Positions 1 through 64,000 of a stretch of 64,000 bases of DNA are shown here, in pieces. Position numbers and translations under genes: made by a program. The notes below the pieces were generated by a model, which had not been told where the DNA came from, did not search any database, and worked only from the letters and a program-made list of their open reading frames with translations. The stretch's first letter is position 1. Every line of letters begins with the position of its first letter. The DNA is from Halopseudomonas xiamenensis (GTDB lineage: Bacteria > Pseudomonadota > Gammaproteobacteria > Pseudomonadales > Pseudomonadaceae): positions 62,001-126,000 of the forward strand of contig NZ_JACLGO010000006.1 of assembly GCF_014219065.1 (NCBI RefSeq), read 5' to 3'.

Positions 1-322
1 TGAGATAACGCTCCAGCCCATGGATGACCTTGGTCGCCGCCTCCTGGATGCATTCCTTCATGATCTCCCGACCATGATGGGTATTGGCCAGGCCGGCCGC
101 CAGGACCTCGCCCAGCGGGGAATCGGCACGCAGGGCTTTCAGCCGGCTGGCATCGAGCTGCCCGTCCTTGATCCAGCGCCAGGCCTGGCCCACCAGGTTG
201 GCCGGCGCAACACGGTTACTGCGCAGCGTCCACAGGCGCTCCAGCACGATGGCCGCAGCCACCACCGAGGACAATACGATCGGCAACATCAGCCAACCGC
301 CGGCTTTGATCAGTTCCCACAC
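1..322 (-). CDS. exbB: ExbB/TolQ/MotA-family proton channel subunit, 3' end cut off by the window
   Basis: N-terminal part of an ExbB-type inner-membrane protein, which with ExbD harvests the proton gradient to drive TonB-dependent outer-membrane transport. About 107 residues are visible. They open with VWELIKAGGW and a hydrophobic segment (LMLPIVLSSVVAAAIVLERL, about residues 11-30), followed by the soluble loop with SPLGEVLAAGLAN. The start is a GTG at 322 with GGAGG eight bases upstream. It lies 27 bp downstream of comEC on the same strand, matching the comEC-exbB-exbD-lpxK order I recall from Pseudomonas. The stop codon and the other membrane segments lie outside the window. Confidence 0.85.
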   Translation of the reverse strand, partial: MWELIKAGGWLMLPIVLSSVVAAAIVLERLWTLRSNRVAPANLVGQAWRWIKDGQLDASRLKALRADSPLGEVLAAGLANTHHGREIMKECIQEAATKVIHGLERYL

Positions 323-349
323 AGGCGTTCCCTCCGAAATTTGTCTATT

Positions 350-2647
350 CTAGGGCTCGGAGGCATGTTCAGCCAACCGGCCCACAACTCGATCCGCATG
401 CCAGAAGCGTTGTGCACGCTCACGCCAGGACCATTCCCGGCGGGCCTTCCCTGTGTCGTCCAGGACAAAGCGTATCGCTCCGGCGGTGGCAGTATAAACT
501 GGTTCGGCCCCCAATTCGCGGTAACGTTCCACAACCCGGGGATGCGGATGACCGTATTGGCTGTGCCGGCCAGCACTGAACACCACCCAACGCGGACTGA
601 CCGCACGGATGAAGGCGTAGGATGACGAGCTGCGGCTGCCATGATGGGGCGCCAGCAGCAGATCGGCAGCCAGCGGTCGCTCCAACATCTGGTATTCGCC
701 TCGAATCCCAACATCTCCGGGCAACAGCACGGCGCTTTCGCCCACCACCACCCGTAGCACGCAGGACTGCTCGTTGGCCGATGCCGGCGGAGGTGGGCTG
801 TGCAGAACTTCGAAGCGTACCGCATCCCAGCTCCAGTGCTCACCGGGAATGCACGCCCGCGCCCGGAGCAAGGGGTCGAGTGCGGCAGATTGTCCAGCCA
901 GCGTGCGCCGGACCGGCAGATTGGCGGTAATGAAAGCTGCGCCGCCAGCGTGGTCATTGTCGGCATGGCTGAGCAACAGCATGTCCAGCTTGCGCACCCC
1001 CAACGCCAGCAGCGCCGGATGCACCACCGCCTCGCCCAGGTCAAAGCCACTGGCAAAGCGCGCACCGGTGTCGTACAGCAGGTCATGATGCTGTGTCTGC
1101 ACCAGCACCGACAGCCCCTGCCCCACGTCCAGCACGGTAACCCACAGCTGGCCGGCCTCCGGGCGTGGCTGTGCTGGCAACAACAGGACCAGAACGCAGG
1201 CCAACCCCGGCAGCCACAGCAGGCGTGCCAACGGACTCAACAGTGCGCCGACTCCGACCAACCCCAGCAGGAAGCCGGTCCAGCCGGGAAACGCCAGGCG
1301 CTCGGCCTCACGCCATTGCGCCACCCACGAGAGCCCCTCGAACAGCCAGTTCAGCGATACGGCCGCCGCCCTGACCAACCACGGGAAGTCGAACAACAGC
1401 TGCAGCAGGGTACCCAGTAAGGCCATCGGCACCACCAGCAGGCTGACCCAGGGAATCGCCAGCATATTGGCCAGTGGTGAACTCAGGCTTCCCGGCATGC
1501 ACCATAGCAGCAGCCAGGGCCAGAGGCCGACGAACACCAGCCACTGGGCACGCCCCCACTTCCACCAGAGATTGGCCATACCCAACCGGGCGCCCATGCC
1601 ATACAGCAGCAGGCCGACCGCGATGAACGACAACCAGAAGCCGGCGCGCAGCGGCGCCGCTGGATTGAACGCCACCACGGCAGCGAAGGCCACCAGCCAG
1701 AAGGTCCACAAGCCCGGCTGGCGATACAGCAACTGGATCAGCAGCCCCAGGGTGATCATTAGTAAGGCCCGTTGCACCGGCACATCGAAGCCTGCCAGCA
1801 ATGCATACAGGGCAGCGACCACGATCACCAGCGGCATCGCCAGCCACAACCGAGGCCAGGGCCATATCAGGATGCCGCAACGCCCCAGCAAGGTCACCAG
1901 ACCGAATACCGCTGCCGCCAGCATACCCACATGCAGTCCGGAAATGACCATCAGGTGGCTGGTGCCGGTAGCCTGCAGCACCTGCCAGTCATCACGCGCG
2001 AGAACACTCTTGTCGCCAACCACCAATGCAGTCAGCCGGTTACCACCGGGCTGATCCGCCAGCACCAGCTCCAGCTGCCGGCGAATCTGGCTGCGCAGGG
2101 CGGCGATCCCCAGCCCCGGCTGTGTCTCGTCGAGCCGTTGCCCACTGCGTACGCTGCCCAGCGCACCAATACCCTGCGCGTATAACCAGGCCTCGTAATC
2201 GAAACCGCCGGGATTGGCCATGCCCGCCGGGCGCCGCAGGGTCATCTCGAAGCGCCAGAGTTCACCCGGGTTGAGCGGCTGGCCGCCGAACCAGTGCGCT
2301 CGCACTGGCGGCAGCGGCTGTCCACTGTCGGCCAACCGCACTTGGTCCAGATCGAAGCGCCAACCACTCTCGGTCGGTTCGGGCAAGCCCTTGACCTGGG
2401 CCAGCAGTTGCACCCGAACCCCATCGAACTCCGGTGGCAAGCGCTGATCCAGCAGGCGCTGATGAAACAGGCAGGCCCACAGCAACCCCACAGTCAACGG
2501 CAACAGCCAGCGCAACCGGCGAATGCGCCACAGCGCCAATGCCAGGCCCAGTGACAGCGCAATCATCCAGAGCGGCGGCAGACTGCTCCAACCCAGCGGC
2601 AGCAACATGCCGGCAATCAACGCGGTCAGAAACAGCGGCACAACCAT
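350..2647 (-). CDS. comEC: ComEC/Rec2 DNA-uptake channel with metallo-beta-lactamase domain
   Basis: Inner-membrane channel that takes single-stranded DNA into the cytoplasm during natural transformation. About 765 residues, usual for the family. N-terminal membrane segments are followed by a DUF4131-like soluble part, the multi-spanning Competence domain (about residues 200-480, with SGLHVG) and a C-terminal metallo-beta-lactamase fold (LDVGQGLSVLV, then SHADNDHAGG near residue 560, LAPHHGS later). The HxDxDH metal motif is intact, as expected for a nuclease-like domain. The ATG at 2647 is chosen; a TTG two codons upstream (2653) is also possible, because a GGAT sits at a spacing that fits either poorly or moderately. 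Probably cotranscribed with exbB. A comEA-like gene lies at 54.4 kb. Confidence 0.92.
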   Translation of the reverse strand: MVVPLFLTALIAGMLLPLGWSSLPPLWMIALSLGLALALWRIRRLRWLLPLTVGLLWACLFHQRLLDQRLPPEFDGVRVQLLAQVKGLPEPTESGWRFDLDQVRLADSGQPLPPVRAHWFGGQPLNPGELWRFEMTLRRPAGMANPGGFDYEAWLYAQGIGALGSVRSGQRLDETQPGLGIAALRSQIRRQLELVLADQPGGNRLTALVVGDKSVLARDDWQVLQATGTSHLMVISGLHVGMLAAAVFGLVTLLGRCGILIWPWPRLWLAMPLVIVVAALYALLAGFDVPVQRALLMITLGLLIQLLYRQPGLWTFWLVAFAAVVAFNPAAPLRAGFWLSFIAVGLLLYGMGARLGMANLWWKWGRAQWLVFVGLWPWLLLWCMPGSLSSPLANMLAIPWVSLLVVPMALLGTLLQLLFDFPWLVRAAAVSLNWLFEGLSWVAQWREAERLAFPGWTGFLLGLVGVGALLSPLARLLWLPGLACVLVLLLPAQPRPEAGQLWVTVLDVGQGLSVLVQTQHHDLLYDTGARFASGFDLGEAVVHPALLALGVRKLDMLLLSHADNDHAGGAAFITANLPVRRTLAGQSAALDPLLRARACIPGEHWSWDAVRFEVLHSPPPPASANEQSCVLRVVVGESAVLLPGDVGIRGEYQMLERPLAADLLLAPHHGSRSSSSYAFIRAVSPRWVVFSAGRHSQYGHPHPRVVERYRELGAEPVYTATAGAIRFVLDDTGKARREWSWRERAQRFWHADRVVGRLAEHASEP

Positions 2648-2747
2648 GTGCAAGATATCCAGTTATTTTCATTGTGCCGCTGATGGTGGCCGGGAGTAGT
2701 CATTAGGCGCATAATCGTCCTTTAGCCCGCCTACCGATCAGCCCGCG

Positions 2748-3272
2748 ATGCCACGTCAGCTACTCAAGCGCTACATGCCCACTCCGGAACGAATCAGGAA
2801 CAGCAAATCGCTGCGTTTCATGGGTACGGTGCTGCATGACCCCAACCTCTGGCACCTGACCCGGCACAGCGTGGCCCGGGCCATGGCCTGCGGTCTGTTC
2901 GCCGCCCTGCTGCCGATCCCCATGCAGATGCTGCTCGCCGCCTTCCTCGCCGTGCTTGTCAAAGCCAATCTGCCGATCTCGGTGAGCCTGGTATGGCTGA
3001 CCAATCCGATCACCATGCCGCCGGTATTCTTCATGCAGTACAAGCTCGGCACCCTGCTGCTGGGCGCCCCGGAGCGCAGCATGCCGCTGGAACTGTCGAT
3101 CACCTGGCTGACGGCTGAACTCCAGCATATCTGGCAACCGATGCTGGCCGGATCACTGGTGTCCGCCATCATCGCCGCGGCCATCGGCTACTTCGGCACC
3201 CTGTTGTATTGGCGTTTCTGGGTAGCACGCAACTGGAAGCGCCGCAAAATGCGACGCCGTCGTCAGTCTTGA
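2748..3272 (+). CDS. DUF2062 membrane protein
   Basis: A 174-residue protein of the DUF2062 family, common next to comEC and the lol genes in Pseudomonas; function not known. It opens with the family signature (MPRQLLKRYMPTPERIR, then HDPNLWHLTRHSVARA). Two to three hydrophobic segments follow (about residues 45-70, 78-95 and 128-155), and it ends in a very basic tail (RNWKRRKMRRRRQS). The tail suggests a cytoplasmic C terminus that could contact membrane lipids or nucleic acid; that is inference. It diverges from comEC across about 100 bp and converges on lolD across a gap that carries a structured repeat. Confidence 0.8.
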   Translation: MPRQLLKRYMPTPERIRNSKSLRFMGTVLHDPNLWHLTRHSVARAMACGLFAALLPIPMQMLLAAFLAVLVKANLPISVSLVWLTNPITMPPVFFMQYKLGTLLLGAPERSMPLELSITWLTAELQHIWQPMLAGSLVSAIIAAAIGYFGTLLYWRFWVARNWKRRKMRRRRQS

Positions 3273-3382
3273 GCGTCATACTGTTCAGCTGCACCTGGAT
3301 AACCCCATAGTCTGCTCCCGGCACAAAGGTGCAAGCATTGGTGTGGCTGTGGGCTTAAACCATCAGCAGCTTGGAAGGTTCC

Positions 3383-3497
3383 GGAGCAGGTTGGTAGGCA
3401 GGGTTGGGCCGACCGTCTGCCGCCAGGGATGGCGGCAGCGAGCCTACAGGGATGTATTCACGGCGTGTCGGCACGGCCCTGCCTACCAACCTACTCC
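3383..3497 (+). repeat. Structured intergenic repeat, copy 1
   Basis: First of four copies. The outer arms read GGTTGGTAGGCAGGG and CCCTGCCTACCAACC, a perfect 15-bp pairing that extends with a few mismatches and T-G pairs to about 31 positions. Inside, CTGCCGCCA and TGGCGGCAG form a 9-bp hairpin with loop GGGA. The 3' side of that hairpin continues with GCGAGCCTACAGGG, ATGTATTCACGGCGTGTC. The core of about 65 bp is identical to copy 2, while the outer stem differs in a compensatory way (TA/TA here, CC/GG there). It lies between the convergent DUF2062 gene and lolD, where a second Lol permease might have been expected. A chance reading frame crosses it but has no coding support. Confidence 0.8.
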
Positions 3498-3550
3498 TTG
3501 CAGGACCTGACAGCCAACCTGGTTGAGAGCGATACACCCTACTAATGACC

Positions 3551-4237
3551 TCAGCGCGGCTGCGCCACCAGCCGCCCCTCATCCAGGGTCAACACCCGAT
3601 CCATCTGCGCCGCCAGCGCCAGATCGTGGGTGACTACCAGAAAGGCGGTATGCAACCGCTGGCTGAGTTCCAGCATCAGTTGCTGCACGCTGCGGGCGGT
3701 GTGCTGGTCGAGGTTGCCGGTCGGTTCATCCAGCAGTACGCAAGCCGGCTCGTTGATCAGCGCCCGGGCGATCGCCACCCGCTGGCGCTCCCCCCCGGAC
3801 AGCTCGGCCGGCTTGTGGCCGGCCCGGGCCGACAGGCCGACCCGCTCGAGCATCGCCATACCCCGCTCACGAGCCTGGTCGATCGGCGTTGCTCCGATCA
3901 GCAGAGGCATGCATACATTCTCCAGCGCGGTGAACTCGGCAAGCAGGTGGTGGAACTGGTAGACGAAGCCAAGATCGCTGTTGCGCAACTGGCCACGCTC
4001 GGACTCCTTGAGTGCTGACATCTGCCGCCCTGCCAGCCAGACCTCACCCGTGGTCGGGGTATCCAGACCGCCGAGCATGTTCAGCAAGGTGGTCTTGCCC
4101 GAGCCCGAACTGCCAACAATGGCGACCCGCTCGCCGGCCTGCAGCAGCAGGTCGACCCCATCCAGCACCTGCAGGCTTTGTGGCCCTACCGCGTAGCATT
4201 TGCTCAGTTTCCGGCATTCCAGTACTGCTTCAGTCAT
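3551..4237 (-). CDS. lolD: LolD, ATPase of the lipoprotein-release ABC transporter
   Basis: Cytoplasmic ATPase that powers extraction of outer-membrane lipoproteins from the inner membrane and their hand-over to LolA. About 228 residues, usual length. Walker [10 protein letters not shown] is at residues 42-50, the Q-loop FVYQFHHLL near 91-99, the LSGGE signature at 146-150, Walker [12 protein letters not shown] at about 167-177 and the switch histidine in VVTHD. The ATG at 4237 (MTEAVLEC) is chosen over a longer reading because it overlaps the permease stop by eight bases, the usual translational coupling in lol operons. In P. aeruginosa a second permease follows lolD; here there is only a structured repeat. 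Confidence 0.93.
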
Positions 4238-5474
4238 AACGCAAGGCCTCCGCCGGCTCGGTACGGGATGCACGCCAGGCCGGATAGAGCGTCGCCAGGA
4301 AGCTCATGCCCAACGCAGCAGTGCAGATGATCACGACATCCGTCCAGATCAACTGGGACGGCAGATAGCTGATGAAATACACGTCGGAACTGAGGAACTG
4401 GGTGCCCAGCAATTTCTCCAGCCCCGCCACCAGCGCCGACACATTGAGCGCCGCCAGCACCCCGAGAATACCGCCGGCCAGGGTGCCCACCACACCGATG
4501 ACCGAGCCCTGGACCATGAAGACACCCATGATGGTGCCCGGCGAAGCCCCCAGCGTGCGCAGGATGGCGATATCCGCCTTCTTGTCGGTGACCACCATGA
4601 CCAGGGTGGAAATGATATTGAATGCCGCCACAGCCACGATCAGCAGCAGCAACAGGCCGATCATGGTCTTCTCCATGCGGATCGCGGCGAACAGGTTACC
4701 GTGGCTGCGCGTCCAGTCCTGCGCGTAATAATCGCCCGGCAGCTGCGATACCAGATTCCAGGCCACCTGCGGCGCCTGGAACAGATCGACCAGCCGCAGC
4801 CGCACCCCCTGCACCTGGCCCGGCTCCCAGCGGCTCAGGCGGGCGGCATCGGCGGCGTGAATCAGCGCCATGGAGGCGTCCAGCTCGGCGCCGACCTTGA
4901 ACACACCGGTCACATGGAAGCGCTTGAGCCGCGGGAACACCCCCGCCGGGGTAACCGACGCCTCGGGCATGACAAAAGTCAGCTTGTCGCCCACCTGGAC
5001 ATTGAAACGCTTGGCGATCAGCTCGCCGATGATGATTCCGAACTCACCCTCCTTCAGATCGTCGAGGGTTCCGGCCTGCATGTGCTGGTCGATGATCGAT
5101 ACCCGCGCCTCAGCCTCGGGAATGATGCCACTGACCAGCACCGGGGCTACACTACCGTTATGCGTCAGCATCCCCTGCATCTGGATGAACGGGGCGGCGG
5201 CAACCACCTGGGGATCAGCTTCCAACTGGCTGGCCAGGCTGCGCCAGTCCTCGATCGGCTGGTAGCCGTTGATGCTGGCATGCGGCACCATGCCGAGGAT
5301 ACGGGTGCGCAGTTCACGGTCGAAACCGTTCATCACCGACAACACCAGGATCATCACCAGCACCCCGAGGGTCAGCCCAAGCATGGAGATGAGTGAAATA
5401 AAGGATATGAAGTGGTTACGACGTTTGGCGCGCGTATAGCGCAACCCGATGAAAAACGGTAAGGGTCTGAACAT
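4230..5474 (-). CDS. Lipoprotein-releasing ABC transporter permease, LolC/LolE family (LolF-like)
   Basis: Inner-membrane permease that pairs with LolD to release mature lipoproteins to LolA. The 414 residues show the family layout: one N-terminal membrane segment (about 22-46), a large periplasmic domain, and three C-terminal segments with the FtsX fold. The sequence mixes features of both E. coli paralogues. [10 protein letters not shown] and [16 protein letters not shown] resemble LolE, whereas [13 protein letters not shown] and the tail [19 protein letters not shown] resemble LolC. Such hybrids (LolF) work as homodimers in systems with only one permease. No second permease gene is present beside it, so a LolDF-type exporter is plausible, but a distant second gene cannot be excluded. 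Confidence 0.9.
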
Positions 5475-5568
5475 GGAATACCAGTTACCTGATGGGAAAG
5501 GTCCCGATGAATGGCAGTTCGGGCTGACATGTTACACTGAAACCGGTTTCGGTAAACGGGCCTGAAAC

Positions 5569-6153
5569 ATGCAAACCAACAATCTCGATGGGGTTCACGC
5601 GGGTTACTTCCAGATCCAGGACCGGTTGGCCCTGGATTATCGGTTGATCGCTGTATCACCCGCCCGGCAGCCGCCCCAACCGGAACCATCCCCGCTGTTC
5701 GGCCTGCTCGGCGAATTGCACCTGTTGGACCACGAATCCCAGCATCTGTTGCGCCAGATAGGCGAACATGATCGCGGGCTGGCTGCCTATCTGAAGATCC
5801 TCAACAAGCGTGTCGACCTGATCGGCCGGGCGCTGTCGCTGCAGCTGGTCGAAGACATGGGCGCACCACAGCCAGTGACGCTCAGCGAGGCCGGCCTGAC
5901 TTTCAGCGCCCAGCAGCCGTTGCCGGTGGGCGAGTGGATCGCCCTGCGCCTGCTGCTGCCGGACCCCATCGGGCTAGCGGCAAATGTCCAGATTGCCGAC
6001 TGCGTCCGGGATGCCGCTTCCGGCCGCTATCTGATACAGGTAAGCTTCGCCCAGTGCAACGATGCCCAGCGCCAGCTGCTGGCCCGGCATATCGTGCAGA
6101 AACAGGCACAGGAAATCCGTGCCACGAAACATAACGAAAGGACATCGACATGA
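5569..6153 (+). CDS. PilZ-domain protein, likely cyclic-di-GMP responsive
   Basis: A 194-residue protein with an N-terminal helical part of about 110 residues and a C-terminal PilZ-like domain. The DRLALDYRL stretch near residue 18 and TLSEAGLTFSAQQPLPVG near residue 105 resemble YcgR/PilZ members, where the second motif is (D/N)xSxxG. The strict RxxxR plus DxSxxG pair is not clear, so binding of cyclic-di-GMP is likely but not certain. It matches the conserved PilZ gene between lolC and the glycerophosphodiesterase gene in Pseudomonas. Its stop overlaps the start of the next gene as ATGA, so the two are probably translationally coupled. Confidence 0.75.
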   Translation: MQTNNLDGVHAGYFQIQDRLALDYRLIAVSPARQPPQPEPSPLFGLLGELHLLDHESQHLLRQIGEHDRGLAAYLKILNKRVDLIGRALSLQLVEDMGAPQPVTLSEAGLTFSAQQPLPVGEWIALRLLLPDPIGLAANVQIADCVRDAASGRYLIQVSFAQCNDAQRQLLARHIVQKQAQEIRATKHNERTST

Positions 6154-6443
6154 ACCACCTTCTGCCCCTGGCCCTGGTCACCACCCTGTTTGCTACCACC
6201 GCGGTACAGGCCGATACCCTGGCCATCCCCCTGGGTCAACAGGCTGCCGCGCAACAGCTGGAACTGCCGCAGCGCGGCGCCAGCACCCAGAGCGTACAGC
6301 AGCGCCATGGCCAGCCGAGCACCCGTCACCCGGCGGTCGGCCAGCCGCCGATCAGCCGCTGGGACTACCCCGGCTTCAGCGTCTACTTCGAGCACGACAA
6401 GGTGATCCATAGCGTGCGCCAGCACATTCCCTCAGGTAACTGA
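6150..6443 (+). CDS. Small secreted protein of unknown function
   Basis: A 97-residue protein that I do not recognise by name. It opens with a clear signal peptide (MNHLLPLALVTTLFATTAVQA, cleavage probably after VQA at residue 21), so the mature protein of about 76 residues should be periplasmic. The mature part is low in complexity at first (Q-rich) and ends with a compact conserved-looking segment, PISRWDYPGFSVYFEHDKVI. This short WDY..F.VYFE..KV pattern recalls the BamE/OmlA-like fold, but that is only a resemblance. It starts inside the stop of the PilZ gene (ATGA) and precedes the phosphodiesterase gene by 9 bp, so the three probably form an operon. Confidence 0.75.
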   Translation: MNHLLPLALVTTLFATTAVQADTLAIPLGQQAAAQQLELPQRGASTQSVQQRHGQPSTRHPAVGQPPISRWDYPGFSVYFEHDKVIHSVRQHIPSGN

Positions 6444-6452
6444 AGACCCCAC

Positions 6453-7193
6453 ATGCTCATCTACGGCCATCGCGGTGCCCGCGGCGAAGCCCCGGAAAAC
6501 ACCCTGCCCAGCTTCCGCAAGGCGCTGCAGGCAGGTGTCACCCGGGTGGAGCTGGACCTGCATCTGTCCTCCGACCATCAGTTGATGGTCATCCATGACC
6601 CGACCCTCAAGCGCACCACCGGCATCAAGGGCAAGGTTGCCGCCCAGCGCGCCGCTGACCTGATGCGCATCGATGCCCGTCTCGGCCTGGCCGGCTGGCC
6701 GGAACCCTGCCCGATTCCCAGCCTGGAACAGCTGTTCCAGGCCTGCCCGGAATTCGAGCACTACCAGCTGGAAGTCAAGAGCGGGTCGGCGGCGCAGTCC
6801 CGTCGGGTGATCGATGCCATTACCCGGCTGGTCGACACCTACGACCTCGCGGACAAGGTGGTGATCACCTCGGCCAGCCGTGCCCTGCTGCGCCATGCCC
6901 GCGACAGCGGCTGCAGGCTGCCGACCGGATTGGTCGAGGAGTACGGGCTGCTGGACCCGGTCAAGAGTGCGCTGCGCTATAACTGCCGCTTCCTGGTGCT
7001 GAACTGGAAGCTGTGCACACCGGCGCGCATCGCCCAGGCCCACCGCCATGGCCTGCACGTCTCGGTGTGGACGGTGAACGAACCGCAGTTGATGCTGCAG
7101 TTGTGCGAGATGGGAGTCGACAGCCTGATTACCGATGTGCCGCAGTTGGCTGTCACCGTGTTGCAGGAGGAGACGCCCGGCTCGGTCGAGTGA
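6453..7193 (+). CDS. Glycerophosphodiester phosphodiesterase (GDPD family)
   Basis: Hydrolyses deacylated phospholipids (glycerophosphodiesters) to glycerol-3-phosphate and an alcohol. The 246-residue length fits the cytoplasmic UgpQ-like type, and there is no signal peptide. The catalytic signature [12 protein letters not shown] begins at residue 6; metal ligands are probably Glu33 and Asp35 in RVELDLHL, and the second catalytic histidine is in [11 protein letters not shown] (His48). The C-terminal segment [28 protein letters not shown] is also characteristic of the barrel. It closes the PilZ-small protein-GDPD operon and converges on sthA with only about 20 bp between, with no obvious terminator. 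Confidence 0.92.
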
Positions 7194-7214
7194 CCGTACC
7201 GGGCAAAGGAGACA

Positions 7215-8612
7215 TCAGAACAGCCGGCCGAGGCCGTCCAGCGCCGCGACCCGGTAGGCCTCGGCCATGGTCGGGTAGTTGAAGGTGGTGTTGACGAAAT
7301 ACTTGATGGTATTGGCCTCACCTTTCTGGTTCATGATCGCCTGGCCGATATGCACGATTTCCGACGCCTGGTCACCGAAACAATGGATGCCCAGCACCTG
7401 CAGGGTCTCGCGGTGAAACAGGATTTTCAGCATACCTACCGGCTCGCCGCTGATCTGCGCCCGGGCGGTGTTCTTGAAGAACGCCTGGCCGATCTCATAG
7501 GGCACCTTCTCGCTGGTCAGTTCGCGTTCGGTCTTGCCCAGCGAACTGATCTCGGGAATGGTGTAGATACCTGTCGGCACATCGTCGACAAAGCGCCAGC
7601 TGTCATTCTCGATGATATTGCCTGCTGCCGACCGCCCCTGGTCGAACGCCGCGCTGGCCAGGCTCGGCCAGCCTATGACGTCACCAGCGGCGTAGACATT
7701 GGGCACCTCGGTACGGTAGTTCTCATCCACCGTTACCTGGCCGCGACTATTGGCAGTCAGGCCGATATTCTCCAACCCCAGGCCGTCGGTATTACCCGAA
7801 CGCCCATTGCACCAGAGCAGCGCATCGGCGCGGATCTTCTTGCCGGATTTCAGGTGCAGCACCACACCGCTACCGTTCAGCCCTTCGATCTTGTCGTATT
7901 CCTCATTATTGCGGATGAGCACCGTATTGTTGCGCAGGTGGTAGCTCAGCGCATCGGAGATCTCATCATCGAGAAAGCTCAATAGCCGGTCGCGGTTGTG
8001 AATCAGGTCGACCTTGACCCCCAGCCCGCAGAAGATAGATGCATATTCGCAACCGATTACCCCTGCCCCATAGATGATCAGGGTGCGGGGCGTATGATTC
8101 AGCTGCAGGATGGTATCACTGTCGTAGATGCGCGGGTGGTTGAAGTCGATATCCGCCGGGCGGTACGGCCGCGAACCGGTGGCGATGATGATTTCCTGGG
8201 CCACCAGACGATCCACCGCACCTTCGGTGTTGACCAACTCGATGGTGTGCGCATCGGCAAAGCTGCCTTTGCCGAAAAATAGATCGATGCGGTTACGTGC
8301 ATAATAACTGTTACGCGAGCGTACCTGACGCGAAATCACCTTCTCCGCGCTGGTGAGCACATCCGGGAAGGAAAAGTCCCGCGGCTCGCCAACCGCGCGG
8401 AAGATCGGATTGGTGTTGAACTGAATGATCTGTTTGACCGAATAACGCAGCGCCTTGGATGGGATGGTACCCAGGTGAACGCAATTGCCGCCCACCACGT
8501 TCCGCTCCTCGACCACTGCGACCCTGCGCCCGAGTTTCGCTGCATTGACCGCAGCGCCCTCTCCCGCCGGGCCTGCGCCCAGCACTACCACATCATAATT
8601 GTAAACAGCCAT
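7215..8612 (-). CDS. sthA: Soluble pyridine nucleotide transhydrogenase
   Basis: Flavoprotein that moves hydride between NADPH and NAD+ in the cytoplasm. 465 residues, usual length. FAD motif GAGPAGEG is near residue 12, the NAD(P) motif [11 protein letters not shown] near 180, and the C-terminal dimerisation region ends [21 protein letters not shown]. The segment [13 protein letters not shown] lacks the second redox cysteine of lipoamide dehydrogenases, which distinguishes the transhydrogenase from its relatives. It lies 50 bp downstream of nqrM on the same strand and may be read through from the nqr operon, linking NADH oxidation at the sodium pump with NADPH balance. Confidence 0.95.
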
Positions 8613-8662
8613 TCAATTCGGTCCTGTAGCAATCCTCAAATGATTCCTGCGCGGCCTGCGCC

Positions 8663-8896
8663 TCACTCCTTGCGAGTAGCGTCGTAGCCCAGCGTCTGTG
8701 TTGCCGTCGAACCAGTCCCCTGTTTCGATTCCTCGCATTTGTTCGGGTTGCCGCCGCACAGAGTGCAGCTGGCATCCACACCTGCAGCACCGATACCGCC
8801 ACAGGAGCCGGCGATCGGCTTGCGGCCGGCCATGACACCAACCGCCATGCCAGCGACGCACAGCAGCATCACTGAAAAAGTCACGAGCCAAAGCAT
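8663..8896 (-). CDS. nqrM: NqrM, Na+-NQR maturation protein (DUF539)
   Basis: Small protein of 77 residues needed to assemble Na+-translocating NADH:quinone oxidoreductase, thought to deliver iron for the cysteine-ligated centre of NqrD and NqrE. It has one N-terminal membrane segment (MLWLVTFSVMLLCVAGMAVG) and then a cluster of cysteines at about residues 32, 44, 47 and 54, including CTLCGGNPNKC, the family hallmark. The start has GGAG six bases upstream. It begins three bases after the apbE stop, placing both maturation factors at the end of the nqr operon. Confidence 0.93.
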   Translation of the reverse strand: MLWLVTFSVMLLCVAGMAVGVMAGRKPIAGSCGGIGAAGVDASCTLCGGNPNKCEESKQGTGSTATQTLGYDATRKE

Positions 8897-8899
8897 GCT

Positions 8900-9922
8900 T
8901 TACTCCTTGCCCTCTTGCAGGGCGATGAATCGGGGTGTGCTGCGCGATACGAAGCCGTCCCCCTGACGAATGACGAACAGCGCCGGAAGATCATGTTCCA
9001 GCGCATATTCCCAACCACGCTCCGAACCCATCACCAACAAGGTGGTGGAAAGCCCGTCGGCCCAGGCAGCGGACTCGTGGAGCACCGTCACCGCAGCCAG
9101 ATCATGCATCACCGGCTTGCCGCTGACCGGATCGAAGGTATGCGAATAACGCTGACCCTCATGCTCGAAATAGTTGCGATAGTCACCAGAGGTGGACACA
9201 CCATAGCCACGCAGCGGCAACACCAGCTGGGCCACCCGACTTTCATCCCGCGGTTCTTCCACGGCGATGCGCCAGGGACTACCACCCGGCTTCTCACCGT
9301 CTGCCTTCAGCTCGCCGGTAAGCTCTACCATATAGTCTTTGATGCCCATGGCTATCAGACGTTCGGCTACTTCGTCGACCATATAGCCGGCGGCAATGCC
9401 GCTGACATCCAGCTCCAGCTGGTTGTCCTTGCACAGTTGCTGGCCGCGGATATGCAGATGTTCATGGCCGGTACGCGCCATGGCCTCAGCCAACTGCCCG
9501 GGTTCAGGCAACTGCCGCGGCTCGCCAGCCCCATGAAAGCCCCACAGCCGCATCAGTGGCTCCAGGGTCAGGTCGAAGCTGCCGTCACTGTGCTGATGCA
9601 GCTGCTGCGCCAGTACGACCAGATCGAGAATGGGTTCCGGCATGTCCTGGCAGGTACCTGCCGGTGCCGCATTGAAGCGCGACAGGTCCGAGTCCGGACG
9701 CCAGGTGGAAGCGACACTTTCGAAATCTTCCAGCAACTGTTCTACCGTGGCCTGTACCTCGGCCGCGGGTGGCGTACCTTCCCTACCCACCCACTTGATC
9801 GAATAGGTGCTGCCCATGGTCAAGCCGGTTATTTCGGCAACCGGCTCGGCAGAATTGAAACAGCCCGTCAGGGCTGCTGCCAGGGCAGCAGCACAGACGG
9901 GCCGGACAAGGCGATGCAACAT
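8900..9922 (-). CDS. apbE: ApbE, FAD:protein FMN transferase
   Basis: Attaches FMN through a phosphoester bond to threonines of NqrB and NqrC, using FAD as donor. The chosen ATG (9922) gives about 340 residues with a lipoprotein signal ending in the lipobox LTGC, so the enzyme should be anchored on the periplasmic face. An ATG six codons upstream (9940), overlapping nqrF, is an alternative but has no visible ribosome binding site. Family motifs are present: TGLTMGSTYSIKW near the N terminus, DSDLSRFN, LDVSGIAAGYMVDEVAERL, TSGDYRNYF and YSHTFDPVSGKPV. It sits between nqrF and nqrM, and its likely substrates NqrB and NqrC are encoded a few kilobases upstream in the same operon. Confidence 0.95.
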   Translation of the reverse strand: MLHRLVRPVCAAALAAALTGCFNSAEPVAEITGLTMGSTYSIKWVGREGTPPAAEVQATVEQLLEDFESVASTWRPDSDLSRFNAAPAGTCQDMPEPILDLVVLAQQLHQHSDGSFDLTLEPLMRLWGFHGAGEPRQLPEPGQLAEAMARTGHEHLHIRGQQLCKDNQLELDVSGIAAGYMVDEVAERLIAMGIKDYMVELTGELKADGEKPGGSPWRIAVEEPRDESRVAQLVLPLRGYGVSTSGDYRNYFEHEGQRYSHTFDPVSGKPVMHDLAAVTVLHESAAWADGLSTTLLVMGSERGWEYALEHDLPALFVIRQGDGFVSRSTPRFIALQEGKE

Positions 9923-9923
9923 A

Positions 9924-11150
9924 TCAACCGCCGAAGTCATCGAGCAGGATGTTCTCGGGCTCCACCCCCAGGTCCTCGAGCATCTTGATCACCGAAGCGT
10001 TCATCATCGGCGGCCCGCACATGTAGAACTCGCAGTCCTCCGGTGCCGGATGGTCCTTCAGATAGTTCTCATACAGCACGTTGTGGATGAAACCGGTGGG
10101 GCCTTCCCAGTTGTCCTCGGGCAGTGCATCCGACAACGCCAGGTGCCACTCGAAGTTCTCGTGTTCGGCAGCCAGCTTGTCGTATTCATCGACATAGAAG
10201 GCTTCGCGCAGCGAGCGAGCGCCATACCAGAAGGACATCTTGCGCGTGCTCTTGAGACGCAGCAGCTGGTCCATGATATGCGAACGCATCGGCGCCATAC
10301 CTGCGCCACCACCGATGAACACCATTTCCGCATCGGTATCCTTGGCGAAGAATTCGCCGAAAGGCCCATACACAGTGATCTTGTCGCCCGGCTTCAGACT
10401 GAAGACATAGGAAGACATGATGCCCGGCGGGATGTGATCCTGCCCGGGCGGTGGCGTCGCCACGCGGATATTGAACTTGACGATACCCTTCTCTTCCGGG
10501 TAGTTGGCCATGGAATAAGCACGGATAACCGATTCATCGACCTTGGACACATAACGCCAGATATCGAACTTGTCCCAATCAGGATGGAATTCGGGCTGGA
10601 TATCGAAATCCTTGTAGTGCAACGTGTGGGGTGGGCACTCCAGCTGCACATAGCCACCAGCACGGAAGTCGACGTTCTCGCCTTCCGGCAGGCGCAGGGT
10701 CAGCTCCTTGATGAAGGTCGCCACGTTGGGGTTGGACTCGACCACGCACTCCCATTTCTTGACCCCGAATACCTCCTCGGGAACCTCGATCTTCATGTCC
10801 TGCTTGACCGGGGTCTGACAGGACAGGCGCCAGCCCTCACGGGCTTCACGCTTGTTGAAGTGGCTCTCCTCGGTGGCCAGCATCTCGCCACCGCCGCTCT
10901 CCACAACGCACTTGCACTGGGCGCAGGTGCCACCGCCACCACAGGCGGAGGACAGGAAGATGCCATTATCCGCCAGGGTGCCCAGCAACTTGCCACCTGC
11001 CGGTACGGTAATGGTTCTTTCACCATTGATTTCAATATTCACATCACCGCTGGACACCAGCCGCATGCGCGCCAGCAGAATAATCACCACCAGCACCAGC
11101 ACGATGCCGGTGAACATCGCGATGGGCAGCAATAAATCAAGAATCGACAT
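9924..11150 (-). CDS. nqrF: NqrF, NADH-oxidising subunit of Na+-NQR
   Basis: Electron entry subunit: it oxidises NADH through FAD and passes electrons to a 2Fe-2S centre. About 408 residues. One N-terminal membrane segment (about 7-28) precedes a ferredoxin domain with cysteines at about 70, 76, 79 and 111 ([14 protein letters not shown]), then a ferredoxin-reductase domain with RAYSMANYP (FAD), [15 protein letters not shown] (NADH) and the terminal [16 protein letters not shown] 11150 is chosen because GGGAG lies five bases upstream; a GTG at 11156 would be too close to that site. It starts 10 bp after the nqrE stop. Confidence 0.97.
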
Positions 11151-11160
11151 GTCCACTCCC

Positions 11161-11768
<608 letters not shown>

Positions 11769-11769
<1 letters not shown>

Positions 11770-12437
11770 CAATAGGCCTCCTTGTTGGATACCTGCGGCG
11801 CCATCTTGAAGTCCGCTTTCTCCACCTGCTCGGTCTTCCAGCTACGTATCGCCCAGATGAACAGACCGATCAGGAAGAACGCCGATGGTGGCAACAGCAG
11901 CATGCCGTTGGGCTGATACCAGCCACCATTGTTGACAGAGGGGATGATCTCGTAGCCCATCAGCGTCCCGGCACCGAACAGCTCACGCACGATACCCAGG
12001 CCGATCAGCATGGCACTGTAGCCCAGACCGTTGCCGATGCCATCGAAGAACGACAGTACCGGCGGGTTCTGCATGGCGAAACCCTCGGCACGCCCCATCA
12101 CGATACAGTTGGTGATGATCAGGCCGACGAATACCGACAGCTGCTTGCTCAGCGCATAGGCATAGGCCTTGAGCACCTGGTCTACCACGATTACCAGCGA
12201 GGCGATGATCACCACCTGGACGATCATGCGGATCGCACTGGGAATCTGGCTGCGGATCAGCGAGATGAACATGCTGGAAAAGCCGCACACCAGGGTCAGT
12301 GCGATACTCATCACCAGGGCGGTGTTCAGGTTCGAGGTAACCGCCAGCGCCGAGCAGATCCCGAGGATCTGCAGGCCGATGGGGTTGTTATTGAAGATCG
12401 GGTCCAGCAGGACCTGTCTGATTGTAGGCTGTGACAT
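11769..12437 (-). CDS. nqrD: NqrD, membrane subunit of Na+-NQR
   Basis: Integral membrane subunit of about 222 residues, paralogous to NqrE, with six hydrophobic segments. The segments [16 protein letters not shown] and [16 protein letters not shown] carry the conserved cysteines that would ligate the shared iron centre. The ATG at 12437 is chosen because GGGGAGG lies seven bases upstream; a TTG two codons earlier (12443) would place the same site too close. It starts two bases after the nqrC stop. Confidence 0.96.
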
Positions 12438-12439
12438 GC

Positions 12440-13231
12440 TCAAGCCTCCCCTGCGCGCAGGTTATCGATGAAGGGACCGAAGCCATTCTCGCCCAGCCAG
12501 TATTCCAGCAGACGGTTGACCCCGTTGACTGTCAGCGTGGCACCCGCCAGCCCGTCGACCTGGTGCTGGGCATTCGGGTTGCCGGGTTCGACACTCCCCT
12601 TGAGTATGCGGATGACCGGCCGGCCGTCTTCGTTGAATATCTGCTTGCCGGGCCACTGGCCACGCCAGTTCGGATTATCAACCTCGCCACCCAGTCCGGG
12701 GGTTTCAGCATGCTGATAGAAGCCGAAGCCCTGCACGGTATTCAGGTCGGCGCGCAGGGCGAGAAACCCGTGCAGCGTAGACCACAGGCCGTAGCCACGA
12801 ACCGGCAGGATCAGGGTTTCCATCTGCTGGTCCTCGCCCTCGACGATATACGCCACGCTGTAGTTCTCGCGACGATTGATCGAGGCGATATCCTCGGCAC
12901 CGGACAGGTTCCGCGACAGCGCCGGATCCTTGGCAGCGGCTGCCGGATCGAAGGTTTCAGCATCGTAAGCATCGCTGAAGCGGCCGCTTTCCAGGTCGAC
13001 CAGCCGAGCGACGATGCGCTCGTCGAACAACGCCTTGACCTGCGCACCGGACATCGAGGCATCCCCCAGGCCGGCGATGGCGAGGATATTGCGCTGTTTG
13101 TCCAGCAGTGCGTTCTCGACCTGGGTCGGGCGCAACGCAACCGCCGCACCCGCGACAAACACGGAACAGACCAGGCACACCAGCAGCGCGACTACCAGCG
13201 TGCGGACGGTGGATTCTTTCTGACTAGACAT
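12440..13231 (-). CDS. nqrC: NqrC, covalent FMN subunit of Na+-NQR
   Basis: Mostly periplasmic subunit of 263 residues with one N-terminal membrane anchor (about 10-33). The flavinylation motif is DGLAGATLT, and threonine 232 in GAT is the likely FMN attachment site, to be modified by the ApbE encoded in the same operon. Other conserved stretches include [19 protein letters not shown] and HAETPGLGG. Its ATG overlaps the nqrB stop codon (TAG) by eight bases. Confidence 0.96.
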
Positions 13232-14435
13232 GACGTGCCAGCCTCCGCTTGATATTAGCCTGGATGATGAAATGGTCGATCAGGGGCGCACACAGGTTGG
13301 CGAACAGGATGGCCAGCATCATGCCCTCCGGGAATGCCGGGTTGACCACCCGGATCAGCACCACCATGACCCCGATCAGCCCGCCGAAGATCCACTTGCC
13401 GAGATTGGTCATCGATGCCGACACTGGATCGGTGGCCATGAAGATCATGCCGAAGGCGAAGCCACCGGTGACCATGTGCCAGTACCAGGGCATGGAGAAC
13501 ATCGGATTGGTCTCCGAGCCAATGACGTTGAACAGGCTGCTCAACGCGATCATGCCGATCATGACCCCGGCAACGATGCGCCAGGAGGCGATCTTGGTCA
13601 TCAGCAACACCGCACCGCCGATGAAGATGGCCAGGGTACTGGTTTCACCGATGGAACCCTGCATGGTGCCGATGAAGGCATCCATCCAGCTCAGCCCACC
13701 GTTGATCACCGCATCCATACCGCCCGCACCGATCATGCTCAGAGTGGTCGCACCGGAGAAGCCATCCACGGCAGTCCAGACACTGTCACCTGAAATCTGT
13801 GCCGGATAGGCAAAGAACAGAAAAGCACGTCCGGTCAACGCGGGGTTGAGGAAGTTTTTACCAGTACCGCCGAAGATTTCCTTGCCGATCACCACACCGA
13901 AGCTGATACCTATGGCCACCTGCCAGAGCGGAATGCTTGGCGGCAGTATCAGCGCGAACAACACCGAGGTGACGAAGAAACCCTCGTTGACCTCGTGCTT
14001 GCGCACGGTCGCGAACAATACCTCCCAGAAGCCACCGACGATGAAAGTCACCGCGTAGATGGGTACGAACCAGGTAGCACCGTGAATGATGTTGTCCCAG
14101 ATGCTGCCCGGATCGAAGCCGGCGAGCATGCCGATGATCGCGAAGCGCCAGCCATCCTGGGCGGCCAGCAGTTCCGGGTTGGCCGCGAATACGCTGTTGG
14201 CCTGGTAGCCGACGTTCCACATACCGAAGAACATCGCCGGGAAGGTACACAACCAGACGGTGATCATCATGCGCTTGAGGTCGATGCCGTCACGCACATG
14301 CGCGGTGGTCCTGGTCACACTGGCCGGTTTGTACAGAAAGGTGTCGAGCGCCTCGTACAGGGCATACCACTTCTCGTACCTGCCGCCCTTCTCGAAATGG
14401 TGCTCGACCTTGTCAAGTAAACTGCGCAGCCCCAT
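13224..14435 (-). CDS. nqrB: NqrB, membrane subunit of Na+-NQR with covalent FMN
   Basis: Largest membrane subunit (403 residues, about ten hydrophobic segments), carrying covalent FMN and riboflavin and forming the sodium path and the quinone site region. It has the typical N terminus ([22 protein letters not shown] is the soluble start, positions 1-22). The flavinylation motif is SGATTL, with threonine 230 the probable FMN site. [22 protein letters not shown] is also conserved. It begins three bases after nqrA and overlaps nqrC. Confidence 0.97.
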
Positions 14436-14438
14436 TGG

Positions 14439-15776
14439 TCAACCCTCCTTCTCGATGTGCGTGAGATTGTCACGCAGGATCGGGCCGTATTCGTATTTGC
14501 CGGCACACACGTAGCTGCACAGCGCCAGATCCTCTTCATCCAGTTCCAGACAACCCAGTTTCTGCGCCATGTCGGTATCGCCGACGATCAGCGAACGCAG
14601 CAGTTGGGTAGGCAGGATATCCAGCGGCATGATCTCTTCGTAGTTGCCGACCGGAACCATGGCGCGGGCGCTGCCATTGGTGCTGGTGGTGAAGTTGAAC
14701 AACCTGGAGGGCGACAGTTTGGAGATGAAGATATTCAGGATGGAGTGCTTGTCGACACCGGCACGCAGGTAATGCAGCATTTCGCGCTGGGTACCTTCGA
14801 GCAGCACCGAGACCTGCAGGTGATAGCGCCCGAGGAACTCAGTAGCGCCCCGCGCCAGGCGACCACCCAGTACGGAGCCGGAAATGATGCGATTGTTACC
14901 CGGCTTCATTTCCCCTGCGGTCAGCTCGGCCAGGTTGGCACCGACGACGGTACGCAACAGGCGCGGCCGCTCGACCTGCGGACCACCGAGGGCGATCACG
15001 CGTTCGGTCGACAGATGACCGCTGGTGAACAGCCTGCCCACCGCGACAACATCCTGGTAATTGATGTGCCACACCTGGCGGCTCTCGCTGACCGGGTCCA
15101 GCATGTGTATATGGGTACCCACCAGACCGGCCGGATGCGGCCCGGCGAAGCTTTCGCTGCGCACCCCGGGAATATTCTCCCCGGGAACTGCCGAACCCTC
15201 GGCCTTGCACAGCCAGATACCGGACAGGCACGACAGCACCTTCAGTCCATTTTCGAAGTCGGCGGCACATTCCTGCAGCACCACCGCCGGGTCGGCCGAC
15301 AATGGGTGCGTATCGATTGCTGTAACGAAGATCGACGAGGGAGTGGCATCCACTGCCGGCACCTTGCTGTAGGGCCTGGTACGCAGGGCGGTCCACAGAC
15401 CGGAGCGGATCAGCTTGTCGCGTACCAGTTGCCCATCCAGGCTGCCCAGGGTATCGACGGCATGGCTGCCGAAGTCGATGGAGTCGTTGCCTTCGACATC
15501 GATCACCACCGACTGCAGAACCCGCTTCTCGCCGCGGTTGATGGCGCTGACCACGCCACTGGCGGGAGCGGTATAAAGCACACCGGGGGTTTTCTTGTCA
15601 CTGAACAGGATCTGCCCTGCCTGCACCCGGTCACCGACCTGCACCTCCATCGTAGGCTTCATACCGTGGTAATCGAAACCTATGACCGCAACGCTTCTGA
15701 CCGGACGTGCGTCCTCGATGCGCTGTTCAGGTGAGCCGGTGATTGGCAGATCCAAGCCCCGTTTGATCTTTATCAT
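14439..15776 (-). CDS. nqrA: NqrA, soluble subunit of Na+-NQR
   Basis: Peripheral cytoplasmic subunit involved in ubiquinone interaction; 445 residues, usual length, without membrane segments. It begins [20 protein letters not shown], and [20 protein letters not shown] and [13 protein letters not shown] are family signatures of the biotin-lipoyl-like fold. As the first gene of nqrABCDEF-apbE-nqrM it should lie next to the operon promoter, in the roughly 275 bp between its ATG and the gap terminator. I could not pick a convincing promoter there. Confidence 0.97.
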
Positions 15777-16051
15777 ACGAATAGCCTAATCACATATGGA
15801 ATTTGTGAAGGGCAATGGCGATGCACAGAGCGCAAATTGGCTCCGCTGAACTTAACAGGAAAAAATCAGACGATGCAGCCACGACCCCGATCGAAAAATC
15901 CCGTCAAGTATAAAGATCATGGCCTTTTAAAGCTACTCGGCCGCAGTCTTTTTCAGGTTTTTCCGTGGCATAGTGTCGCAGCACCAGAGAATCCCCTGCA
16001 GCGTCAGCAAGCGCATTGCAGAGCCGTTGCCAGCGCAGGATCGGCAGCCAC
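15777..16051 (-). other. Non-coding region upstream of nqrA
   Basis: About 275 bp without a supported gene, between the nqrA start and the gap terminator, both on the minus strand. It must contain the nqr promoter. It is AT-richer than its surroundings. On the minus strand TTTATACTTGACGGG offers a TATACT or a TTGACG, but neither has a good partner at 16-18 bp, so no promoter is assigned. Short plus-strand reading frames here have no family resemblance. Confidence 0.4.
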
Positions 16052-16077
16052 AAAAAAGGCGCCGAAGCGCCTTTTTT
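16052..16077 (-). terminator. Rho-independent terminator of gap
   Basis: Perfect inverted repeat 13 bp after the gap stop. On the minus strand it reads GGCGC, loop TTCG, GCGCC, followed by six T and preceded by six A. The UUCG loop gives an unusually stable hairpin. Because of the A run on one side and T run on the other it could act in both directions, but only gap ends here. Confidence 0.85.
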
Positions 16078-16089
16078 GATTACCACATG

Positions 16090-17529
16090 TTACGCCGGGA
16101 AGGCCGGCGGGTTGACGTCCGCCATGTCTTCCAGGATACGCACGACCTGGCAGCTGTAACCGAACTCGTTGTCATACCAGACGTAGAGGATGACCCGATT
16201 GTCGTTGCAGATGGTCGCCTCGGCATCCACCACGCCAGCGTGACGCGAACCGACGAAATCGGTCGACACCACTTCCTGGCTGTTGGTGAAGTCGATCTGC
16301 TTGTGCAGCTCGGAGTGCAACGCCATGTGGCGCAGGTAGTCGTTCACTTCCTCGCGATTGGTCGACTTCTCCAGATTCAGGTTCAGAATCGCCATGGAGA
16401 CGTTCGGCGTGGGCACGCGAATCGCATTACCGCTCAGCTTGCCGGCCAGCTCCGGCAGCGCCTTGGCTACCGCTTTGGCTGCCCCGGTCTCGGTGATGAC
16501 CATATTCAGCGCAGCACTGCGGCCACGACGATTGCCCTTGTGGAAGTTGTCGATCAGGTTCTGGTCGTTGGTGTAGGAATGCACCGTCTCCACGTGACCA
16601 TTGAGGATGCCGAACTTGTCATTGATCGCCTTGAGCACCGGCACGATGGCGTTGGTGGTACAGGAGGCAGCCGAGACGATCTTGTCTTCCGGGGTGATCC
16701 ACGCATGGTTGATGCCATGCACGATATTCTTCAGGTTGCCCTTGCCCGGCGCGGTCAGCACCACCTGGCTCACACCCGGGCACTTCAGGTGCTGGGACAG
16801 GCCGGCTTCGTCACGCCAGACGCCGGTGTTGTCCACCAGGATGGCGTCCTGGATACCGTAGGCGGTGTAGTCGACGCTGGTCGGATCGCTGGCATAGATG
16901 AACTGGATCTGGTTGCCGTTGGCGGTCAGCGTGTTGTTTTCCTCGTCGATGGTGATGGTGCCCTGGAAGGAACCATGAACCGAATCGCGGCGCAGCAGGC
17001 TGGCGCGCTTGGACAGGTCGTTCTCAGCCCCCTTGCGGACCACCACCGCACGCAGGCGCAGACCATCACCGGCGCCGGCCTTCTCGACCAGGATGCGCGC
17101 CAGCAGACGACCGATACGGCCGAAGCCGTAGAGCACCACATCGCGCCCCTGACGCTTCTCGCCCTTGTGGCCGATGACGCTGGCCAGCTCCCTGCGCAGG
17201 AAGGCATCGAGATCGTTCCCGCCTTCCTTCTGGAACTTGACCACCAGACGCGCCAGGTCGATCGACGCCGGCCCCAGGTCCAGATCGACCAGAGCCTTGA
17301 TTACCGGATAGGTATCGTGCACCGACAACTCGTTGTCATCGATCTGGCGGGCAAAGCGGTGGGATTTGAGCAGGCTGATGACGGAGCGATTGACCAGACC
17401 ACGGCCATAGATGGAGGTGACCACATTGTGTTCACGGTACAGACGTCCAATCAACGGGATCATCGCTTCGGCAGTCGCTTCGCGATCGGTCCAGTTATCC
17501 AGACATTGCTCGTATTGGGCTTGAGTCAC
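16090..17529 (-). CDS. gap: Glyceraldehyde-3-phosphate dehydrogenase, long form
   Basis: Oxidises glyceraldehyde-3-phosphate to 1,3-bisphosphoglycerate, or runs the reverse reaction in gluconeogenesis. The 479 residues are longer than the usual 330-340. The first 130 or so form an extra helical domain, after which the canonical enzyme starts at VVLYGFGRIGRLL (GFGRIGR at 135-141). The catalytic cysteine is about 290 in SAASCTTNA, and the C terminus has WYDNEFGYSCQVVRI. The start is a GTG at 17529 with GGAAGG seven bases upstream; longer readings lack a site. It matches the long GAPDH gene between the nqr operon and mfd in Pseudomonas. The role of the extra domain is unknown to me. Confidence 0.93.
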   Translation of the reverse strand: MTQAQYEQCLDNWTDREATAEAMIPLIGRLYREHNVVTSIYGRGLVNRSVISLLKSHRFARQIDDNELSVHDTYPVIKALVDLDLGPASIDLARLVVKFQKEGGNDLDAFLRRELASVIGHKGEKRQGRDVVLYGFGRIGRLLARILVEKAGAGDGLRLRAVVVRKGAENDLSKRASLLRRDSVHGSFQGTITIDEENNTLTANGNQIQFIYASDPTSVDYTAYGIQDAILVDNTGVWRDEAGLSQHLKCPGVSQVVLTAPGKGNLKNIVHGINHAWITPEDKIVSAASCTTNAIVPVLKAINDKFGILNGHVETVHSYTNDQNLIDNFHKGNRRGRSAALNMVITETGAAKAVAKALPELAGKLSGNAIRVPTPNVSMAILNLNLEKSTNREEVNDYLRHMALHSELHKQIDFTNSQEVVSTDFVGSRHAGVVDAEATICNDNRVILYVWYDNEFGYSCQVVRILEDMADVNPPAFPA

Positions 17530-17651
17530 AGTTTTTCCTTCCAGGTCTTGGGAACTAAGAGGGCCGTTATTATGCGGCGAGTGGCCCTGGTAGGCAATCA
17601 TCCGATGGCTAACGGAGTCCGGCCACAGACCCGGACTCCGTCAGCCCCGCG

Positions 17652-18632
17652 TCAGGCGGCGGATTTGCGCGTACTGTACAAGGACAGCAGCACGCCACCG
17701 GCCAGCAGACCGAAGGTCACTCCCAGCGAAATGCCAGCATGGATATGGATACCCAGACCGTGCGCCAGGATCTTGCAACCGATGAAGATCAGCACCAGCG
17801 ACAGGGCGTACTTCAGGTAGACGAAGCGATGCATCAGCGCGGCCAGGGCAAAATACAGCGAACGCAGCCCGAGGATGGCGAAAATGTTTGATGTATAAAC
17901 AATGAACGGGTCCTGAGTGATGGCGAAGATCGCCGGCACGCTATCCACGGCGAACACCAGGTCGGCCAGTTCGATCAGCACCAGGGCCAGGAACAGCGGC
18001 GTGGCGAACAGCACCACCTTGCCGGTCTTGTCCGGCAGGCGGACGAAGAAATGCGAGCCATGCAGATCATCGGTCACACGGAAATGCCGACGGATAAAGC
18101 CGACCATGCGATTCTGCGACAGATCCTTGTGCTCCTCCTCACCCTTGCTGAGGAACATCTTGACCCCGGAGAACAGCAGGAACACCCCGAACAGATAGAG
18201 AATCCACTCGAACTCCTGCACCAGCGCCGCTCCCAGGCCGATCATGATCGCCCGCAGCACTATCACCCCGAGAATGCCCCAGAACAGCACCCGGTGCTGA
18301 TACAGCCGGGGAATGCCGAAGAAGCTGAGAATCATCGCCATGACGAACACGTTGTCCATCGACAACGACTGCTCGATCAGGAAGCCGGTATAGAACTCCA
18401 GCGCACTGGCCGACCCTCTGTCGAACCAGACCCAGACACCGAACAGGATACCCACGGTGAAATAACCGCTGTACAACAGCAGACTCTCGCGCACCTCGAT
18501 TTCATGATCCTTGCGGTGCAGCACACCCAGGTCGAAGGCGAGAATGGCGAGAACGATGGTCAGGAAGGCGAACCACTGCCAGGCGGCGGTTCCGAGAAAG
18601 GGGGTGGTCAAAAAAGAGATCAGCGGCTCCAT
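17652..18632 (-). CDS. TerC/Alx-family membrane protein
   Basis: Integral membrane protein of 326 residues with about nine hydrophobic segments, of the TerC family, whose members include tellurite-resistance TerC and the manganese-related Alx. Family signatures are FDLGVLHRKDHEIEVRESL near residue 33, EQSLSMDNVFVMAMI near 87 and ELADLVFAVDSVPAIFAI near 220; the acidic residues in the last two are thought to bind metal. A cytoplasmic loop with KGEEEHKDLSQNRM follows the mid-protein segments. Divergent from mfd. The leader can fold over the ribosome binding site (see the adjacent regulatory feature). A role in metal export, probably manganese or calcium, is inferred from the family. Confidence 0.9.
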   Translation of the reverse strand: MEPLISFLTTPFLGTAAWQWFAFLTIVLAILAFDLGVLHRKDHEIEVRESLLLYSGYFTVGILFGVWVWFDRGSASALEFYTGFLIEQSLSMDNVFVMAMILSFFGIPRLYQHRVLFWGILGVIVLRAIMIGLGAALVQEFEWILYLFGVFLLFSGVKMFLSKGEEEHKDLSQNRMVGFIRRHFRVTDDLHGSHFFVRLPDKTGKVVLFATPLFLALVLIELADLVFAVDSVPAIFAITQDPFIVYTSNIFAILGLRSLYFALAALMHRFVYLKYALSLVLIFIGCKILAHGLGIHIHAGISLGVTFGLLAGGVLLSLYSTRKSAA

Positions 18633-18709
18633 GGGGCCCTCCGGTCAAAGTTAAGAATCAACTTATGACTCCGACATCACGGTGGGACCAACCACCGCCA
18701 GAGGGGCCC
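18633..18709 (-). promoter_or_regulatory. Structured leader that can bury the terC ribosome binding site
   Basis: On the minus strand the sequence just before the ATG is CCGGAGGGCCCC, so the GGAGG ribosome binding site is five bases from the start. Upstream lies GGGCCCCTCTGG (plus coordinates 18698-18709). These can pair as an 11-bp helix with one bulged C and one G-U pair, covering the whole binding site. Between them, directly next to the upstream arm, CGGTGG and CCACCG form a 6-bp hairpin with loop TTGGTC. Some TerC/Alx genes are controlled by leader RNAs (yybP-ykoY manganese riboswitch), but I did not find that core here. Confidence 0.4.
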
Positions 18710-18857
18710 GGCGTCACGCGGCAATCATGATATAGCTGCCTCGATACTCTGACAAGCGCAACCCCCGCAAGGTCCGATAAAAACATCGGCAATCACAACA
18801 CGGCCCCCTGCTAAGGGTTAAACTGTGCGTTTTGCGCCACAAGATAAGCCCAACCGC

Positions 18858-21800
18858 ATGTCCGATACTTCCATTCTGTTCACCGCACCGCAGCACAAAG
18901 GCCTTGGCAACAAGACCGCCTGGGGCAACCTGCCGGCGGCGGCCCGCGCCCTGGCCATCGCCGAAGCGGCGCTGCAGCATCCTGGCCTGAGCCTGGTCAT
19001 CACCCGCGACACGGCCATGGCCGACCAACTGGAGCAGGAGCTGCGGTTTTTTGCCCCGCAGCTGCCGGTAACCAGCTTCCCGGACTGGGAGACCCTGCCC
19101 TACGACCGCTTCTCGCCACACCAGGACATCATCTCCCAGCGTCTGCAGACGCTGTTTCGCCTGCCCCAGGTCGAGCATGGCATTCTCGTGGTGCCGATGA
19201 TCACCCTGCTGCACCGCATCCCGCCACGCTCCTTTCTCGGTGGCTCGGTATTGATGCTGGAGGTCGGCCAGCGGCTGGATATCGACCGCATGCGGCAGAA
19301 CCTGGACGCAGCCGGCTATCGCTGCGTCGATACCGTATACGAACATGGCGACTATGCGGTGCGCGGCGCCCTGCTCGACCTGTTCCCCACCGGTTCGCGC
19401 CTGCCTTATCGCATCGACCTGTTCGATGAAGAGATCGAAACCCTGCGCACCTTCGACCCGGAAACCCAGCGCTCGATCGACAAGGTCGACAACATCCACC
19501 TGCTGCCGGCACGCGAGCTGCCGCTGGACAAGAGCGCCCTGACCGGCTTCCGTGCCCGCTTTCGCGAGCGCTTCGAGGTCGATCACCGGCGCTGCCCGAT
19601 CTACCAGGATCTCAGCGATGGGCTGGTACCACCGGGCATCGAGTATTACCTGCCGCTGTTCTTCGAGGAACTCGGTACCCTGTTCGACTACCTGCCGGAC
19701 AACACCCAGCTGTTCAGCCTGCCCGGCATCGAGGACAGCGCCAGTCAGTTCTGGAACGACGTACGCAACCGTTTCGAGGAGCACGGCATCGACCCGACCC
19801 GGCCGCTGCTGTCACCGGCCGAGCTGTTTCTGCCGGTTGAGGAATGCTTCTCGCTGATCAAGCGCTATCCGCGGGTAATCTGTCACGATACCCCCCTGCC
19901 CGCCGCTGCCGGCGTGATCAACTACGATTGCAGCCCACCGCCGGAACTGCCGCTGGACAACAAACAGGAACGCCCGCTGCAGCAGCTGGAACACTTCCTC
20001 GATGGTTTCCAGGGCCGCACCCTGTTCGTCGCCGAGACCGCCGGGCGCCGCGAGTCCCTACTGGAGCTGCTGGCCCGGGTACCACTGAAGCCCGAACCGG
20101 TGGACAGCTGGAACGCCTTCGTCGACAGCGACACCCGCTGCGCCATCACCATCGCCCCGGTGGACCAGGGCCTGCTGAGCAACGACCCGGCCATCGCCCT
20201 GATCGCCGAAAGCCAGCTGTTCGGCCAGCGCGTGATGCAGCGCCGCCGGCGCGGCAAGACCACGGACCTGGGCGACACCATCATCCGCAACCTGACCGAG
20301 CTGCGCGAAGGTGCGCCGGTGGTGCATATCGAGCATGGTGTGGGTCGCTATCACGGACTGGTCAACCTGAGCGTGGAAGGCCAGCAGGCGGAGTTTCTCA
20401 AGCTCGAGTACGCCGAGCAGGCCACGCTGTACGTGCCGGTCGCCAACCTGCACATGATCGCCCGCTACTCCGGCGCCGATGACGACCATGCACCGCTGCA
20501 CCGGCTCGGCTCGGAGCAGTGGCAGAAGGCCCGGCGCAAGGCCGCGGAAAAGGTCCGCGACGTCGCCGCGGAACTGCTCGACGTCTACGCCCGCCGCGCG
20601 GCACGCAAGGGCTACAGCTTCAACGACCCGGACCAGGACTACCAGACCTTCGCCGAGGCCTTCCCGTTCGAGGAGACCGCCGACCAGCAGGCGGCCATCG
20701 ATGCGGTGCTCAAGGACATGACCAGCGCGCAACCGATGGACCGTCTGGTTTGCGGCGACGTCGGTTTCGGCAAGACCGAGGTAGCCATGCGCGCCGCCTT
20801 CGTCGCGGTGCATAGCGGCAAGCAGGTTGCGGTGCTGGTACCCACCACCCTGCTCGCCCAGCAGCACTACAACAGCTTCAAGGACCGCTTTGCCGATTGG
20901 CCGGTGAAGGTCGAGGTAATGTCGCGCTTCAAGTCGGCCAAGGAAATCAAGTCCGCGACCCAGGAGCTGGCCGAGGGCAAGGTCGACATCATGATCGGCA
21001 CCCACAAGCTGCTGCAGGGCGATGTGCAGTTCCAGGACCTCGGCCTGGTGATCATCGACGAGGAACACCGCTTCGGGGTCCGCCAGAAGGAACGCCTCAA
21101 GGCACTGCGCAGCGAGGTCGACATCCTCAACCTGACCGCCACGCCGATTCCACGGACGCTGAACATGGCCATGACCGGCATGCGCGACCTGTCGATCATC
21201 GCCACGCCACCGGCGCGTCGGCTGTCGGTGAAGACCTTCGTCATGCAGCAGCAGCCGGCGGTGATCAAGGAGGCGATCCTGCGCGAGCTGCTGCGTGGCG
21301 GCCAAGTGTACTTCCTGCACAACGAGGTGGAAACCATCGAGAAGTGCGCCGCCGACCTGGCCGAGCTGGTGCCCGAGGCGCGCATCGGCATCAGCCACGG
21401 CCAGATGCCCGAACGGGCGCTGGAACAGGTGATGCGCGATTTCTATCATCGCCGCTTCAATATCCTGGTGACCTCGACCATCATCGAGACCGGTATCGAC
21501 GTGCCCAGCGCCAACACCATCATCATCGAGCGCGCCGACAAATTCGGCCTGGCCCAGCTGCACCAGTTGCGCGGCCGGGTCGGTCGCAGCCACCACCAGG
21601 CCTACGCCTATCTGCTGACCCCGGCCGGACGCAAGCTGACCGGCGATGCGGAAAAGCGCCTGGAGGCGATCGCCGCCGCTCAGGACCTGGGGGCCGGCTT
21701 CACCCTGGCCACCCACGACCTGGAAATCCGCGGCGCCGGCGAGTTGCTCGGCGAGGGCCAGAGCGGCCAGATCCAGGCGGTCGGCTTCAGCCTGTACATG

Positions 21801-22343
21801 GAGATGCTGGAACGGGCGATCAAGGCCATCCAGCAGGGCAAGGAGCCGGAACTGGAGAACCCGCTGAGTGGCGGTCCGGATATCAACCTGCGCCTGCCGG
21901 CGCTGATTCCCGATGATTACCTGCAGGACGTGCATGCACGCCTGACGCTGTACAAGCGCATTGCCAATGCCAGGGATGATGAGGAGCTGAAGGACCTGCA
22001 GGTGGAGATGATCGACCGCTTCGGCCTGCTGCCGGAGCCAGTGAAGAACTTGTTCCGGGTGACCTCGTTGAAACTGCGCTGCGCGCCTTTGGGCATCAGC
22101 AAGATCGACACCGGCCCGGAACACGGAAAGATCGAGTTCGCCGCCGATACCAGCATCGACCCGCTGGTGCTGATCAGGTTGATCCAGGACAGCCCGCAGC
22201 GCTATCGCCTGGAGGGCGGCAGCATATTGCGTTTCAGTGCGCCGATGGGCACCCACGGCTTGCGCCTGAATACGGTCGAGGCGCTGATCGAACGGCTGCA
22301 GCAGGTGCCGGCTGCTCCCAATGGCAAAGGAAGGCGTCCATAA
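18858..22343 (+). CDS. mfd: Mfd, transcription-repair coupling factor
   Basis: DNA translocase that pushes stalled RNA polymerase off DNA and recruits UvrA for nucleotide-excision repair. 1161 residues, usual length. Order: UvrB-like N-terminal modules; RNA-polymerase-interacting domain with EHGVGRYHGL around residue 490-510; superfamily-2 helicase core with Walker A GDVGFGKTE near 631, DEEHRFG near 733 and TATPIPRTLNMAMTG; motif VI QLRGRVGRSHHQAYAYLL; and the C-terminal TRCF domain. The ATG at 18858 (MSDTSILF) is taken; an upstream alternative adds eleven residues without a better binding site. It converges on nagZ, with a structured repeat between. Confidence 0.97.
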   Translation: MSDTSILFTAPQHKGLGNKTAWGNLPAAARALAIAEAALQHPGLSLVITRDTAMADQLEQELRFFAPQLPVTSFPDWETLPYDRFSPHQDIISQRLQTLFRLPQVEHGILVVPMITLLHRIPPRSFLGGSVLMLEVGQRLDIDRMRQNLDAAGYRCVDTVYEHGDYAVRGALLDLFPTGSRLPYRIDLFDEEIETLRTFDPETQRSIDKVDNIHLLPARELPLDKSALTGFRARFRERFEVDHRRCPIYQDLSDGLVPPGIEYYLPLFFEELGTLFDYLPDNTQLFSLPGIEDSASQFWNDVRNRFEEHGIDPTRPLLSPAELFLPVEECFSLIKRYPRVICHDTPLPAAAGVINYDCSPPPELPLDNKQERPLQQLEHFLDGFQGRTLFVAETAGRRESLLELLARVPLKPEPVDSWNAFVDSDTRCAITIAPVDQGLLSNDPAIALIAESQLFGQRVMQRRRRGKTTDLGDTIIRNLTELREGAPVVHIEHGVGRYHGLVNLSVEGQQAEFLKLEYAEQATLYVPVANLHMIARYSGADDDHAPLHRLGSEQWQKARRKAAEKVRDVAAELLDVYARRAARKGYSFNDPDQDYQTFAEAFPFEETADQQAAIDAVLKDMTSAQPMDRLVCGDVGFGKTEVAMRAAFVAVHSGKQVAVLVPTTLLAQQHYNSFKDRFADWPVKVEVMSRFKSAKEIKSATQELAEGKVDIMIGTHKLLQGDVQFQDLGLVIIDEEHRFGVRQKERLKALRSEVDILNLTATPIPRTLNMAMTGMRDLSIIATPPARRLSVKTFVMQQQPAVIKEAILRELLRGGQVYFLHNEVETIEKCAADLAELVPEARIGISHGQMPERALEQVMRDFYHRRFNILVTSTIIETGIDVPSANTIIIERADKFGLAQLHQLRGRVGRSHHQAYAYLLTPAGRKLTGDAEKRLEAIAAAQDLGAGFTLATHDLEIRGAGELLGEGQSGQIQAVGFSLYMEMLERAIKAIQQGKEPELENPLSGGPDINLRLPALIPDDYLQDVHARLTLYKRIANARDDEELKDLQVEMIDRFGLLPEPVKNLFRVTSLKLRCAPLGISKIDTGPEHGKIEFAADTSIDPLVLIRLIQDSPQRYRLEGGSILRFSAPMGTHGLRLNTVEALIERLQQVPAAPNGKGRRP

Positions 22344-22423
22344 AACTGCAGGCTCCGAGTGTCCTTTGCGCAAGCATTAGTGCCGCTGAGGTTTTAAAAC
22401 CATCAGCAGCCTTGAAGCCTTCA

Positions 22424-22536
22424 GAACCGGTTGGCCGGCAGGGCTGGGCCGACCGTCTGCCGCCAGGGATGGCGGCAGCGAGCCTACAGGGATGTATTCA
22501 CGGCGTGTCGGCACAGCCCTGCCGGCCAACCGGTTC
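22424..22536 (+). repeat. Structured intergenic repeat, copy 2
   Basis: Best-formed copy. The outer arms GAACCGGTTGGCCGGCAGGG plus CTG, and their complement before 22536, pair perfectly over 23 bp. After one mismatch GCCGAC pairs with GTCGGC for six more. The inner hairpin is CTGCCGCCA, loop GGGA, TGGCGGCAG, and the 3' arm carries GCGAGCCTACAGGGATG. The core of about 65 bp is identical to copy 1. Upstream of both copies the flank ACCATCAGCAGC is also shared. It lies between the convergent genes mfd and nagZ and is the only hairpin there, so it may also help end transcription, though no T run follows. Confidence 0.85.
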
Positions 22537-22579
22537 CTCGCAGGAACCAACAAAAGACCCAGCCCCCTTGCCCTTCCCG

Positions 22580-23584
22580 TTACAGAAGCCCCGCGCCCTG
22601 CAGCACCTCGACCGACTGCCGCCAGCGCGGCTGAGCCTTGTAGTCGGTACCCACCACGCGCCGCGCGAGCAGGCGCTGCGCCCGTAGCGATGGCTGCATG
22701 CCGATGTGCTGAACATGCTGCAATGCCTGCTCGGCCGCTGCGCGGTCGTTGCACACCAGCAGCATGTCGCAGCCCGAGGCCAGCGCCGCATCCACCCGGC
22801 GGGTGATATCGCCCACGGCGTGGGCTCCAGCCATGGTCAGGTCGTCACTGAAGATGGCGCCGTCGAAGCCCAGCTCCGCGCGCAGGATGTCCTGCAACCA
22901 GCGCTGCGAGAAGCCTGCCGGCAGACTGTCCACCGCAGGATAGACCACATGCGCCGGCATGATGCCGTCCAGCAGTGGCGCCAGTGCGGCGAAGGGTTTC
23001 AGGTCGGTATCACGGATGCTCGCCTCGCTGCGCTCGTCCACGGGCAGGTCGGTGTGCGAGTCCGCCTCGGCCCAGCCGTGGCCGGGAAAGTGCTTGCCGG
23101 TGGCGGCCATGCCAGCCTGGTGCAGACCCTCGATATAGGCCCGACCCAGAAGCGCCACCTGCTGCGGATCGGCGCCCAGGGAGCGATCACCGATCACCTG
23201 GCTGCGGCCATGATCCAGGTCCAGCACCGGCGCGAAGCTGATATCGATACCGCAGGCGAGCATCTCCGTGGCCATCAGCCAGGCGGCCGCTTCGGCAACT
23301 GCAATGACATTTTTGGCGCCACAGCCGGCAATCCGGCCCAGCGCGGGTAGACGCAGCACCTCTCGACGCAGGCGCTGTACGCGACCGCCCTCCTGGTCGA
23401 TGGCGATCAGCATTTCCGGGCGCAACGCACGGATACTGCGTATCAGCTCACGCACCTGGGCCGGAGATTCGGTATTGCGGGCGAACAGGATGATGCCGCC
23501 GACTTCGGGTTGCCTCAACAACTGGCGGTCTTCCGGGGTCAACCAGGTACCCGCCAGATCCAGCATCAATGTGCCTTGGGTCAA
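22580..23584 (-). CDS. nagZ: NagZ, beta-N-acetylglucosaminidase
   Basis: Cytoplasmic family-3 glycosidase of peptidoglycan recycling; removes N-acetylglucosamine from anhydro-muropeptides, producing the signals that induce AmpC beta-lactamase through AmpR. 334 residues, usual length. IDQEGGRVQR begins at 62, KHFPGHGWAEADSH at 164 and the catalytic aspartate loop FSDDLTMAGAH at 245. The start is a TTG at 23584: AGGAG lies eight bases upstream, and the resulting N terminus (TQGTLMLDLAGTWL) aligns with P. aeruginosa NagZ. The next ATG would cut it by six residues. Confidence 0.95.
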   Translation of the reverse strand: MTQGTLMLDLAGTWLTPEDRQLLRQPEVGGIILFARNTESPAQVRELIRSIRALRPEMLIAIDQEGGRVQRLRREVLRLPALGRIAGCGAKNVIAVAEAAAWLMATEMLACGIDISFAPVLDLDHGRSQVIGDRSLGADPQQVALLGRAYIEGLHQAGMAATGKHFPGHGWAEADSHTDLPVDERSEASIRDTDLKPFAALAPLLDGIMPAHVVYPAVDSLPAGFSQRWLQDILRAELGFDGAIFSDDLTMAGAHAVGDITRRVDAALASGCDMLLVCNDRAAAEQALQHVQHIGMQPSLRAQRLLARRVVGTDYKAQPRWRQSVEVLQGAGLL

Positions 23585-23605
23585 AGAATATGCTCCTGCG
23601 TCAGA

Positions 23606-24088
23606 TTACTCGATGACCACGGCGCAACCGGCCGGGGTCATGTCAAAGAGGGCCAGCATGTCGGCATTGCGCAGACGGATACAGCCGTGGGACAGGGGAA
23701 TACCCATCGGCTGATCGTCGCCGGTACCATGCAGATAGATATAGCGGCGCTGCGAATCGCGATCGCCACCACGATTGATCCCGGGCTGCTCACCACAGAG
23801 CCACAGGATGCGGGTCAGAATCCAGTCCCGCTGGGGGTTGGCCGCAGCCAGCTCAGGCGTCCACAATTCACCGGTCGGGCGCCGGCCGATGAATACCGCT
23901 GCCAGCGGCTGACCATCGCCGATACGCGCGCGTACCCGATGGCGTCCACGGGGAGTGCAGCCACTGCCGTTCAGCTCGCCGGGACCGTTCTTCGCGGTGG
24001 AAATCGGCCAGGTGCGCACCGGCCGACCGGCACTGAAACCGGTAAGCTGTTGCCGCTCAAGGGAAATGTGGATCAGATCCAGCTGCAT
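23606..24088 (-). CDS. L,D-transpeptidase (YkuD domain)
   Basis: A 160-residue protein that is essentially a bare YkuD catalytic domain. The signature HGTGDDQPMGIPLSHGCIRL contains the family histidine and the catalytic cysteine in SHGCIR near residue 138. There is no evident signal peptide with the chosen ATG (24088, GGAG six bases upstream), so either export is non-classical or the protein acts in the cytoplasm on recycled peptides, as proposed for some short members. It lies 21 bp upstream of nagZ on the same strand, which fits a role in peptidoglycan processing. The exact substrate is unknown. Confidence 0.85.
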   Translation of the reverse strand: MQLDLIHISLERQQLTGFSAGRPVRTWPISTAKNGPGELNGSGCTPRGRHRVRARIGDGQPLAAVFIGRRPTGELWTPELAAANPQRDWILTRILWLCGEQPGINRGGDRDSQRRYIYLHGTGDDQPMGIPLSHGCIRLRNADMLALFDMTPAGCAVVIE

Positions 24089-24168
24089 GCTCGTCTCCGC
24101 CGCAAAGGCCACACGATAGCGGATACCGGGACCGGAGGTAAGTCCCGGCAAGATGCAATCACCGCCTG

Positions 24169-24849
24169 CTACAGTACCTGCAGGGCTTCCTGGGCATGCC
24201 TGTCGGTATCCACGGCGAGGGTGCCGGCGCGCATGCCGGCTGCCAGGAAGGGCACCATCTGCCGCAGCACCTCCTCGGTACCGGCGCGCTCACCGTGCTC
24301 GGCTTCGGCGATGGCCTTCAATGCCTTCATGCTCGACAGGGTGAACGCCGCGCTGCCGAGCATGAAGTGCACCCGCCAGAACAACACGTCCGGCGGCAGC
24401 TCGGGCGAGCTGCGCAGCACCAGTTCCATGTAGCGCTTGAATACCTTGCCATAGACCTCGGCGAGGTATTTGCGCAGGTGCCCCTGGCTCTGGCTGAACG
24501 CCAGCCCGAGCAAACGCATGAAGGTGGAAAGGTCATTACCACTGCGCGGTTTGACCGCCAGCACCAGGCGCACCAGCATCTCCAGCAATTGCTCCAGCGT
24601 CTGCTCGGGATTGCCGGCCTGTTCGTTGCGCTCCAGCTCCTGCTCCAGGCTGCTGACGAAGGGATTGAGAAAGCGGGTGAATACCGCCTGGATCAGCGAC
24701 TTCTTCGAACCGAAGTGATAATTCACCGCCGCCAGGTTGACGCCCGCCTTGCTGGTAATCAGCCGCAGCGAAGTTTCAGCGAAACCCTTTTCGGCAAATA
24801 ACTGCTCTGCAGCATCCAGAATGCGCTCAACTGTTTCAGACTGTGCCAC
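24169..24849 (-). CDS. psrA: PsrA, TetR-family fatty-acid-responsive regulator
   Basis: DNA-binding regulator of 226 residues. In Pseudomonas it activates rpoS and represses fatty-acid beta-oxidation genes; long-chain fatty acids release it from DNA. The N terminus (VAQSETVERILDAAEQLF) and helix-turn-helix (TSLRLITSKAGVNLAAVNYHF, residues about 27-47) are nearly those of P. aeruginosa PsrA. GTG 24849 has GGAG six bases upstream and gives the PsrA-type N terminus; an ATG further upstream would read through the operator. A perfect PsrA-type palindrome lies 25 bp upstream, so it probably represses itself. The C-terminal dozen residues differ from the P. aeruginosa protein. Confidence 0.93.
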   Translation of the reverse strand: MAQSETVERILDAAEQLFAEKGFAETSLRLITSKAGVNLAAVNYHFGSKKSLIQAVFTRFLNPFVSSLEQELERNEQAGNPEQTLEQLLEMLVRLVLAVKPRSGNDLSTFMRLLGLAFSQSQGHLRKYLAEVYGKVFKRYMELVLRSSPELPPDVLFWRVHFMLGSAAFTLSSMKALKAIAEAEHGERAGTEEVLRQMVPFLAAGMRAGTLAVDTDRHAQEALQVL

Positions 24850-24873
24850 AGACCACTCCAGGAGAAAAACACA

Positions 24874-24897
24874 TGTTTGAAACATACGTTTCAAACA
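24874..24897. promoter_or_regulatory. PsrA operator
   Basis: Perfect 24-bp palindrome TGTTTGAAAC, spacer ATAC, GTTTCAAACA. It contains the published PsrA core GAAAC-N4-GTTTC and extends it by five matching bases on each side. Placed 25 bp before the psrA start, it fits negative autoregulation. The neighbouring divergent lexA promoter begins about 65 bp away and carries its own operators. Confidence 0.85.
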
Positions 24898-24978
24898 GAC
24901 TTGCTGTCAACTCCGACGTTTTACCACACTCCGGCTGCGCTGCAAATATGCAGCGCCGGGCTTGCCCTTGGGCACAAG

Positions 24979-25013
24979 CTGTATATAATCACAGTCACTG
25001 TATAAAAACACAG
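24979..25013 (+). promoter_or_regulatory. Two LexA (SOS) boxes and the lexA promoter
   Basis: Two sites of the form CTG-N10-CAG: CTGTATATAATCACAG at 24979-24994 and CTGTATAAAAACACAG at 24998-25013, spaced three bases apart. The first overlaps a likely -10 box TATAAT (24984-24989) with TTGCCC sixteen bases upstream (24962-24967). This dual arrangement is typical of autoregulated lexA genes and should switch lexA-sulA on after DNA damage. Confidence 0.9.
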
Positions 25014-25023
25014 GCAGACAAGA

Positions 25024-25629
25024 ATGCAGAAACTCACGGCACGGCAACAGCAGGTACTTTCCTTCATCAGGGAATACATGAGCAGCAATGGCTATCCGCC
25101 TACCCGCGTGGATATCGCCAGGGAGCTGGGTTTCCGTTCGCCCAATGCCGCCGAGGACCATCTCAAGGCCCTGGCGCGCAAGGGAGCCATCGAGATGATT
25201 CCCGGCGCCTCACGCGGCATTCGCCTGCCGGCAGACGAGGACACGCCCGATGACAGCCTGCCGGTGATCGGCCAGGTCGCCGCCGGCGCGCCCATCCTGG
25301 CACTGGAGAACATCGAGAATCACTGCAAGATCGATCCGGCGTTCTTCAGCCCTCGTGCCGACTACCTGCTGCGCGTACGCGGCATGAGCATGAAGGATAT
25401 CGGCATTCTCGATGGCGACCTGCTGGCCGTGCATCGCACCAGCGAAGCCCGCAATGGCCAGGTGGTGGTGGCCCGGATCGACGACGAGGTCACCGTCAAG
25501 CGTTTCCACAAACAGGGACGCAAGGTATCGCTGATCGCCGAAAACCCCGAGTTCGCCCCCATCGAAATCGATCTGGGCGAGCAGGAACTGATTATCGAAG
25601 GCTTGAGCGTTGGCGTGATACGCCACTGA
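25024..25629 (+). CDS. lexA: LexA, SOS repressor
   Basis: Repressor of the DNA-damage response; cleaves itself when stimulated by RecA filaments. 201 residues. N-terminal winged helix ([33 protein letters not shown]). Cleavage is expected between Ala87 and Gly88 in GQVAAGAP. The serine-lysine dyad is Ser122 (RGMSMKDIG) and Lys159 (VTVKRFHK). The start lies ten bases after the second SOS box. sulA follows after 11 bp on the same strand. Confidence 0.97.
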
Positions 25630-25640
25630 AGGAGTACGCC

Positions 25641-26138
25641 ATGCAGTATGCGCGAAACGAAGGTTCAGCGGTGCAACCCGACCTGTTGCATCAGGCCCTG
25701 ATGTCTTCCCGTCTGGGCATGCGGCGACTGGCCTCGGCCAGTGTGCCGGAGTCGATGCCGGACGAGCATGTCGGATTCAGTGAAATCAGCCTGAACGGCG
25801 CACCTCGGCAATGCCTGCAGTGGCTGGCACCGGTGTTGCGGGACCTGAGCCAGGCCAATACACCCGGCTGGCTGAGCCTGATCGATCCGCCGCTGCCGGT
25901 CAGCCAGAAGTGGCTGCGTGCCTCCGGCCTGGACCCCCAGCGCATACTCATCATCCGCCCCAAGCACGGCATGGATGCACTGAAACTCTGCTGCGAAATA
26001 CTCGAGCTGGGTTACAGCCACACCGTGGTCAGTTGGCTGCCCTCCTCTTCGCGTACCAGCCAACAGCTGGACAGGGCAGCACAGGCCGGGCATTGCGCCA
26101 GCTTGAACGTTCGCATGGGGAATGCAAGCAACAGTTGA
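25641..26138 (+). CDS. sulA: SulA, SOS cell-division inhibitor
   Basis: Blocks FtsZ polymerisation while DNA is being repaired. 165 residues, near the P. aeruginosa length. GFSEISLNGAPRQCLQWLAPVL, WLSLIDPPLPVSQKWL and HTVVSWLPSSSRTSQQLDRAA resemble Pseudomonas SulA; the first 40 residues are poorly conserved in the family. An upstream AAGGAGTACGCC gives a good ribosome binding site. Eleven bases after lexA without its own SOS box, so it should be made from the lexA promoter. Confidence 0.9.
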   Translation: MQYARNEGSAVQPDLLHQALMSSRLGMRRLASASVPESMPDEHVGFSEISLNGAPRQCLQWLAPVLRDLSQANTPGWLSLIDPPLPVSQKWLRASGLDPQRILIIRPKHGMDALKLCCEILELGYSHTVVSWLPSSSRTSQQLDRAAQAGHCASLNVRMGNASNS

Positions 26139-26149
26139 ACAAAGCGGAA

Positions 26150-26171
26150 CAGTCGGGCGAACGCCCGACTG
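26150..26171. terminator. Hairpin between sulA and a convergent small gene
   Basis: CAGTCGGGC, loop GAAC, GCCCGACTG: a perfect 9-bp stem 12 bp after the sulA stop and 2 bp before the stop of the opposing gene. No T run follows on either strand, so it may work with Rho or as an RNA end protector rather than as a classical terminator. Confidence 0.55.
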
Positions 26172-26173
26172 CA

Positions 26174-26413
26174 TCAGTGCAGCACGCGCTGCTGATCCAG
26201 CTCCAGATCGGGGTCTTCTTCCATGATCTGCCCGGCCATCTGCATGCCGGCACCGATCATGGCCTTGGCCACCTCGACATAGTTGCCCTGCAGAAAATCC
26301 CTGGCTTCCTCGGAGAACTCGATGGTCAACAGCGGCTTGCCCTGCTCATCCGGACGGCGCAAGGCAACCGTGCCATCGGCAAGCTCAATGATCTCGAGAA
26401 AGGGTGAAGGCAT
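26174..26413 (-). CDS. Small conserved acidic protein, unknown function
   Basis: A soluble 79-residue protein that corresponds by position to the small hypothetical gene between sulA and topA in Pseudomonas. I know no function. It reads MPSPFLEIIELADGTVALRR at first, followed by ISF-type strands and an amphipathic helix (ARDFLQGNYVEVAKAMIGAG) and an acidic tail (EEDPDLELDQQ). ATG 26413 is chosen because AGGAGA lies seven bases upstream; the longer reading from 26434 has no site. Confidence 0.8.
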   Translation of the reverse strand: MPSPFLEIIELADGTVALRRPDEQGKPLLTIEFSEEARDFLQGNYVEVAKAMIGAGMQMAGQIMEEDPDLELDQQRVLH

Positions 26414-26474
26414 GTGGCGTCTCCTGTCAGTCAAGCCGCGTAGTGTACCACAGCAACCACGTCAAACCCGACCT

Positions 26475-26978
26475 TCACCACTCCTGCATCGCCTGACGAT
26501 AACGCTCTACCTGCGCAGCCAGTGCGTCCAGTGCCGTCTGCGCCTCGTCGATCTCCCACTGCGCCGCGCTGACCGCGGTAGTGGCGATCAGCTCGCTGCC
26601 AGCCACTGATGCGGCACCGGCAGCGGGCGCCAGCAATTGCTGCCAGGCCCGCAGCAGCCCGGCCAGCCAGCTCTGCGGATTCGCCGCCAATTGCACCAGC
26701 TCGCCCAGCTCCGGCCCGGGGAAACGCTCGGCAACGTCACTGTCGAGCACCTGCTCGACGCTGCGCACATCCAGCAGCGGCCAGCGATAACCTTCGGCCA
26801 CCTCGTGAATCAACGCAAGAACGGTACGGTAGGCATGGAATATCACGTGCTCCCGGTGATAGCGCGCCTGGGTGAGCGCGCCCATCCCCGAGTCACCAGC
26901 CGCAGCCTCCCAGGAAGCCAGGGCCAGGCGGGCAAATGACAGCGCCTGATTGGTGCGGGTGTACACTTCATTCGCCAT
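26475..26978 (-). CDS. DUF6586-family protein
   Basis: A 167-residue, mostly helical, cytoplasmic protein of the family found next to topA in Pseudomonas; function unknown. It begins MANEVYTRTNQALSFARLAL and contains HREHVIFHAYRTVLALIHEV, a histidine-rich helix, then a long C-terminal helix (EIDEAQTALDALAAQVERYR) with coiled-coil character. It starts 11 bp after the topA stop, so it is probably cotranscribed with topA. Confidence 0.8.
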   Translation of the reverse strand: MANEVYTRTNQALSFARLALASWEAAAGDSGMGALTQARYHREHVIFHAYRTVLALIHEVAEGYRWPLLDVRSVEQVLDSDVAERFPGPELGELVQLAANPQSWLAGLLRAWQQLLAPAAGAASVAGSELIATTAVSAAQWEIDEAQTALDALAAQVERYRQAMQEW

Positions 26979-26989
26979 ATCGCCTCCGC

Positions 26990-29605
26990 TCAGCGCTTGC
27001 CCTTGCGCCCGTCGTCCACCACCCAGTTCTTGCCGTCATGGAAAGCACGCCAGCCGCTGGGCTTGCCGTCGATCTCGCTCTGCACGTACTGCTCCTTGCT
27101 CTTGCGGCTATAGCGTACCACCGTCGGATTACCGTCAGGATCAGCCACCGGCGCACTCAGCAGGAAATGGTACTTGGGATCGATCGCCTCGGCGTGGGGC
27201 AACAGTTCCTTGACCAGCGGCGCTCGGGTCTCGCGGTTCTTCGGGAACTGGCTGGCGGCAAGGAACAGGCCCGAGGCACCATCACGCAGCACGTAGACGT
27301 CATCGACCTTTTCGCAGCGCAACTCCGGCATCAGTACCGGGTCCATCTTCGGCGGCGCCGCCTCGCCGCTTCGCAGCAGCTTGCGGGTATTCTTGCAGGC
27401 ACTGTTGGTGCAACCGAAGTACTTGCCGAAGCGACCGGTCTTGAGTTGCATCTCGCTGCCACACTTGTCGCATTCGATCACCGGACCATCATAGCCCTTG
27501 ATCTTGAACTGCCCCTCTTCCACTTCGAAGCCACTGCAATCGGGGTTGTTACCACACACATGCAGCTTGCGACGCTCGTCGACCAGATAGCTGTCCATGG
27601 CCGTCGAGCAGATCGGGCAGCGACGCTTGGCCCGCAATATGCGGGACTCGCCCTCTTCGTCATCTGCCGCCACCTCGTTACCGGGCACCAGGTTCACCGT
27701 GGCCTTGCAGCGCTCCTTCGGTGGCAGCGCATAACCCGAGCAACCCAGGAACACCCCGGTGGAGGCGGTGCGGATCATCATCGGACGACCGCATTCGACA
27801 CAGGGGATATCCGTCAGGGTCGGTTGATTGGCGCGCATACCCTGCCCCTCCGCCGTTGCCCCGGCAGCCTCGAGCTTCTTCCTGAAATCGGCATAGAACT
27901 TGTCCAGCACCTCCTTCCAGAGGGTCTCTCCCTGGGCCACGTCATCCAGCGACTCTTCCATGCGCGCGGTGAAGCTGTAGTCCATCAGGTTGGGAAAGCT
28001 TTCGTTGAGCCGCTCGGTAACGATGTCGCCCATCTTCTCGGCATAGAAGCGCCGATTGTTCAGGGCGACATAGCCGCGCTCCTGGATGGTGGAGATGATC
28101 GAAGCGTAGGTCGACGGCCGGCCAATGCCGCGCTTTTCCAGCTCCTTGACCAGGCTGGCTTCGGAATAACGCGCCGGCGGCTTGGTGAAATGCTGTTTCG
28201 GGTCGAGCTTGACCAGGTCGAGAATCTGCTCGACCTGCATGTCGGGCAGCACCTCGTCCTCACCACCCTTGCCCAGCGGCGGCAGCACCTTGGTGTAACC
28301 ATCAAACTGCAGGATGCGACCACGGGCGCGCAGCTCGAAGTCACCCGCCTGTACGCTGATGGTGGTGGACAGGTAGCGCGCCGGCGGCATCTGGCAGGCC
28401 ACGAACTGACGCCAGATCAGCTCGTACAGGCGCTCGGCATCGCGCTCCATACCCTTGAGTTCAGTGGCCTTGAGCTTCACATCCGAGGGGCGAATGGCTT
28501 CGTGCGCCTCCTGGGCATTGGCCTTGCTGCCGTAGACATTCGGCGAATCAGGCAGGTACTGGCTACCGAAGTTCTTCTCGATGTAGCCGCGGGCCATGCT
28601 CACGGCATCGGCCGACAGGTTGGTCGAGTCGGTCCGCATGTAGGTGATGTAGCCCGCTTCGTACAAGCGCTGGGCCATCATCATGGTCTTCTTCACGCTG
28701 AAGCCCAGGCGCGTGCTCGCTGCCTGCTGCAGCGTGGAGGTGATGAAGGGGGCACCGGGCTTGGTGCTGGTCGGCCGGGCATCACGCTTGACCACCTGGT
28801 AGGTCGCGCCCTGCAGTTTGGCCAGCGCCTGGTCGGTCTGCTGCTTGTTCAGCGGACGGAAGGTCTCGCCGTTTTCCTTGACCACTTCGAAGCGCACCGC
28901 TTCGCTTTTGGGCGTGGTCAGGTTGGCGTGCACTTCCCAGAACTCTTCGGGAATGAAGGCACGGATCTCGCGCTCGCGATCCACGATCAGCTTGACCGCC
29001 ACCGACTGCACACGACCGGCGGACAATCCACGGGCGATCTTCTGCCACAGCAGCGGCGAGACCATGTAGCCCACCACCCGGTCCAGGAAGCGGCGGGCCT
29101 GCTGGGCGTTGACCCGGTTCATGTCCAGCTCGCCCGGCTCGGAGAAGGCGTCCTGGATGGCTTTCTTGGTGATTTCGTTGAACACCACCCGACGATAGCG
29201 GCTGTCGTCGCCACCGATGGATTCGCGCAGGTGCCAGGCAATGGCCTCCCCTTCGCGGTCCAAGTCCGTTGCCAGGTAGATGGTGTCGGCTTCCCGGGCC
29301 AGGCGACGCAGTTCGTCGATGACCTTTTCCTTGCCGGGCAGGATCTCGTAGTGCGCCTTCCAGCCGTTCTCCGGATCGACGCCCATACGGTTGACCAGTT
29401 GTATCCTGGCCTTGGTCTGCTTATCCACTTCCGGCGCCGATGCGGCCTTGCGCCCCTTGGGTTTACTCTCGGTCTTGCTGCTGCCGCTGGTGGGCAGATC
29501 GCGGATGTGTCCGATACTCGACTTCACCACGAAGTCATTGCCAAGATACTTGTTGATTGTCTTGGCCTTGGCTGGTGACTCCACAATGACCAGTGCTTTT
29601 CCCAT
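26990..29605 (-). CDS. topA: DNA topoisomerase I
   Basis: Relaxes negative supercoils by transient single-strand breaks. 871 residues, usual for Pseudomonas. The Toprim domain starts [21 protein letters not shown] with [11 protein letters not shown] near 110. The catalytic tyrosine is in [13 protein letters not shown] near residue 320. The C-terminal half carries three tetracysteine zinc ribbons ([18 protein letters not shown] with [18 protein letters not shown] with [11 protein letters not shown]) and further ribbon-like repeats. A lysine-rich insertion ([21 protein letters not shown]) follows the first strand. It heads a short operon with DUF6586 and probably the small acidic gene. Confidence 0.97.
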
Positions 29606-29702
29606 GGGTAAAGGTATTCCTCAATCAAAAAATCCAGTTTGCCCTGTGGGCAAAGGGGCTCGGCTGCTGCTCGAAGTGGCGGGCAGTCCGGAGGGCCAGA
29701 GC

Positions 29703-29921
29703 CTACACGTCTTCGCTGATAAAGGTAAAGCGCGGATGTGTTTTGCCCTCCACCTCCACATTCCCGGTGAACATTTCCAGCGGACGCACCCAGAGGTCGT
29801 ACTCGCCGTACAGGGTACGATAGACCACCAGGCGCTCTCCGGTTTCAGAATGGCGTGCAATATCAATGACCTGGTAGTCCTTGCCTTTATAGTGGCGATA
29901 GCGGCCGGGTTTCAGTGGCAT
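29703..29921 (-). CDS. DUF1653 protein
   Basis: A 72-residue beta-rich protein of the DUF1653 family, widespread and of unknown function. The family pattern is clear: PGRYRHYKGKDYQVIDIARHSETGE, VVYRTLYGEYDLWVRP, and MFTGNVEVEGKTHPRFTFI. The ATG at 29921 begins the conserved part (MPLKPGRY); a longer reading frame runs upstream into a structured repeat and is not credible. GAGA lies seven bases before the start. Between it and topA a TTTGCCC-TGT-GGGCAAA hairpin (29638-29654) is followed on the minus strand by a T run after five bases and may end its transcript. Confidence 0.85.
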   Translation of the reverse strand: MPLKPGRYRHYKGKDYQVIDIARHSETGERLVVYRTLYGEYDLWVRPLEMFTGNVEVEGKTHPRFTFISEDV

Positions 29922-30014
29922 AGGGTTTTCTCTGCTGATGCTGGTGTTATTCATGGTGGCATGTTGATAGCTGATGGCTGGTGGCTGCAGGTTCAGTGCA
30001 AGGTCGGAGCTTGT

Positions 30015-30103
30015 CGGCTGGCTCTGGTGGACACGCCGCAAGTACGTCCCTGTAGGCTCGTTGATGGCATCCCTGCCATCAAACGGTCCACCAGAGCCAG
30101 CCG
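30015..30103 (-). repeat. Structured intergenic repeat, copy 3 (minus strand)
   Basis: Read on the minus strand: outer arms CGGCTGGCTCTGGTGGAC and GTCCACCAGAGCCAGCCG pair perfectly over 18 bp. The inner hairpin is TTGATGGCA, loop GGGA, TGCCATCAA, followed by CGAGCCTACAGGGACGTA and CTTGCGGCGTGTC. Neither stem shares sequence with copies 1 and 2, yet both stems are intact. The single-stranded arm is nearly identical to the other copies. Confidence 0.85.
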
Positions 30104-30173
30104 CCAAACTCCGCCAAAGAGTCTGTGCATATCACAGGTTGCCCCTCCGCCACACCGACGTACCCAGCAGCGC

Positions 30174-30270
30174 TTGCCGGTCGGGGCAGGCAGACCGTCG
30201 GTTGTCATGGATGACAACCGCGAGCCTACATGGACGTACTTGCGGCGTGTCTGCATGGCCCGACCGGCAA
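30174..30270 (+). repeat. Structured intergenic repeat, copy 4
   Basis: Outer arms TTGCCGGTCGGG... and ...CCCGACCGGCAA pair over 22 positions with two mismatches. The inner hairpin is CGGTTGTCA, loop TGGA, TGACAACCG, and the 3' arm reads CGAGCCTACATGGACGTA then CTTGCGGCGTGTC. The loop change GGGA to TGGA is mirrored in the downstream arm (ACAGGGA in copies 1-3, ACATGGA here). Same orientation as copies 1 and 2, opposite to its neighbour copy 3. Confidence 0.85.
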
Positions 30271-30345
30271 ATGCGGCCACTCAGACCATCAGCAACAAGC
30301 CAACAGCAGCGCTGGCCCCTCAGAAAGTCGACACTACCCAACAAC

Positions 30346-31524
30346 CTACTTGCTCAGATACCGCATCCCCTGCTCCAACCCTTCCAGCGTCAACGGATAC
30401 ATATGATCTTCCATCAGATCCTGGATGATCCGCGTCGAGGTGGTGTAGCCCCAGGCGTCCTTCGGGTATGGGTTGATCCAGATCATCTTGGGGAATTTCT
30501 CCCGCAGGCGGGTGATCCAGACGTGACCGGCTTCTTCGTTCCAGTGCTCCACGCTACCGCCGGGCTGGGTGATCTCGTAGGGCGCCATGGCCGCGTCGCC
30601 GACGATCACCACCTTATAGTCCGCACCGTACTTGTGCAGCAGGTCCATGGTCGGGATGCGCTCGTTGGTACGGCGCATGTTGTCCTTCCATACCGACTCG
30701 TAGAGGCAGTTGTGGAAGTAGAAGTACTCCAGGTGCTTGAACTCGGTACGGCAGGCCGAGAACAGTTCCTCGCAAACCTTGATGTGCGCATCCATCGAAC
30801 CGCCGATATCGAACAACAGCAGCAGCTTCACCGCGTTGCGCCGCTCCGGGCGCATCTGGATGTTCAGCAGCCCGCCATCACGTGCAGTGTGATCGATGGT
30901 ACCGTCGATATCCAGCTCCTCGGCAGCACCGGTGCGGGCGAACTTGCGCAGGCGGCGCAGCGCTACCTTGATGTTGCGCGTGCCCAGTTCCACCTGGTCA
31001 TCCAGGTTCTTGTACTCGCGCTGCTCCCAGACCTTGGCCGCCCGCCCCTGGCGTTTGCCGGCATCACCGACGCGAATGCCCATCGGGTTGTAGCCGCCGG
31101 AGCCGAAGGGACTGGTGCCGCCGGTGCCGATCCATTTATTGCCACCGGCATGCCGTTCCTTCTGTTCCTCAAGGCGCTTCTTGAACTCCTCGATCAGCTT
31201 GTCCAGCCCGCCGAGCGACTTGATCTGCTCGCGCTCCTCGTCGGTCAGCAGGCGCTCGAACTCCTTGCGCAGCCAATCCTCGGGAATCAGCGCCTCGAGC
31301 AGCTCGTTGAGATCCTGCAGACCATTGAAATAGGCGCTGAAGGCGCGATCGAACTTGTCGAAATGACGCTCGTCCTTGACCATCACCGTACGCGCCAGGT
31401 AATAGAACTCGTCCATGTCGGCGAATACCACATGGTTCTTCAGCGCATTGATCAGATCCAGCAGCTCACGCACCGACACCGGCACCTTGGCCGCGCGCAT
31501 CTCATTGAATAGATTGAGTAACAT
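30346..31524 (-). CDS. VWA-domain (CoxE-like) protein, MoxR partner
   Basis: A 392-residue cytoplasmic protein with a von Willebrand A domain in its C-terminal half. The metal-site motif is DIGGSM at 239-244, so the first serine of the usual DxSxS is glycine, as in related Pseudomonas proteins I recall. The N-terminal half is helical with a long charged coiled coil (EFKKRLEEQKERHAGG near 113-128) and a glycine-rich linker. Members of this family work with a MoxR AAA+ ATPase as a chaperone-like pair that matures or activates other complexes; here the ATPase gene lies just upstream. The client is unknown. Confidence 0.88.
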   Translation of the reverse strand: MLLNLFNEMRAAKVPVSVRELLDLINALKNHVVFADMDEFYYLARTVMVKDERHFDKFDRAFSAYFNGLQDLNELLEALIPEDWLRKEFERLLTDEEREQIKSLGGLDKLIEEFKKRLEEQKERHAGGNKWIGTGGTSPFGSGGYNPMGIRVGDAGKRQGRAAKVWEQREYKNLDDQVELGTRNIKVALRRLRKFARTGAAEELDIDGTIDHTARDGGLLNIQMRPERRNAVKLLLLFDIGGSMDAHIKVCEELFSACRTEFKHLEYFYFHNCLYESVWKDNMRRTNERIPTMDLLHKYGADYKVVIVGDAAMAPYEITQPGGSVEHWNEEAGHVWITRLREKFPKMIWINPYPKDAWGYTTSTRIIQDLMEDHMYPLTLEGLEQGMRYLSK

Positions 31525-31549
31525 TATTGCCTCTCGGAACTCTGATGCT

Positions 31550-31584
31550 CCCTCTCCCCTTGCGGGAGAGGGCTGGGGAGAGGG
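31550..31584. repeat. GC-rich hairpin repeat between moxR and the VWA gene
   Basis: CCCTCTCCC, then CTTGC, then GGGAGAGGG, with a second GGGGAGAGGG three bases further on. The left arm can pair with either right arm, giving two exclusive hairpins. This sequence type (CCCTCTCCC...GGGAGAGGG) is a common dispersed repeat in proteobacterial intergenic regions. It fills most of the 69-bp gap inside the moxR-VWA operon and could uncouple expression of the two genes. Confidence 0.7.
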
Positions 31585-31593
31585 GGAGCGGGT

Positions 31594-32439
31594 TCAGCGA
31601 TTCTGCCGCCGAGTCATGAACGCCAGGCGCTCCAGCAACTGCACATCCTGCTCGTTCTTCACCAGCGCGCCATACAGCGGCGGAATCGCCTTGGTTGGGT
31701 CGCGATCACGCAATACCGCTTCGGGGATGTCGTCGGCCATCAGCAGTTTCAGCCAGTCGACCAGTTCGGAAGTGGATGGCTTCTTCTTCAGGCCAGGCAC
31801 CTTGCGCACGTCAAAGAAAATGTCCATCGCCTCGCTCAGCAATTCCTTCTTGATGCCCGGGTAATGCACATCGACGATACGCTGCATGGTCTCGCGATCG
31901 GGGAAGGCAATGTAGTGGAAGAAGCAACGGCGCAGGAAGGCGTCGGGCAGTTCCTTCTCGTTGTTGGAGGTGATGATGATGATCGGGCGCTGCCTGGCCT
32001 TGATGGTCTCATTGGTCTCGTAGACGTAGAACTCCATCTTGTCGAGCTCCTGCAGCAGATCGTTGGGGAACTCGATGTCGGCCTTGTCGATCTCATCGAT
32101 CAGCAGGATGGCGCGTTCCTCGGACTCGAACGCCTCCCACAGCTTGCCCTTCTTGATGTAGTTGCGCACGTCGTGCACCTTGTCCACGCCCAGCTGGGAG
32201 TCGCGCAGGCGGCTGACCGCATCATATTCGTACAGCCCCTGATGGGCCTTGGTGGTGGACTTGATATGCCAGGTGATGAGCTTGGCGCCCATGGACTCGG
32301 CCAGCTGCTCGGCCAGCATGGTCTTGCCGGTGCCCGGCTCGCCCTTGATCAGCAGGGGGCGCTCCAGGGTAATGGCGGCGTTTACCGCAAGCTTGAGGTC
32401 GTCTGTGGCGACGTACGACTGGGTACCTTCGAACTTCAT
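31594..32439 (-). CDS. MoxR-family AAA+ ATPase
   Basis: A 281-residue ATPase of the MoxR class. Walker A GEPGTGKT is at 33-40, Walker B LLIDEIDKAD at 112-121, sensor I in PIIIITSNNEKELPDAFLRRC, and a C-terminal helical lid. ATG 32439 (MKFEGTQSYV) has AAGGAA six bases upstream; a longer reading adds fourteen unconserved residues. It precedes the VWA gene on the same strand, the classic MoxR-VWA arrangement. Confidence 0.92.
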   Translation of the reverse strand: MKFEGTQSYVATDDLKLAVNAAITLERPLLIKGEPGTGKTMLAEQLAESMGAKLITWHIKSTTKAHQGLYEYDAVSRLRDSQLGVDKVHDVRNYIKKGKLWEAFESEERAILLIDEIDKADIEFPNDLLQELDKMEFYVYETNETIKARQRPIIIITSNNEKELPDAFLRRCFFHYIAFPDRETMQRIVDVHYPGIKKELLSEAMDIFFDVRKVPGLKKKPSTSELVDWLKLLMADDIPEAVLRDRDPTKAIPPLYGALVKNEQDVQLLERLAFMTRRQNR

Positions 32440-32563
32440 GGGGAATTCCTTGAGCCAGACCCGGACCGGCCGGGTATTCAAACCAATGGACAGCCCCGGA
32501 CTATAGCTTGCGCCCCGAATGGGTGTAAACGCATGGGCAAGATTCAGTCAGTGAATGGCAAAT

Positions 32564-33634
32564 TCACTCTTCTTCCAGTGCACGCTCGAAGCGGGGCGTG
32601 AATGCCTCGACAAAGGCATTGCGCAGGATCGCGATGAAAGCCTGGAAAGCGCTCATTTCCGCATTGTCCAGACTGCCGGAGAGTTCTATACGGGTGGCGA
32701 ACTGGTCCTTGCGCTGGTTCTGCAGCACTTCCTGACCACCATGTACGATCGCCTCCCACAAGCCGCGGAAGAATCCCTTGTCCTCGTTGCGGATATCCTG
32801 ATCCAGGTCGAACACGTCCACGTCACGCAGTAGCGGCTTGATATAGCCATCCAGTTGCCGCTCGCGCACTTCCAGCTCCAGGGTCAGGTCCCCTGCCCCC
32901 GCTCGGAAATCGAACTTGCCGTAGGCCGAGGCGAAGTCGTTGATGCGCGTCAGGTCCAGGCCAAGCATGCGGAACTGCAGGTCGGCATCATCCACCCGGC
33001 CCAACGGGTCGAAGTGGGCATTGGCCTCGATCGGCGCATGGCCGAGAAAGTCCGCGGTGCCGTTCATGCTGGCGCTGCGCTGGCCCTGGGCGTCCGGCGC
33101 GTTGGTCAGGTTGCGTATGGTCATCTCGATGGCGCTGGCACTGATGTTGACCGGGGGATCGCTGGAGAAGTTGCGAAAGGATACCGTGCCCTGGTGGATG
33201 TTCACCTGGTTCAGGCGCACCGGCACCATGTCCTCCAGCTGCGCACGCCAGTCCACGCCTTCACCGGTCTGCTTCTGTTCCCGGGTATTGCCGTCGACGA
33301 AATTGAGCTCCGGCTGGTGGATATCGACCACACCGATCAACACGCCTTCCTTCCATAGCGCGCGCATGCGGATGGCGATGTCCATGCTCGGTACGCTGAG
33401 AAAAGGCACCTGGACTTCCCCGTCGGTCTTGGTGATCTCCAGGCCGTTGATCCGGTAGGCGCCATTCCACCAGGTCATGTCCACGTCTTCTATATGGCCA
33501 CGGTAGTCGCCCATGTCGGCGAGCTTGTCGTTGAGGTACTCGCGCACCAACCAGGGCAGCATCAGGTGCAGTATGATCAGCAGCAGAGCCAATACCGCTG
33601 CCACCAGCAGGGAAAGTCGCATCGTCTTGTTCAT
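32564..33634 (-). CDS. AsmA-like DUF748 membrane-anchored protein
   Basis: A 356-residue protein with one N-terminal membrane segment (MRLSLLVAAVLALLLIILHLMLPWLV) and a long periplasmic beta-rich part. DUF748-like features include IEDVDMTWWNGAYRINGLEI and DIHQPELNFVDG. Related AsmA/TamB-like proteins bridge the periplasm and influence lipid traffic or outer-membrane make-up; the exact role here is unknown. It ends RFERALEEE. ATG 33634 (MNKTMRLSLL) is chosen because the signal anchor follows directly, although no clear ribosome binding site precedes it. Divergent from cysK. Confidence 0.8.
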   Translation of the reverse strand: MNKTMRLSLLVAAVLALLLIILHLMLPWLVREYLNDKLADMGDYRGHIEDVDMTWWNGAYRINGLEITKTDGEVQVPFLSVPSMDIAIRMRALWKEGVLIGVVDIHQPELNFVDGNTREQKQTGEGVDWRAQLEDMVPVRLNQVNIHQGTVSFRNFSSDPPVNISASAIEMTIRNLTNAPDAQGQRSASMNGTADFLGHAPIEANAHFDPLGRVDDADLQFRMLGLDLTRINDFASAYGKFDFRAGAGDLTLELEVRERQLDGYIKPLLRDVDVFDLDQDIRNEDKGFFRGLWEAIVHGGQEVLQNQRKDQFATRIELSGSLDNAEMSAFQAFIAILRNAFVEAFTPRFERALEEE

Positions 33635-33735
33635 ATTTAAAAGGACTGACCCGCTGCGTGGTAGTTCCACCGATTGACGCCCCCCTGCGCCGGGCATAGG
33701 CTGGTTCCCCGCAGGCAGATTACAAGGAGCCAACA

Positions 33736-34710
33736 ATGAGTCATGTTTTCGCAGATTATTCGCAGTCCATTGGCAATACGCCGCTGGTCCGGATCAACCG
33801 CCTCGGGCCGCAGGGAGTCACCATCCTGGCCAAGGTCGAAGGACGCAACCCCTCGCACTCGGTCAAGTGCCGCATCGGTGCCAGCATGATCTGGAACGCC
33901 GAATCCCGGGGCCTGCTGAAGGAAGGCATGACCATAGTGGAGCCGACCTCCGGCAATACCGGCATCGGCCTGGCATTCGTCGCCGCCGCCCGTGGTTACC
34001 GGCTAATTCTGACCATGCCCGCCTCCATGAGCCTGGAGCGGCGCAAGGTACTCAAGGCGCTGGGCGCCGAGCTGGTGCTGACCGAGCCGGCCAAGGGTAT
34101 GAAAGGCGCGATCGAGAAAGCCCAGGAGATCACCCAGAGCGCTCCCGACACGCACATACTGCTGCAGCAGTTCGAGAACCCGGCCAACCCGGAGATCCAC
34201 GAGAAGACCACAGGCCCGGAAATCTGGAACGACACCGATGGCAGCGTGGATGTGCTGGTTTCGGGCGTTGGTACCGGCGGTACCCTGACCGGGGTGTCGC
34301 GCTACATCAAGCACACCTGTGGCAAGCCAATCACCGTGGTGGCAGTGGAGCCGGTGTTGTCGCCGGTGATTTCCCAGGCGCTGGCTGGCGAGGAACTGAA
34401 ACCGGCGCCGCACAAGATCCAGGGTATCGGCGCCGGCTTCATCCCCGGCAACCTGGACCTGAGCCTGGTCGACCGGGTGGAGCAGACCACCGATGAGGAA
34501 GCCAAGGACATGGCACTGCGCATCATGCGCGAGGAAGGCATCCTCTGCGGCATCTCCTCCGGCGCCGCCATGGCCGCCGCGGTGCGCATCGCCGAGGAGC
34601 CGGAAATGCAGAACCGCACCATCGTCGTGATCCTGCCCGACTCCGGCGAGCGCTACCTGTCCAGCATGCTGTTCAGCGACCTGTTCACCGAGCAGGAGCT
34701 GGTTCCCTGA
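33736..34710 (+). CDS. cysK: Cysteine synthase A
   Basis: PLP enzyme that makes cysteine from O-acetylserine and sulfide. 324 residues. The PLP lysine is Lys44 in [11 protein letters not shown]; the substrate loop [12 protein letters not shown] and the phosphate-binding [16 protein letters not shown] are intact. The sequence follows CysK rather than CysM ([23 protein letters not shown]; end [13 protein letters not shown]). AAGGAG lies seven bases before the ATG. A strong hairpin follows the gene. Confidence 0.95.
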
Positions 34711-34720
34711 GGACCCAACC

Positions 34721-34751
34721 GCCAGTACCGTCCCGCATGGTCGGTACTGGC
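34721..34751 (+). terminator. Hairpin after cysK
   Basis: GCCAGTACCG and CGGTACTGGC form a perfect 10-bp stem with an 11-base loop, starting 10 bp after the cysK stop. No T run follows, so this may be a Rho-assisted end or an RNA-stabilising hairpin. Confidence 0.55.
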
Positions 34752-34813
34752 ACTTCCGTCATTCTCTCTGACTGGCTATCCTGAGCACACCCGATACGCT
34801 ACAGGTTGCCCCC

Positions 34814-36541
34814 ATGCCCGATACTGCCGCGCACGTTGCCCGATGCCTGCTGGATGCCTTTGAAGACTACCGTACGACATTCCGGGATCTGACCCAGGGC
34901 GGTCGCGCCCGGTTCGAACAGGCCCAGTGGACCGAAATACAGGAAGCCTCCACCGCCCGCATCAACCTGTATGACGAGCGCGTCTACGAAACCAAGACCA
35001 GGCTCTCAGCCGACCCGCGCTGCAGTGATATTCTCGACGCCGACCGTTGGCCCGCGATCAAGCATGCATATATAGAACTGATCGAAGACCGTTTTGACGA
35101 CGAACTGGCGGAAACCTGGTTCAACTCGGTGTTCTTCAAGATGCATCGGCACGATCAGATCAGTGATCGCACCATGTTCGTGCACAGTACACGCCCACCG
35201 GTACGCAAGCCTTCGCGGGTGCAGCTGACCCGCGGCTTCATTTCCGGTGGCTGCCTGACCAGCCTGGCCCGGCAGATCCTCGATGAATACGCCTTCGACG
35301 TACCCTGGGCAGATTTCGAGCGCGACTGCCAGTTGATTGTCGACTGTCTGCGACAGGGGTTGCCAGACTGGGCACAACTGGATCACGGCCTGACCGTGGA
35401 ACTGATCCAGCCGGTGTTCTATCGCAACAAGGGTGCCTACCTGGTAGGCCGGGTGCTGAGCCAGGGCGAGCAGTGGCCCTTCGTACTGGCCCTGGTGCAC
35501 AAGGACAATGAAGGTATCAGTGTCGACACGCTGATCATCGATGAGTCGGAAGTGTCCATCATCTTTTCCTTCACCCGCTCCTACTTCATGGTCGATGTTG
35601 CCGTACCGGCGGAGATGATCGGCTTTCTCAAGCGCCTGCTGCCCAGCAAGCAGATTGCCGAACTCTACACCGCCCTGGGCTTCTACAAGCAGGGCAAGTC
35701 CGAGTTCTACCGCGCCCTGATCGATTATATGGCACGCAACCCCGAGGACAGGTTCGTCATGGCCGCCGGGGTGCGCGGCATGGTCATGACGGTATTCACC
35801 CTGCCGGGGTTCAATACCGTGTTCAAGATCATCAAGGACAAATTCTCACCATCCAAGCACGTCAACCGGGCAACGGTGATCGAGAAATACCGACTGGTAA
35901 AACGCCACGACCGCGTCGGGCGCATGGCCGATACCCAGGATTTTGCCGATTTCCGCTTCGCCCGCGACAGCTTCGAGCCCGAATGCCTGCAGGAACTGCT
36001 CGAGGTCGCACCATCCATGGTCGAGCTGCAGGGCGACACCGTACTGATTCGTCAATGCTGGACCGAGCGGCGCATGACCCCGTTGAACATCTACCTTGAG
36101 ACCGCCAGCGAGTCGCAGACCCGCGAGGCATTGATGGACTACGGCCTGGCGATCAAGCAACTGGCGGCAGCCAACATCTTCCCCGGCGACATGCTGCTGA
36201 AGAACTTCGGGGTTACCCGTCATGGCCGGGTGGTGTTCTATGACTACGACGAGATCAGCTACCTGACCGAAGTCAACTTCCGCCATATCCCCGAGCCCAT
36301 GTATCCGGAACAGGAGATGGCTTCCGAACCCTGGTATTCGGTCGGCCCGAACGACGTGTTCCCCGAGGAATTTCCGGTGTTCCTGTTCGCCGATATAGGC
36401 CAGCGCAGAATGTTCGCCCGGATGCATGGCGAGCTGTTCGATGCCGATTACTGGAAAGGCCTGCAACAGCAGATTCGCGACGGCAAGGTGATCGATGTCT
36501 ACCCCTATCATCGCCTGCAGGACAAGGCGGTCGAGGGCTGA
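34814..36541 (+). CDS. aceK: Isocitrate dehydrogenase kinase/phosphatase
   Basis: Bifunctional enzyme that phosphorylates isocitrate dehydrogenase to send carbon into the glyoxylate shunt and removes the phosphate when acetate is exhausted. 575 residues, usual length. The N-terminal regulatory domain is followed by the kinase-like lobe with the nucleotide loop [23 protein letters not shown] (about 315-340) and catalytic region [26 protein letters not shown] (about 455-480). The gene stands alone, without aceA or aceB, as in Pseudomonas. Confidence 0.95.
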
Positions 36542-36595
36542 AAACGGTACTGCAAATTTATCCGACGAAAGGCGTGCTATTTCCGCAAACTGACG

Positions 36596-36813
36596 TATAC
36601 TGAATTTCGTTCGTTTTGTGCCGACGTCGATAAAAGTAATAACTTGACTTGGTCGATCTTCCGGGGCAAAGTGGGCGCGTAGGTTTTCAAGAGATAGAGT
36701 AGTAGGCTGCAAGCGCACTTTCAGTACGTAAGTTTGTCATTCTCGCAATCTTTGATTCCCACGCTTTAATTGAGCATTGCTCAAGTATTTCAATTTGATA
36801 GGAATTATCTGAA
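36596..36813 (+). promoter_or_regulatory. Long 5' leader of the cold-shock gene
   Basis: The 272 bp between aceK and the cold-shock gene hold no coding frame. A -10-like TATACT lies at 36596-36601 (weak -35), and a TTGACT at 36644 lacks a clear partner, so the transcript leader would be about 150-205 nt, typical of cspA-type genes. A perfect 7-bp palindrome TTGAGCA-T-TGCTCAA (36770-36784) precedes the ribosome binding site AGGA, and GATA/TATC flank that site. Such leaders change fold with temperature in E. coli cspA; the same is inferred here. Confidence 0.4.
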
Positions 36814-37020
36814 ATGGCAACTGGTACAGTTAAGTGGTTCAACGACACCAAAGGCTTCGGCTTCATTACTCCGGACGGCGGCGGTGACGATCTGTTCGCC
36901 CACTTCTCCGAGATCAAGGTTCAGGGCTTCAAATCCCTTGCCGAGAACCAGAAGGTGTCTTTCGACATCACTACTGGTCCTAAGGGCAAGCAAGCTGCGA
37001 ACATTCAGATCATCGGCTAA
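36814..37020 (+). CDS. Cold-shock domain protein (CspA family)
   Basis: A 68-residue single-stranded nucleic-acid-binding protein. RNP1 is KGFGFITPD (about 14-22) and RNP2 DLFAHFSEI (about 27-35), with the usual [18 protein letters not shown] start. Such proteins melt RNA structure at low temperature, though several are made constitutively. The long AT-rich leader points to the cold-regulated CspA/CapB type, but the sequence alone cannot decide. A strong terminator follows. Confidence 0.96.
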
Positions 37021-37035
37021 TCCCGATTTCTGAAC

Positions 37036-37063
37036 AGAAAACCCGGCCTTGGCCGGGTTTTCT
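37036..37063 (+). terminator. Rho-independent terminator of the cold-shock gene
   Basis: AGAAAACCCGGCC, TT, GGCCGGGTTTTCT: a nearly loop-free perfect inverted repeat, effective stem CCCGG/CCGGG, followed by TTTTCTTGTTT. It starts 15 bp after the stop codon. Confidence 0.9.
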
Positions 37064-37212
37064 TGTTTATGCCCTGCCCCAACCAAAAATCACTCGCCTG
37101 CACCGCCCCGACATCGTACCCTATGCTGCAATGACCCGAGGGCGACAGACCTATTCCCAAGCCATTCTGTTCGCAACCTCTATCCAGACGTCCAGATCAA
37201 GAGGTTCTCGCA

Positions 37213-37791
37213 GTGGACAGCACCAACCAGAAACAGACCAATTCACTTCACTTGAGCCTGTTCCGCGCCGCGGAAGCCATCGTCAGCGAACTCGGCGCCT
37301 CACAGCTGACCTTCGCCACGCTCAGCGAACGCACCGGCGTCGATGAGGCCACCCTGAGCACCCTGTTCCCCGACCGTGAAGCCCTGCTGACGGCGATGAT
37401 CGAACACCGCCTGGAACGCTTCCGGGTACGCTGGGGTGCCTATGAGAGTGTTCTGCCCGATGAGCCCATGCGCGAACTCAAGGCCCTGCTGCTGAGCAAC
37501 ATGAGCGAATCCACCGAGGAGAAGAACCTCGACTCGGCGATCTTCGCCGCCGCGGCGAGCAACCCGGCACTGCTGCAGACCACCTCGGACGACGTCCAGG
37601 GGCTGTTCGACATTCTCGAGAAATCACCGCTGGGTCTGGCCCAGGCCGCCGTGCTGTTCTTTTCGGTGCGTGGCTACCGCCTGTTCGAGCAGGTCGGCAT
37701 CTGCCCGATGACCGACAGCCAGCGGACCGAGTTCCAGGAGCAGATCATGCGCCTGGCGCGCATCATGTACGAGCAGAAGAACGAAGAGTAG
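37213..37791 (+). CDS. TetR-family transcriptional regulator
   Basis: A 192-residue regulator. The N-terminal helix-turn-helix is a weak version of the TetR pattern (LTFATLSERTGVDEATLSTLF, about residues 32-52), followed by a helical ligand/dimer domain (ALLLSNMSESTEEKNLDSAIFAAAASNPALLQ). The start is GTG 37213 with AGAGG eight bases upstream. No nearby gene is an obvious target; it ends 6 bp before a convergent membrane-protein gene. No operator palindrome was recognised upstream. Confidence 0.8.
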   Translation: MDSTNQKQTNSLHLSLFRAAEAIVSELGASQLTFATLSERTGVDEATLSTLFPDREALLTAMIEHRLERFRVRWGAYESVLPDEPMRELKALLLSNMSESTEEKNLDSAIFAAAASNPALLQTTSDDVQGLFDILEKSPLGLAQAAVLFFSVRGYRLFEQVGICPMTDSQRTEFQEQIMRLARIMYEQKNEE

Positions 37792-37797
37792 AAACGC

Positions 37798-38163
37798 TCA
37801 GGTCGCGGAGCCGCTGCGGCTGCTCCGCCAGTGCCGCCAGCCCAGGCGCAGGCAGGCAAAACCGATATAGGCCAGGGCGGTCAACGCCATCACCAGTGTC
37901 AGCTCACCGAGCAGCTTGGCACCGTTGTCCCCGGTGTCCAGCAACGTATCCAGGGCCCAGCCGATTGCCGCCGGCGCCAGCCAGGGCTCCAGCGGATCGA
38001 TCCGCGCCGGGGTGAACAGGATCACCGCCATCACCAGCCACAGCGGCTCGCGAATGAACCACCATCCGATCCAGCGGGTCAACTGTGTCCAGACCAACCA
38101 GCAACAGGCCGCAGCGGCAAGGTAGATCATCCACACTGTCTGGTATTCCGCCTCGTTGAACAT
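37798..38163 (-). CDS. Small inner-membrane protein, unknown function
   Basis: A 121-residue protein with three to four hydrophobic segments (about 10-30, 38-52, 62-75 and 85-105) and a basic tail (RLGWRHWRSSRSGS). It begins MFNEAEYQTVWMIYLAAAAC, a start I associate with a conserved Pseudomonas protein encoded beside oligopeptidase B. No function is known to me. It is divergent from ptrB with a 66-bp gap that must hold both promoters. Confidence 0.75.
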   Translation of the reverse strand: MFNEAEYQTVWMIYLAAAACCWLVWTQLTRWIGWWFIREPLWLVMAVILFTPARIDPLEPWLAPAAIGWALDTLLDTGDNGAKLLGELTLVMALTALAYIGFACLRLGWRHWRSSRSGSAT

Positions 38164-38229
38164 GCTGTTAACCGGTTGCCAATGAACGAGCGGCTATAAT
38201 AACTTTTTTGTCCCGGGAGTCCTACAGCC

Positions 38230-40239
38230 ATGCCCCTATCAACTCGCCGTGATGCGACGCCTGACCCCTATGCCTGGCTGGAGCAGCGCGACCGCGACGA
38301 AGTGATCAGTCATCTGAATGCCGAGAACAGCCATACCGAGCAATGGCTGAGCACGCACAATGACCAGCGGGCACGCCTGTTCGAGGAAATTCGCGGACGC
38401 ATACGCGAGACAGACCTGTCGCTGCCCGCGGTATGGGGAGCCTGGCTCTATTATCAGCGCACCGAAGCCGGTGCCGAGTATCCACGCTCCTATCGCTGCC
38501 CACGTCCGCAGGACGGCAGCCTGGAAACCGACACCGCACACGAAGAACTGCTGCTGGACATGAACGAGCTGGCCGGCGACGGCTTCCTGCAGCTCGGCGA
38601 CTTCGCGGTCAGCCCGGACCATCAATGGCTGGCCTACAGTCTCGACCGCCAGGGTGACGAAGTGTACTGCCTGTACCTCAAGCACCTGGCCAGCGGCAAT
38701 ATCAGCGAATTGCCGCTGGACCAGGCCGACGGCAGCCTGGTCTGGGCCAATGACAGCGTCACCCTGTTCGCCATCAGCATGGACGAAGCCTCGCGCCCGG
38801 CCACGCTCTGGCGCCTGCAGCTGGGCACGCCACCGGTACGTGTCTACCACGAGGCCGACCAGCGTTTCTATCTGCATGCCTACCGCAGCAGTTCGGAACA
38901 GTGGCTGATCCTGGCCAGCGACAGCAAGAACACCAGCGAGGTGCGCGTGGTTCCGGCCGACCAGCCGGCGGCGGACTGGCAACTGCTCAGCCGCCGCTGC
39001 AACGGCCATGAATATCATGTCGATCACGGTCCACACGGCCTGCTGATCCGCAGCAACGACCGTGGCGAGAACTTTGCCCTGTACCGCACCGATCCCTGCC
39101 ACCCACTGCGGCCGCACTGGGAACTCCTGATCGATGTCGACCCGCAGCGCACCCTGGAACATTTCAGCGTGCAGCAGCATGGTCTGCTGCTGCACTACCG
39201 CGATGCAGGCCTGACCCGCCTGGAAGTGCACCCGCTCGATGGCGAGGCTTACCAGGTGAGCATGCCCGATGCGGTCTACAGCCTGCATGTGCAAGGCGGT
39301 GAGGAATACACCAGCGAATCGATCCGCCTGCGCTACGAGTCGCTCAATCGCCCGGCCCAGGTGCGTGCGCTGCAGTTGGCCAGCGGCACCCAGACCATCC
39401 TCAAGCAGACCCCGGTCGAGGGCCACTTCGACCCCGAGGACTACGAAGTGCGCCGCGAGTGGGCCACCGCAGCGGATGGCACACGCATCCCCATCAGCCT
39501 GGTCGGACGAACGACAGCCCTGGCCGCTCCCGCCCCGCTCTACCTGTATGGCTACGGCGCCTACGGCGCCAGCATGGACCCCTGGTTCTCCCATGCCCGG
39601 CTGTCACTGCTCGACCGTGGCTGGGTATTCGCCATTGCCCATGTGCGCGGCGGCGCGGACATGGGCGAGGCCTGGTACCAGCAGGGCAAGCTGCAGCACA
39701 AGACCAATACCTTCGATGACTTCATCAGCTGCGCCGAACACCTGATCGACAACCAGTATACCGACAGCACCAGACTGGTGATTGCCGGCGGCAGTGCCGG
39801 TGGCCTGCTGATCGGCAACGTCATCAACCAGCGACCCGAACTGTTCGCCGCCGCGGTGGCCGACGTGCCCTTCGTCGATGTATGGAACACCATGAACAAC
39901 CCGTCGCTGCCGCTGACCATCGGCGAGTACGAGGAATGGGGCGACCCGAACGAGCCGGAGGTGGCCGAACGCATCCGCAGCTATGCGCCCTACGAGCAGG
40001 TGCGCGAGCAGGCCTACCCGGCGATGTTCGTGACCAGTGGCTACCATGACATGCGTGTGCAGTACTGGGAAGCGGCCAAGTGGGTCGCCAAGTTGCGCCA
40101 TAGCAAGACCGATGACCGCCCCCTGCTGTTGCGCACCCAGATGAGCGCCGGGCACGGCGGCGCCAGCGGTCGCTACCAGTCGATGAAGGAGCTGGCCGAG
40201 GAGTACAGCTTCCTGCTGGCGGTCATCGGCAAACACTAG
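38230..40239 (+). CDS. ptrB: Oligopeptidase B (prolyl-oligopeptidase family S9A)
   Basis: Cytoplasmic serine peptidase that cuts short peptides after arginine or lysine. 669 residues, near the usual 680. The N-terminal seven-bladed propeller begins at about residue 70, and the alpha/beta-hydrolase domain has LYGYGAYGASMDPWFS, the nucleophile in GGSAGGLLIGNV (about 517-523) and the catalytic histidine in GHGGASGRYQSM (about 641). The N terminus is slightly shorter than in E. coli PtrB. GGGAG lies ten bases upstream of the ATG. Confidence 0.95.
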   Translation: MPLSTRRDATPDPYAWLEQRDRDEVISHLNAENSHTEQWLSTHNDQRARLFEEIRGRIRETDLSLPAVWGAWLYYQRTEAGAEYPRSYRCPRPQDGSLETDTAHEELLLDMNELAGDGFLQLGDFAVSPDHQWLAYSLDRQGDEVYCLYLKHLASGNISELPLDQADGSLVWANDSVTLFAISMDEASRPATLWRLQLGTPPVRVYHEADQRFYLHAYRSSSEQWLILASDSKNTSEVRVVPADQPAADWQLLSRRCNGHEYHVDHGPHGLLIRSNDRGENFALYRTDPCHPLRPHWELLIDVDPQRTLEHFSVQQHGLLLHYRDAGLTRLEVHPLDGEAYQVSMPDAVYSLHVQGGEEYTSESIRLRYESLNRPAQVRALQLASGTQTILKQTPVEGHFDPEDYEVRREWATAADGTRIPISLVGRTTALAAPAPLYLYGYGAYGASMDPWFSHARLSLLDRGWVFAIAHVRGGADMGEAWYQQGKLQHKTNTFDDFISCAEHLIDNQYTDSTRLVIAGGSAGGLLIGNVINQRPELFAAAVADVPFVDVWNTMNNPSLPLTIGEYEEWGDPNEPEVAERIRSYAPYEQVREQAYPAMFVTSGYHDMRVQYWEAAKWVAKLRHSKTDDRPLLLRTQMSAGHGGASGRYQSMKELAEEYSFLLAVIGKH

Positions 40240-40315
40240 CCATGGGGTGCCCATTGAAATAACCGCCAACAGGCACCACCTTGGTAGAGACTACAGTTCA
40301 CACTAAGGGTGCTTC

Positions 40316-42715
<2,400 letters not shown>

Positions 42716-42720
42716 ATGCA

Positions 42721-42746
42721 CAAGGGCGGCCCGCGGGCCGCCCTTG
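42721..42746. terminator. Strong hairpin between lon and the FimV-like gene
   Basis: CAAGGGCGGCCCG followed directly by its complement CGGGCCGCCCTTG, giving about ten stacked pairs with a short loop. It begins five bases after the protease stop and precedes the convergent FimV-like stop by 20 bp. GC-rich without a T run. Confidence 0.65.
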
Positions 42747-42766
42747 CTGCACTACCCTGCCGCCTG

Positions 42767-44638
42767 TCAGCTGTTGCTGCCGGGGTTCGATGCCGGTGCG
42801 AAATGATCGGCAAAGCCTTCGTCCAGCTCCCCGACCTCGGGGAAGTCCTTGAGGTTGCTTTCGAACGGCTCCGACAGCGCCACCTGTTCCGCCACCTGGG
42901 GCTTGGGATTATCGACATCCAGCTGATCGATCAAGTCCCAGTCCGCATCCAGCTCGAAACTGTCCAGGTCCAGCGCAACGCTATCGGCACTCTCGTCCAG
43001 CAGCGCCGCTGGCGCTTCCTGCAGCGGCTCGACCGGGCCCGACTGCCGGGGACGCTGCTGTTCCATCTGCGGGAAGCGCGCCTTCAACTGATCGACGCGA
43101 GCCCGGTCGCCGCCCATTTCCAGCACCAGCGCTTCCTGCTCAGCGAAGGCTGTGGCATCTCCCAGCTCAGCCAGCACTGCCAGTTGGCGCTGGCGCAGGT
43201 CGACACGCTGCGGCTCGGCATTGATCGCCTTGTCCAGCAGGTCCCGCGCCTCGACCAGCCGGCCATAGGTGATGTACAGCTCGACGCCTTCCAGCGGGTC
43301 CGCGGTCTTGCTGCCGGGCATGGCCACCGGTTCGGGCGTCGGGCTGCGGAGCGCTACCACCGGCTCGGGCTCCGGGCCGCGGCGCAGCCGCAGGATGATG
43401 GTCCCGGCAATGAGTACCAGCAGGGCCAGCAGGGCCGGCCACCAGTTCATGATGGACGGCTGCGGCTCGACGGCGGGCGGTGCCAGCTCCGCCGATGGCT
43501 GCTGCGCCTCGACGGCACCCGGTACTGCCGGGCCGTCGGCATCCGGCAGCAGCACGCCCGCCTGCGCCGAGGCGCTGGAGAAACGAGTAGCTTCATCCGC
43601 CTGCACCACGGCCGGTACGGCAGCAAGCTGGGCATCCCGCGCCCGGCGCATGACATCCAGCTCCGCCTGCAGGCTGGCGATCTGCCGGTCGCGGGTATCC
43701 AGCTCCGCCAGCAAGACGTTGAAACGCGACTCCAGCACGCCCAGGCGGTTCTTCAGTTCCTCGTTTTCCAGTGCCGCGGCCTGCAAGGCAGGCTCCTCGA
43801 TGCGCAGGCGATCGGATTGCCCCGCGTGAGCCGGTAACGGCGCGGCGACAGCCGGCAGTACCTCGCGGCCAGTACTGACGGGGGCCACGGGAGTGCTGCC
43901 GGCAACGCTGGCGGGTGAGCCACCGACCTGCTCTACGGTAGGCAGGATCAGCGTCCGGCCGGTACGCAGGCGATCCATATCGCCATCGACGAAGGCATCC
44001 GGATTGAGCGCGCGGATGGCCAGCATCTGCGTGCGCACCGCTACCGACTCGTCAGGTCGGGTTGCCGAGGCGATCGACCACAGGCTGTCGCCGCTGGCGG
44101 TCTGGTACTGACCGGCTCCCACCTGCGGCTGCAACGCCGGCAGGCTTGGCTGGACGCGCGGCGACGGCGCAGGCGTGGCCACCACGGGCACCGCCACCGG
44201 CTGCGGCAGGACCGTCGCCTCCATGATCGGTGTCGGCTGGTACAGGGGCGGGTCCAGCAGCAGTGTGTACTCACGCAGCAACAGACCGCCGGGGCGATGC
44301 AGCTGGACCAGGAAGTTGAGGTAAGGCTCGTTGACCGGCCGGTTGGATTCCACCCGCACCGCCAGTTGCTGACCAAGCATCACCGGCGTGAAGCGCAGGT
44401 CAGTGAGAAAATGAGGACGCTCGATACCGACCCGGGAAAACGCCTCGGCATCCGCCAGGGAGATACGCACGTCGCCGGGCTGCAGCCCTTGCGCCCCGTT
44501 CAGACTGATGGTCGCCCTGAGCGGCTGGTGCAGCGCCGACTCCAGCTGCAACTCGCCGAGCCCCAGCGCATGACTGACGCCTGCATAGAGGACTGCAAGA
44601 GAAGTCATTCCCGCGATTATCTGCCGATGGACGTCCAT
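42767..44638 (-). CDS. Short FimV/HubP-like LysM protein
   Basis: A 623-residue membrane-anchored protein; P. aeruginosa FimV is about 920. After a signal segment comes the FimV N-terminal domain (GLGELQLESALHQPLRATISL), a LysM domain (about 172-228, ASGDSLWSIASATRPD... LILP), a coiled coil (ENEELKNRLGVLESRF), one membrane segment (about 400-420, WWPALLALLVLIAGTIIL) and an acidic cytoplasmic tail with TPR-like helices. FimV/HubP proteins organise the cell pole for pili and secretion. The location, between lon and cmoA rather than by truA, suggests a second paralogue. ATG 44638 has GGAAGG five bases upstream. Confidence 0.85.
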   Translation of the reverse strand: MDVHRQIIAGMTSLAVLYAGVSHALGLGELQLESALHQPLRATISLNGAQGLQPGDVRISLADAEAFSRVGIERPHFLTDLRFTPVMLGQQLAVRVESNRPVNEPYLNFLVQLHRPGGLLLREYTLLLDPPLYQPTPIMEATVLPQPVAVPVVATPAPSPRVQPSLPALQPQVGAGQYQTASGDSLWSIASATRPDESVAVRTQMLAIRALNPDAFVDGDMDRLRTGRTLILPTVEQVGGSPASVAGSTPVAPVSTGREVLPAVAAPLPAHAGQSDRLRIEEPALQAAALENEELKNRLGVLESRFNVLLAELDTRDRQIASLQAELDVMRRARDAQLAAVPAVVQADEATRFSSASAQAGVLLPDADGPAVPGAVEAQQPSAELAPPAVEPQPSIMNWWPALLALLVLIAGTIILRLRRGPEPEPVVALRSPTPEPVAMPGSKTADPLEGVELYITYGRLVEARDLLDKAINAEPQRVDLRQRQLAVLAELGDATAFAEQEALVLEMGGDRARVDQLKARFPQMEQQRPRQSGPVEPLQEAPAALLDESADSVALDLDSFELDADWDLIDQLDVDNPKPQVAEQVALSEPFESNLKDFPEVGELDEGFADHFAPASNPGSNS

Positions 44639-44897
44639 TTCAGCCTTCCTTGTATTGGTTGATGACTGCGGGCTTGAGCGCAGGACAGCCTGCATCAAGC
44701 CATTATTATGCCACCACATTCGGCAATGCGAATACCGACCCGGCATATTATCGTCAAAGAAATCACGAACTTCCTGGAAAAATGGAAATAAGGTCATTTT
44801 ATTGACAAGCGGTAGCCCCACCAGGCGAACGCGGCTGACCCTAAAACCCACTGCATTGATGTAAAATGACGACTTTGCCGACTCAGCCGGACCTCCC

Positions 44898-45638
44898 ATG
44901 ACCGATGTAGACAAGCTGTTCGCAGCACCGCTGCCGCAGGTAAGCGACTTCGTTTTCGATCACAACGTGGCGCGGGTGTTTCCCGACATGATCAAGCGTT
45001 CGATTCCGGGCTACCCGACCATCGTGGAGAACATCGGCGTGATCGCTGCCCAGTATGCCCAGCCGAATACGCTGATCTACGATCTGGGCTGCTCACTGGG
45101 CGCAGCGACCCAGTCCATGCGCCGGCATCTGCGCAGCGAAGGTTGCCGGATCATCGCGGTGGACAATGCCGAGGCCATGACCCAACGCTGCCAGGAGTAT
45201 CTCAGCGCTCAGGATTCGATGATCGAGGAGCTGGTGCCGGCCAGTGTCGTGCATGGCGATATCCTCGAACTGGAGCTGCAACCCTGCTCGGTGGTGGTGA
45301 TGAACTTCACCCTGCAATTCATTGCCCCGGAGCGTCGACTGAAACTGCTGAGCAGCATCCGTCAGGCGCTACTGCCCGGCGGCGTGCTGATCCTCTCGGA
45401 AAAGTTCCGTTTCACCGAGCCGGCCGTGCAACATCATCTGGAGCAGGTGCATTGGGCCTTCAAGCGCGCCAATGGCTACAGCGACCTGGAAATCGCCCAG
45501 AAGCGCAGCGCCATCGAGAACATCATGCTGCTGGATACGCCCCAGGCACACCTCGAACGCCTGCAGGCCGCCGGCTTCAGCCAGGCCTACAACTGGTTCC
45601 AGTGCTTCAACTTCGGCTCGATAATGGCCCACGCGTGA
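44898..45638 (+). CDS. cmoA: CmoA, carboxy-S-adenosylmethionine synthase
   Basis: Makes carboxy-SAM from SAM and prephenate; the first step toward the cmo5U34 wobble modification of tRNA. 246 residues with the methyltransferase fold: [19 protein letters not shown] near residue 56, then [11 protein letters not shown] and [11 protein letters not shown]. Its stop overlaps the GTG of cmoB (GTGA), so the two are coupled. Upstream to the divergent FimV-like gene, 259 bp contain no other gene; a TTGACA (44802) and a TAAAAT (44862) are not at a standard spacing. Confidence 0.95.
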
Positions 45639-46606
45639 TCGACTATACCCCTCTCTATCAGACCCTGAACGGCACCCCCCTGGAGCACTGGCTGGATGAC
45701 CTGCCGCTCGCGCTGCAGCAGCGCCTCGAGCAGGCCCGCCGGCATGGCGACCTGCCCCGCTGGCAGGCCTGCCTGGAACAACTGCCCGATTGCCGGCCCG
45801 GCTTGATCGACCTGCACGCTGGCGTGCGTATCGGCCAGCCCGACGAGCTGGACAGCCAGCAACAGCAGCAGCTGCTGGCGGCACTGCAGGGCCTGCATCC
45901 CTGGCGCAAGGGACCGTTCGAGCTGTTCGGCGTGCATATCGATACCGAGTGGCGTTCCGACTGGAAGTGGCAGCGGGTCGCACCGCACCTCGACCTCGCC
46001 GGCAAGCGGATACTGGATGTGGGTTGCGGCAACGGCTATCACATGTGGCGCATGTGGCAGGACGGCGCCCAGCTGGTCATCGGCGTGGACCCGAACCTGC
46101 TGTTCCTGACCCAGTTCGAAGCCATCCGTCGCTATTTGCCAGAGGCGCCGGTATGGCAGTTGCCCTTTACCCTGGAGGACCTGCCCGAACCCAGCGCCGG
46201 CTTTGATTGCGTGTTTTCCATGGGCGTGCTGTACCACCGCCGCGCACCACTGGACCACCTGCTGCAGCTGAAGGCCTGCCTGCGCCCCGGCGGCCAACTG
46301 GTGCTGGAGACCCTGGTGATCGAGGGTGATGAGCAACAATGCCTGATCCCCGAGGACCGTTATGCACAGATGCGCAACGTCTGGTTCCTGCCCTCGGTGG
46401 CCATGCTCGAGCGCTTCCTGCGGCGCTGCGGCTATGCTGATGTACGCTGTGTCGATCTGAACCGCACCAGCGTGCAGGAACAACGCAGTACCGAATGGAT
46501 GCGTTTCCAGTCCCTGCCGGAGTTTCTCGATGCGGACAATCCGGCGCTGACCTGTGAAGGTTATCCGGCGCCGCTGCGCGCCACCCTGCTGGCGACGCGC
46601 CCCTGA
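45635..46606 (+). CDS. cmoB: CmoB, tRNA U34 carboxymethyltransferase
   Basis: Transfers the carboxymethyl group from carboxy-SAM to 5-hydroxyuridine at position 34 of several tRNAs. 323 residues, exactly the family length when started at GTG 45635, which overlaps the cmoA stop by four bases. SAM site [16 protein letters not shown] near residue 126, then [16 protein letters not shown] and the conserved WLPSV-like [12 protein letters not shown]. Longer upstream readings in this frame are the shadow of cmoA. Confidence 0.96.
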
Positions 46607-46627
46607 GTCACGGAAAGTTGCGGGGGC

Positions 46628-47422
46628 TCAGCCGAATACGGTGACGGTCTGCCGACTGATGGCCAGCAACTGATCGTCCTGGTTCCAGATCATCGCCGAG
46701 GTATGGCCGTAGCCGTCGCGGGCGTACTCGACCTCGGCGCGGTATTTCAGCCAGCCAGTATTGGCCACCACGGGCTGCGGCTGGATGAACTCGATGGTCC
46801 AGGTCAGCGAACTGGCCGGCGCCCGCCGCTGCAGGTGCGGCAGGATCGCCGGCGGCCAGACGTCCACCAATCCCAGGATATGTCCCTCATGGATCTCGCC
46901 CTCATCCCCGGCGAAGCGCATCCAGCCACCCATTTCCCGTTTACGGCTGTTGCTGAAGGGTAAGTCACCGATACCCCAGCGGGTTTCGAAATGCTGCAGG
47001 AAGATCGGGAACAGCCCTTCGATATAGGGGACCTGGGTGCACTCCTCGGGCGCCTTGATCACCGGTGCCGGTTCGGCATCCACCGCCACCACGGATTCAC
47101 GCGCAGCGCCAAAACTGCCCTGCACCACGCACATCACCTCACCGTTCTGCGTGGCCATGCCCAGCATCTGGGTCACCGCCTTGCCCTGGCGCAGCACCCG
47201 GGCCTCGACCTGCATTTCCAGCTCGGTTGCCACCGGCCCGACGAAGGTGATCGCCAACGAGCGTACCGGACGCTCCGGCCCGGCCTTGGCCCGCATTCCC
47301 TCATATACCAGGGCCGCCACCAGGCCACCGTAGCCGGCGCGCCCCTGAGCCCAGTCGGCGGGCAGGGTAATGCTGTTGTCAGCAGAATCGGCAAGGGCAG
47401 CGAGAAGGTCAGCAAAAGTCAT
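46628..47422 (-). CDS. Acyl-CoA thioesterase, TesB/hotdog family
   Basis: A 264-residue thioesterase with two hotdog halves. The N-terminal half holds GRAGYGGLVAALVYEGMRA and PVRSLAITFVGPVA; the C-terminal half holds SLTWTIEFIQPQPV and YGHTSAMIWNQDDQLLAISRQT, typical of TesB-like proteins of actinobacterial type. It would hydrolyse acyl-CoA to free acid and CoA; the preferred chain is unknown. Convergent with cmoB. The 190 bp upstream contains a repeat. Confidence 0.85.
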   Translation of the reverse strand: MTFADLLAALADSADNSITLPADWAQGRAGYGGLVAALVYEGMRAKAGPERPVRSLAITFVGPVATELEMQVEARVLRQGKAVTQMLGMATQNGEVMCVVQGSFGAARESVVAVDAEPAPVIKAPEECTQVPYIEGLFPIFLQHFETRWGIGDLPFSNSRKREMGGWMRFAGDEGEIHEGHILGLVDVWPPAILPHLQRRAPASSLTWTIEFIQPQPVVANTGWLKYRAEVEYARDGYGHTSAMIWNQDDQLLAISRQTVTVFG

Positions 47423-47572
47423 GGAATTGTCTCGTAAATCAGGATGTTGCCATCATATGGTATCCACCGGGCCAGACAACCCCGGCGCCAACGCATCATG
47501 GCGATGAATAGTTGGTCATGCCACCTCCGTCCGGTCCCGGCGCCTGAAACAATACGGGATCGCTCTGACCTC

Positions 47573-47657
47573 GTCATCCTTCGCGCAGGCGAAGGATCCA
47601 CCGACCACTCCGAGTCAACCGGCACATCCTGGATCCTTCGCCTGCGCGAAGGATGAC
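47573..47657. repeat. 28-bp perfect inverted repeat
   Basis: The arm GTCATCCTTCGCGCAGGCG + AAGGATCCA (47573-47600) returns exactly as its reverse complement at 47630-47657, with a 29-base spacer. Each arm also contains its own small palindrome (CCTTCGC-GCAG-GCGAAGG). The sequence type resembles the dispersed GTCATCC/GTCATTCC-type repeats seen in many proteobacteria, which are thought to be small mobile elements without their own transposase. It overlaps the 3' end of the next gene. Confidence 0.85.
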
Positions 47658-48370
47658 GGTGAGGAGAAAGGTGGCGGTGTCATGCGAACAGCATTACGGC
47701 GCAGGCCGCAGATCCAGCCCAGGGCAAACCAGCCCGGAGGGATATCCGGCCAGTCATCCTCGCCCAAGCCGGCCAGGTCGAAGCCCGGAACACCCGCACG
47801 AGCCAGCAACCGTTGCTGCCACCAGAGCAGGCAGGCACCAGCGCCCGGCGCATGCAGGTTGGCCATGTCGGTACGCAGGCGCATCGGCAGAGACTCGAAC
47901 AACAGCGCATCGATAGCCGGAAAGATCTTGCGCTCGTTGTCCAGATAGGCGCTGCGGGCAGCCGGTTGCAACTCCAGCAACCGGGCGAGGATTTCCAGCT
48001 GGGCAGCGTATTCGTGGTGGCTGTGCAGCGGGTCCAGACGCTGGCGCCAATCCAGTTGCTGGCGCTCCACCGCCTCGGCCAGAGTCAACGCTCCTGCCGC
48101 TGGAGCGTCCAGCAGGCTGCCAAGCAACTGGCGTTGCTGCAGCGGTAAATCCTGCAGCAGCAGGACCAGTTCTGCGGTGCTGGAGCCAGGCTGTGGCTGC
48201 CAGCGGCTGGCATTGCCCTCGGCCAGTTGCCCTGTACGCTGGCAGCGCGCCGCCCAACCGGCCGGCAGCAATTGCTCGCGCAGCGCCAGCCAGTGCTCCT
48301 GCAGCTTGTCCTTGCGTCCGTTGAACCAGCGCTCCAGCTGCCAGCGCCGGCGCGATTTATACCCGGCCAT
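47615..48370 (-). CDS. Unknown protein encoded after ycjX-ycjF, tail provided by a repeat
   Basis: A 251-residue protein that I do not recognise. It is rich in leucine, glutamine and tryptophan, predicted helical (MAGYKSRRRWQLERWFNGRK start; LVLLLQDLPLQQRQLLGSLL; LLWWQQRLLARAGVPGFDL), and has a short hydrophobic stretch near its end (GWFALGWICGL). It overlaps ycjF by 14 bases, so it is likely made with YcjX and YcjF. The last 15 or so residues (SSFAQAKDPGCAG) are encoded by the right arm and spacer of an inverted repeat, so the original stop has probably been lost to that insertion. Confidence 0.7.
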   Translation of the reverse strand: MAGYKSRRRWQLERWFNGRKDKLQEHWLALREQLLPAGWAARCQRTGQLAEGNASRWQPQPGSSTAELVLLLQDLPLQQRQLLGSLLDAPAAGALTLAEAVERQQLDWRQRLDPLHSHHEYAAQLEILARLLELQPAARSAYLDNERKIFPAIDALLFESLPMRLRTDMANLHAPGAGACLLWWQQRLLARAGVPGFDLAGLGEDDWPDIPPGWFALGWICGLRRNAVRMTPPPFSSPSSFAQAKDPGCAG

Positions 48371-49385
48371 CCGCTACCCCACCCAAGCGTTCCCTGATGC
48401 CCTGGATGATGCCGCGATTGTCCTCCGCCAGCACCTCCCGGTTGGCAAGCGGCACCGCGCGGCACAGGTCCAGGGTGAAATGCCCGAGGCGCGCACTGTA
48501 CAGCCCTACGCCCACCCCCTGCCCGACCCGCGCCGCCAGTTTCTCCAGTACCCCGGACAACAGACTGTCGCTGAGTGCGCCTATGGCCATTTCCGTTCCT
48601 CCGGCCAGGGCGATATTGCGCAACACATGCCGGGCCAGCCGCCAACTGCTCAACTGGCTGATCGGCAATCCATAGCATACGGCGATACGCTGCATCATGC
48701 GGATATTGCGCCACACCACCAGCAGCAGGTCGACGCTTACCCAGGGGCTGGTCGCCACCAGCAGGCCGGTGCCTACCGCGTCGCGCTGCAACAGACGCCG
48801 TGCCTGCAAATCCAGCGGCTGATAGAACAACAGGTTCAGCCGCCGGCTGACCTCCTCGGCGCTATGTGATACATCCAGATCGGCACAGGCGGCATGCAGT
48901 CGCGCCGCCAGCGGAGTGTCCTGATACAGCGCCTGCAGTCGCTCCAGCCAATCCACCGCCAGACGCTCACGCGGATCGGCCAGCGCCGCCTGCATCTCCA
49001 GTCGCAGTTGCTCAAGATCGGTCAGACGCGCACGCTGCCGGCGGATATCCACCCAGGCCTTGAGCCCGGTACCGGCCAGCGCCAGCCCGAGCAGACCGGC
49101 CAGGGTCCCGGCCACCGGCTGCCAGTTCCAGGCCGCCAGCGTCCACTGCCCCCACTCATATGCTGCTGTGCCGAGCACCACTGCCAGCAGCAGCTTGCCC
49201 AGGCGGCTCGGCCAGCGGCTGCGCGGCGGTGCATTGAGCAGCCCTGGCTCGGGCAGCTCGGCGGTCACAGCCTGCTCACGGCCGCTGAGCGTGGCCTGGC
49301 CGAGGATGCGGGTACGCTGCAGTTCGTCCTCGCCCGGCGACTCGCTCAGGGTTTCCAGGATGCGTGTCTTGTGCTGCTCACTCAT
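48357..49385 (-). CDS. ycjF: YcjF/DUF697-family membrane protein
   Basis: A 342-residue inner-membrane protein of the TIGR01620/YcjF type. Two hydrophobic segments (about 62-80 and 88-108) follow a soluble N terminus with two TRIL repeats (KTRILETL and RTRILGQA). The C-terminal DUF697 domain has VATSPWVSVDLLLVVWRNIRMM and GLPISQLSSWRLARHVLRNIALAGG. Its ATG overlaps the ycjX stop (ATGA). The YcjX-YcjF pair is common and in E. coli is part of the PspF regulon; function not settled. Confidence 0.88.
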   Translation of the reverse strand: MSEQHKTRILETLSESPGEDELQRTRILGQATLSGREQAVTAELPEPGLLNAPPRSRWPSRLGKLLLAVVLGTAAYEWGQWTLAAWNWQPVAGTLAGLLGLALAGTGLKAWVDIRRQRARLTDLEQLRLEMQAALADPRERLAVDWLERLQALYQDTPLAARLHAACADLDVSHSAEEVSRRLNLLFYQPLDLQARRLLQRDAVGTGLLVATSPWVSVDLLLVVWRNIRMMQRIAVCYGLPISQLSSWRLARHVLRNIALAGGTEMAIGALSDSLLSGVLEKLAARVGQGVGVGLYSARLGHFTLDLCRAVPLANREVLAEDNRGIIQGIRERLGGVADGRV

Positions 49386-50740
49386 AGCGCATGGCCCTCC
49401 ACCATCCAGCCGATCAGCTCGTCCATACGGTAATGCGGGAACGGCTCGTTACGATGCAGCCCGGCCGGCGGGCGCAGGTCCAGCAGCTCCGGGCCGCTGA
49501 CCTGCAGGTCCAGCGGCAGGTGCTCGGGTATGCCGCCTGGTTGGTAGCGCACCCAACCACTCTGCCCCTGCAATCCGGCAACCAGCGCGTCACCCTCCTG
49601 CCGCGTCGCCCGTACCGCAGATAGCGGAAACCCCCGGACCTGGACGCCGCCATGACGTACCTCGGACAGGCTGTCGGTCAGCAGGTCCTCGAGACACTGC
49701 TGCACCGCCCGCTGCTGGGCCGGCGCCACCTGGTCGACCTTGGTGGCGCAGACCGCCAGGCGGCTGATGCGCGGTTGCCAGAAGCGGCTCAACAATGTGT
49801 TGCGGCCATGCCGGAAGCTCTGCAGCACTGACTCCAGCGCCGCCTTCAGGTCCGCCAGCGCGGCCTGCCCGGCATCCATCGGCGCCAGCATGTCGACCAG
49901 TAGTATCTGCCGGTCCAAGCGGCTGAAGTGCTCATCGTAGAAGCCCTTGGCCACGTAGTCCCGGTAATAGCGAAAGCGCGCCTCGCACTGACTCCACCAA
50001 CTGCCCGCCTCACCCTTGGTGTGGCGGTTGGCCGCCAGCAGTGGTACGAACAACAGCATCTCGGCGGCAATCCCACTGCCAGGCAACAGGAAGCGCCCGG
50101 GCTGGTTGCGCGACAGCCCCGCCTCATGGCGGCTGCGCTGCAGGAATTCGGTCCAGGCGGCCGTCAGGCGCTGCAGTTGCTGCGCATCCTGCGGCGCCAG
50201 CGGGTCGATCGACGCCAGTTCGTCGCGCAGCGGCCCGGCAATGCTGCGCCGCGGCTCGGCATCCAGCCAGGCGCGCATCTGTTCGCACCATTGGCCGTAA
50301 TCCAGCTCCAGCAATGGCAGGTCGAGCAGCCATTCGCCCGGGTAGTCGAGTATTTCGATGCGCAGCGAGCGGCTCTGCTGAACCCGTTTCAGCAGACCGG
50401 TCTGGCGAAAGCGCAGATCAATGACCACCCGCGACAGATCCCGGGTGGAGTCCGGCCAGCGCGCCGGCTCCCCCGCCAGCGCCTCCAGCGCCTGCAGATA
50501 GGCGAACGGCTGCTCGACACCGTCACGCTGCCAGCGCACCGCCTCCAGCCGGTCGAAGGGCGCCCGTCGCGCCAACAGGCCGCGTTGATGGTTCTCGAGC
50601 TGATTGATCAAGCCGGTGATGAAGGTGGTCTTGCCCGCCCGGCTGAGCCCGGTTACCCCGACCCGTAGCTGCTGGGTACCCAGGCTCACCGCCTGCTGCC
50701 GCAGTTGGGCGAACCACTGCGGGTTTTTAATTCCTGCCAT
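49382..50740 (-). CDS. ycjX: YcjX, DUF463 P-loop protein
   Basis: A 452-residue putative GTPase/ATPase. The P-loop GLSRAGKTTFITGLINQL begins at residue 31; LEILDYPGEWLLDLPLL near 129 looks like the switch region, and VCATKVDQVAP near 330 like a guanine-specificity motif (TKVD). It belongs to the DUF463 family, a dynamin-like group connected with membrane stress. ATG 50740 has AGGAG eight bases upstream. First gene of a three-gene overlapping set with ycjF and an unknown gene. Confidence 0.9.
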   Translation of the reverse strand: MAGIKNPQWFAQLRQQAVSLGTQQLRVGVTGLSRAGKTTFITGLINQLENHQRGLLARRAPFDRLEAVRWQRDGVEQPFAYLQALEALAGEPARWPDSTRDLSRVVIDLRFRQTGLLKRVQQSRSLRIEILDYPGEWLLDLPLLELDYGQWCEQMRAWLDAEPRRSIAGPLRDELASIDPLAPQDAQQLQRLTAAWTEFLQRSRHEAGLSRNQPGRFLLPGSGIAAEMLLFVPLLAANRHTKGEAGSWWSQCEARFRYYRDYVAKGFYDEHFSRLDRQILLVDMLAPMDAGQAALADLKAALESVLQSFRHGRNTLLSRFWQPRISRLAVCATKVDQVAPAQQRAVQQCLEDLLTDSLSEVRHGGVQVRGFPLSAVRATRQEGDALVAGLQGQSGWVRYQPGGIPEHLPLDLQVSGPELLDLRPPAGLHRNEPFPHYRMDELIGWMVEGHAL

Positions 50741-50807
50741 GCAGGGCACTCCTGAGGTCATTCATGGTCTATGGGCAGTATTGCACAACCGGGACAGAGG
50801 ATATCCA

Positions 50808-51209
50808 ATGGCATACGCAGACACACACAGCAAGGCGATAGGCTACCTGCTGTGGATTTTTGGCTTCATGGGCGCCCATCGCTTCTATTACGGCAAGCCC
50901 TGGACCGGCACCCTGTACTTCTTCACCCTCGGCCTGTTCTTCATCGGCTGGATCGTCGACCTGTTCCTGATCCCGTCCATGGACAGGCAGGCCGACCAGC
51001 GCTTTCGCAGCGGACGGATCAACTTCAACCTGACCTGGATCCTGCTGACCTTCCTCGGCATATTCGGCGCTCACCGCCTGTACATGGGCAAGTGGATCAC
51101 CGCGATCATCTACTTCTTCACCGGCGGGCTGTTCCTGCTCGGCGTGCTGTACGACTACTGGACGCTCAACGAGCAGATCTCGGTGAAGAACATGGAGAAG
51201 GCCTGGTAA
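50808..51209 (+). CDS. TM2-domain membrane protein
   Basis: A 133-residue protein with two TM2 modules. Each is a pair of membrane helices beginning with the GAHRFYYGKP (about 24) or GAHRLYMGKW (about 85) turn, in the form F-G-G/A-H-R-F-Y-G. The C-terminal module ends LLGVLYDYWTLNEQISVKN. The ATG has GAGG seven bases upstream and opens MAYADTHSKAIGYLLWIFGF. TM2 proteins have no established single role in bacteria. Divergent from ycjX over 67 bp. Confidence 0.88.
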   Translation: MAYADTHSKAIGYLLWIFGFMGAHRFYYGKPWTGTLYFFTLGLFFIGWIVDLFLIPSMDRQADQRFRSGRINFNLTWILLTFLGIFGAHRLYMGKWITAIIYFFTGGLFLLGVLYDYWTLNEQISVKNMEKAW

Positions 51210-51210
51210 C

Positions 51211-51241
51211 CGGGGGCTGCAGCGCCCCACGGTAACCCCCG
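51211..51241. terminator. Hairpin between TM2 gene and ycgL
   Basis: CGGGGG and CCCCCG pair around a 19-base spacer that itself can fold. It directly follows the TM2 stop and lies 5 bp before the convergent ycgL stop. No T run, so assignment as terminator is tentative. Confidence 0.35.
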
Positions 51242-51245
51242 TACA

Positions 51246-51539
51246 TCAAACCGGATCGTTGCGCGTCAACAGCTCATCCGGCAGATGCACGATCCAGTCT
51301 TCCTGTTGTGGTGGCATCTGCAGGTGGTAACCCTGGTTCTTCAGGTTGTCCAGCACCTGCAGGATGTCCTCCCTGGCCAGCTTGCGCTGCTCGGTCAGCA
51401 CCATGTCCATGGCATGTTCGGGCTTGCCGAAGAGTTTCAGCAATGCTTCCGGCACGTCGCTGACGCCCTTTTCCCGCGGTACGTACAGATACATGCCCGG
51501 CTTGCGTGGGCTGCGGTAGATCGAGCACAACACCTTCAT
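51246..51539 (-). CDS. ycgL: YcgL-domain protein
   Basis: A 97-residue protein with the YcgL alpha/beta domain: [25 protein letters not shown] at the start, then [31 protein letters not shown]. No firm biochemical role. It overlaps the rnd stop by four bases, and the ycgL-rnd pairing is conserved in Pseudomonas, which hints at a link with RNA processing. Confidence 0.92.
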
Positions 51540-52690
51540 GCGGAGACCTCCTTGCTGGAGAACTGGTTGGCCAGCGCCAGCAGTTCCTCACCCATCAGTT
51601 CGCGCCGCCAGCCGGTCAGCTCCTCCGGCAGGCGGTAGGGGCCGCAGGGATAGCCGGTGCGGACCATGGCTTCGAGCACCTTCTTGCGCAGCATGAGTTC
51701 GCTGGCCATGCCCAGGCGCTCGGCGTGCCGCTGCCCGACCTTGCGCAGGGTCTTGAGCAATCGGTTGGCGTCGGCCGGCAGCGGTTCCGGCATTGGCTGC
51801 GGCCACTGCGCCGGCGGTACCGCCTGGCCCTGGCGGATCAGGTCGAGTATCGCCTGGCCATCCTGGCGCACGGTGCGCGGGTGCATGTCATCCAGGCGCG
51901 CCAGGGTCTGCAGCGAGTCGGGCTGACGCTGCGCCAGCGGGCACAGGGTGGCTTCGCGCACCAGGCGATTGCGCGCCACATCCCGCTGCCGTGCCGCACG
52001 CTCGCGCCACTCACACAGCACCTGCAGGATGGCCAGTTCGGCCGGCTTGAGCCGCCAGGCCTGCTTGACCCGGCGATAGGCCTGCTCCGGCTCCACCATC
52101 ACATGGGCCGAGGCTACCAGCTCGGCGGTGTCCTCCAGCAGCCATTCGGTCTTGCCTGCCGCGGCAATGCGCGGTGCCAGCAGTTGGTAGATCTGCGCCA
52201 GATGCACGGTATCATCGGCGGCATATTGCAATTGCCGGGTACTGAGCGGGCGTTGCAACCAGTCGGAACGGGTCTCCTCCTTGGGCAACTCGATACCCAG
52301 CAGATCGTTCACCAGCCGTGAATAGGACATGGAGAAATCCATACCCAGGTAGGCAGCCGCCAGTTGCGTATCGAACAGTGGCGCCGGCAATGCGCCACAC
52401 AGGTGCTGGAACACTTCCAGATCCTCGCTGCAGGCGTGCAGCACCTTGACCACGTCCGGGCTCTGCAGCAGCGCCACCAGCGGCGACCAGTCGGTGATGG
52501 TCAGCGGATCGATCAGGAAGGCGCGCTCACCATCACCGACCTGGATCAGACCGGCGATGGGAAAGAAGGTTTCGGTACGGACGAACTCGGTGTCCACCGC
52601 AACGAAGGGTAACTGCAGCCATTGGCGACAACAGTCCGCCAGAACGGAGTTCTGATCGATGATGAGAGGTTGAGCCTCGGTTGGCGTCAT
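51536..52690 (-). CDS. rnd: Ribonuclease D
   Basis: 3'-5' exoribonuclease that trims tRNA precursors. 384 residues. The DEDD exonuclease site is visible: [13 protein letters not shown] (Asp33, Glu35), [24 protein letters not shown] and [16 protein letters not shown]. Two HRDC-like helical domains follow, ending in [23 protein letters not shown] 52690 is chosen as the first start with the conserved N terminus; AGGA lies about eleven bases upstream, rather far. Confidence 0.95.
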
Positions 52691-52916
52691 AAAATATCGG
52701 TTCCTTAACTGGGCCTGGCAGCCCCCAAGGCGAAGTATAACCGAGCAGCTTTGTGCCGCGGGCTGCAACTTTCGCCCAATGTGCACGACCGCCGTTTTTT
52801 ATCGGCATGGCACAGCGCCACAGGTATTTCATCAAACAGGGTCAAGATTGACGGCTGTCAACCGATACAGAGCCAGAGGACATATAATCTGCACGGTCGC
52901 GACACTAGGAGCCCAC

Positions 52917-54353
52917 ATGGAGTTTTTTCAGCATCTGCAGCTCAAGTACAAGTTCTGGGCTGTCAACAGCGTCACCTTTGTCAGCACCATATTGCTGGTA
53001 TTGGTCGCTCTCTGGGTGGAGCAGGACCGTATCCATCTGGTACGCCAGGACCTGGCGCGGGACATGATCCAGCTCTCCTCCACCAGTGCTGCTCCGTCCG
53101 GGCTACGCTGGCTGACCTCGACCTCCGCCGGCAGCCAGGCAACCGGCTCTGCACGTTGGATTCCGGCAAGCGAACTGGGTATTGCCGCTGCCGACGAGCT
53201 GACCGGTGCCTGGTCGCTGCAGAGTGAAGGCCAGCCCCGCTTACTGGCGGTGGAACGACAGCAGTACCTGGCCTTGCTGCTTGAGCGGGCCCCGCTGTAT
53301 GCGCTGGTGGTGCTGGTGCTGATGCTCGGCGTGCTGGCCGTTTCCCAATTGTTGATTTCCTTCATCACCCGCAATATCCGCGCCCTGCGCGATGTCATGC
53401 TCACCGTCCAGGAGACCGGTGACCTGACCCTGCGCGCCAAGGTGGGCTCCCGTGACGAAGTCGGTGCCATGGCCCAGGCGTTCAATGCCATGCAGAGTGC
53501 CCAGCAGGAGGTGGTGGGCACCGTGCGCCTGGCCGCCAGCCAGCTGGAACAGGGTACCGATGAAATGGCCCGGCTGATGAGCGGGGTCAAGGACGGTATG
53601 GTGACCCAGCAGGGCGAGACCGATATGGTCGCTGCTGCGGTCAACGAGATGAGCGCCACGGTTCAGGACATCGCCGGTAACACCGCAGTGACCCGCGATC
53701 AGTCGAGCCAGGCGGATGCCCTGGCCCGCGAAGGTCGCGATCAGGTGGTACGCGTCAGCCAGACCATTACCGGTCTGGCCGCCAGCATCGAACGCTGCAC
53801 GCGGCATATGCAGACACTGGAAGGCCACAGCCAGGAAATCAGCGGTGTGGTCCGGGTGATCCGCGACATCGCCGAGCAGACCAACCTGCTGGCGCTCAAT
53901 GCTGCCATCGAGGCGGCGCGGGCCGGCGAATCGGGTCGCGGCTTCGCCGTGGTCGCCGATGAGGTGCGCGCGCTGGCACAGCGGGTGCAGAACTCCACCG
54001 ATGAGATCCAGCGCATGATCGAGGCGCTGCAGGGCGGCACCCATGATGCGGTGGCGGACATGCAGGACAGCGCGCGGCTGACCCATGAATCGGTCGAGCA
54101 GGTGGAACAGGCGGGGCATTCGCTGACCGACATCACTACCTCGGTCAGTCAGATCAGCAATGGCAACAGCGAGATTGCCTCAGCGGTGGAACAGCAGAGT
54201 GTGGCCGCCGAAGCCATCACCCAGAGTGTCATTCAGATCCGTGACGTCACTGAACAAACCGTGATGCAGACAGTGCAGAGCGCTACCACCAGCGAGCAGC
54301 TTGCCGCACTGGCACACCAGCTCAATGCGGCCGTCGGTCGTCTGAAGACATGA
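52917..54353 (+). CDS. Methyl-accepting chemotaxis protein
   Basis: A 478-residue chemoreceptor. Two membrane segments (about 14-34 and 122-142) enclose a small periplasmic domain of roughly 85 residues, shorter than typical ligand-binding domains and of no family I recognise. A HAMP domain follows (about 143-195, [16 protein letters not shown]), then the signalling coiled coil with the hairpin tip [20 protein letters not shown] near 320. The ATG has AGGAG five bases upstream. TATAAT at 52883 could be its -10; the palindrome TTGAC-GGCT-GTCAA (52848-52861) lies upstream. Confidence 0.93.
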
Positions 54354-54380
54354 AATGAGGGGGCTGCAGGTATCGCAGGC

Positions 54381-54398
54381 GTAGCGCAGGGGCGCTAC
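54381..54398. terminator. Hairpin between the chemoreceptor and comEA
   Basis: GTAGCGC, loop AGGG, GCGCTAC, in the 58 bp between convergent genes, flanked by a GGGGG and a CCCCCCC run that extend the pairing potential. No T run. The GGGGGCTGCAG preceding it also occurs at the TM2/ycgL junction. Confidence 0.4.
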
Positions 54399-54411
54399 CC
54401 CCCCAGGATGT

Positions 54412-54696
54412 TTACTCCAGGATGATACGCTCGCGGTTTCTTTCAATGGTCGCCGGGCCTATCCCCTTGACCACCTGCAGTTGCTCGACCGACTCGAACG
54501 AACCGTTGTCCTGTCGCCAGGCGACGATTGCCTCGGCCTTGGCCAACCCGATGCCCTTCAGCGTTTCGGCGATTTCCGCGGCGCTGGCGTCATTGATATT
54601 CACTGTGACCAGGGGCTCGGCGGTCGTCTCGGCAAACACCGGCATGGCGAGCCAGGCGGACAGACTGAGCACTACAGCAGCAATGATGGTTTTCAT
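54412..54696 (-). CDS. comEA: ComEA-like helix-hairpin-helix DNA-binding protein
   Basis: A 94-residue protein with a signal peptide (MKTIIAAVVLSLSAWLAMPVFA) and a single ComEA-type helix-hairpin-helix domain (VNINDASAAEIAETLKGIGL then VEQLQVVKGIGPATIERNRE). Periplasmic proteins of this kind bind incoming double-stranded DNA and pass it to ComEC, which is encoded at the start of this window. AGGAGAGA precedes the ATG. Stand-alone gene convergent with the chemoreceptor. Confidence 0.9.
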   Translation of the reverse strand: MKTIIAAVVLSLSAWLAMPVFAETTAEPLVTVNINDASAAEIAETLKGIGLAKAEAIVAWRQDNGSFESVEQLQVVKGIGPATIERNRERIILE

Positions 54697-54941
54697 GGTT
54701 TCTCTCCTCGTTGAATTGGATGCACCGCACATCAAGGGAGAAAACCTCAACCAAATCGACTGACAACGCGCTTCCCTGCGGCGATGTTCAAGCTAGCGAC
54801 AAGCTCAAGGCAACGAAAGCCGAGAATGTCGGATATGTGAAAAATGTCTCACAATCAGGGCAACTGTCATCCAATCAAGGTGGCATATTGCCTCACCTGG
54901 TGTCATTATGCCTTCAGGCAGGGATACCAAGAGGATAGTCT

Positions 54942-55943
54942 GTGGAGGATGCCATACCGCTGCTGGTATGCGACGACTCGAACATGGCTCGCAAGCAGCT
55001 GATTCGCTGCCTGCCCGCCCACTGGCCATTCCAGATCAGCCAGGCCGACAACGGCCTGGCCGGGCTGGAGGCGATTCGCGCTGGCCGTGGCCAGATAGTC
55101 CTGCTTGATCTGACCATGCCTGAACTGGACGGCTTCGGCCTGCTCGCACGCCTGCGCGAAGAAGGCCTCCAGGCCGATGTCATCGTGGTCTCCGGCGACG
55201 TCCAGGAAGAAGCCATACGCCGGGCCAAGGCCCTGGGTGCGCACAGTTTCATCAAGAAACCGGTGGACCCGCAGAAGCTGGAAGCCGCCCTGCTCGGCCT
55301 GAACCGGATGCGGCCGCCGGCCTCCACGGGTGCCCTGTCACCGCCGCACAAGCTGCCGTCGGTCAACTTCCGCGATGCGCTCCGCGAAGTGGCGAACATT
55401 GCCATGGGCCGCGCCGCCGAGCTGCTGGGGCGGGTGCTGGATGTGTTCATTCGCCTGCCGATACCCAACGTCAATATCCTCGAAGTCGGCGAGTTGCAGA
55501 TGGCACTGGCCGATGCCCAGGGCAACCAGCGTGTTTCGGCAATCTGCCAGGGTTATATCGGCAGTGGCATCGCCGGGGAAGCCCTGCTGATCTTCCACGA
55601 CTCCGAAATCAGCGATGTGGCCAGCCTGCTGAACAATCGACTGGACAGCAGTTCGCGCCTGGAGCTGCAGCTGGACCTGGCGACCATCATCATCGGTGCC
55701 TGCCTCAATGGCTTGTCCGAACAGCTGGACATGCAATTGTCCCAGGGGCATCCACTGGTACTCGGGCAGCACTGCACGATCGATGAGCTGATCCGCCTCA
55801 ATCGCCCGCGCTGGAAGCGGACCCTGGCGGTGGAGATCAGCTATGCCCTGGAAAACCACGACATCCAGTTCGACCTGATGCTGCTGTTCACCGAGGATTC
55901 GGTGCCCAAGCTGCAGCAGCGGATCGAGCTGCTGATCAACTGA
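54942..55943 (+). CDS. Response regulator with CheC-like phosphatase domain
   Basis: A 333-residue protein with a receiver domain (Asp11-Asp12, phospho-acceptor Asp56 in LLDLTMPELDG, Ser84, Lys105) joined to a CheC/CheX-like domain. The CheC active-site pattern DxxxExxN is present once as Asp145, Glu149 and Asn152 (DALREVANIAMG); the second copy (DLATIIIGACLNGL) is degenerate. This suggests a response regulator that may remove its own phosphate or that of a partner. The start is GTG 54942 with GAGG seven bases upstream. The diguanylate cyclase gene follows after 26 bp. Confidence 0.9.
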   Translation: MEDAIPLLVCDDSNMARKQLIRCLPAHWPFQISQADNGLAGLEAIRAGRGQIVLLDLTMPELDGFGLLARLREEGLQADVIVVSGDVQEEAIRRAKALGAHSFIKKPVDPQKLEAALLGLNRMRPPASTGALSPPHKLPSVNFRDALREVANIAMGRAAELLGRVLDVFIRLPIPNVNILEVGELQMALADAQGNQRVSAICQGYIGSGIAGEALLIFHDSEISDVASLLNNRLDSSSRLELQLDLATIIIGACLNGLSEQLDMQLSQGHPLVLGQHCTIDELIRLNRPRWKRTLAVEISYALENHDIQFDLMLLFTEDSVPKLQQRIELLIN

Positions 55944-55969
55944 CACCCTGCGCGAGACGATGAGCCACC

Positions 55970-56941
55970 ATGTCCAACCTGTTTGATATCAGCGAACTGC
56001 ACTGGCTGCTGGATGTGGTCCAGAGCATTGATGTCGGTGTGGTGGTACTGGACCGGGACTATCGGGTCCAGGTCTGGAACAGCTTCATGGAGAATCACTC
56101 CGGCAAGCCCGCCAGCCAGGTCGCCCAACAATCACTGCTCGAGCTGTTCCCGGAGATCGACCGCACCTGGTTCACCCACAAGGTCGAGACCGCCCTGCTG
56201 CTCGGTACCCGGGCCTTCACCATCTGGGAACAGCGCCCCTGGCTGGTGCGCTTCCAGAGTTATCAGCCGATCACCGGGCAGGCCGACGAGATGTACCAGA
56301 ATGTCACCATCCTGCCCCTGCGCACGGTCAGTTCCAGCTCCGACCACGTCTGCCTGATCATCTACGATGTGACCAACGTGGCGATCAACAAGCTGCAACT
56401 GGAAACGGCCAATACCCAGTTGCAGGAGCTGGCACTGCGCGACGGCCTGACCGGCCTGCTCAACCGGCGTCACTGGGAAAGCTGCCTGGAACACGAATTC
56501 GCCCGGCATACCCGTTACAGCAGTCCGGCCAGCCTGGTGATGTTCGATATCGATCATTTCAAGTGCCTGAACGACACCCACGGTCACCGGGCCGGTGATG
56601 AGGTCATCCGCCGCGTCGCCGAAATAACCCGGCAGATGGCCCGTGAAACCGATTATGCAGGCCGCTACGGCGGTGAGGAGTTCGTCGTGCTGCTGCCCGA
56701 TACCGGCCTGCAGGGCGCCGGCCAGTTCGCCGAGCGCCTGCGCAGTGGTATCGAGCGGTTGAGGATCGACCATGAGGGGCAGACGCTGTCGTGCACCATC
56801 AGTGTCGGCGTGGCCTGCCTGCGAGCAGATATGCCGGGCTATCCCATGCTGATCGAGGAAGCCGACCGCGCCCTGTATCAAGCCAAGGCCGGAGGCCGCA
56901 ACCGCATCACGCTGAGTGAAGCCGGGGAGCGAATCAGCTAG
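55970..56941 (+). CDS. Diguanylate cyclase (PAS-GGDEF)
   Basis: Makes the second messenger cyclic-di-GMP from two GTP. 323 residues, no membrane segment. A PAS domain (about 10-140, VVVLDRDYRVQVWNSFMENHSG) precedes the cyclase domain; active site GGEEF at 234-238, and the product-inhibition motif RETD at 225-228, five residues before it, is intact. A predicted helix links the two. Likely controlled by the preceding response regulator. A similar pair is known to me from Pseudomonas (PA3177 region). Confidence 0.93.
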   Translation: MSNLFDISELHWLLDVVQSIDVGVVVLDRDYRVQVWNSFMENHSGKPASQVAQQSLLELFPEIDRTWFTHKVETALLLGTRAFTIWEQRPWLVRFQSYQPITGQADEMYQNVTILPLRTVSSSSDHVCLIIYDVTNVAINKLQLETANTQLQELALRDGLTGLLNRRHWESCLEHEFARHTRYSSPASLVMFDIDHFKCLNDTHGHRAGDEVIRRVAEITRQMARETDYAGRYGGEEFVVLLPDTGLQGAGQFAERLRSGIERLRIDHEGQTLSCTISVGVACLRADMPGYPMLIEEADRALYQAKAGGRNRITLSEAGERIS

Positions 56942-56956
56942 CTCCCCAGGGCCTAC

Positions 56957-58174
56957 TCAGCCGCGAGCGGCATCCAGTCCGCGCTGCAGATCGGCACGCA
57001 GGTCGGCGACCTCCTCCAGACCGACCGCCAGGCGAATCAGCCCTTCGCGAATGCCCGCCGCTTCTCGGGTTTCCGCGCTCAGGCGGCCATGGGTGGTACT
57101 GGCCGGGTGCGTGATGGTGCTCTTGGCGTCACCCAGGTTGGCGGTGATGGAGAGCAGGCGGGTGGCATCGATGAAACGCCATGCTGCCTCACGACCACCA
57201 GCCACCTCGAAACTGACCACCGCACCAAAGGCCGACTGCTGCGCCTTCGCCAGCTCGTGCTGCGGGTGGCTGGGCAAGCCGGCGTAGTAGACCCGCTCGA
57301 CCTGCGGCTGCTGTTCCAGCCATTCGGCCAATTGCAGCGCTGCCGCACAGTGCGCCGCCATGCGCAGGCGCAACGTCTCCAGCCCCTTGAGGAATACCCA
57401 GGCGTTGAATGGACTCAGACTCGGCCCGGCGGTACGCAGGAAGCCAACCACCTCCTGCATGTGTTCCTTGCGGCCAGCCACCACCCCACCCAGGCAACGG
57501 CCCTGGCCGTCGATGTACTTGGTGGCCGAGTGGATGACGATATCCGCTCCCAGGTCCAGCGGCTTCTGCAGCGCCGGGGTACAGAAACAGTTATCCACCG
57601 CCAGCAGCGCGCCCTGCTCCCGGGCCACAGCGGCCAGGCCGCGGATATCCACCAGTTCGGCCAGCGGGTTGGAAGGCGACTCGACGAAGAACAGCCGGGT
57701 GTTCGGCTTGCAGGCCGCTCGCCACTGCTCCAGGTCGGCCAGGGTGACATAGTCCACCTCGACCCCGAAGCGCTGGAAGTACTTGTCGAACAGGCTGACC
57801 GTAGCGCCGAATACGCTGCGCGATACCAGGATGTGATCCCCGGCGCTGCACAGGCTCATCACCGTGGCCAGGATGGCCGCCATGCCGGACGCCGTGGCCA
57901 CCGCCTGCTCGGCATTCTCCAGGGCAGCAATACGCTGCTCGAAGGTACGCACGGTCGGGTTCATATAGCGGGAATAGACATTGCCGGCGCGCTCGCCAGC
58001 AAAGCAGGCGGCGGCATCGCCGGCACTGCGGAATACGTAGCTGGAGGTGAGGAACAGCGCTTCGCCGTGCTCGCCCTCAGGTCCGCGCTGCTGGCCGGCA
58101 CGTACCGCCAGGGTATCGAATCCCGCCTCGTCCAGATCGCTGTCCAGCCGCCCCGCTTGCCATTCGGATGTCAT
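56957..58174 (-). CDS. metZ: O-succinylhomoserine sulfhydrylase
   Basis: PLP enzyme that makes homocysteine from O-succinylhomoserine and sulfide in direct-sulfhydrylation methionine synthesis. 405 residues. The PLP lysine is Lys219 in HSATKYIDGQG; YSRYMNPTVRTFEQRIAALE and PLAELVDIRGLAAVA are typical of the Cys/Met metabolism family. ATG 58174 has GGGAGG five bases upstream. Downstream of purF by 19 bp, the conserved purF-metZ order of Pseudomonas. Confidence 0.94.
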   Translation of the reverse strand: MTSEWQAGRLDSDLDEAGFDTLAVRAGQQRGPEGEHGEALFLTSSYVFRSAGDAAACFAGERAGNVYSRYMNPTVRTFEQRIAALENAEQAVATASGMAAILATVMSLCSAGDHILVSRSVFGATVSLFDKYFQRFGVEVDYVTLADLEQWRAACKPNTRLFFVESPSNPLAELVDIRGLAAVAREQGALLAVDNCFCTPALQKPLDLGADIVIHSATKYIDGQGRCLGGVVAGRKEHMQEVVGFLRTAGPSLSPFNAWVFLKGLETLRLRMAAHCAAALQLAEWLEQQPQVERVYYAGLPSHPQHELAKAQQSAFGAVVSFEVAGGREAAWRFIDATRLLSITANLGDAKSTITHPASTTHGRLSAETREAAGIREGLIRLAVGLEEVADLRADLQRGLDAARG

Positions 58175-58193
58175 GTGCGCCTCCCCGGGCCAA

Positions 58194-59699
58194 TCAGTTG
58201 TTGTGCAGGCCGATGACCGCGTTGTCGACATTGGTCAGCGCCTTGGCTGCGTCGTTGCGCGATTGCTCGATCCGGCCCAGGTACGCCTCGTTGATATCAC
58301 CGGTCACGTACTCGCCGTCGAAGACCGAGCAGTCGAATTCGGAGATCGCCGGGTTGCCCTCGCGTACCGCCTCGACCAGGTCATCCAGATCCTGGTAGAT
58401 CAGCCAGTCGGCACCGATCAGCTCGGCCACCTCATCGGTGCTGCGGTTATGCGCGATCAACTCGTGGGCCGAGGGCATGTCGATGCCATAGACGTTGGGG
58501 TAGCGAACCGCTGGCGCCGCCGAGCAGAAATAGACATTCTTCGCTCCGGCCTCGCGGGCCATCTGGATGATCTGCCGGCAGGTGGTGCCGCGCACGATCG
58601 AGTCATCTACCAGCAGCACGTTCTTGCCGCGGAACTCCAGTTCGATGGCATTGAGCTTCTGGCGCACCGACTTCTTGCGTGCGGCCTGGCCGGGCATGAT
58701 GAAGGTACGGCCGATGTAGCGATTCTTGACGAAGCCCTCGCGGAACTTCACGCCCAGTCGGTTGGCCAGCTCGACCGCCGAGGTACGGCTGGTATCCGGA
58801 ATCGGAATGACCACGTCGATGCCATGCTCGGGGCGCTCACGCAGGATCTTCTCCGCCAGCTTCTCGCCCATGCGCAGGCGCGCCTTGTACACCAGGATGC
58901 CATCAATCATGGAATCCGGGCGCGCCAGGTAGACGTGCTCGAAAATGCATGGTGCGTACTTGGGATTGTCGGCGCACTGGCGGGTGAAGAGTTCGCCGTC
59001 CACGGTGATGAACACCGCTTCGCCGGGGGCCAGGTCGCGGATGGTCTCGAACCCCAGCACGTCCAGCGCGACGCTTTCCGAGGCGATCATGTACTCGACG
59101 CCACTCTCGGTGTCACGCTTGCCATAGACGATCGGGCGGATGCCGTTGGGATCGCGGAAACCGACGATGCCATGGCCGGTGACCATGGCCAGTGCCGCAT
59201 AGCCGCCACGGCAGCGCTTGTGCACCGCGCGTACGGCCTTGAAGATGTCTTCCTCGGTTGGCTTGAGCTTGCCTTCGCCGGCCAGCTCATGGGCGAATAC
59301 GTTGAGCAGCACTTCCGAATCGGAGTTGGTGTTGATGTGACGCAGGTCCGACTCGTAGATCTCCTTGGACAGTTGCTCGACATTGGTCAGGTTGCCGTTG
59401 TGCGCAAGAGTGATGCCGTAGGGCGAGTTCACATAGAAGGGCTGTGCTTCGGCCGAGGTCGACGAGCCGGCGGTCGGGTAGCGAACGTGGCCCAGGCCCA
59501 TGTTGCCAACCAGCCGCTGCATATGGCGCTGATGAAAGACATCCCGCACCAGGCCATTGTCCTTGCGCAGAAACAGACGGTCATTATCGCAGGTCACGAT
59601 GCCGGCGGCGTCCTGGCCGCGATGCTGCAGGACGGTCAAGGCATCATAGAGCGCCTGATTGACGTTCGACTTGCCTACTATGCCAACAATGCCACACAT
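58194..59699 (-). CDS. purF: Amidophosphoribosyltransferase
   Basis: First committed step of purine synthesis: transfers the glutamine amide to PRPP. 501 residues. The N-terminal nucleophile Cys2 (MCGIVGIVG, cysteine exposed after Met removal) starts the glutaminase domain ([20 protein letters not shown]); the PRPP-binding motif [13 protein letters not shown] is near residue 362. Usual length. It lies 59 bp after cvpA on the same strand. Confidence 0.97.
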
Positions 59700-59758
59700 G
59701 GCTAATCACCTTCTTTCGTTGAAATGGAAAACACCGGCAGCGGTGGAACGCACCGGCA

Positions 59759-60241
59759 TCAGCGACCGAAGAGCCCGAGAATGAGATTCTTTGACCAATC
59801 CGCCACAAGGAGAAAATGAGGAATAAGCGTCGATTCGCGCCACCAGGTGTCTGCCTCCACCGGAGCCAGGCTCAGCAGGCCGACGGCCACGACCACCAGC
59901 AGCGCACCACGCGCCGCACCGAAAACCATACCCAGAAAACGGTCGGTACCGGTCAGCCCGGTCACCAGGACCAGTTGCCCGATCAGATAGTTGATCAGAC
60001 CACCGAGAATCAGGGTCAGCACAAACAGAATGGCGCAAGCCGTAATGACACGAATGGATGGTGTGTCGATGTAGTCGACCAGCAGATCCGCCAGCGCGCC
60101 ACCGAACAGCCAGGCCACCAGCCCGGCGATAACCCAGGTCAGCAGCGACAGCGCTTCCTTGACAAAGCCCCGGGTCAGACTGATCAGAGCGGAGACGGCA
60201 ATTACAGCGATTATCGCCCAGTCAACGCCGGCTAGTGTCAC
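59759..60241 (-). CDS. cvpA: CvpA-family membrane protein
   Basis: A 160-residue inner-membrane protein with four hydrophobic segments, needed for colicin V production in E. coli and for envelope stress tolerance elsewhere. DWAIIAVIAVSALISLTRGFVKEALSLL near the start and GLTGTDRFLGMVFGAARGALLVV are conserved. The start is GTG 60241; the ribosome binding site is weak. Conserved cvpA-purF order. Confidence 0.93.
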   Translation of the reverse strand: MTLAGVDWAIIAVIAVSALISLTRGFVKEALSLLTWVIAGLVAWLFGGALADLLVDYIDTPSIRVITACAILFVLTLILGGLINYLIGQLVLVTGLTGTDRFLGMVFGAARGALLVVVAVGLLSLAPVEADTWWRESTLIPHFLLVADWSKNLILGLFGR

Positions 60242-60335
60242 GGTCAGGCACCCAATAACGAAAAGCGTATTCTACCAGAGGCAAGTACCACATCGAAACA
60301 GGCAATCTGCGCTAATGGCATCCATGCCGTATAGC

Positions 60336-60926
60336 TCAACGCGCCCCGGTACTGTCGTCATGGGCCACCACCAGCCCCTTGCTCTTGTGCCGCCGTTCCA
60401 GCTCGTCACGCACCCGGGTAGCGCCATCGCGGTTGGCCAGGGGGCCGACATAGACGCGCACTATGGTCTTGCCGCCCGACTGCGCCGAGCGTGTATAGGC
60501 GTTGTAGCCCTGGTCTGCCAGAGTCTTGCGGAAGCTCTCGGCATTCTCGGTACTGGAGAAGCTGGCCAGTTGGATCACCCAGCCGCCGGTCGCGGGCGCC
60601 GGCTCGCTGGTCGTCGGTGCCGGCTCGGCTGCCGGCGGCCTGGTGACAGGCTCGCTGGCCGGTGGCGCAACGGGTGCGCTGACCACGGCCGGGGGCACAT
60701 CGTCCTCCACCGCGGGCGGCGGAATCTCCGGCACCACTGCCGGCTCGGGAAGCGTCGGCGGCAGCGCCGCGACAATCTCACCCTCGGACGGCACCGGCAT
60801 GGCGGGCACCTCCACTTCGACCTGTACGGTCTCGTCCTGTCCGGATAGCAGCATCGGCAGGAATATCACCGCCGCCACCACCAGCACCAAGGCACCAATG
60901 ATGCGCTGCTTGAGGCCTTCGTCCAT
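60336..60926 (-). CDS. SPOR-domain division protein (DedD-like)
   Basis: A 196-residue protein with a short cytoplasmic start, one membrane segment (IIGALVLVVAAVIFLPMLL, about 8-26), a long periplasmic linker rich in proline, alanine and glutamate, and a C-terminal SPOR domain (WVIQLASFSSTENAESFRKTLADQG to end), which binds denuded septal peptidoglycan. Its position after folC fits DedD. Two ATG codons overlap the folC stop; the second (60926) has better spacing to GGAGA. Confidence 0.9.
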   Translation of the reverse strand: MDEGLKQRIIGALVLVVAAVIFLPMLLSGQDETVQVEVEVPAMPVPSEGEIVAALPPTLPEPAVVPEIPPPAVEDDVPPAVVSAPVAPPASEPVTRPPAAEPAPTTSEPAPATGGWVIQLASFSSTENAESFRKTLADQGYNAYTRSAQSGGKTIVRVYVGPLANRDGATRVRDELERRHKSKGLVVAHDDSTGAR

Positions 60927-62206
60927 CATTTGTCTCCGCTGGTTTGAGCATTCAGCCAGAGTATGGCCTCAGAGACACAGAAAAACGACCCGAAAATAAC
61001 GATTTCCGCGTCACCGGGAGTATCATCCAGCTGCTGAGCGATAGCCTCACCTATGGAGCTGCAGGCACGGGCCTGCTCACCAGCGGCGCCCAGCTCCCGG
61101 GCAAGGGACTCGGCATCGCGGCTGCGCGGGCTCGGCAGCGGTGCTACCGCCCAGGACTGGAAATGGCCCTGCAGCGGCTGCACGATACCCGGCAGATCCT
61201 TGTCCGACAGCAGGCCGAATACCGCATGCCGGCGACCCGGCTCGGCCTGCAGGTGCGCGGCCAGAAAGGCTGCCGCCTGCGGATTGTGCCCGACATCCAG
61301 CAGCAGCCTGCGCGCCTGCCCCTTCCACTGCACCAGCCGCTGGTCCAGGCGCCCCGGCACGAACGCGGCCACCAGGGCAGTGCGGATCTGATCATCGGGC
61401 ATGTCCAGGCCAGCTGCCCAGAATGCCTGCAGCGCCGAACACAGGTTGTCCCGCGGCAAACGCACCGGCGGCAACTCGATGTCCCGACGCTGGCGACCAT
61501 CGTTGCCGAACAATCGCCATGCGCCCTGTGCAGCCGGTTGCCAAGCATAGTCCCGGCCGCGCTGCAGCATGCCGACCTCGAGCCGCCGTACCTGCCCGAC
61601 AAAGCGTGGTGGCAGATCGGTTTCCGAGCATACCAGCGGGCGCCCGTGGCGCAGGATGCCAGCCTTCTCGTAGCCCACCGAGTCGCGTGAATCACCCAGG
61701 TAATCGCTGTGGTCCAGGCCAATGCTGGTGACCACCGCCACATCGGCGTCGACGATATTCACCGCGTCCAGGCGTCCACCCAGCCCAACCTCCAGCACCA
61801 CCGCATCCAGTCCGGCACGCTGGAACAGCCATAAGGCGGCCAGCGTACCGAACTCGAAGTAGGTCAGGGAAATCTCCGCCCGGGCCTGATCTATGGCGGC
61901 GAACGCCTGGCACAGGTCAGCATCGCTGACCGGCTGGCCATCGATGGTGACGCGTTCGTTGTAGTGCACCAGGTGCGGTGAAGAGTAACAGCCGCTGCGC
62001 CGCCCGGACTGGCGCAGCAGGCTGTCCAGGGCGGCGCAGGTCGAACCCTTGCCATTGGTTCCGGTGACGGTGAAAACCAGCGGCGCGGGCGTGGTGATGG
62101 CCAGGCGCGAAGCCACTTCGGCGACCCGCCCCAGGCCCATGTCGATTTCCGCCGGATGCAGCCCTTCGAGCAGCCGCAACCAGGCGGCCAGGTCCAGGTC
62201 ACGCAT
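60926..62206 (-). CDS. folC: Bifunctional dihydrofolate/folylpolyglutamate synthase
   Basis: Adds glutamate to dihydropteroate and then to folates. 426 residues. The P-loop TGTNGKGSTCAALDSLL begins near residue 48, LTYFEFGTLAALWLF and EVGLGGRLDAVN near 120-150 and LLDVGHNPQAAAFLA near 300 are family motifs. It overlaps the accD stop by one base (TGATG) and the SPOR gene start by three, so accD-folC-SPOR is tightly coupled. Confidence 0.95.
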   Translation of the reverse strand: MRDLDLAAWLRLLEGLHPAEIDMGLGRVAEVASRLAITTPAPLVFTVTGTNGKGSTCAALDSLLRQSGRRSGCYSSPHLVHYNERVTIDGQPVSDADLCQAFAAIDQARAEISLTYFEFGTLAALWLFQRAGLDAVVLEVGLGGRLDAVNIVDADVAVVTSIGLDHSDYLGDSRDSVGYEKAGILRHGRPLVCSETDLPPRFVGQVRRLEVGMLQRGRDYAWQPAAQGAWRLFGNDGRQRRDIELPPVRLPRDNLCSALQAFWAAGLDMPDDQIRTALVAAFVPGRLDQRLVQWKGQARRLLLDVGHNPQAAAFLAAHLQAEPGRRHAVFGLLSDKDLPGIVQPLQGHFQSWAVAPLPSPRSRDAESLARELGAAGEQARACSSIGEAIAQQLDDTPGDAEIVIFGSFFCVSEAILWLNAQTSGDK

Positions 62207-63132
62207 CAGGGCTGGCCAGCCAGTTCCTCGGCTGCGCCCGGCACATCCAGGTCACCCATGTCGCTGACAACCGGCGACGGCTGGCTGGTCAGCATGGCCA
62301 GGATAGAGGCCAGACGGTCACGCATTTCCGCGCGCGGAATGATCATGTCCAGGGCGCCGTGCTCCAGCAGGAACTCACTGCGCTGGAAACCGGCCGGCAG
62401 CTTCTCACGCACGGTCTGCTCGATCACCCGCGGGCCGGCGAAACCGATCAGCGCATTGGGCTCGGCCACGTTGAGATCACCCAGCATCGCCAGACTGGCC
62501 GAGACACCACCGTATACCGGATCGGTCATCACCGAGATGAAAGGGATGCCCTCTTCCTTCAGGCGTGCCAGCACCGCACTGGTCTTGGCCATCTGCATCA
62601 GCGAGAACAGCGCTTCCTGCATGCGTGCACCACCGGACGCGGGAAAGCACACATAGGGAATGCGCTCGCGCAGGGCAACTTCGGCGCCGCGCACGAAGCG
62701 CGCACCCACCACACTGCCCATGGAGCCGCCCATGAAGTTGAACTCGAAGGCACTGGCCACCAGCGGCATACCCTTGAGATAGCCCTGCATCACTACCAGC
62801 GCATCCTTCTCACCGGTTTCCTTCTGTGCCGCAGTCAGGCGATCCTTGTATTTCTTGGTGTCGCGGAACTTGAGCTTGTCGACCGGCTCCAGTTCAGCGG
62901 CGATCTCGCTGCGGCCATCGGCGTCCAGGAAGATGTCCAGGCGACGGCGCGCATTGATGCGCAGGTGATGGCTGCATTTGGGGCAGACATCCAGATTTTT
63001 TTCCAACTCGGGACGGTACAGCACCGCGTCGCAGGAGGGGCACTTGCGCCACAATCCTTCGGGTACACTGCTCTTCTGCGCCTCGGAACGCACGATGGAA
63101 GGAATCAGTTTATCCACCAGCCAGTTGCTCAT
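62206..63132 (-). CDS. accD: Acetyl-CoA carboxylase carboxyltransferase subunit beta
   Basis: Part of acetyl-CoA carboxylase, first step in fatty-acid synthesis; works with AccA. 308 residues. The four-cysteine zinc ribbon is at residues 31, 34, 50 and 53 (CPSC and CPKC), followed by the carboxyltransferase core ([41 protein letters not shown]). ATG 63132 has AAGGA six bases upstream; a TTG two codons earlier is less likely. Confidence 0.97.
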
Positions 63133-63178
63133 TGCCAATCCTTATCTGTTGTCTGCTTTGACCAATATGTCCGATCGC

Positions 63179-63982
63179 TCAGCGATCCATGGCTGCCCGC
63201 ATATCGCGAATGACCGCGGTGATGCCGGCACGGGCCTGTTCGAGATCACCGACATTGGCGGCAATCTGGTTGACCAGCACGGAGCCGACCACCACTCCAT
63301 CGGCCACGCCGGCAATCGCAGCGGCAGAGGCGCCATCACGAATCCCGAAACCGACACCGATCGGCAGATCGGTGACGCTGCGCAGCTGTTCCAGTTTTTC
63401 TGCTACCTCGGTGACGTTCAGAGCAGCCGATCCGGTCACACCTTTCAATGAAACATAGTAGACATAGCCACTGGCATGCTCACAGATTCTGCGCGCACGC
63501 TCCAGGGTAGTGGTCGGTGCCAGCAGGAAGATGCAGTCAAGGCCGTGCCGGCGGAACAGCGGAGCCACCTGCTCGGCCTCTTCCGGCGGCAGGTCCACGG
63601 TCAGCACGCCGTCGACACCGGCCTGCGCCGCCTGCTCGGCGAATACCTCGTAGCCCATCTTCTCGATCGGGTTCAGATAGCCCATCAGCACCACCGGGGT
63701 GGTCTGGTTGGTGGTGCGGAACGCGCGCACCATATCCAGCACATCGCGCAGGCTGACGTTGTGCGCCAGGGCCCGTTCCATCGCCAGCTGGATCACCGGG
63801 CCGTCGGCCATCGGATCGGAAAACGGCACACCCAGCTCGATCACATCGACACCGGCCTCGACCAGCTCGTGCATCAACGGCAGCATCATCTCCGGGCTCG
63901 GGTCACCGGCGGTGACATAGGGAATCAATGCCTTGCGGCCTTCGGCACGCAGCGCGGCGAAACATTGTTCAATTCGGCTCAT
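63179..63982 (-). CDS. trpA: Tryptophan synthase alpha subunit
   Basis: Cleaves indole-3-glycerol phosphate and channels indole to TrpB. 267 residues. Catalytic Glu49 and Asp60 are in [15 protein letters not shown]; the phosphate site [12 protein letters not shown] and GVVVGSVLV near the C terminus are present. AAAGGATC lies just before the ATG. In P. aeruginosa the gene upstream of accD is trpF and trpBA lie elsewhere; here trpA adjoins accD, as in some other gammaproteobacteria with trpFBA-accD-folC. trpB is probably just beyond the window. Confidence 0.96.
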
Positions 63983-64000
63983 GTCTGATCCTTTAAATGC

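Follow-up and report, generated by a model that had tools for sequence, protein, structure and literature searches.

Four copies of a paired element in the analyzed window

The window analyzed here is a stretch of 64,000 nt from Halopseudomonas xiamenensis (GCF_014219065.1, contig NZ_JACLGO010000006.1, positions 62,001 to 126,000, forward strand). Four copies of a structured element were located in it, all at the places reported in an earlier note made from the sequence alone. Copy 1 lies on the plus strand in a left-truncated unit (3308 to 3504) consisting of the inner arm of a lost left element, a spacer, and a complete right element; this unit aligns with positions 120 to 317 of a 330-bp query containing a dispersed unit, at 87.9% identity over 198 columns. 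The element proper, recognized by its T-shaped fold and a 95-nt model match, occupies positions 3393 to 3487 (contig 65393 to 65487), and carries predicted CsrA-type sites in loop 1 (3424 to 3431) and loop 2 (3447 to 3454), each reading CAGGGATG. Copy 2 likewise belongs to a left-truncated plus-strand unit (22370 to 22544; 82.3% identity to the dispersed unit over 175 bp), which lies within the mfd-nagZ gap. Its element proper was placed by fold and model match at 22433 to 22527, with predicted CsrA-type sites in loop 1 at 22464 to 22471 and in loop 2 at 22487 to 22494.

Copies 3 and 4, both supported by fold and model match, are the halves of a single divergent pair. The left element, copy 3, runs from 30012 to 30106 on the minus strand, where its predicted CsrA-type sites lie at 30068 to 30075 (loop 1) and 30045 to 30052 (loop 2). 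The right element, copy 4, runs from 30175 to 30269 on the plus strand, with predicted sites CATGGATG in loop 1 (30206 to 30213) and CATGGACG in loop 2 (30229 to 30236). Copies 1 and 2 are what remains of such pairs after truncation on the left. With up to three mismatches allowed, the core pattern matched four times in the window and never in 100 dinucleotide shuffles. The four copies are also the sole places in the window with two CANGGAYG 15 to 35 nt apart; simulated sequences had a mean of 0.13 and a maximum of 2 such pairs. The four copies are real, yet they are not the whole set, as a model built from own-genome copies finds 20 in this genome.

The fold is maintained by paired changes

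The four copies have one fold in common, a long outer stem that leads to a three-way junction with two hairpins. RNA folding confirmed it in each (z of −8.7, −10.4, −8.2, and −7.4), and the copies also fold strongly as DNA, in agreement with the shared fold proposed earlier. Covariation was measured in an ungapped alignment that took in 11 of the 12 copies known from the own genome at that stage and omitted the one with an insertion. Both partners have changed at 24 of 39 pairs, pairing is kept in 97.2% of cells, and covariation scores 0.648. None of 500 shuffles matched any of the three measures, and shifting the partner by 1 to 3 columns lowered the score to 0.108 or less. Together with paired changes in wider sets, these controls strongly support the earlier note's claim of selection on structure, for which stem pairing at chance level had been named as the critical check.

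The 68 distinct rows drawn from this genome and 29 relatives show changes of both partners at 35 of 39 pairs; invariance is limited to the C-G pairs that close the two loops (67/67 and 68/68 rows with letters). In a wider set of 128 rows, the closing pairs are C-G in 112/121 and 124/127; the A-Y pair that nominally ends hairpin 2 is unable to form in 62/127, and the loop is therefore a hexaloop. Alignments A2 and A3 had been fitted to model R1, which biases their pair counts toward the structure; no such fitting was applied to A1. The outer stem has a median length of 28 bp as determined by a stem walk limited to 32. Unpaired positions, which had been described as fixed, proved to be so for the GGA, which is constant, but not for loop positions N and Y, which are free in CsrA sites and vary here. 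The CGGCGTGTC that was thought to follow GTA directly is separated from it by four bases (ttca or cttg).

Both hairpin loops carry the CsrA/RsmA site motif

Both loops read C-ANGGAY-G with N free, which is the published CsrA/RsmA site; this feature, the most informative of the element, was missed by the earlier note. PMC7652899 gives the CsrA SELEX site as RUACARGGAUGU, with a hexaloop ANGGAN and bridging of sites 10 to 63 nt apart, and PMC7705225 gives the Pseudomonas aeruginosa RsmA site as CANGGAYG. We collected 198 distinct matches to the element, including one spurious reverse-strand match (locus L015) and six short ones that were partial or cut by the end of a locus; 183 could be parsed for loops. 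CANGGAYG stands at loop 1 in 145 of the 183 and at both loops in 135, and each of the four bases is found at N. The count for loop 2 (168/183) is partly ascertainment, because model R1 and the scan pattern include this loop, and matches to R1 lean to copies with both loops. For loop 1, CANGGAYG was present in 58 of 84 copies located without using that loop, compared with 163 of 20,000 random 30-mers. Loop 1 is off-motif in 38/183 copies, among them all copies of locus L097 and several of L150, and one own-genome copy carries CAGAGATG there.

The two GGAs are separated by 20 nt in 150 of 177 copies, a gap within the published bridging range, so that one CsrA dimer could bind both loops. In 27 distant genomes (locus L322 excluded), 24 copies retain two CANGGAYG on the same strand though other parts differ. 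In the host's CsrA, 56 of 60 residues match 1vpz, a solved structure labeled "carbon storage regulator homolog." Judged from sequence, the loops are thus candidate CsrA/RsmA sites that combine the hexaloop consensus, C-G closure, a spacing within 10 to 63 nt, and a CsrA in the host. The flanks gave no clear excess of a third CsrA-type site, as A.GGA was found in 39/198 5′ flanks and 25/193 3′ flanks, against 27 and 31, respectively, in the reverse-complement control.

Elements are dispersed between genes as divergent pairs

Elements are dispersed between genes across Gammaproteobacteria and were found in 33 of the 397 genomes sampled from the phylum, with tens of copies in some species and up to 44 scored copies per genome. 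CsrA is encoded in all 33 element-bearing genomes of this sample, and the element is in none of the 198 genomes that lack CsrA; this association is confounded by phylogeny, and CsrA is present in 96/96 relatives, including the 54 without an element match.

Two divergent elements, together approximately 300 bp long, make up the basic unit. A 304-bp unit occurs at 98.4% identity between unrelated flanks in two species, and the presence of the element at one site differs between species. The earlier suggestion of a nonautonomous mobile element was thus partly right. Neighboring elements are divergent in 51, convergent in 8, and tandem in 8 of 67 cases (two overlapping matches were removed from 69), and arrays of alternating copies were found. 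Five aligned units have common ends, at which no clear terminal inverted repeat or target duplication was seen by eye. An inverted duplication of the target as the source of the variable stems is unsupported, because the stems travel with the unit. Genes lying between elements (KAP NTPase, FRG, amn, and SDR, named from translations) belong to no common family.

Gene context was assessed with a home-made gene finder, which placed 136 of the 198 matches; 10 were located within predicted genes, and for the remainder there was no usable neighbor or the locus was short. In the fetched loci, an element is held by 31/46 convergent, 8/42 divergent, and 50/113 codirectional gaps of 120 to 800 nt. Codirectional gaps hold 14 sense and 14 antisense single copies, along with 23 sense and 26 antisense copies that have a neighbor; a 3′ untranslated region (3′UTR) regulatory role on adjacent genes is therefore not favored.

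Stem mispairs indicate selection on one folded strand

Mispairs in the outer stem comprise 225 G.T and 30 A.C, after 31/198 matches were dropped that had no stem anchor or fewer than 11 of 16 inner pairs in Watson-Crick form. By copy clusters, 73 lean to G.T, 5 lean to A.C, and 38 are level (P = 1.5e-16), and the pattern-located subset gave 98 G.T against 17 A.C. The excess indicates selection on the GGA strand in a single-stranded, folded state, for which RNA is the simplest explanation. G.T is the milder mispair in single-stranded DNA too, and hence the asymmetry proves strand specificity, not RNA.

Candidate mobilizers and carriers

No general transposase was found for dispersal of the unit. 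Y1_Tnp matches numbered 2 in the own genome and 33 in 13 of 15 further genomes (35 in 14 genomes); none of the 32 Y1 loci scanned had an element within about 1.5 kb. The earlier proposal of a REP/SMAG-like element served by a transposase elsewhere is consequently unsupported for Y1/RAYT enzymes, although an enzyme encoded away from the elements may act on them; in size, too, the element greatly exceeds a REP. On plasmid pDCA, a divergent element pair lies inside the ends of an ISAs1-type insertion sequence, whose inverted repeat measures 17 bp and whose target duplication measures 8 bp. ISAs1-like genes were detected at 1e-10 in 9/96 relatives, and no homologue was detected at that threshold in the own genome. 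As a general mobilizer, ISAs1 was rejected: across 26 scanned of 30 fetched loci, covering all nine genomes, no element was near the ISAs1 genes, and elements appeared only in the plasmid query itself. A transposase gene of this type between two elements was seen only in pDCA, and the pair in the window has no intervening gene. Searches of phages with one own copy, of viral contigs with the exact core pattern, and of Escherichia coli with one copy from a genome of another family gave no match.

A dispersed two-site CsrA-binding module as the favored reading

We consider it rather probable that the element is a dispersed, mobile-like RNA module with two CsrA-binding sites, probably acting as a decoy. 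A transcript reading through the GGA strand would fold into a T of one long outer stem and two short hairpins, each hairpin presenting its C-ANGGAY-G hexaloop as a putative high-affinity CsrA/RsmA site. One CsrA dimer could sit on both loops at once, with the GGAs 20 nt apart. Dispersal as divergent pairs would present one sense copy to transcripts arriving from either direction, and the single copies of the window are decayed pairs. The read-through RNA would most likely capture and titrate CsrA as a small dispersed decoy; it may in addition mark its host transcript in a CsrA-dependent way, and RNase III may trim the long stem. A small RNA module was among the three identities offered by the earlier note. 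Computation establishes the fold with its covariation, the motif and spacing of the loops, the strand-specific selection, and the paired, dispersed arrangement, whereas transcription is presumed, as are CsrA binding and titration, the trimming, and the means of dispersal.

Alternatively, the T-hairpin may be a single-stranded DNA element recognized by some transposase or recombinase, with its likeness to CsrA sites coincidental or secondary, which we regard as unlikely. Such an element would fit the near-identical units of about 300 bp in unrelated flanks, the species-variable presence, the divergent neighbors, the lack of gene-strand bias, and the pair inside the pDCA insertion sequence, and DNA likewise tolerates G.T more than A.C. 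Its recognizer, however, would need to mimic CsrA in both loops, down to ANGGAY, the C-G closure, the free N, and the nearly fixed 20-nt spacing; CsrA accompanies the element in every element genome of the phylum sample, and no element lies near the 32 Y1 loci scanned or near the ISAs1 genes of the 26 scanned loci from relatives. Enrichment in convergent gaps, alternating arrays, and long stems would also suit a REP/BIME-like or YPAL/NEMIS-like repeat whose stem serves to stabilize or process the 3′ ends of mRNAs and which has no function specific to CsrA. This explanation seems improbable, as it leaves the twin CsrA-type hexaloops, their invariant closing pairs, and their spacing unexplained. 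Strong stems and the preference for convergent gaps might finally point to intrinsic terminators, but a run of at least four T's within 15 nt past the stem was found in 0/163 copies, single copies in codirectional gaps are equally sense and antisense, and a terminator has no need of a three-way junction with conserved loops; we reject this reading as very improbable.

Under the decoy reading, the data suggest that mobile repeats carry decoys or switches for the global regulator CsrA/RsmA. More tentatively, a transposable repeat family may have carried a preformed RNA with two CsrA-binding sites across gammaproteobacterial genomes, setting the buffering of CsrA or rewiring its network. If so, each insertion would endow a transcript through it with a CsrA decoy or a CsrA-responsive mark, the family would be a new source of CsrA sites lying mostly outside genes, and species differences in Csr/Rsm regulation could be accounted for in this way. 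Starting from a raw repeat, covariation, loop motif, and strand-specific wobble together point to an RNA-binding protein that can be named.

Comparison with known RNAs and repeats

Rfam at the gathering threshold gave nothing on the element in the window and in ten loci of other genera, so the check for a described family returned no match; the best subthreshold match was Ysr224 (36.1 bits against a cutoff of 70), on the opposite strand. In the literature library searched, no paper was recognized as describing the element. One of five element core strings occurs there, in a PCR-prediction paper.

CsrB/CsrC and RsmX/Y/Z are single-locus small RNA genes with their own promoter and terminator. 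By sequence, the element resembles them in its predicted GGA-hexaloop hairpins, with two sites in the module where they have several CsrA sites. Unlike them, it is a dispersed repeat with a junction fold and variable long stems, and the intrinsic terminator of a Csr/Rsm small RNA gene was not found. To our knowledge, known CsrA sponges are single small RNA genes.

With REP, BIME, and REPIN sequences and RAYT "TIRtrons," the element has in common an intergenic palindromic character, inverted pairs, arrays, and a preference for convergent gaps. According to Di Nocera 2013 (PMC3733652), REPs measure 20 to 40 bp and mostly bear GTAG or CGTC tags, the GTAG ones being RAYT linked. The element differs in its size of about 95 to 115 nt, its two hairpins, and its location away from scanned Y1 genes, and thus has neither REP size and tag nor a flanking RAYT. 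Inspection by eye showed that, of the forms of hairpin 2, TACA alone gives GTAG on the reverse strand, whereas the CCCA and CTCCA forms do not. The likeness to the ISAs1 family is confined to the one plasmid insertion sequence that carries an element pair, the other scanned ISAs1 loci being without one.

NEMIS, ERIC, and YPAL are small noncoding dispersed MITE-like repeats that fold as RNA and can alter neighboring transcripts. These repeats are named in PMC3733652. The element is likewise small, noncoding, dispersed, and predicted to fold as RNA, and it may alter neighboring transcripts too. At the ends of its unit, no clear terminal repeat or target duplication was seen by eye, and it is distinguished from these repeats by its CsrA-type loops.

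A dispersed intergenic element with one fold

The four intergenic copies reported in the earlier note, here placed at 3393-3487 (+), 22433-22527 (+), 30012-30106 (-), and 30175-30269 (+), are all present in the window sequence, and the single fold ascribed to them was borne out, each copy folding far better than shuffled sequence both as RNA and as DNA. The core pattern occurs in the 64-kb window at exactly these four places and was found in none of 100 shuffles. R1, a covariance model derived from 11 of the copies, recovered 20 in the genome to which the window belongs (G000; 4.28 Mb, 82 contigs).

From the outside inward, the element consists of a variable outer stem, GACCGT, hairpin 1, CGAGC, hairpin 2, CGTGTC, and the outer stem again. 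The outer stem has a median length of 28 bp (167 of 198 matches usable, with the stem walk limited to 32) and hairpin 1 about 8 to 9 bp, while hairpin 2 reads TACA...TGTA, CCCA...TGGG, or relatives of these, and rests on a GCC/GGC foot containing a five-base bulge. Paired positions had been said to change together, and in an unfitted alignment of 11 copies from this genome, 24 of 39 pairs vary on both sides with 97.2% of cells pairing, a result reached by none of 500 shuffles. Alignments fitted to R1 displayed both-side change in 35 of the 39 pairs (68 distinct rows from this genome and 29 relatives) and in 38 (128 wider rows). Overall, we conclude that the element is real, widespread, and structure-selected.

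Two loops resembling CsrA/RsmA sites

The only invariant pairs in the 68-row alignment are the C-G pairs closing the two loops, which read C-A-N-G-G-A-Y-G. As N is any base and Y is C or T, the loop A and Y are unpaired; their pairing is impossible in 62 of 127 cases in the 128-row alignment. Excerpts of a review (PMC7652899) give RUACARGGAUGU as the SELEX consensus for sites of CsrA (RsmA, RsmE), the hexaloop ANGGAN as the site seen by NMR, and 10 to 63 nt, with an optimum above 18, as the distance over which two sites are bridged; a passage of a second paper gives CANGGAYG for RsmA of Pseudomonas aeruginosa (PMC7705225). Judged by sequence, the loop motif of the element corresponds to the site of this RNA-binding protein.

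Among 183 parsed of 198 distinct matches, CANGGAYG fits loop 1 in 145, loop 2 in 168, and both in 135; the loop 2 count is partly built in, as that loop belonged to the scan pattern, which did not include loop 1. Loop 1 departs from the motif in the other 38, including all copies of locus L097 and several of L150. It carries the motif in 58 of 84 pattern-located copies versus 163 of 20,000 random 30-mers. The two GGA triplets are separated by 20 nt in 150 of 177 cases. Twin motifs 15 to 35 nt apart occur in the window only in the four copies (100 simulations: mean 0.13, maximum 2), and the best R1 match taken from each of 27 distant genomes keeps two motifs on one strand in 24 of them. The CsrA encoded in the window's own genome (61 aa) is identical to the solved protein 1vpz at 56 of 60 residues. 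The element is very probably a two-site CsrA/RsmA binding module that acts at the RNA level.

Two own-genome variants were observed. A copy on contig C8 (locus L002; also L057) carries, at ~1475-1496 of L002, an extra 22-nt perfect palindrome adjoining hairpin 1, a predicted further junction arm, and its loop 1 reads CAGAGATG. In a second subfamily, on contigs C13 and C14 (L058-L061), hairpin 2 takes the altered form GCGCCATGGATGGCG and lacks the bulge, yet both CANGGAYG loops are retained.

The folded strand

G.T and A.C mispairs are each other's complement; selection on a double-stranded palindrome would therefore give equal counts. On the strand carrying both GGA loops, however, outer stems contain 225 G.T versus 30 A.C mispairs. 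Single copies lean to G.T in 105 cases and to A.C in 8, with 54 level; clusters of similar copies do so in 73 and 5, with 38 level (p = 1.5e-16); and a stem-independent subset (69 usable of 84) gave 98 versus 17. The excess places selection on one folded single strand, that bearing the GGA loops. The simple reading is that this strand folds as RNA, with single-stranded DNA as the alternative.

Arrangement, dispersal, and turnover

Non-overlapping neighbors less than 450 nt apart (n = 67) are divergent in 51 cases, convergent in 8, and tandem in 8, and a pair makes up a unit some 300 bp long. On contig C7 this unit shares 98.4% identity across 304 bp with a unit elsewhere in another species (G036), with unrelated flanks; the orthologous position in G036 holds an 88% identical unit in opposite orientation. 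Window copies at 3393-3487 and 22433-22527 match the right part of the dispersed unit, and the left element is absent.

The mfd-nagZ gap, which holds the copy at 22433-22527, is kept in G006, G035, and G003 with no R1 match; in G036 another element (65.6 bits) lies behind mfd, where the neighboring gene differs. Any R1 match was seen at 5 of 30 scanned mfd loci. The DUF1653-VWA gap holds the pair in six species (G000, G036, G035, G007, G006, G004), whereas G003 has a remnant there and G025 has no match; L292 and L301 of this locus set have one element each. These presence/absence differences indicate that copies are gained and lost. In G008 (L283), a different palindromic repeat, starting GTCATTGCGAG, lies where other species have the pair; intergenic repeats may have a hotspot in this gap.

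An ISAs1-family insertion sequence (NCBIfam NF033564) on plasmid pDCA encloses a divergent pair of the element. Its terminal repeat is perfect over 17 bp, and directly outside both ends is an 8-bp repeat, the mark of transposition. This insertion sequence is one likely vehicle of the element; ISAs1 genes are rare in relatives, and at scanned loci none was linked to it. Spacers of several pairs in G349, of the same class (L335-L343), contain other short palindromes with GTAG ends, which we take to be REP/SMAG-like; here two repeat families form mosaics. Elements also flank a KAP-type NTPase gene in Shewanella marisflavi (L133, 5095-7160) and an FRG-domain-like gene (L173, 626-1780), both named from their translations by eye.

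Gene context and possible role

Gaps of 120 to 800 nt were classified with a simple gene finder; as loci were fetched for holding elements, only the comparison between gap types is meaningful: an element is present in 31 of the 46 convergent gaps, 50 of the 113 codirectional gaps, and 8 of the 42 divergent gaps. Where the flanking genes are codirectional, single copies split evenly between sense and antisense (14 each), and copies with a neighbor are sense in 23 cases and antisense in 26. With neither strand favored, the counts argue against the adjacent gene being regulated via its 3'UTR. With the divergent pair as basic unit, transcription from either side would cross one sense copy, an arrangement better suited to a decoy or a mobile element than to such 3'UTR regulation. 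In the cell, the element may act as a decoy, mark the transcript, or serve a mobile element as one of its devices. By would-be mode of action the nearest kind is the CsrA-sequestering small RNAs, and by manner of spread the REP/MITE repeats, but some defining features of each are missing from the element.

Distribution and known RNA families

The element is present in 28 of 37 same-genus genomes and 42 of 96 genomes of relatives (own included in both), and in 33 of 397 genomes of a phylum sample, all 33 in the window's class. Hosts among the matches listed include Xanthomonas, Stenotrophomonas, Marinobacter, Rheinheimera, Alteromonas, Shewanella, Sodalis, and Cellvibrionaceae. The contig of L173, labelled as a Klebsiella pneumoniae MAG, has four R1 matches, and this label may be a binning error. 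CsrA was found in all 96 relatives and in 199 of the 397 phylum genomes, and these 199 include all 33 with the element (Fisher, 5.5e-11), an association confounded by relatedness because many CsrA-less genomes are distant relatives. Phage records had no match to one own-genome copy used as query, and viral contigs none to the exact core pattern.

The earlier note knew of no named family with this consensus. Rfam gave no match to the element at cut-off in the window and ten loci from other genera; low-scoring matches were to hairpin families. Searches of an open-licence literature library yielded no paper recognized as a description of the element. Elsewhere in the window, Rfam matched a cspA thermoregulator at 36689-37065 (+) (95.6 bits) and a terC RNA at 18662-18719 (-) (58 bits), the latter directly upstream of a minus-strand ORF at 17652-18632.
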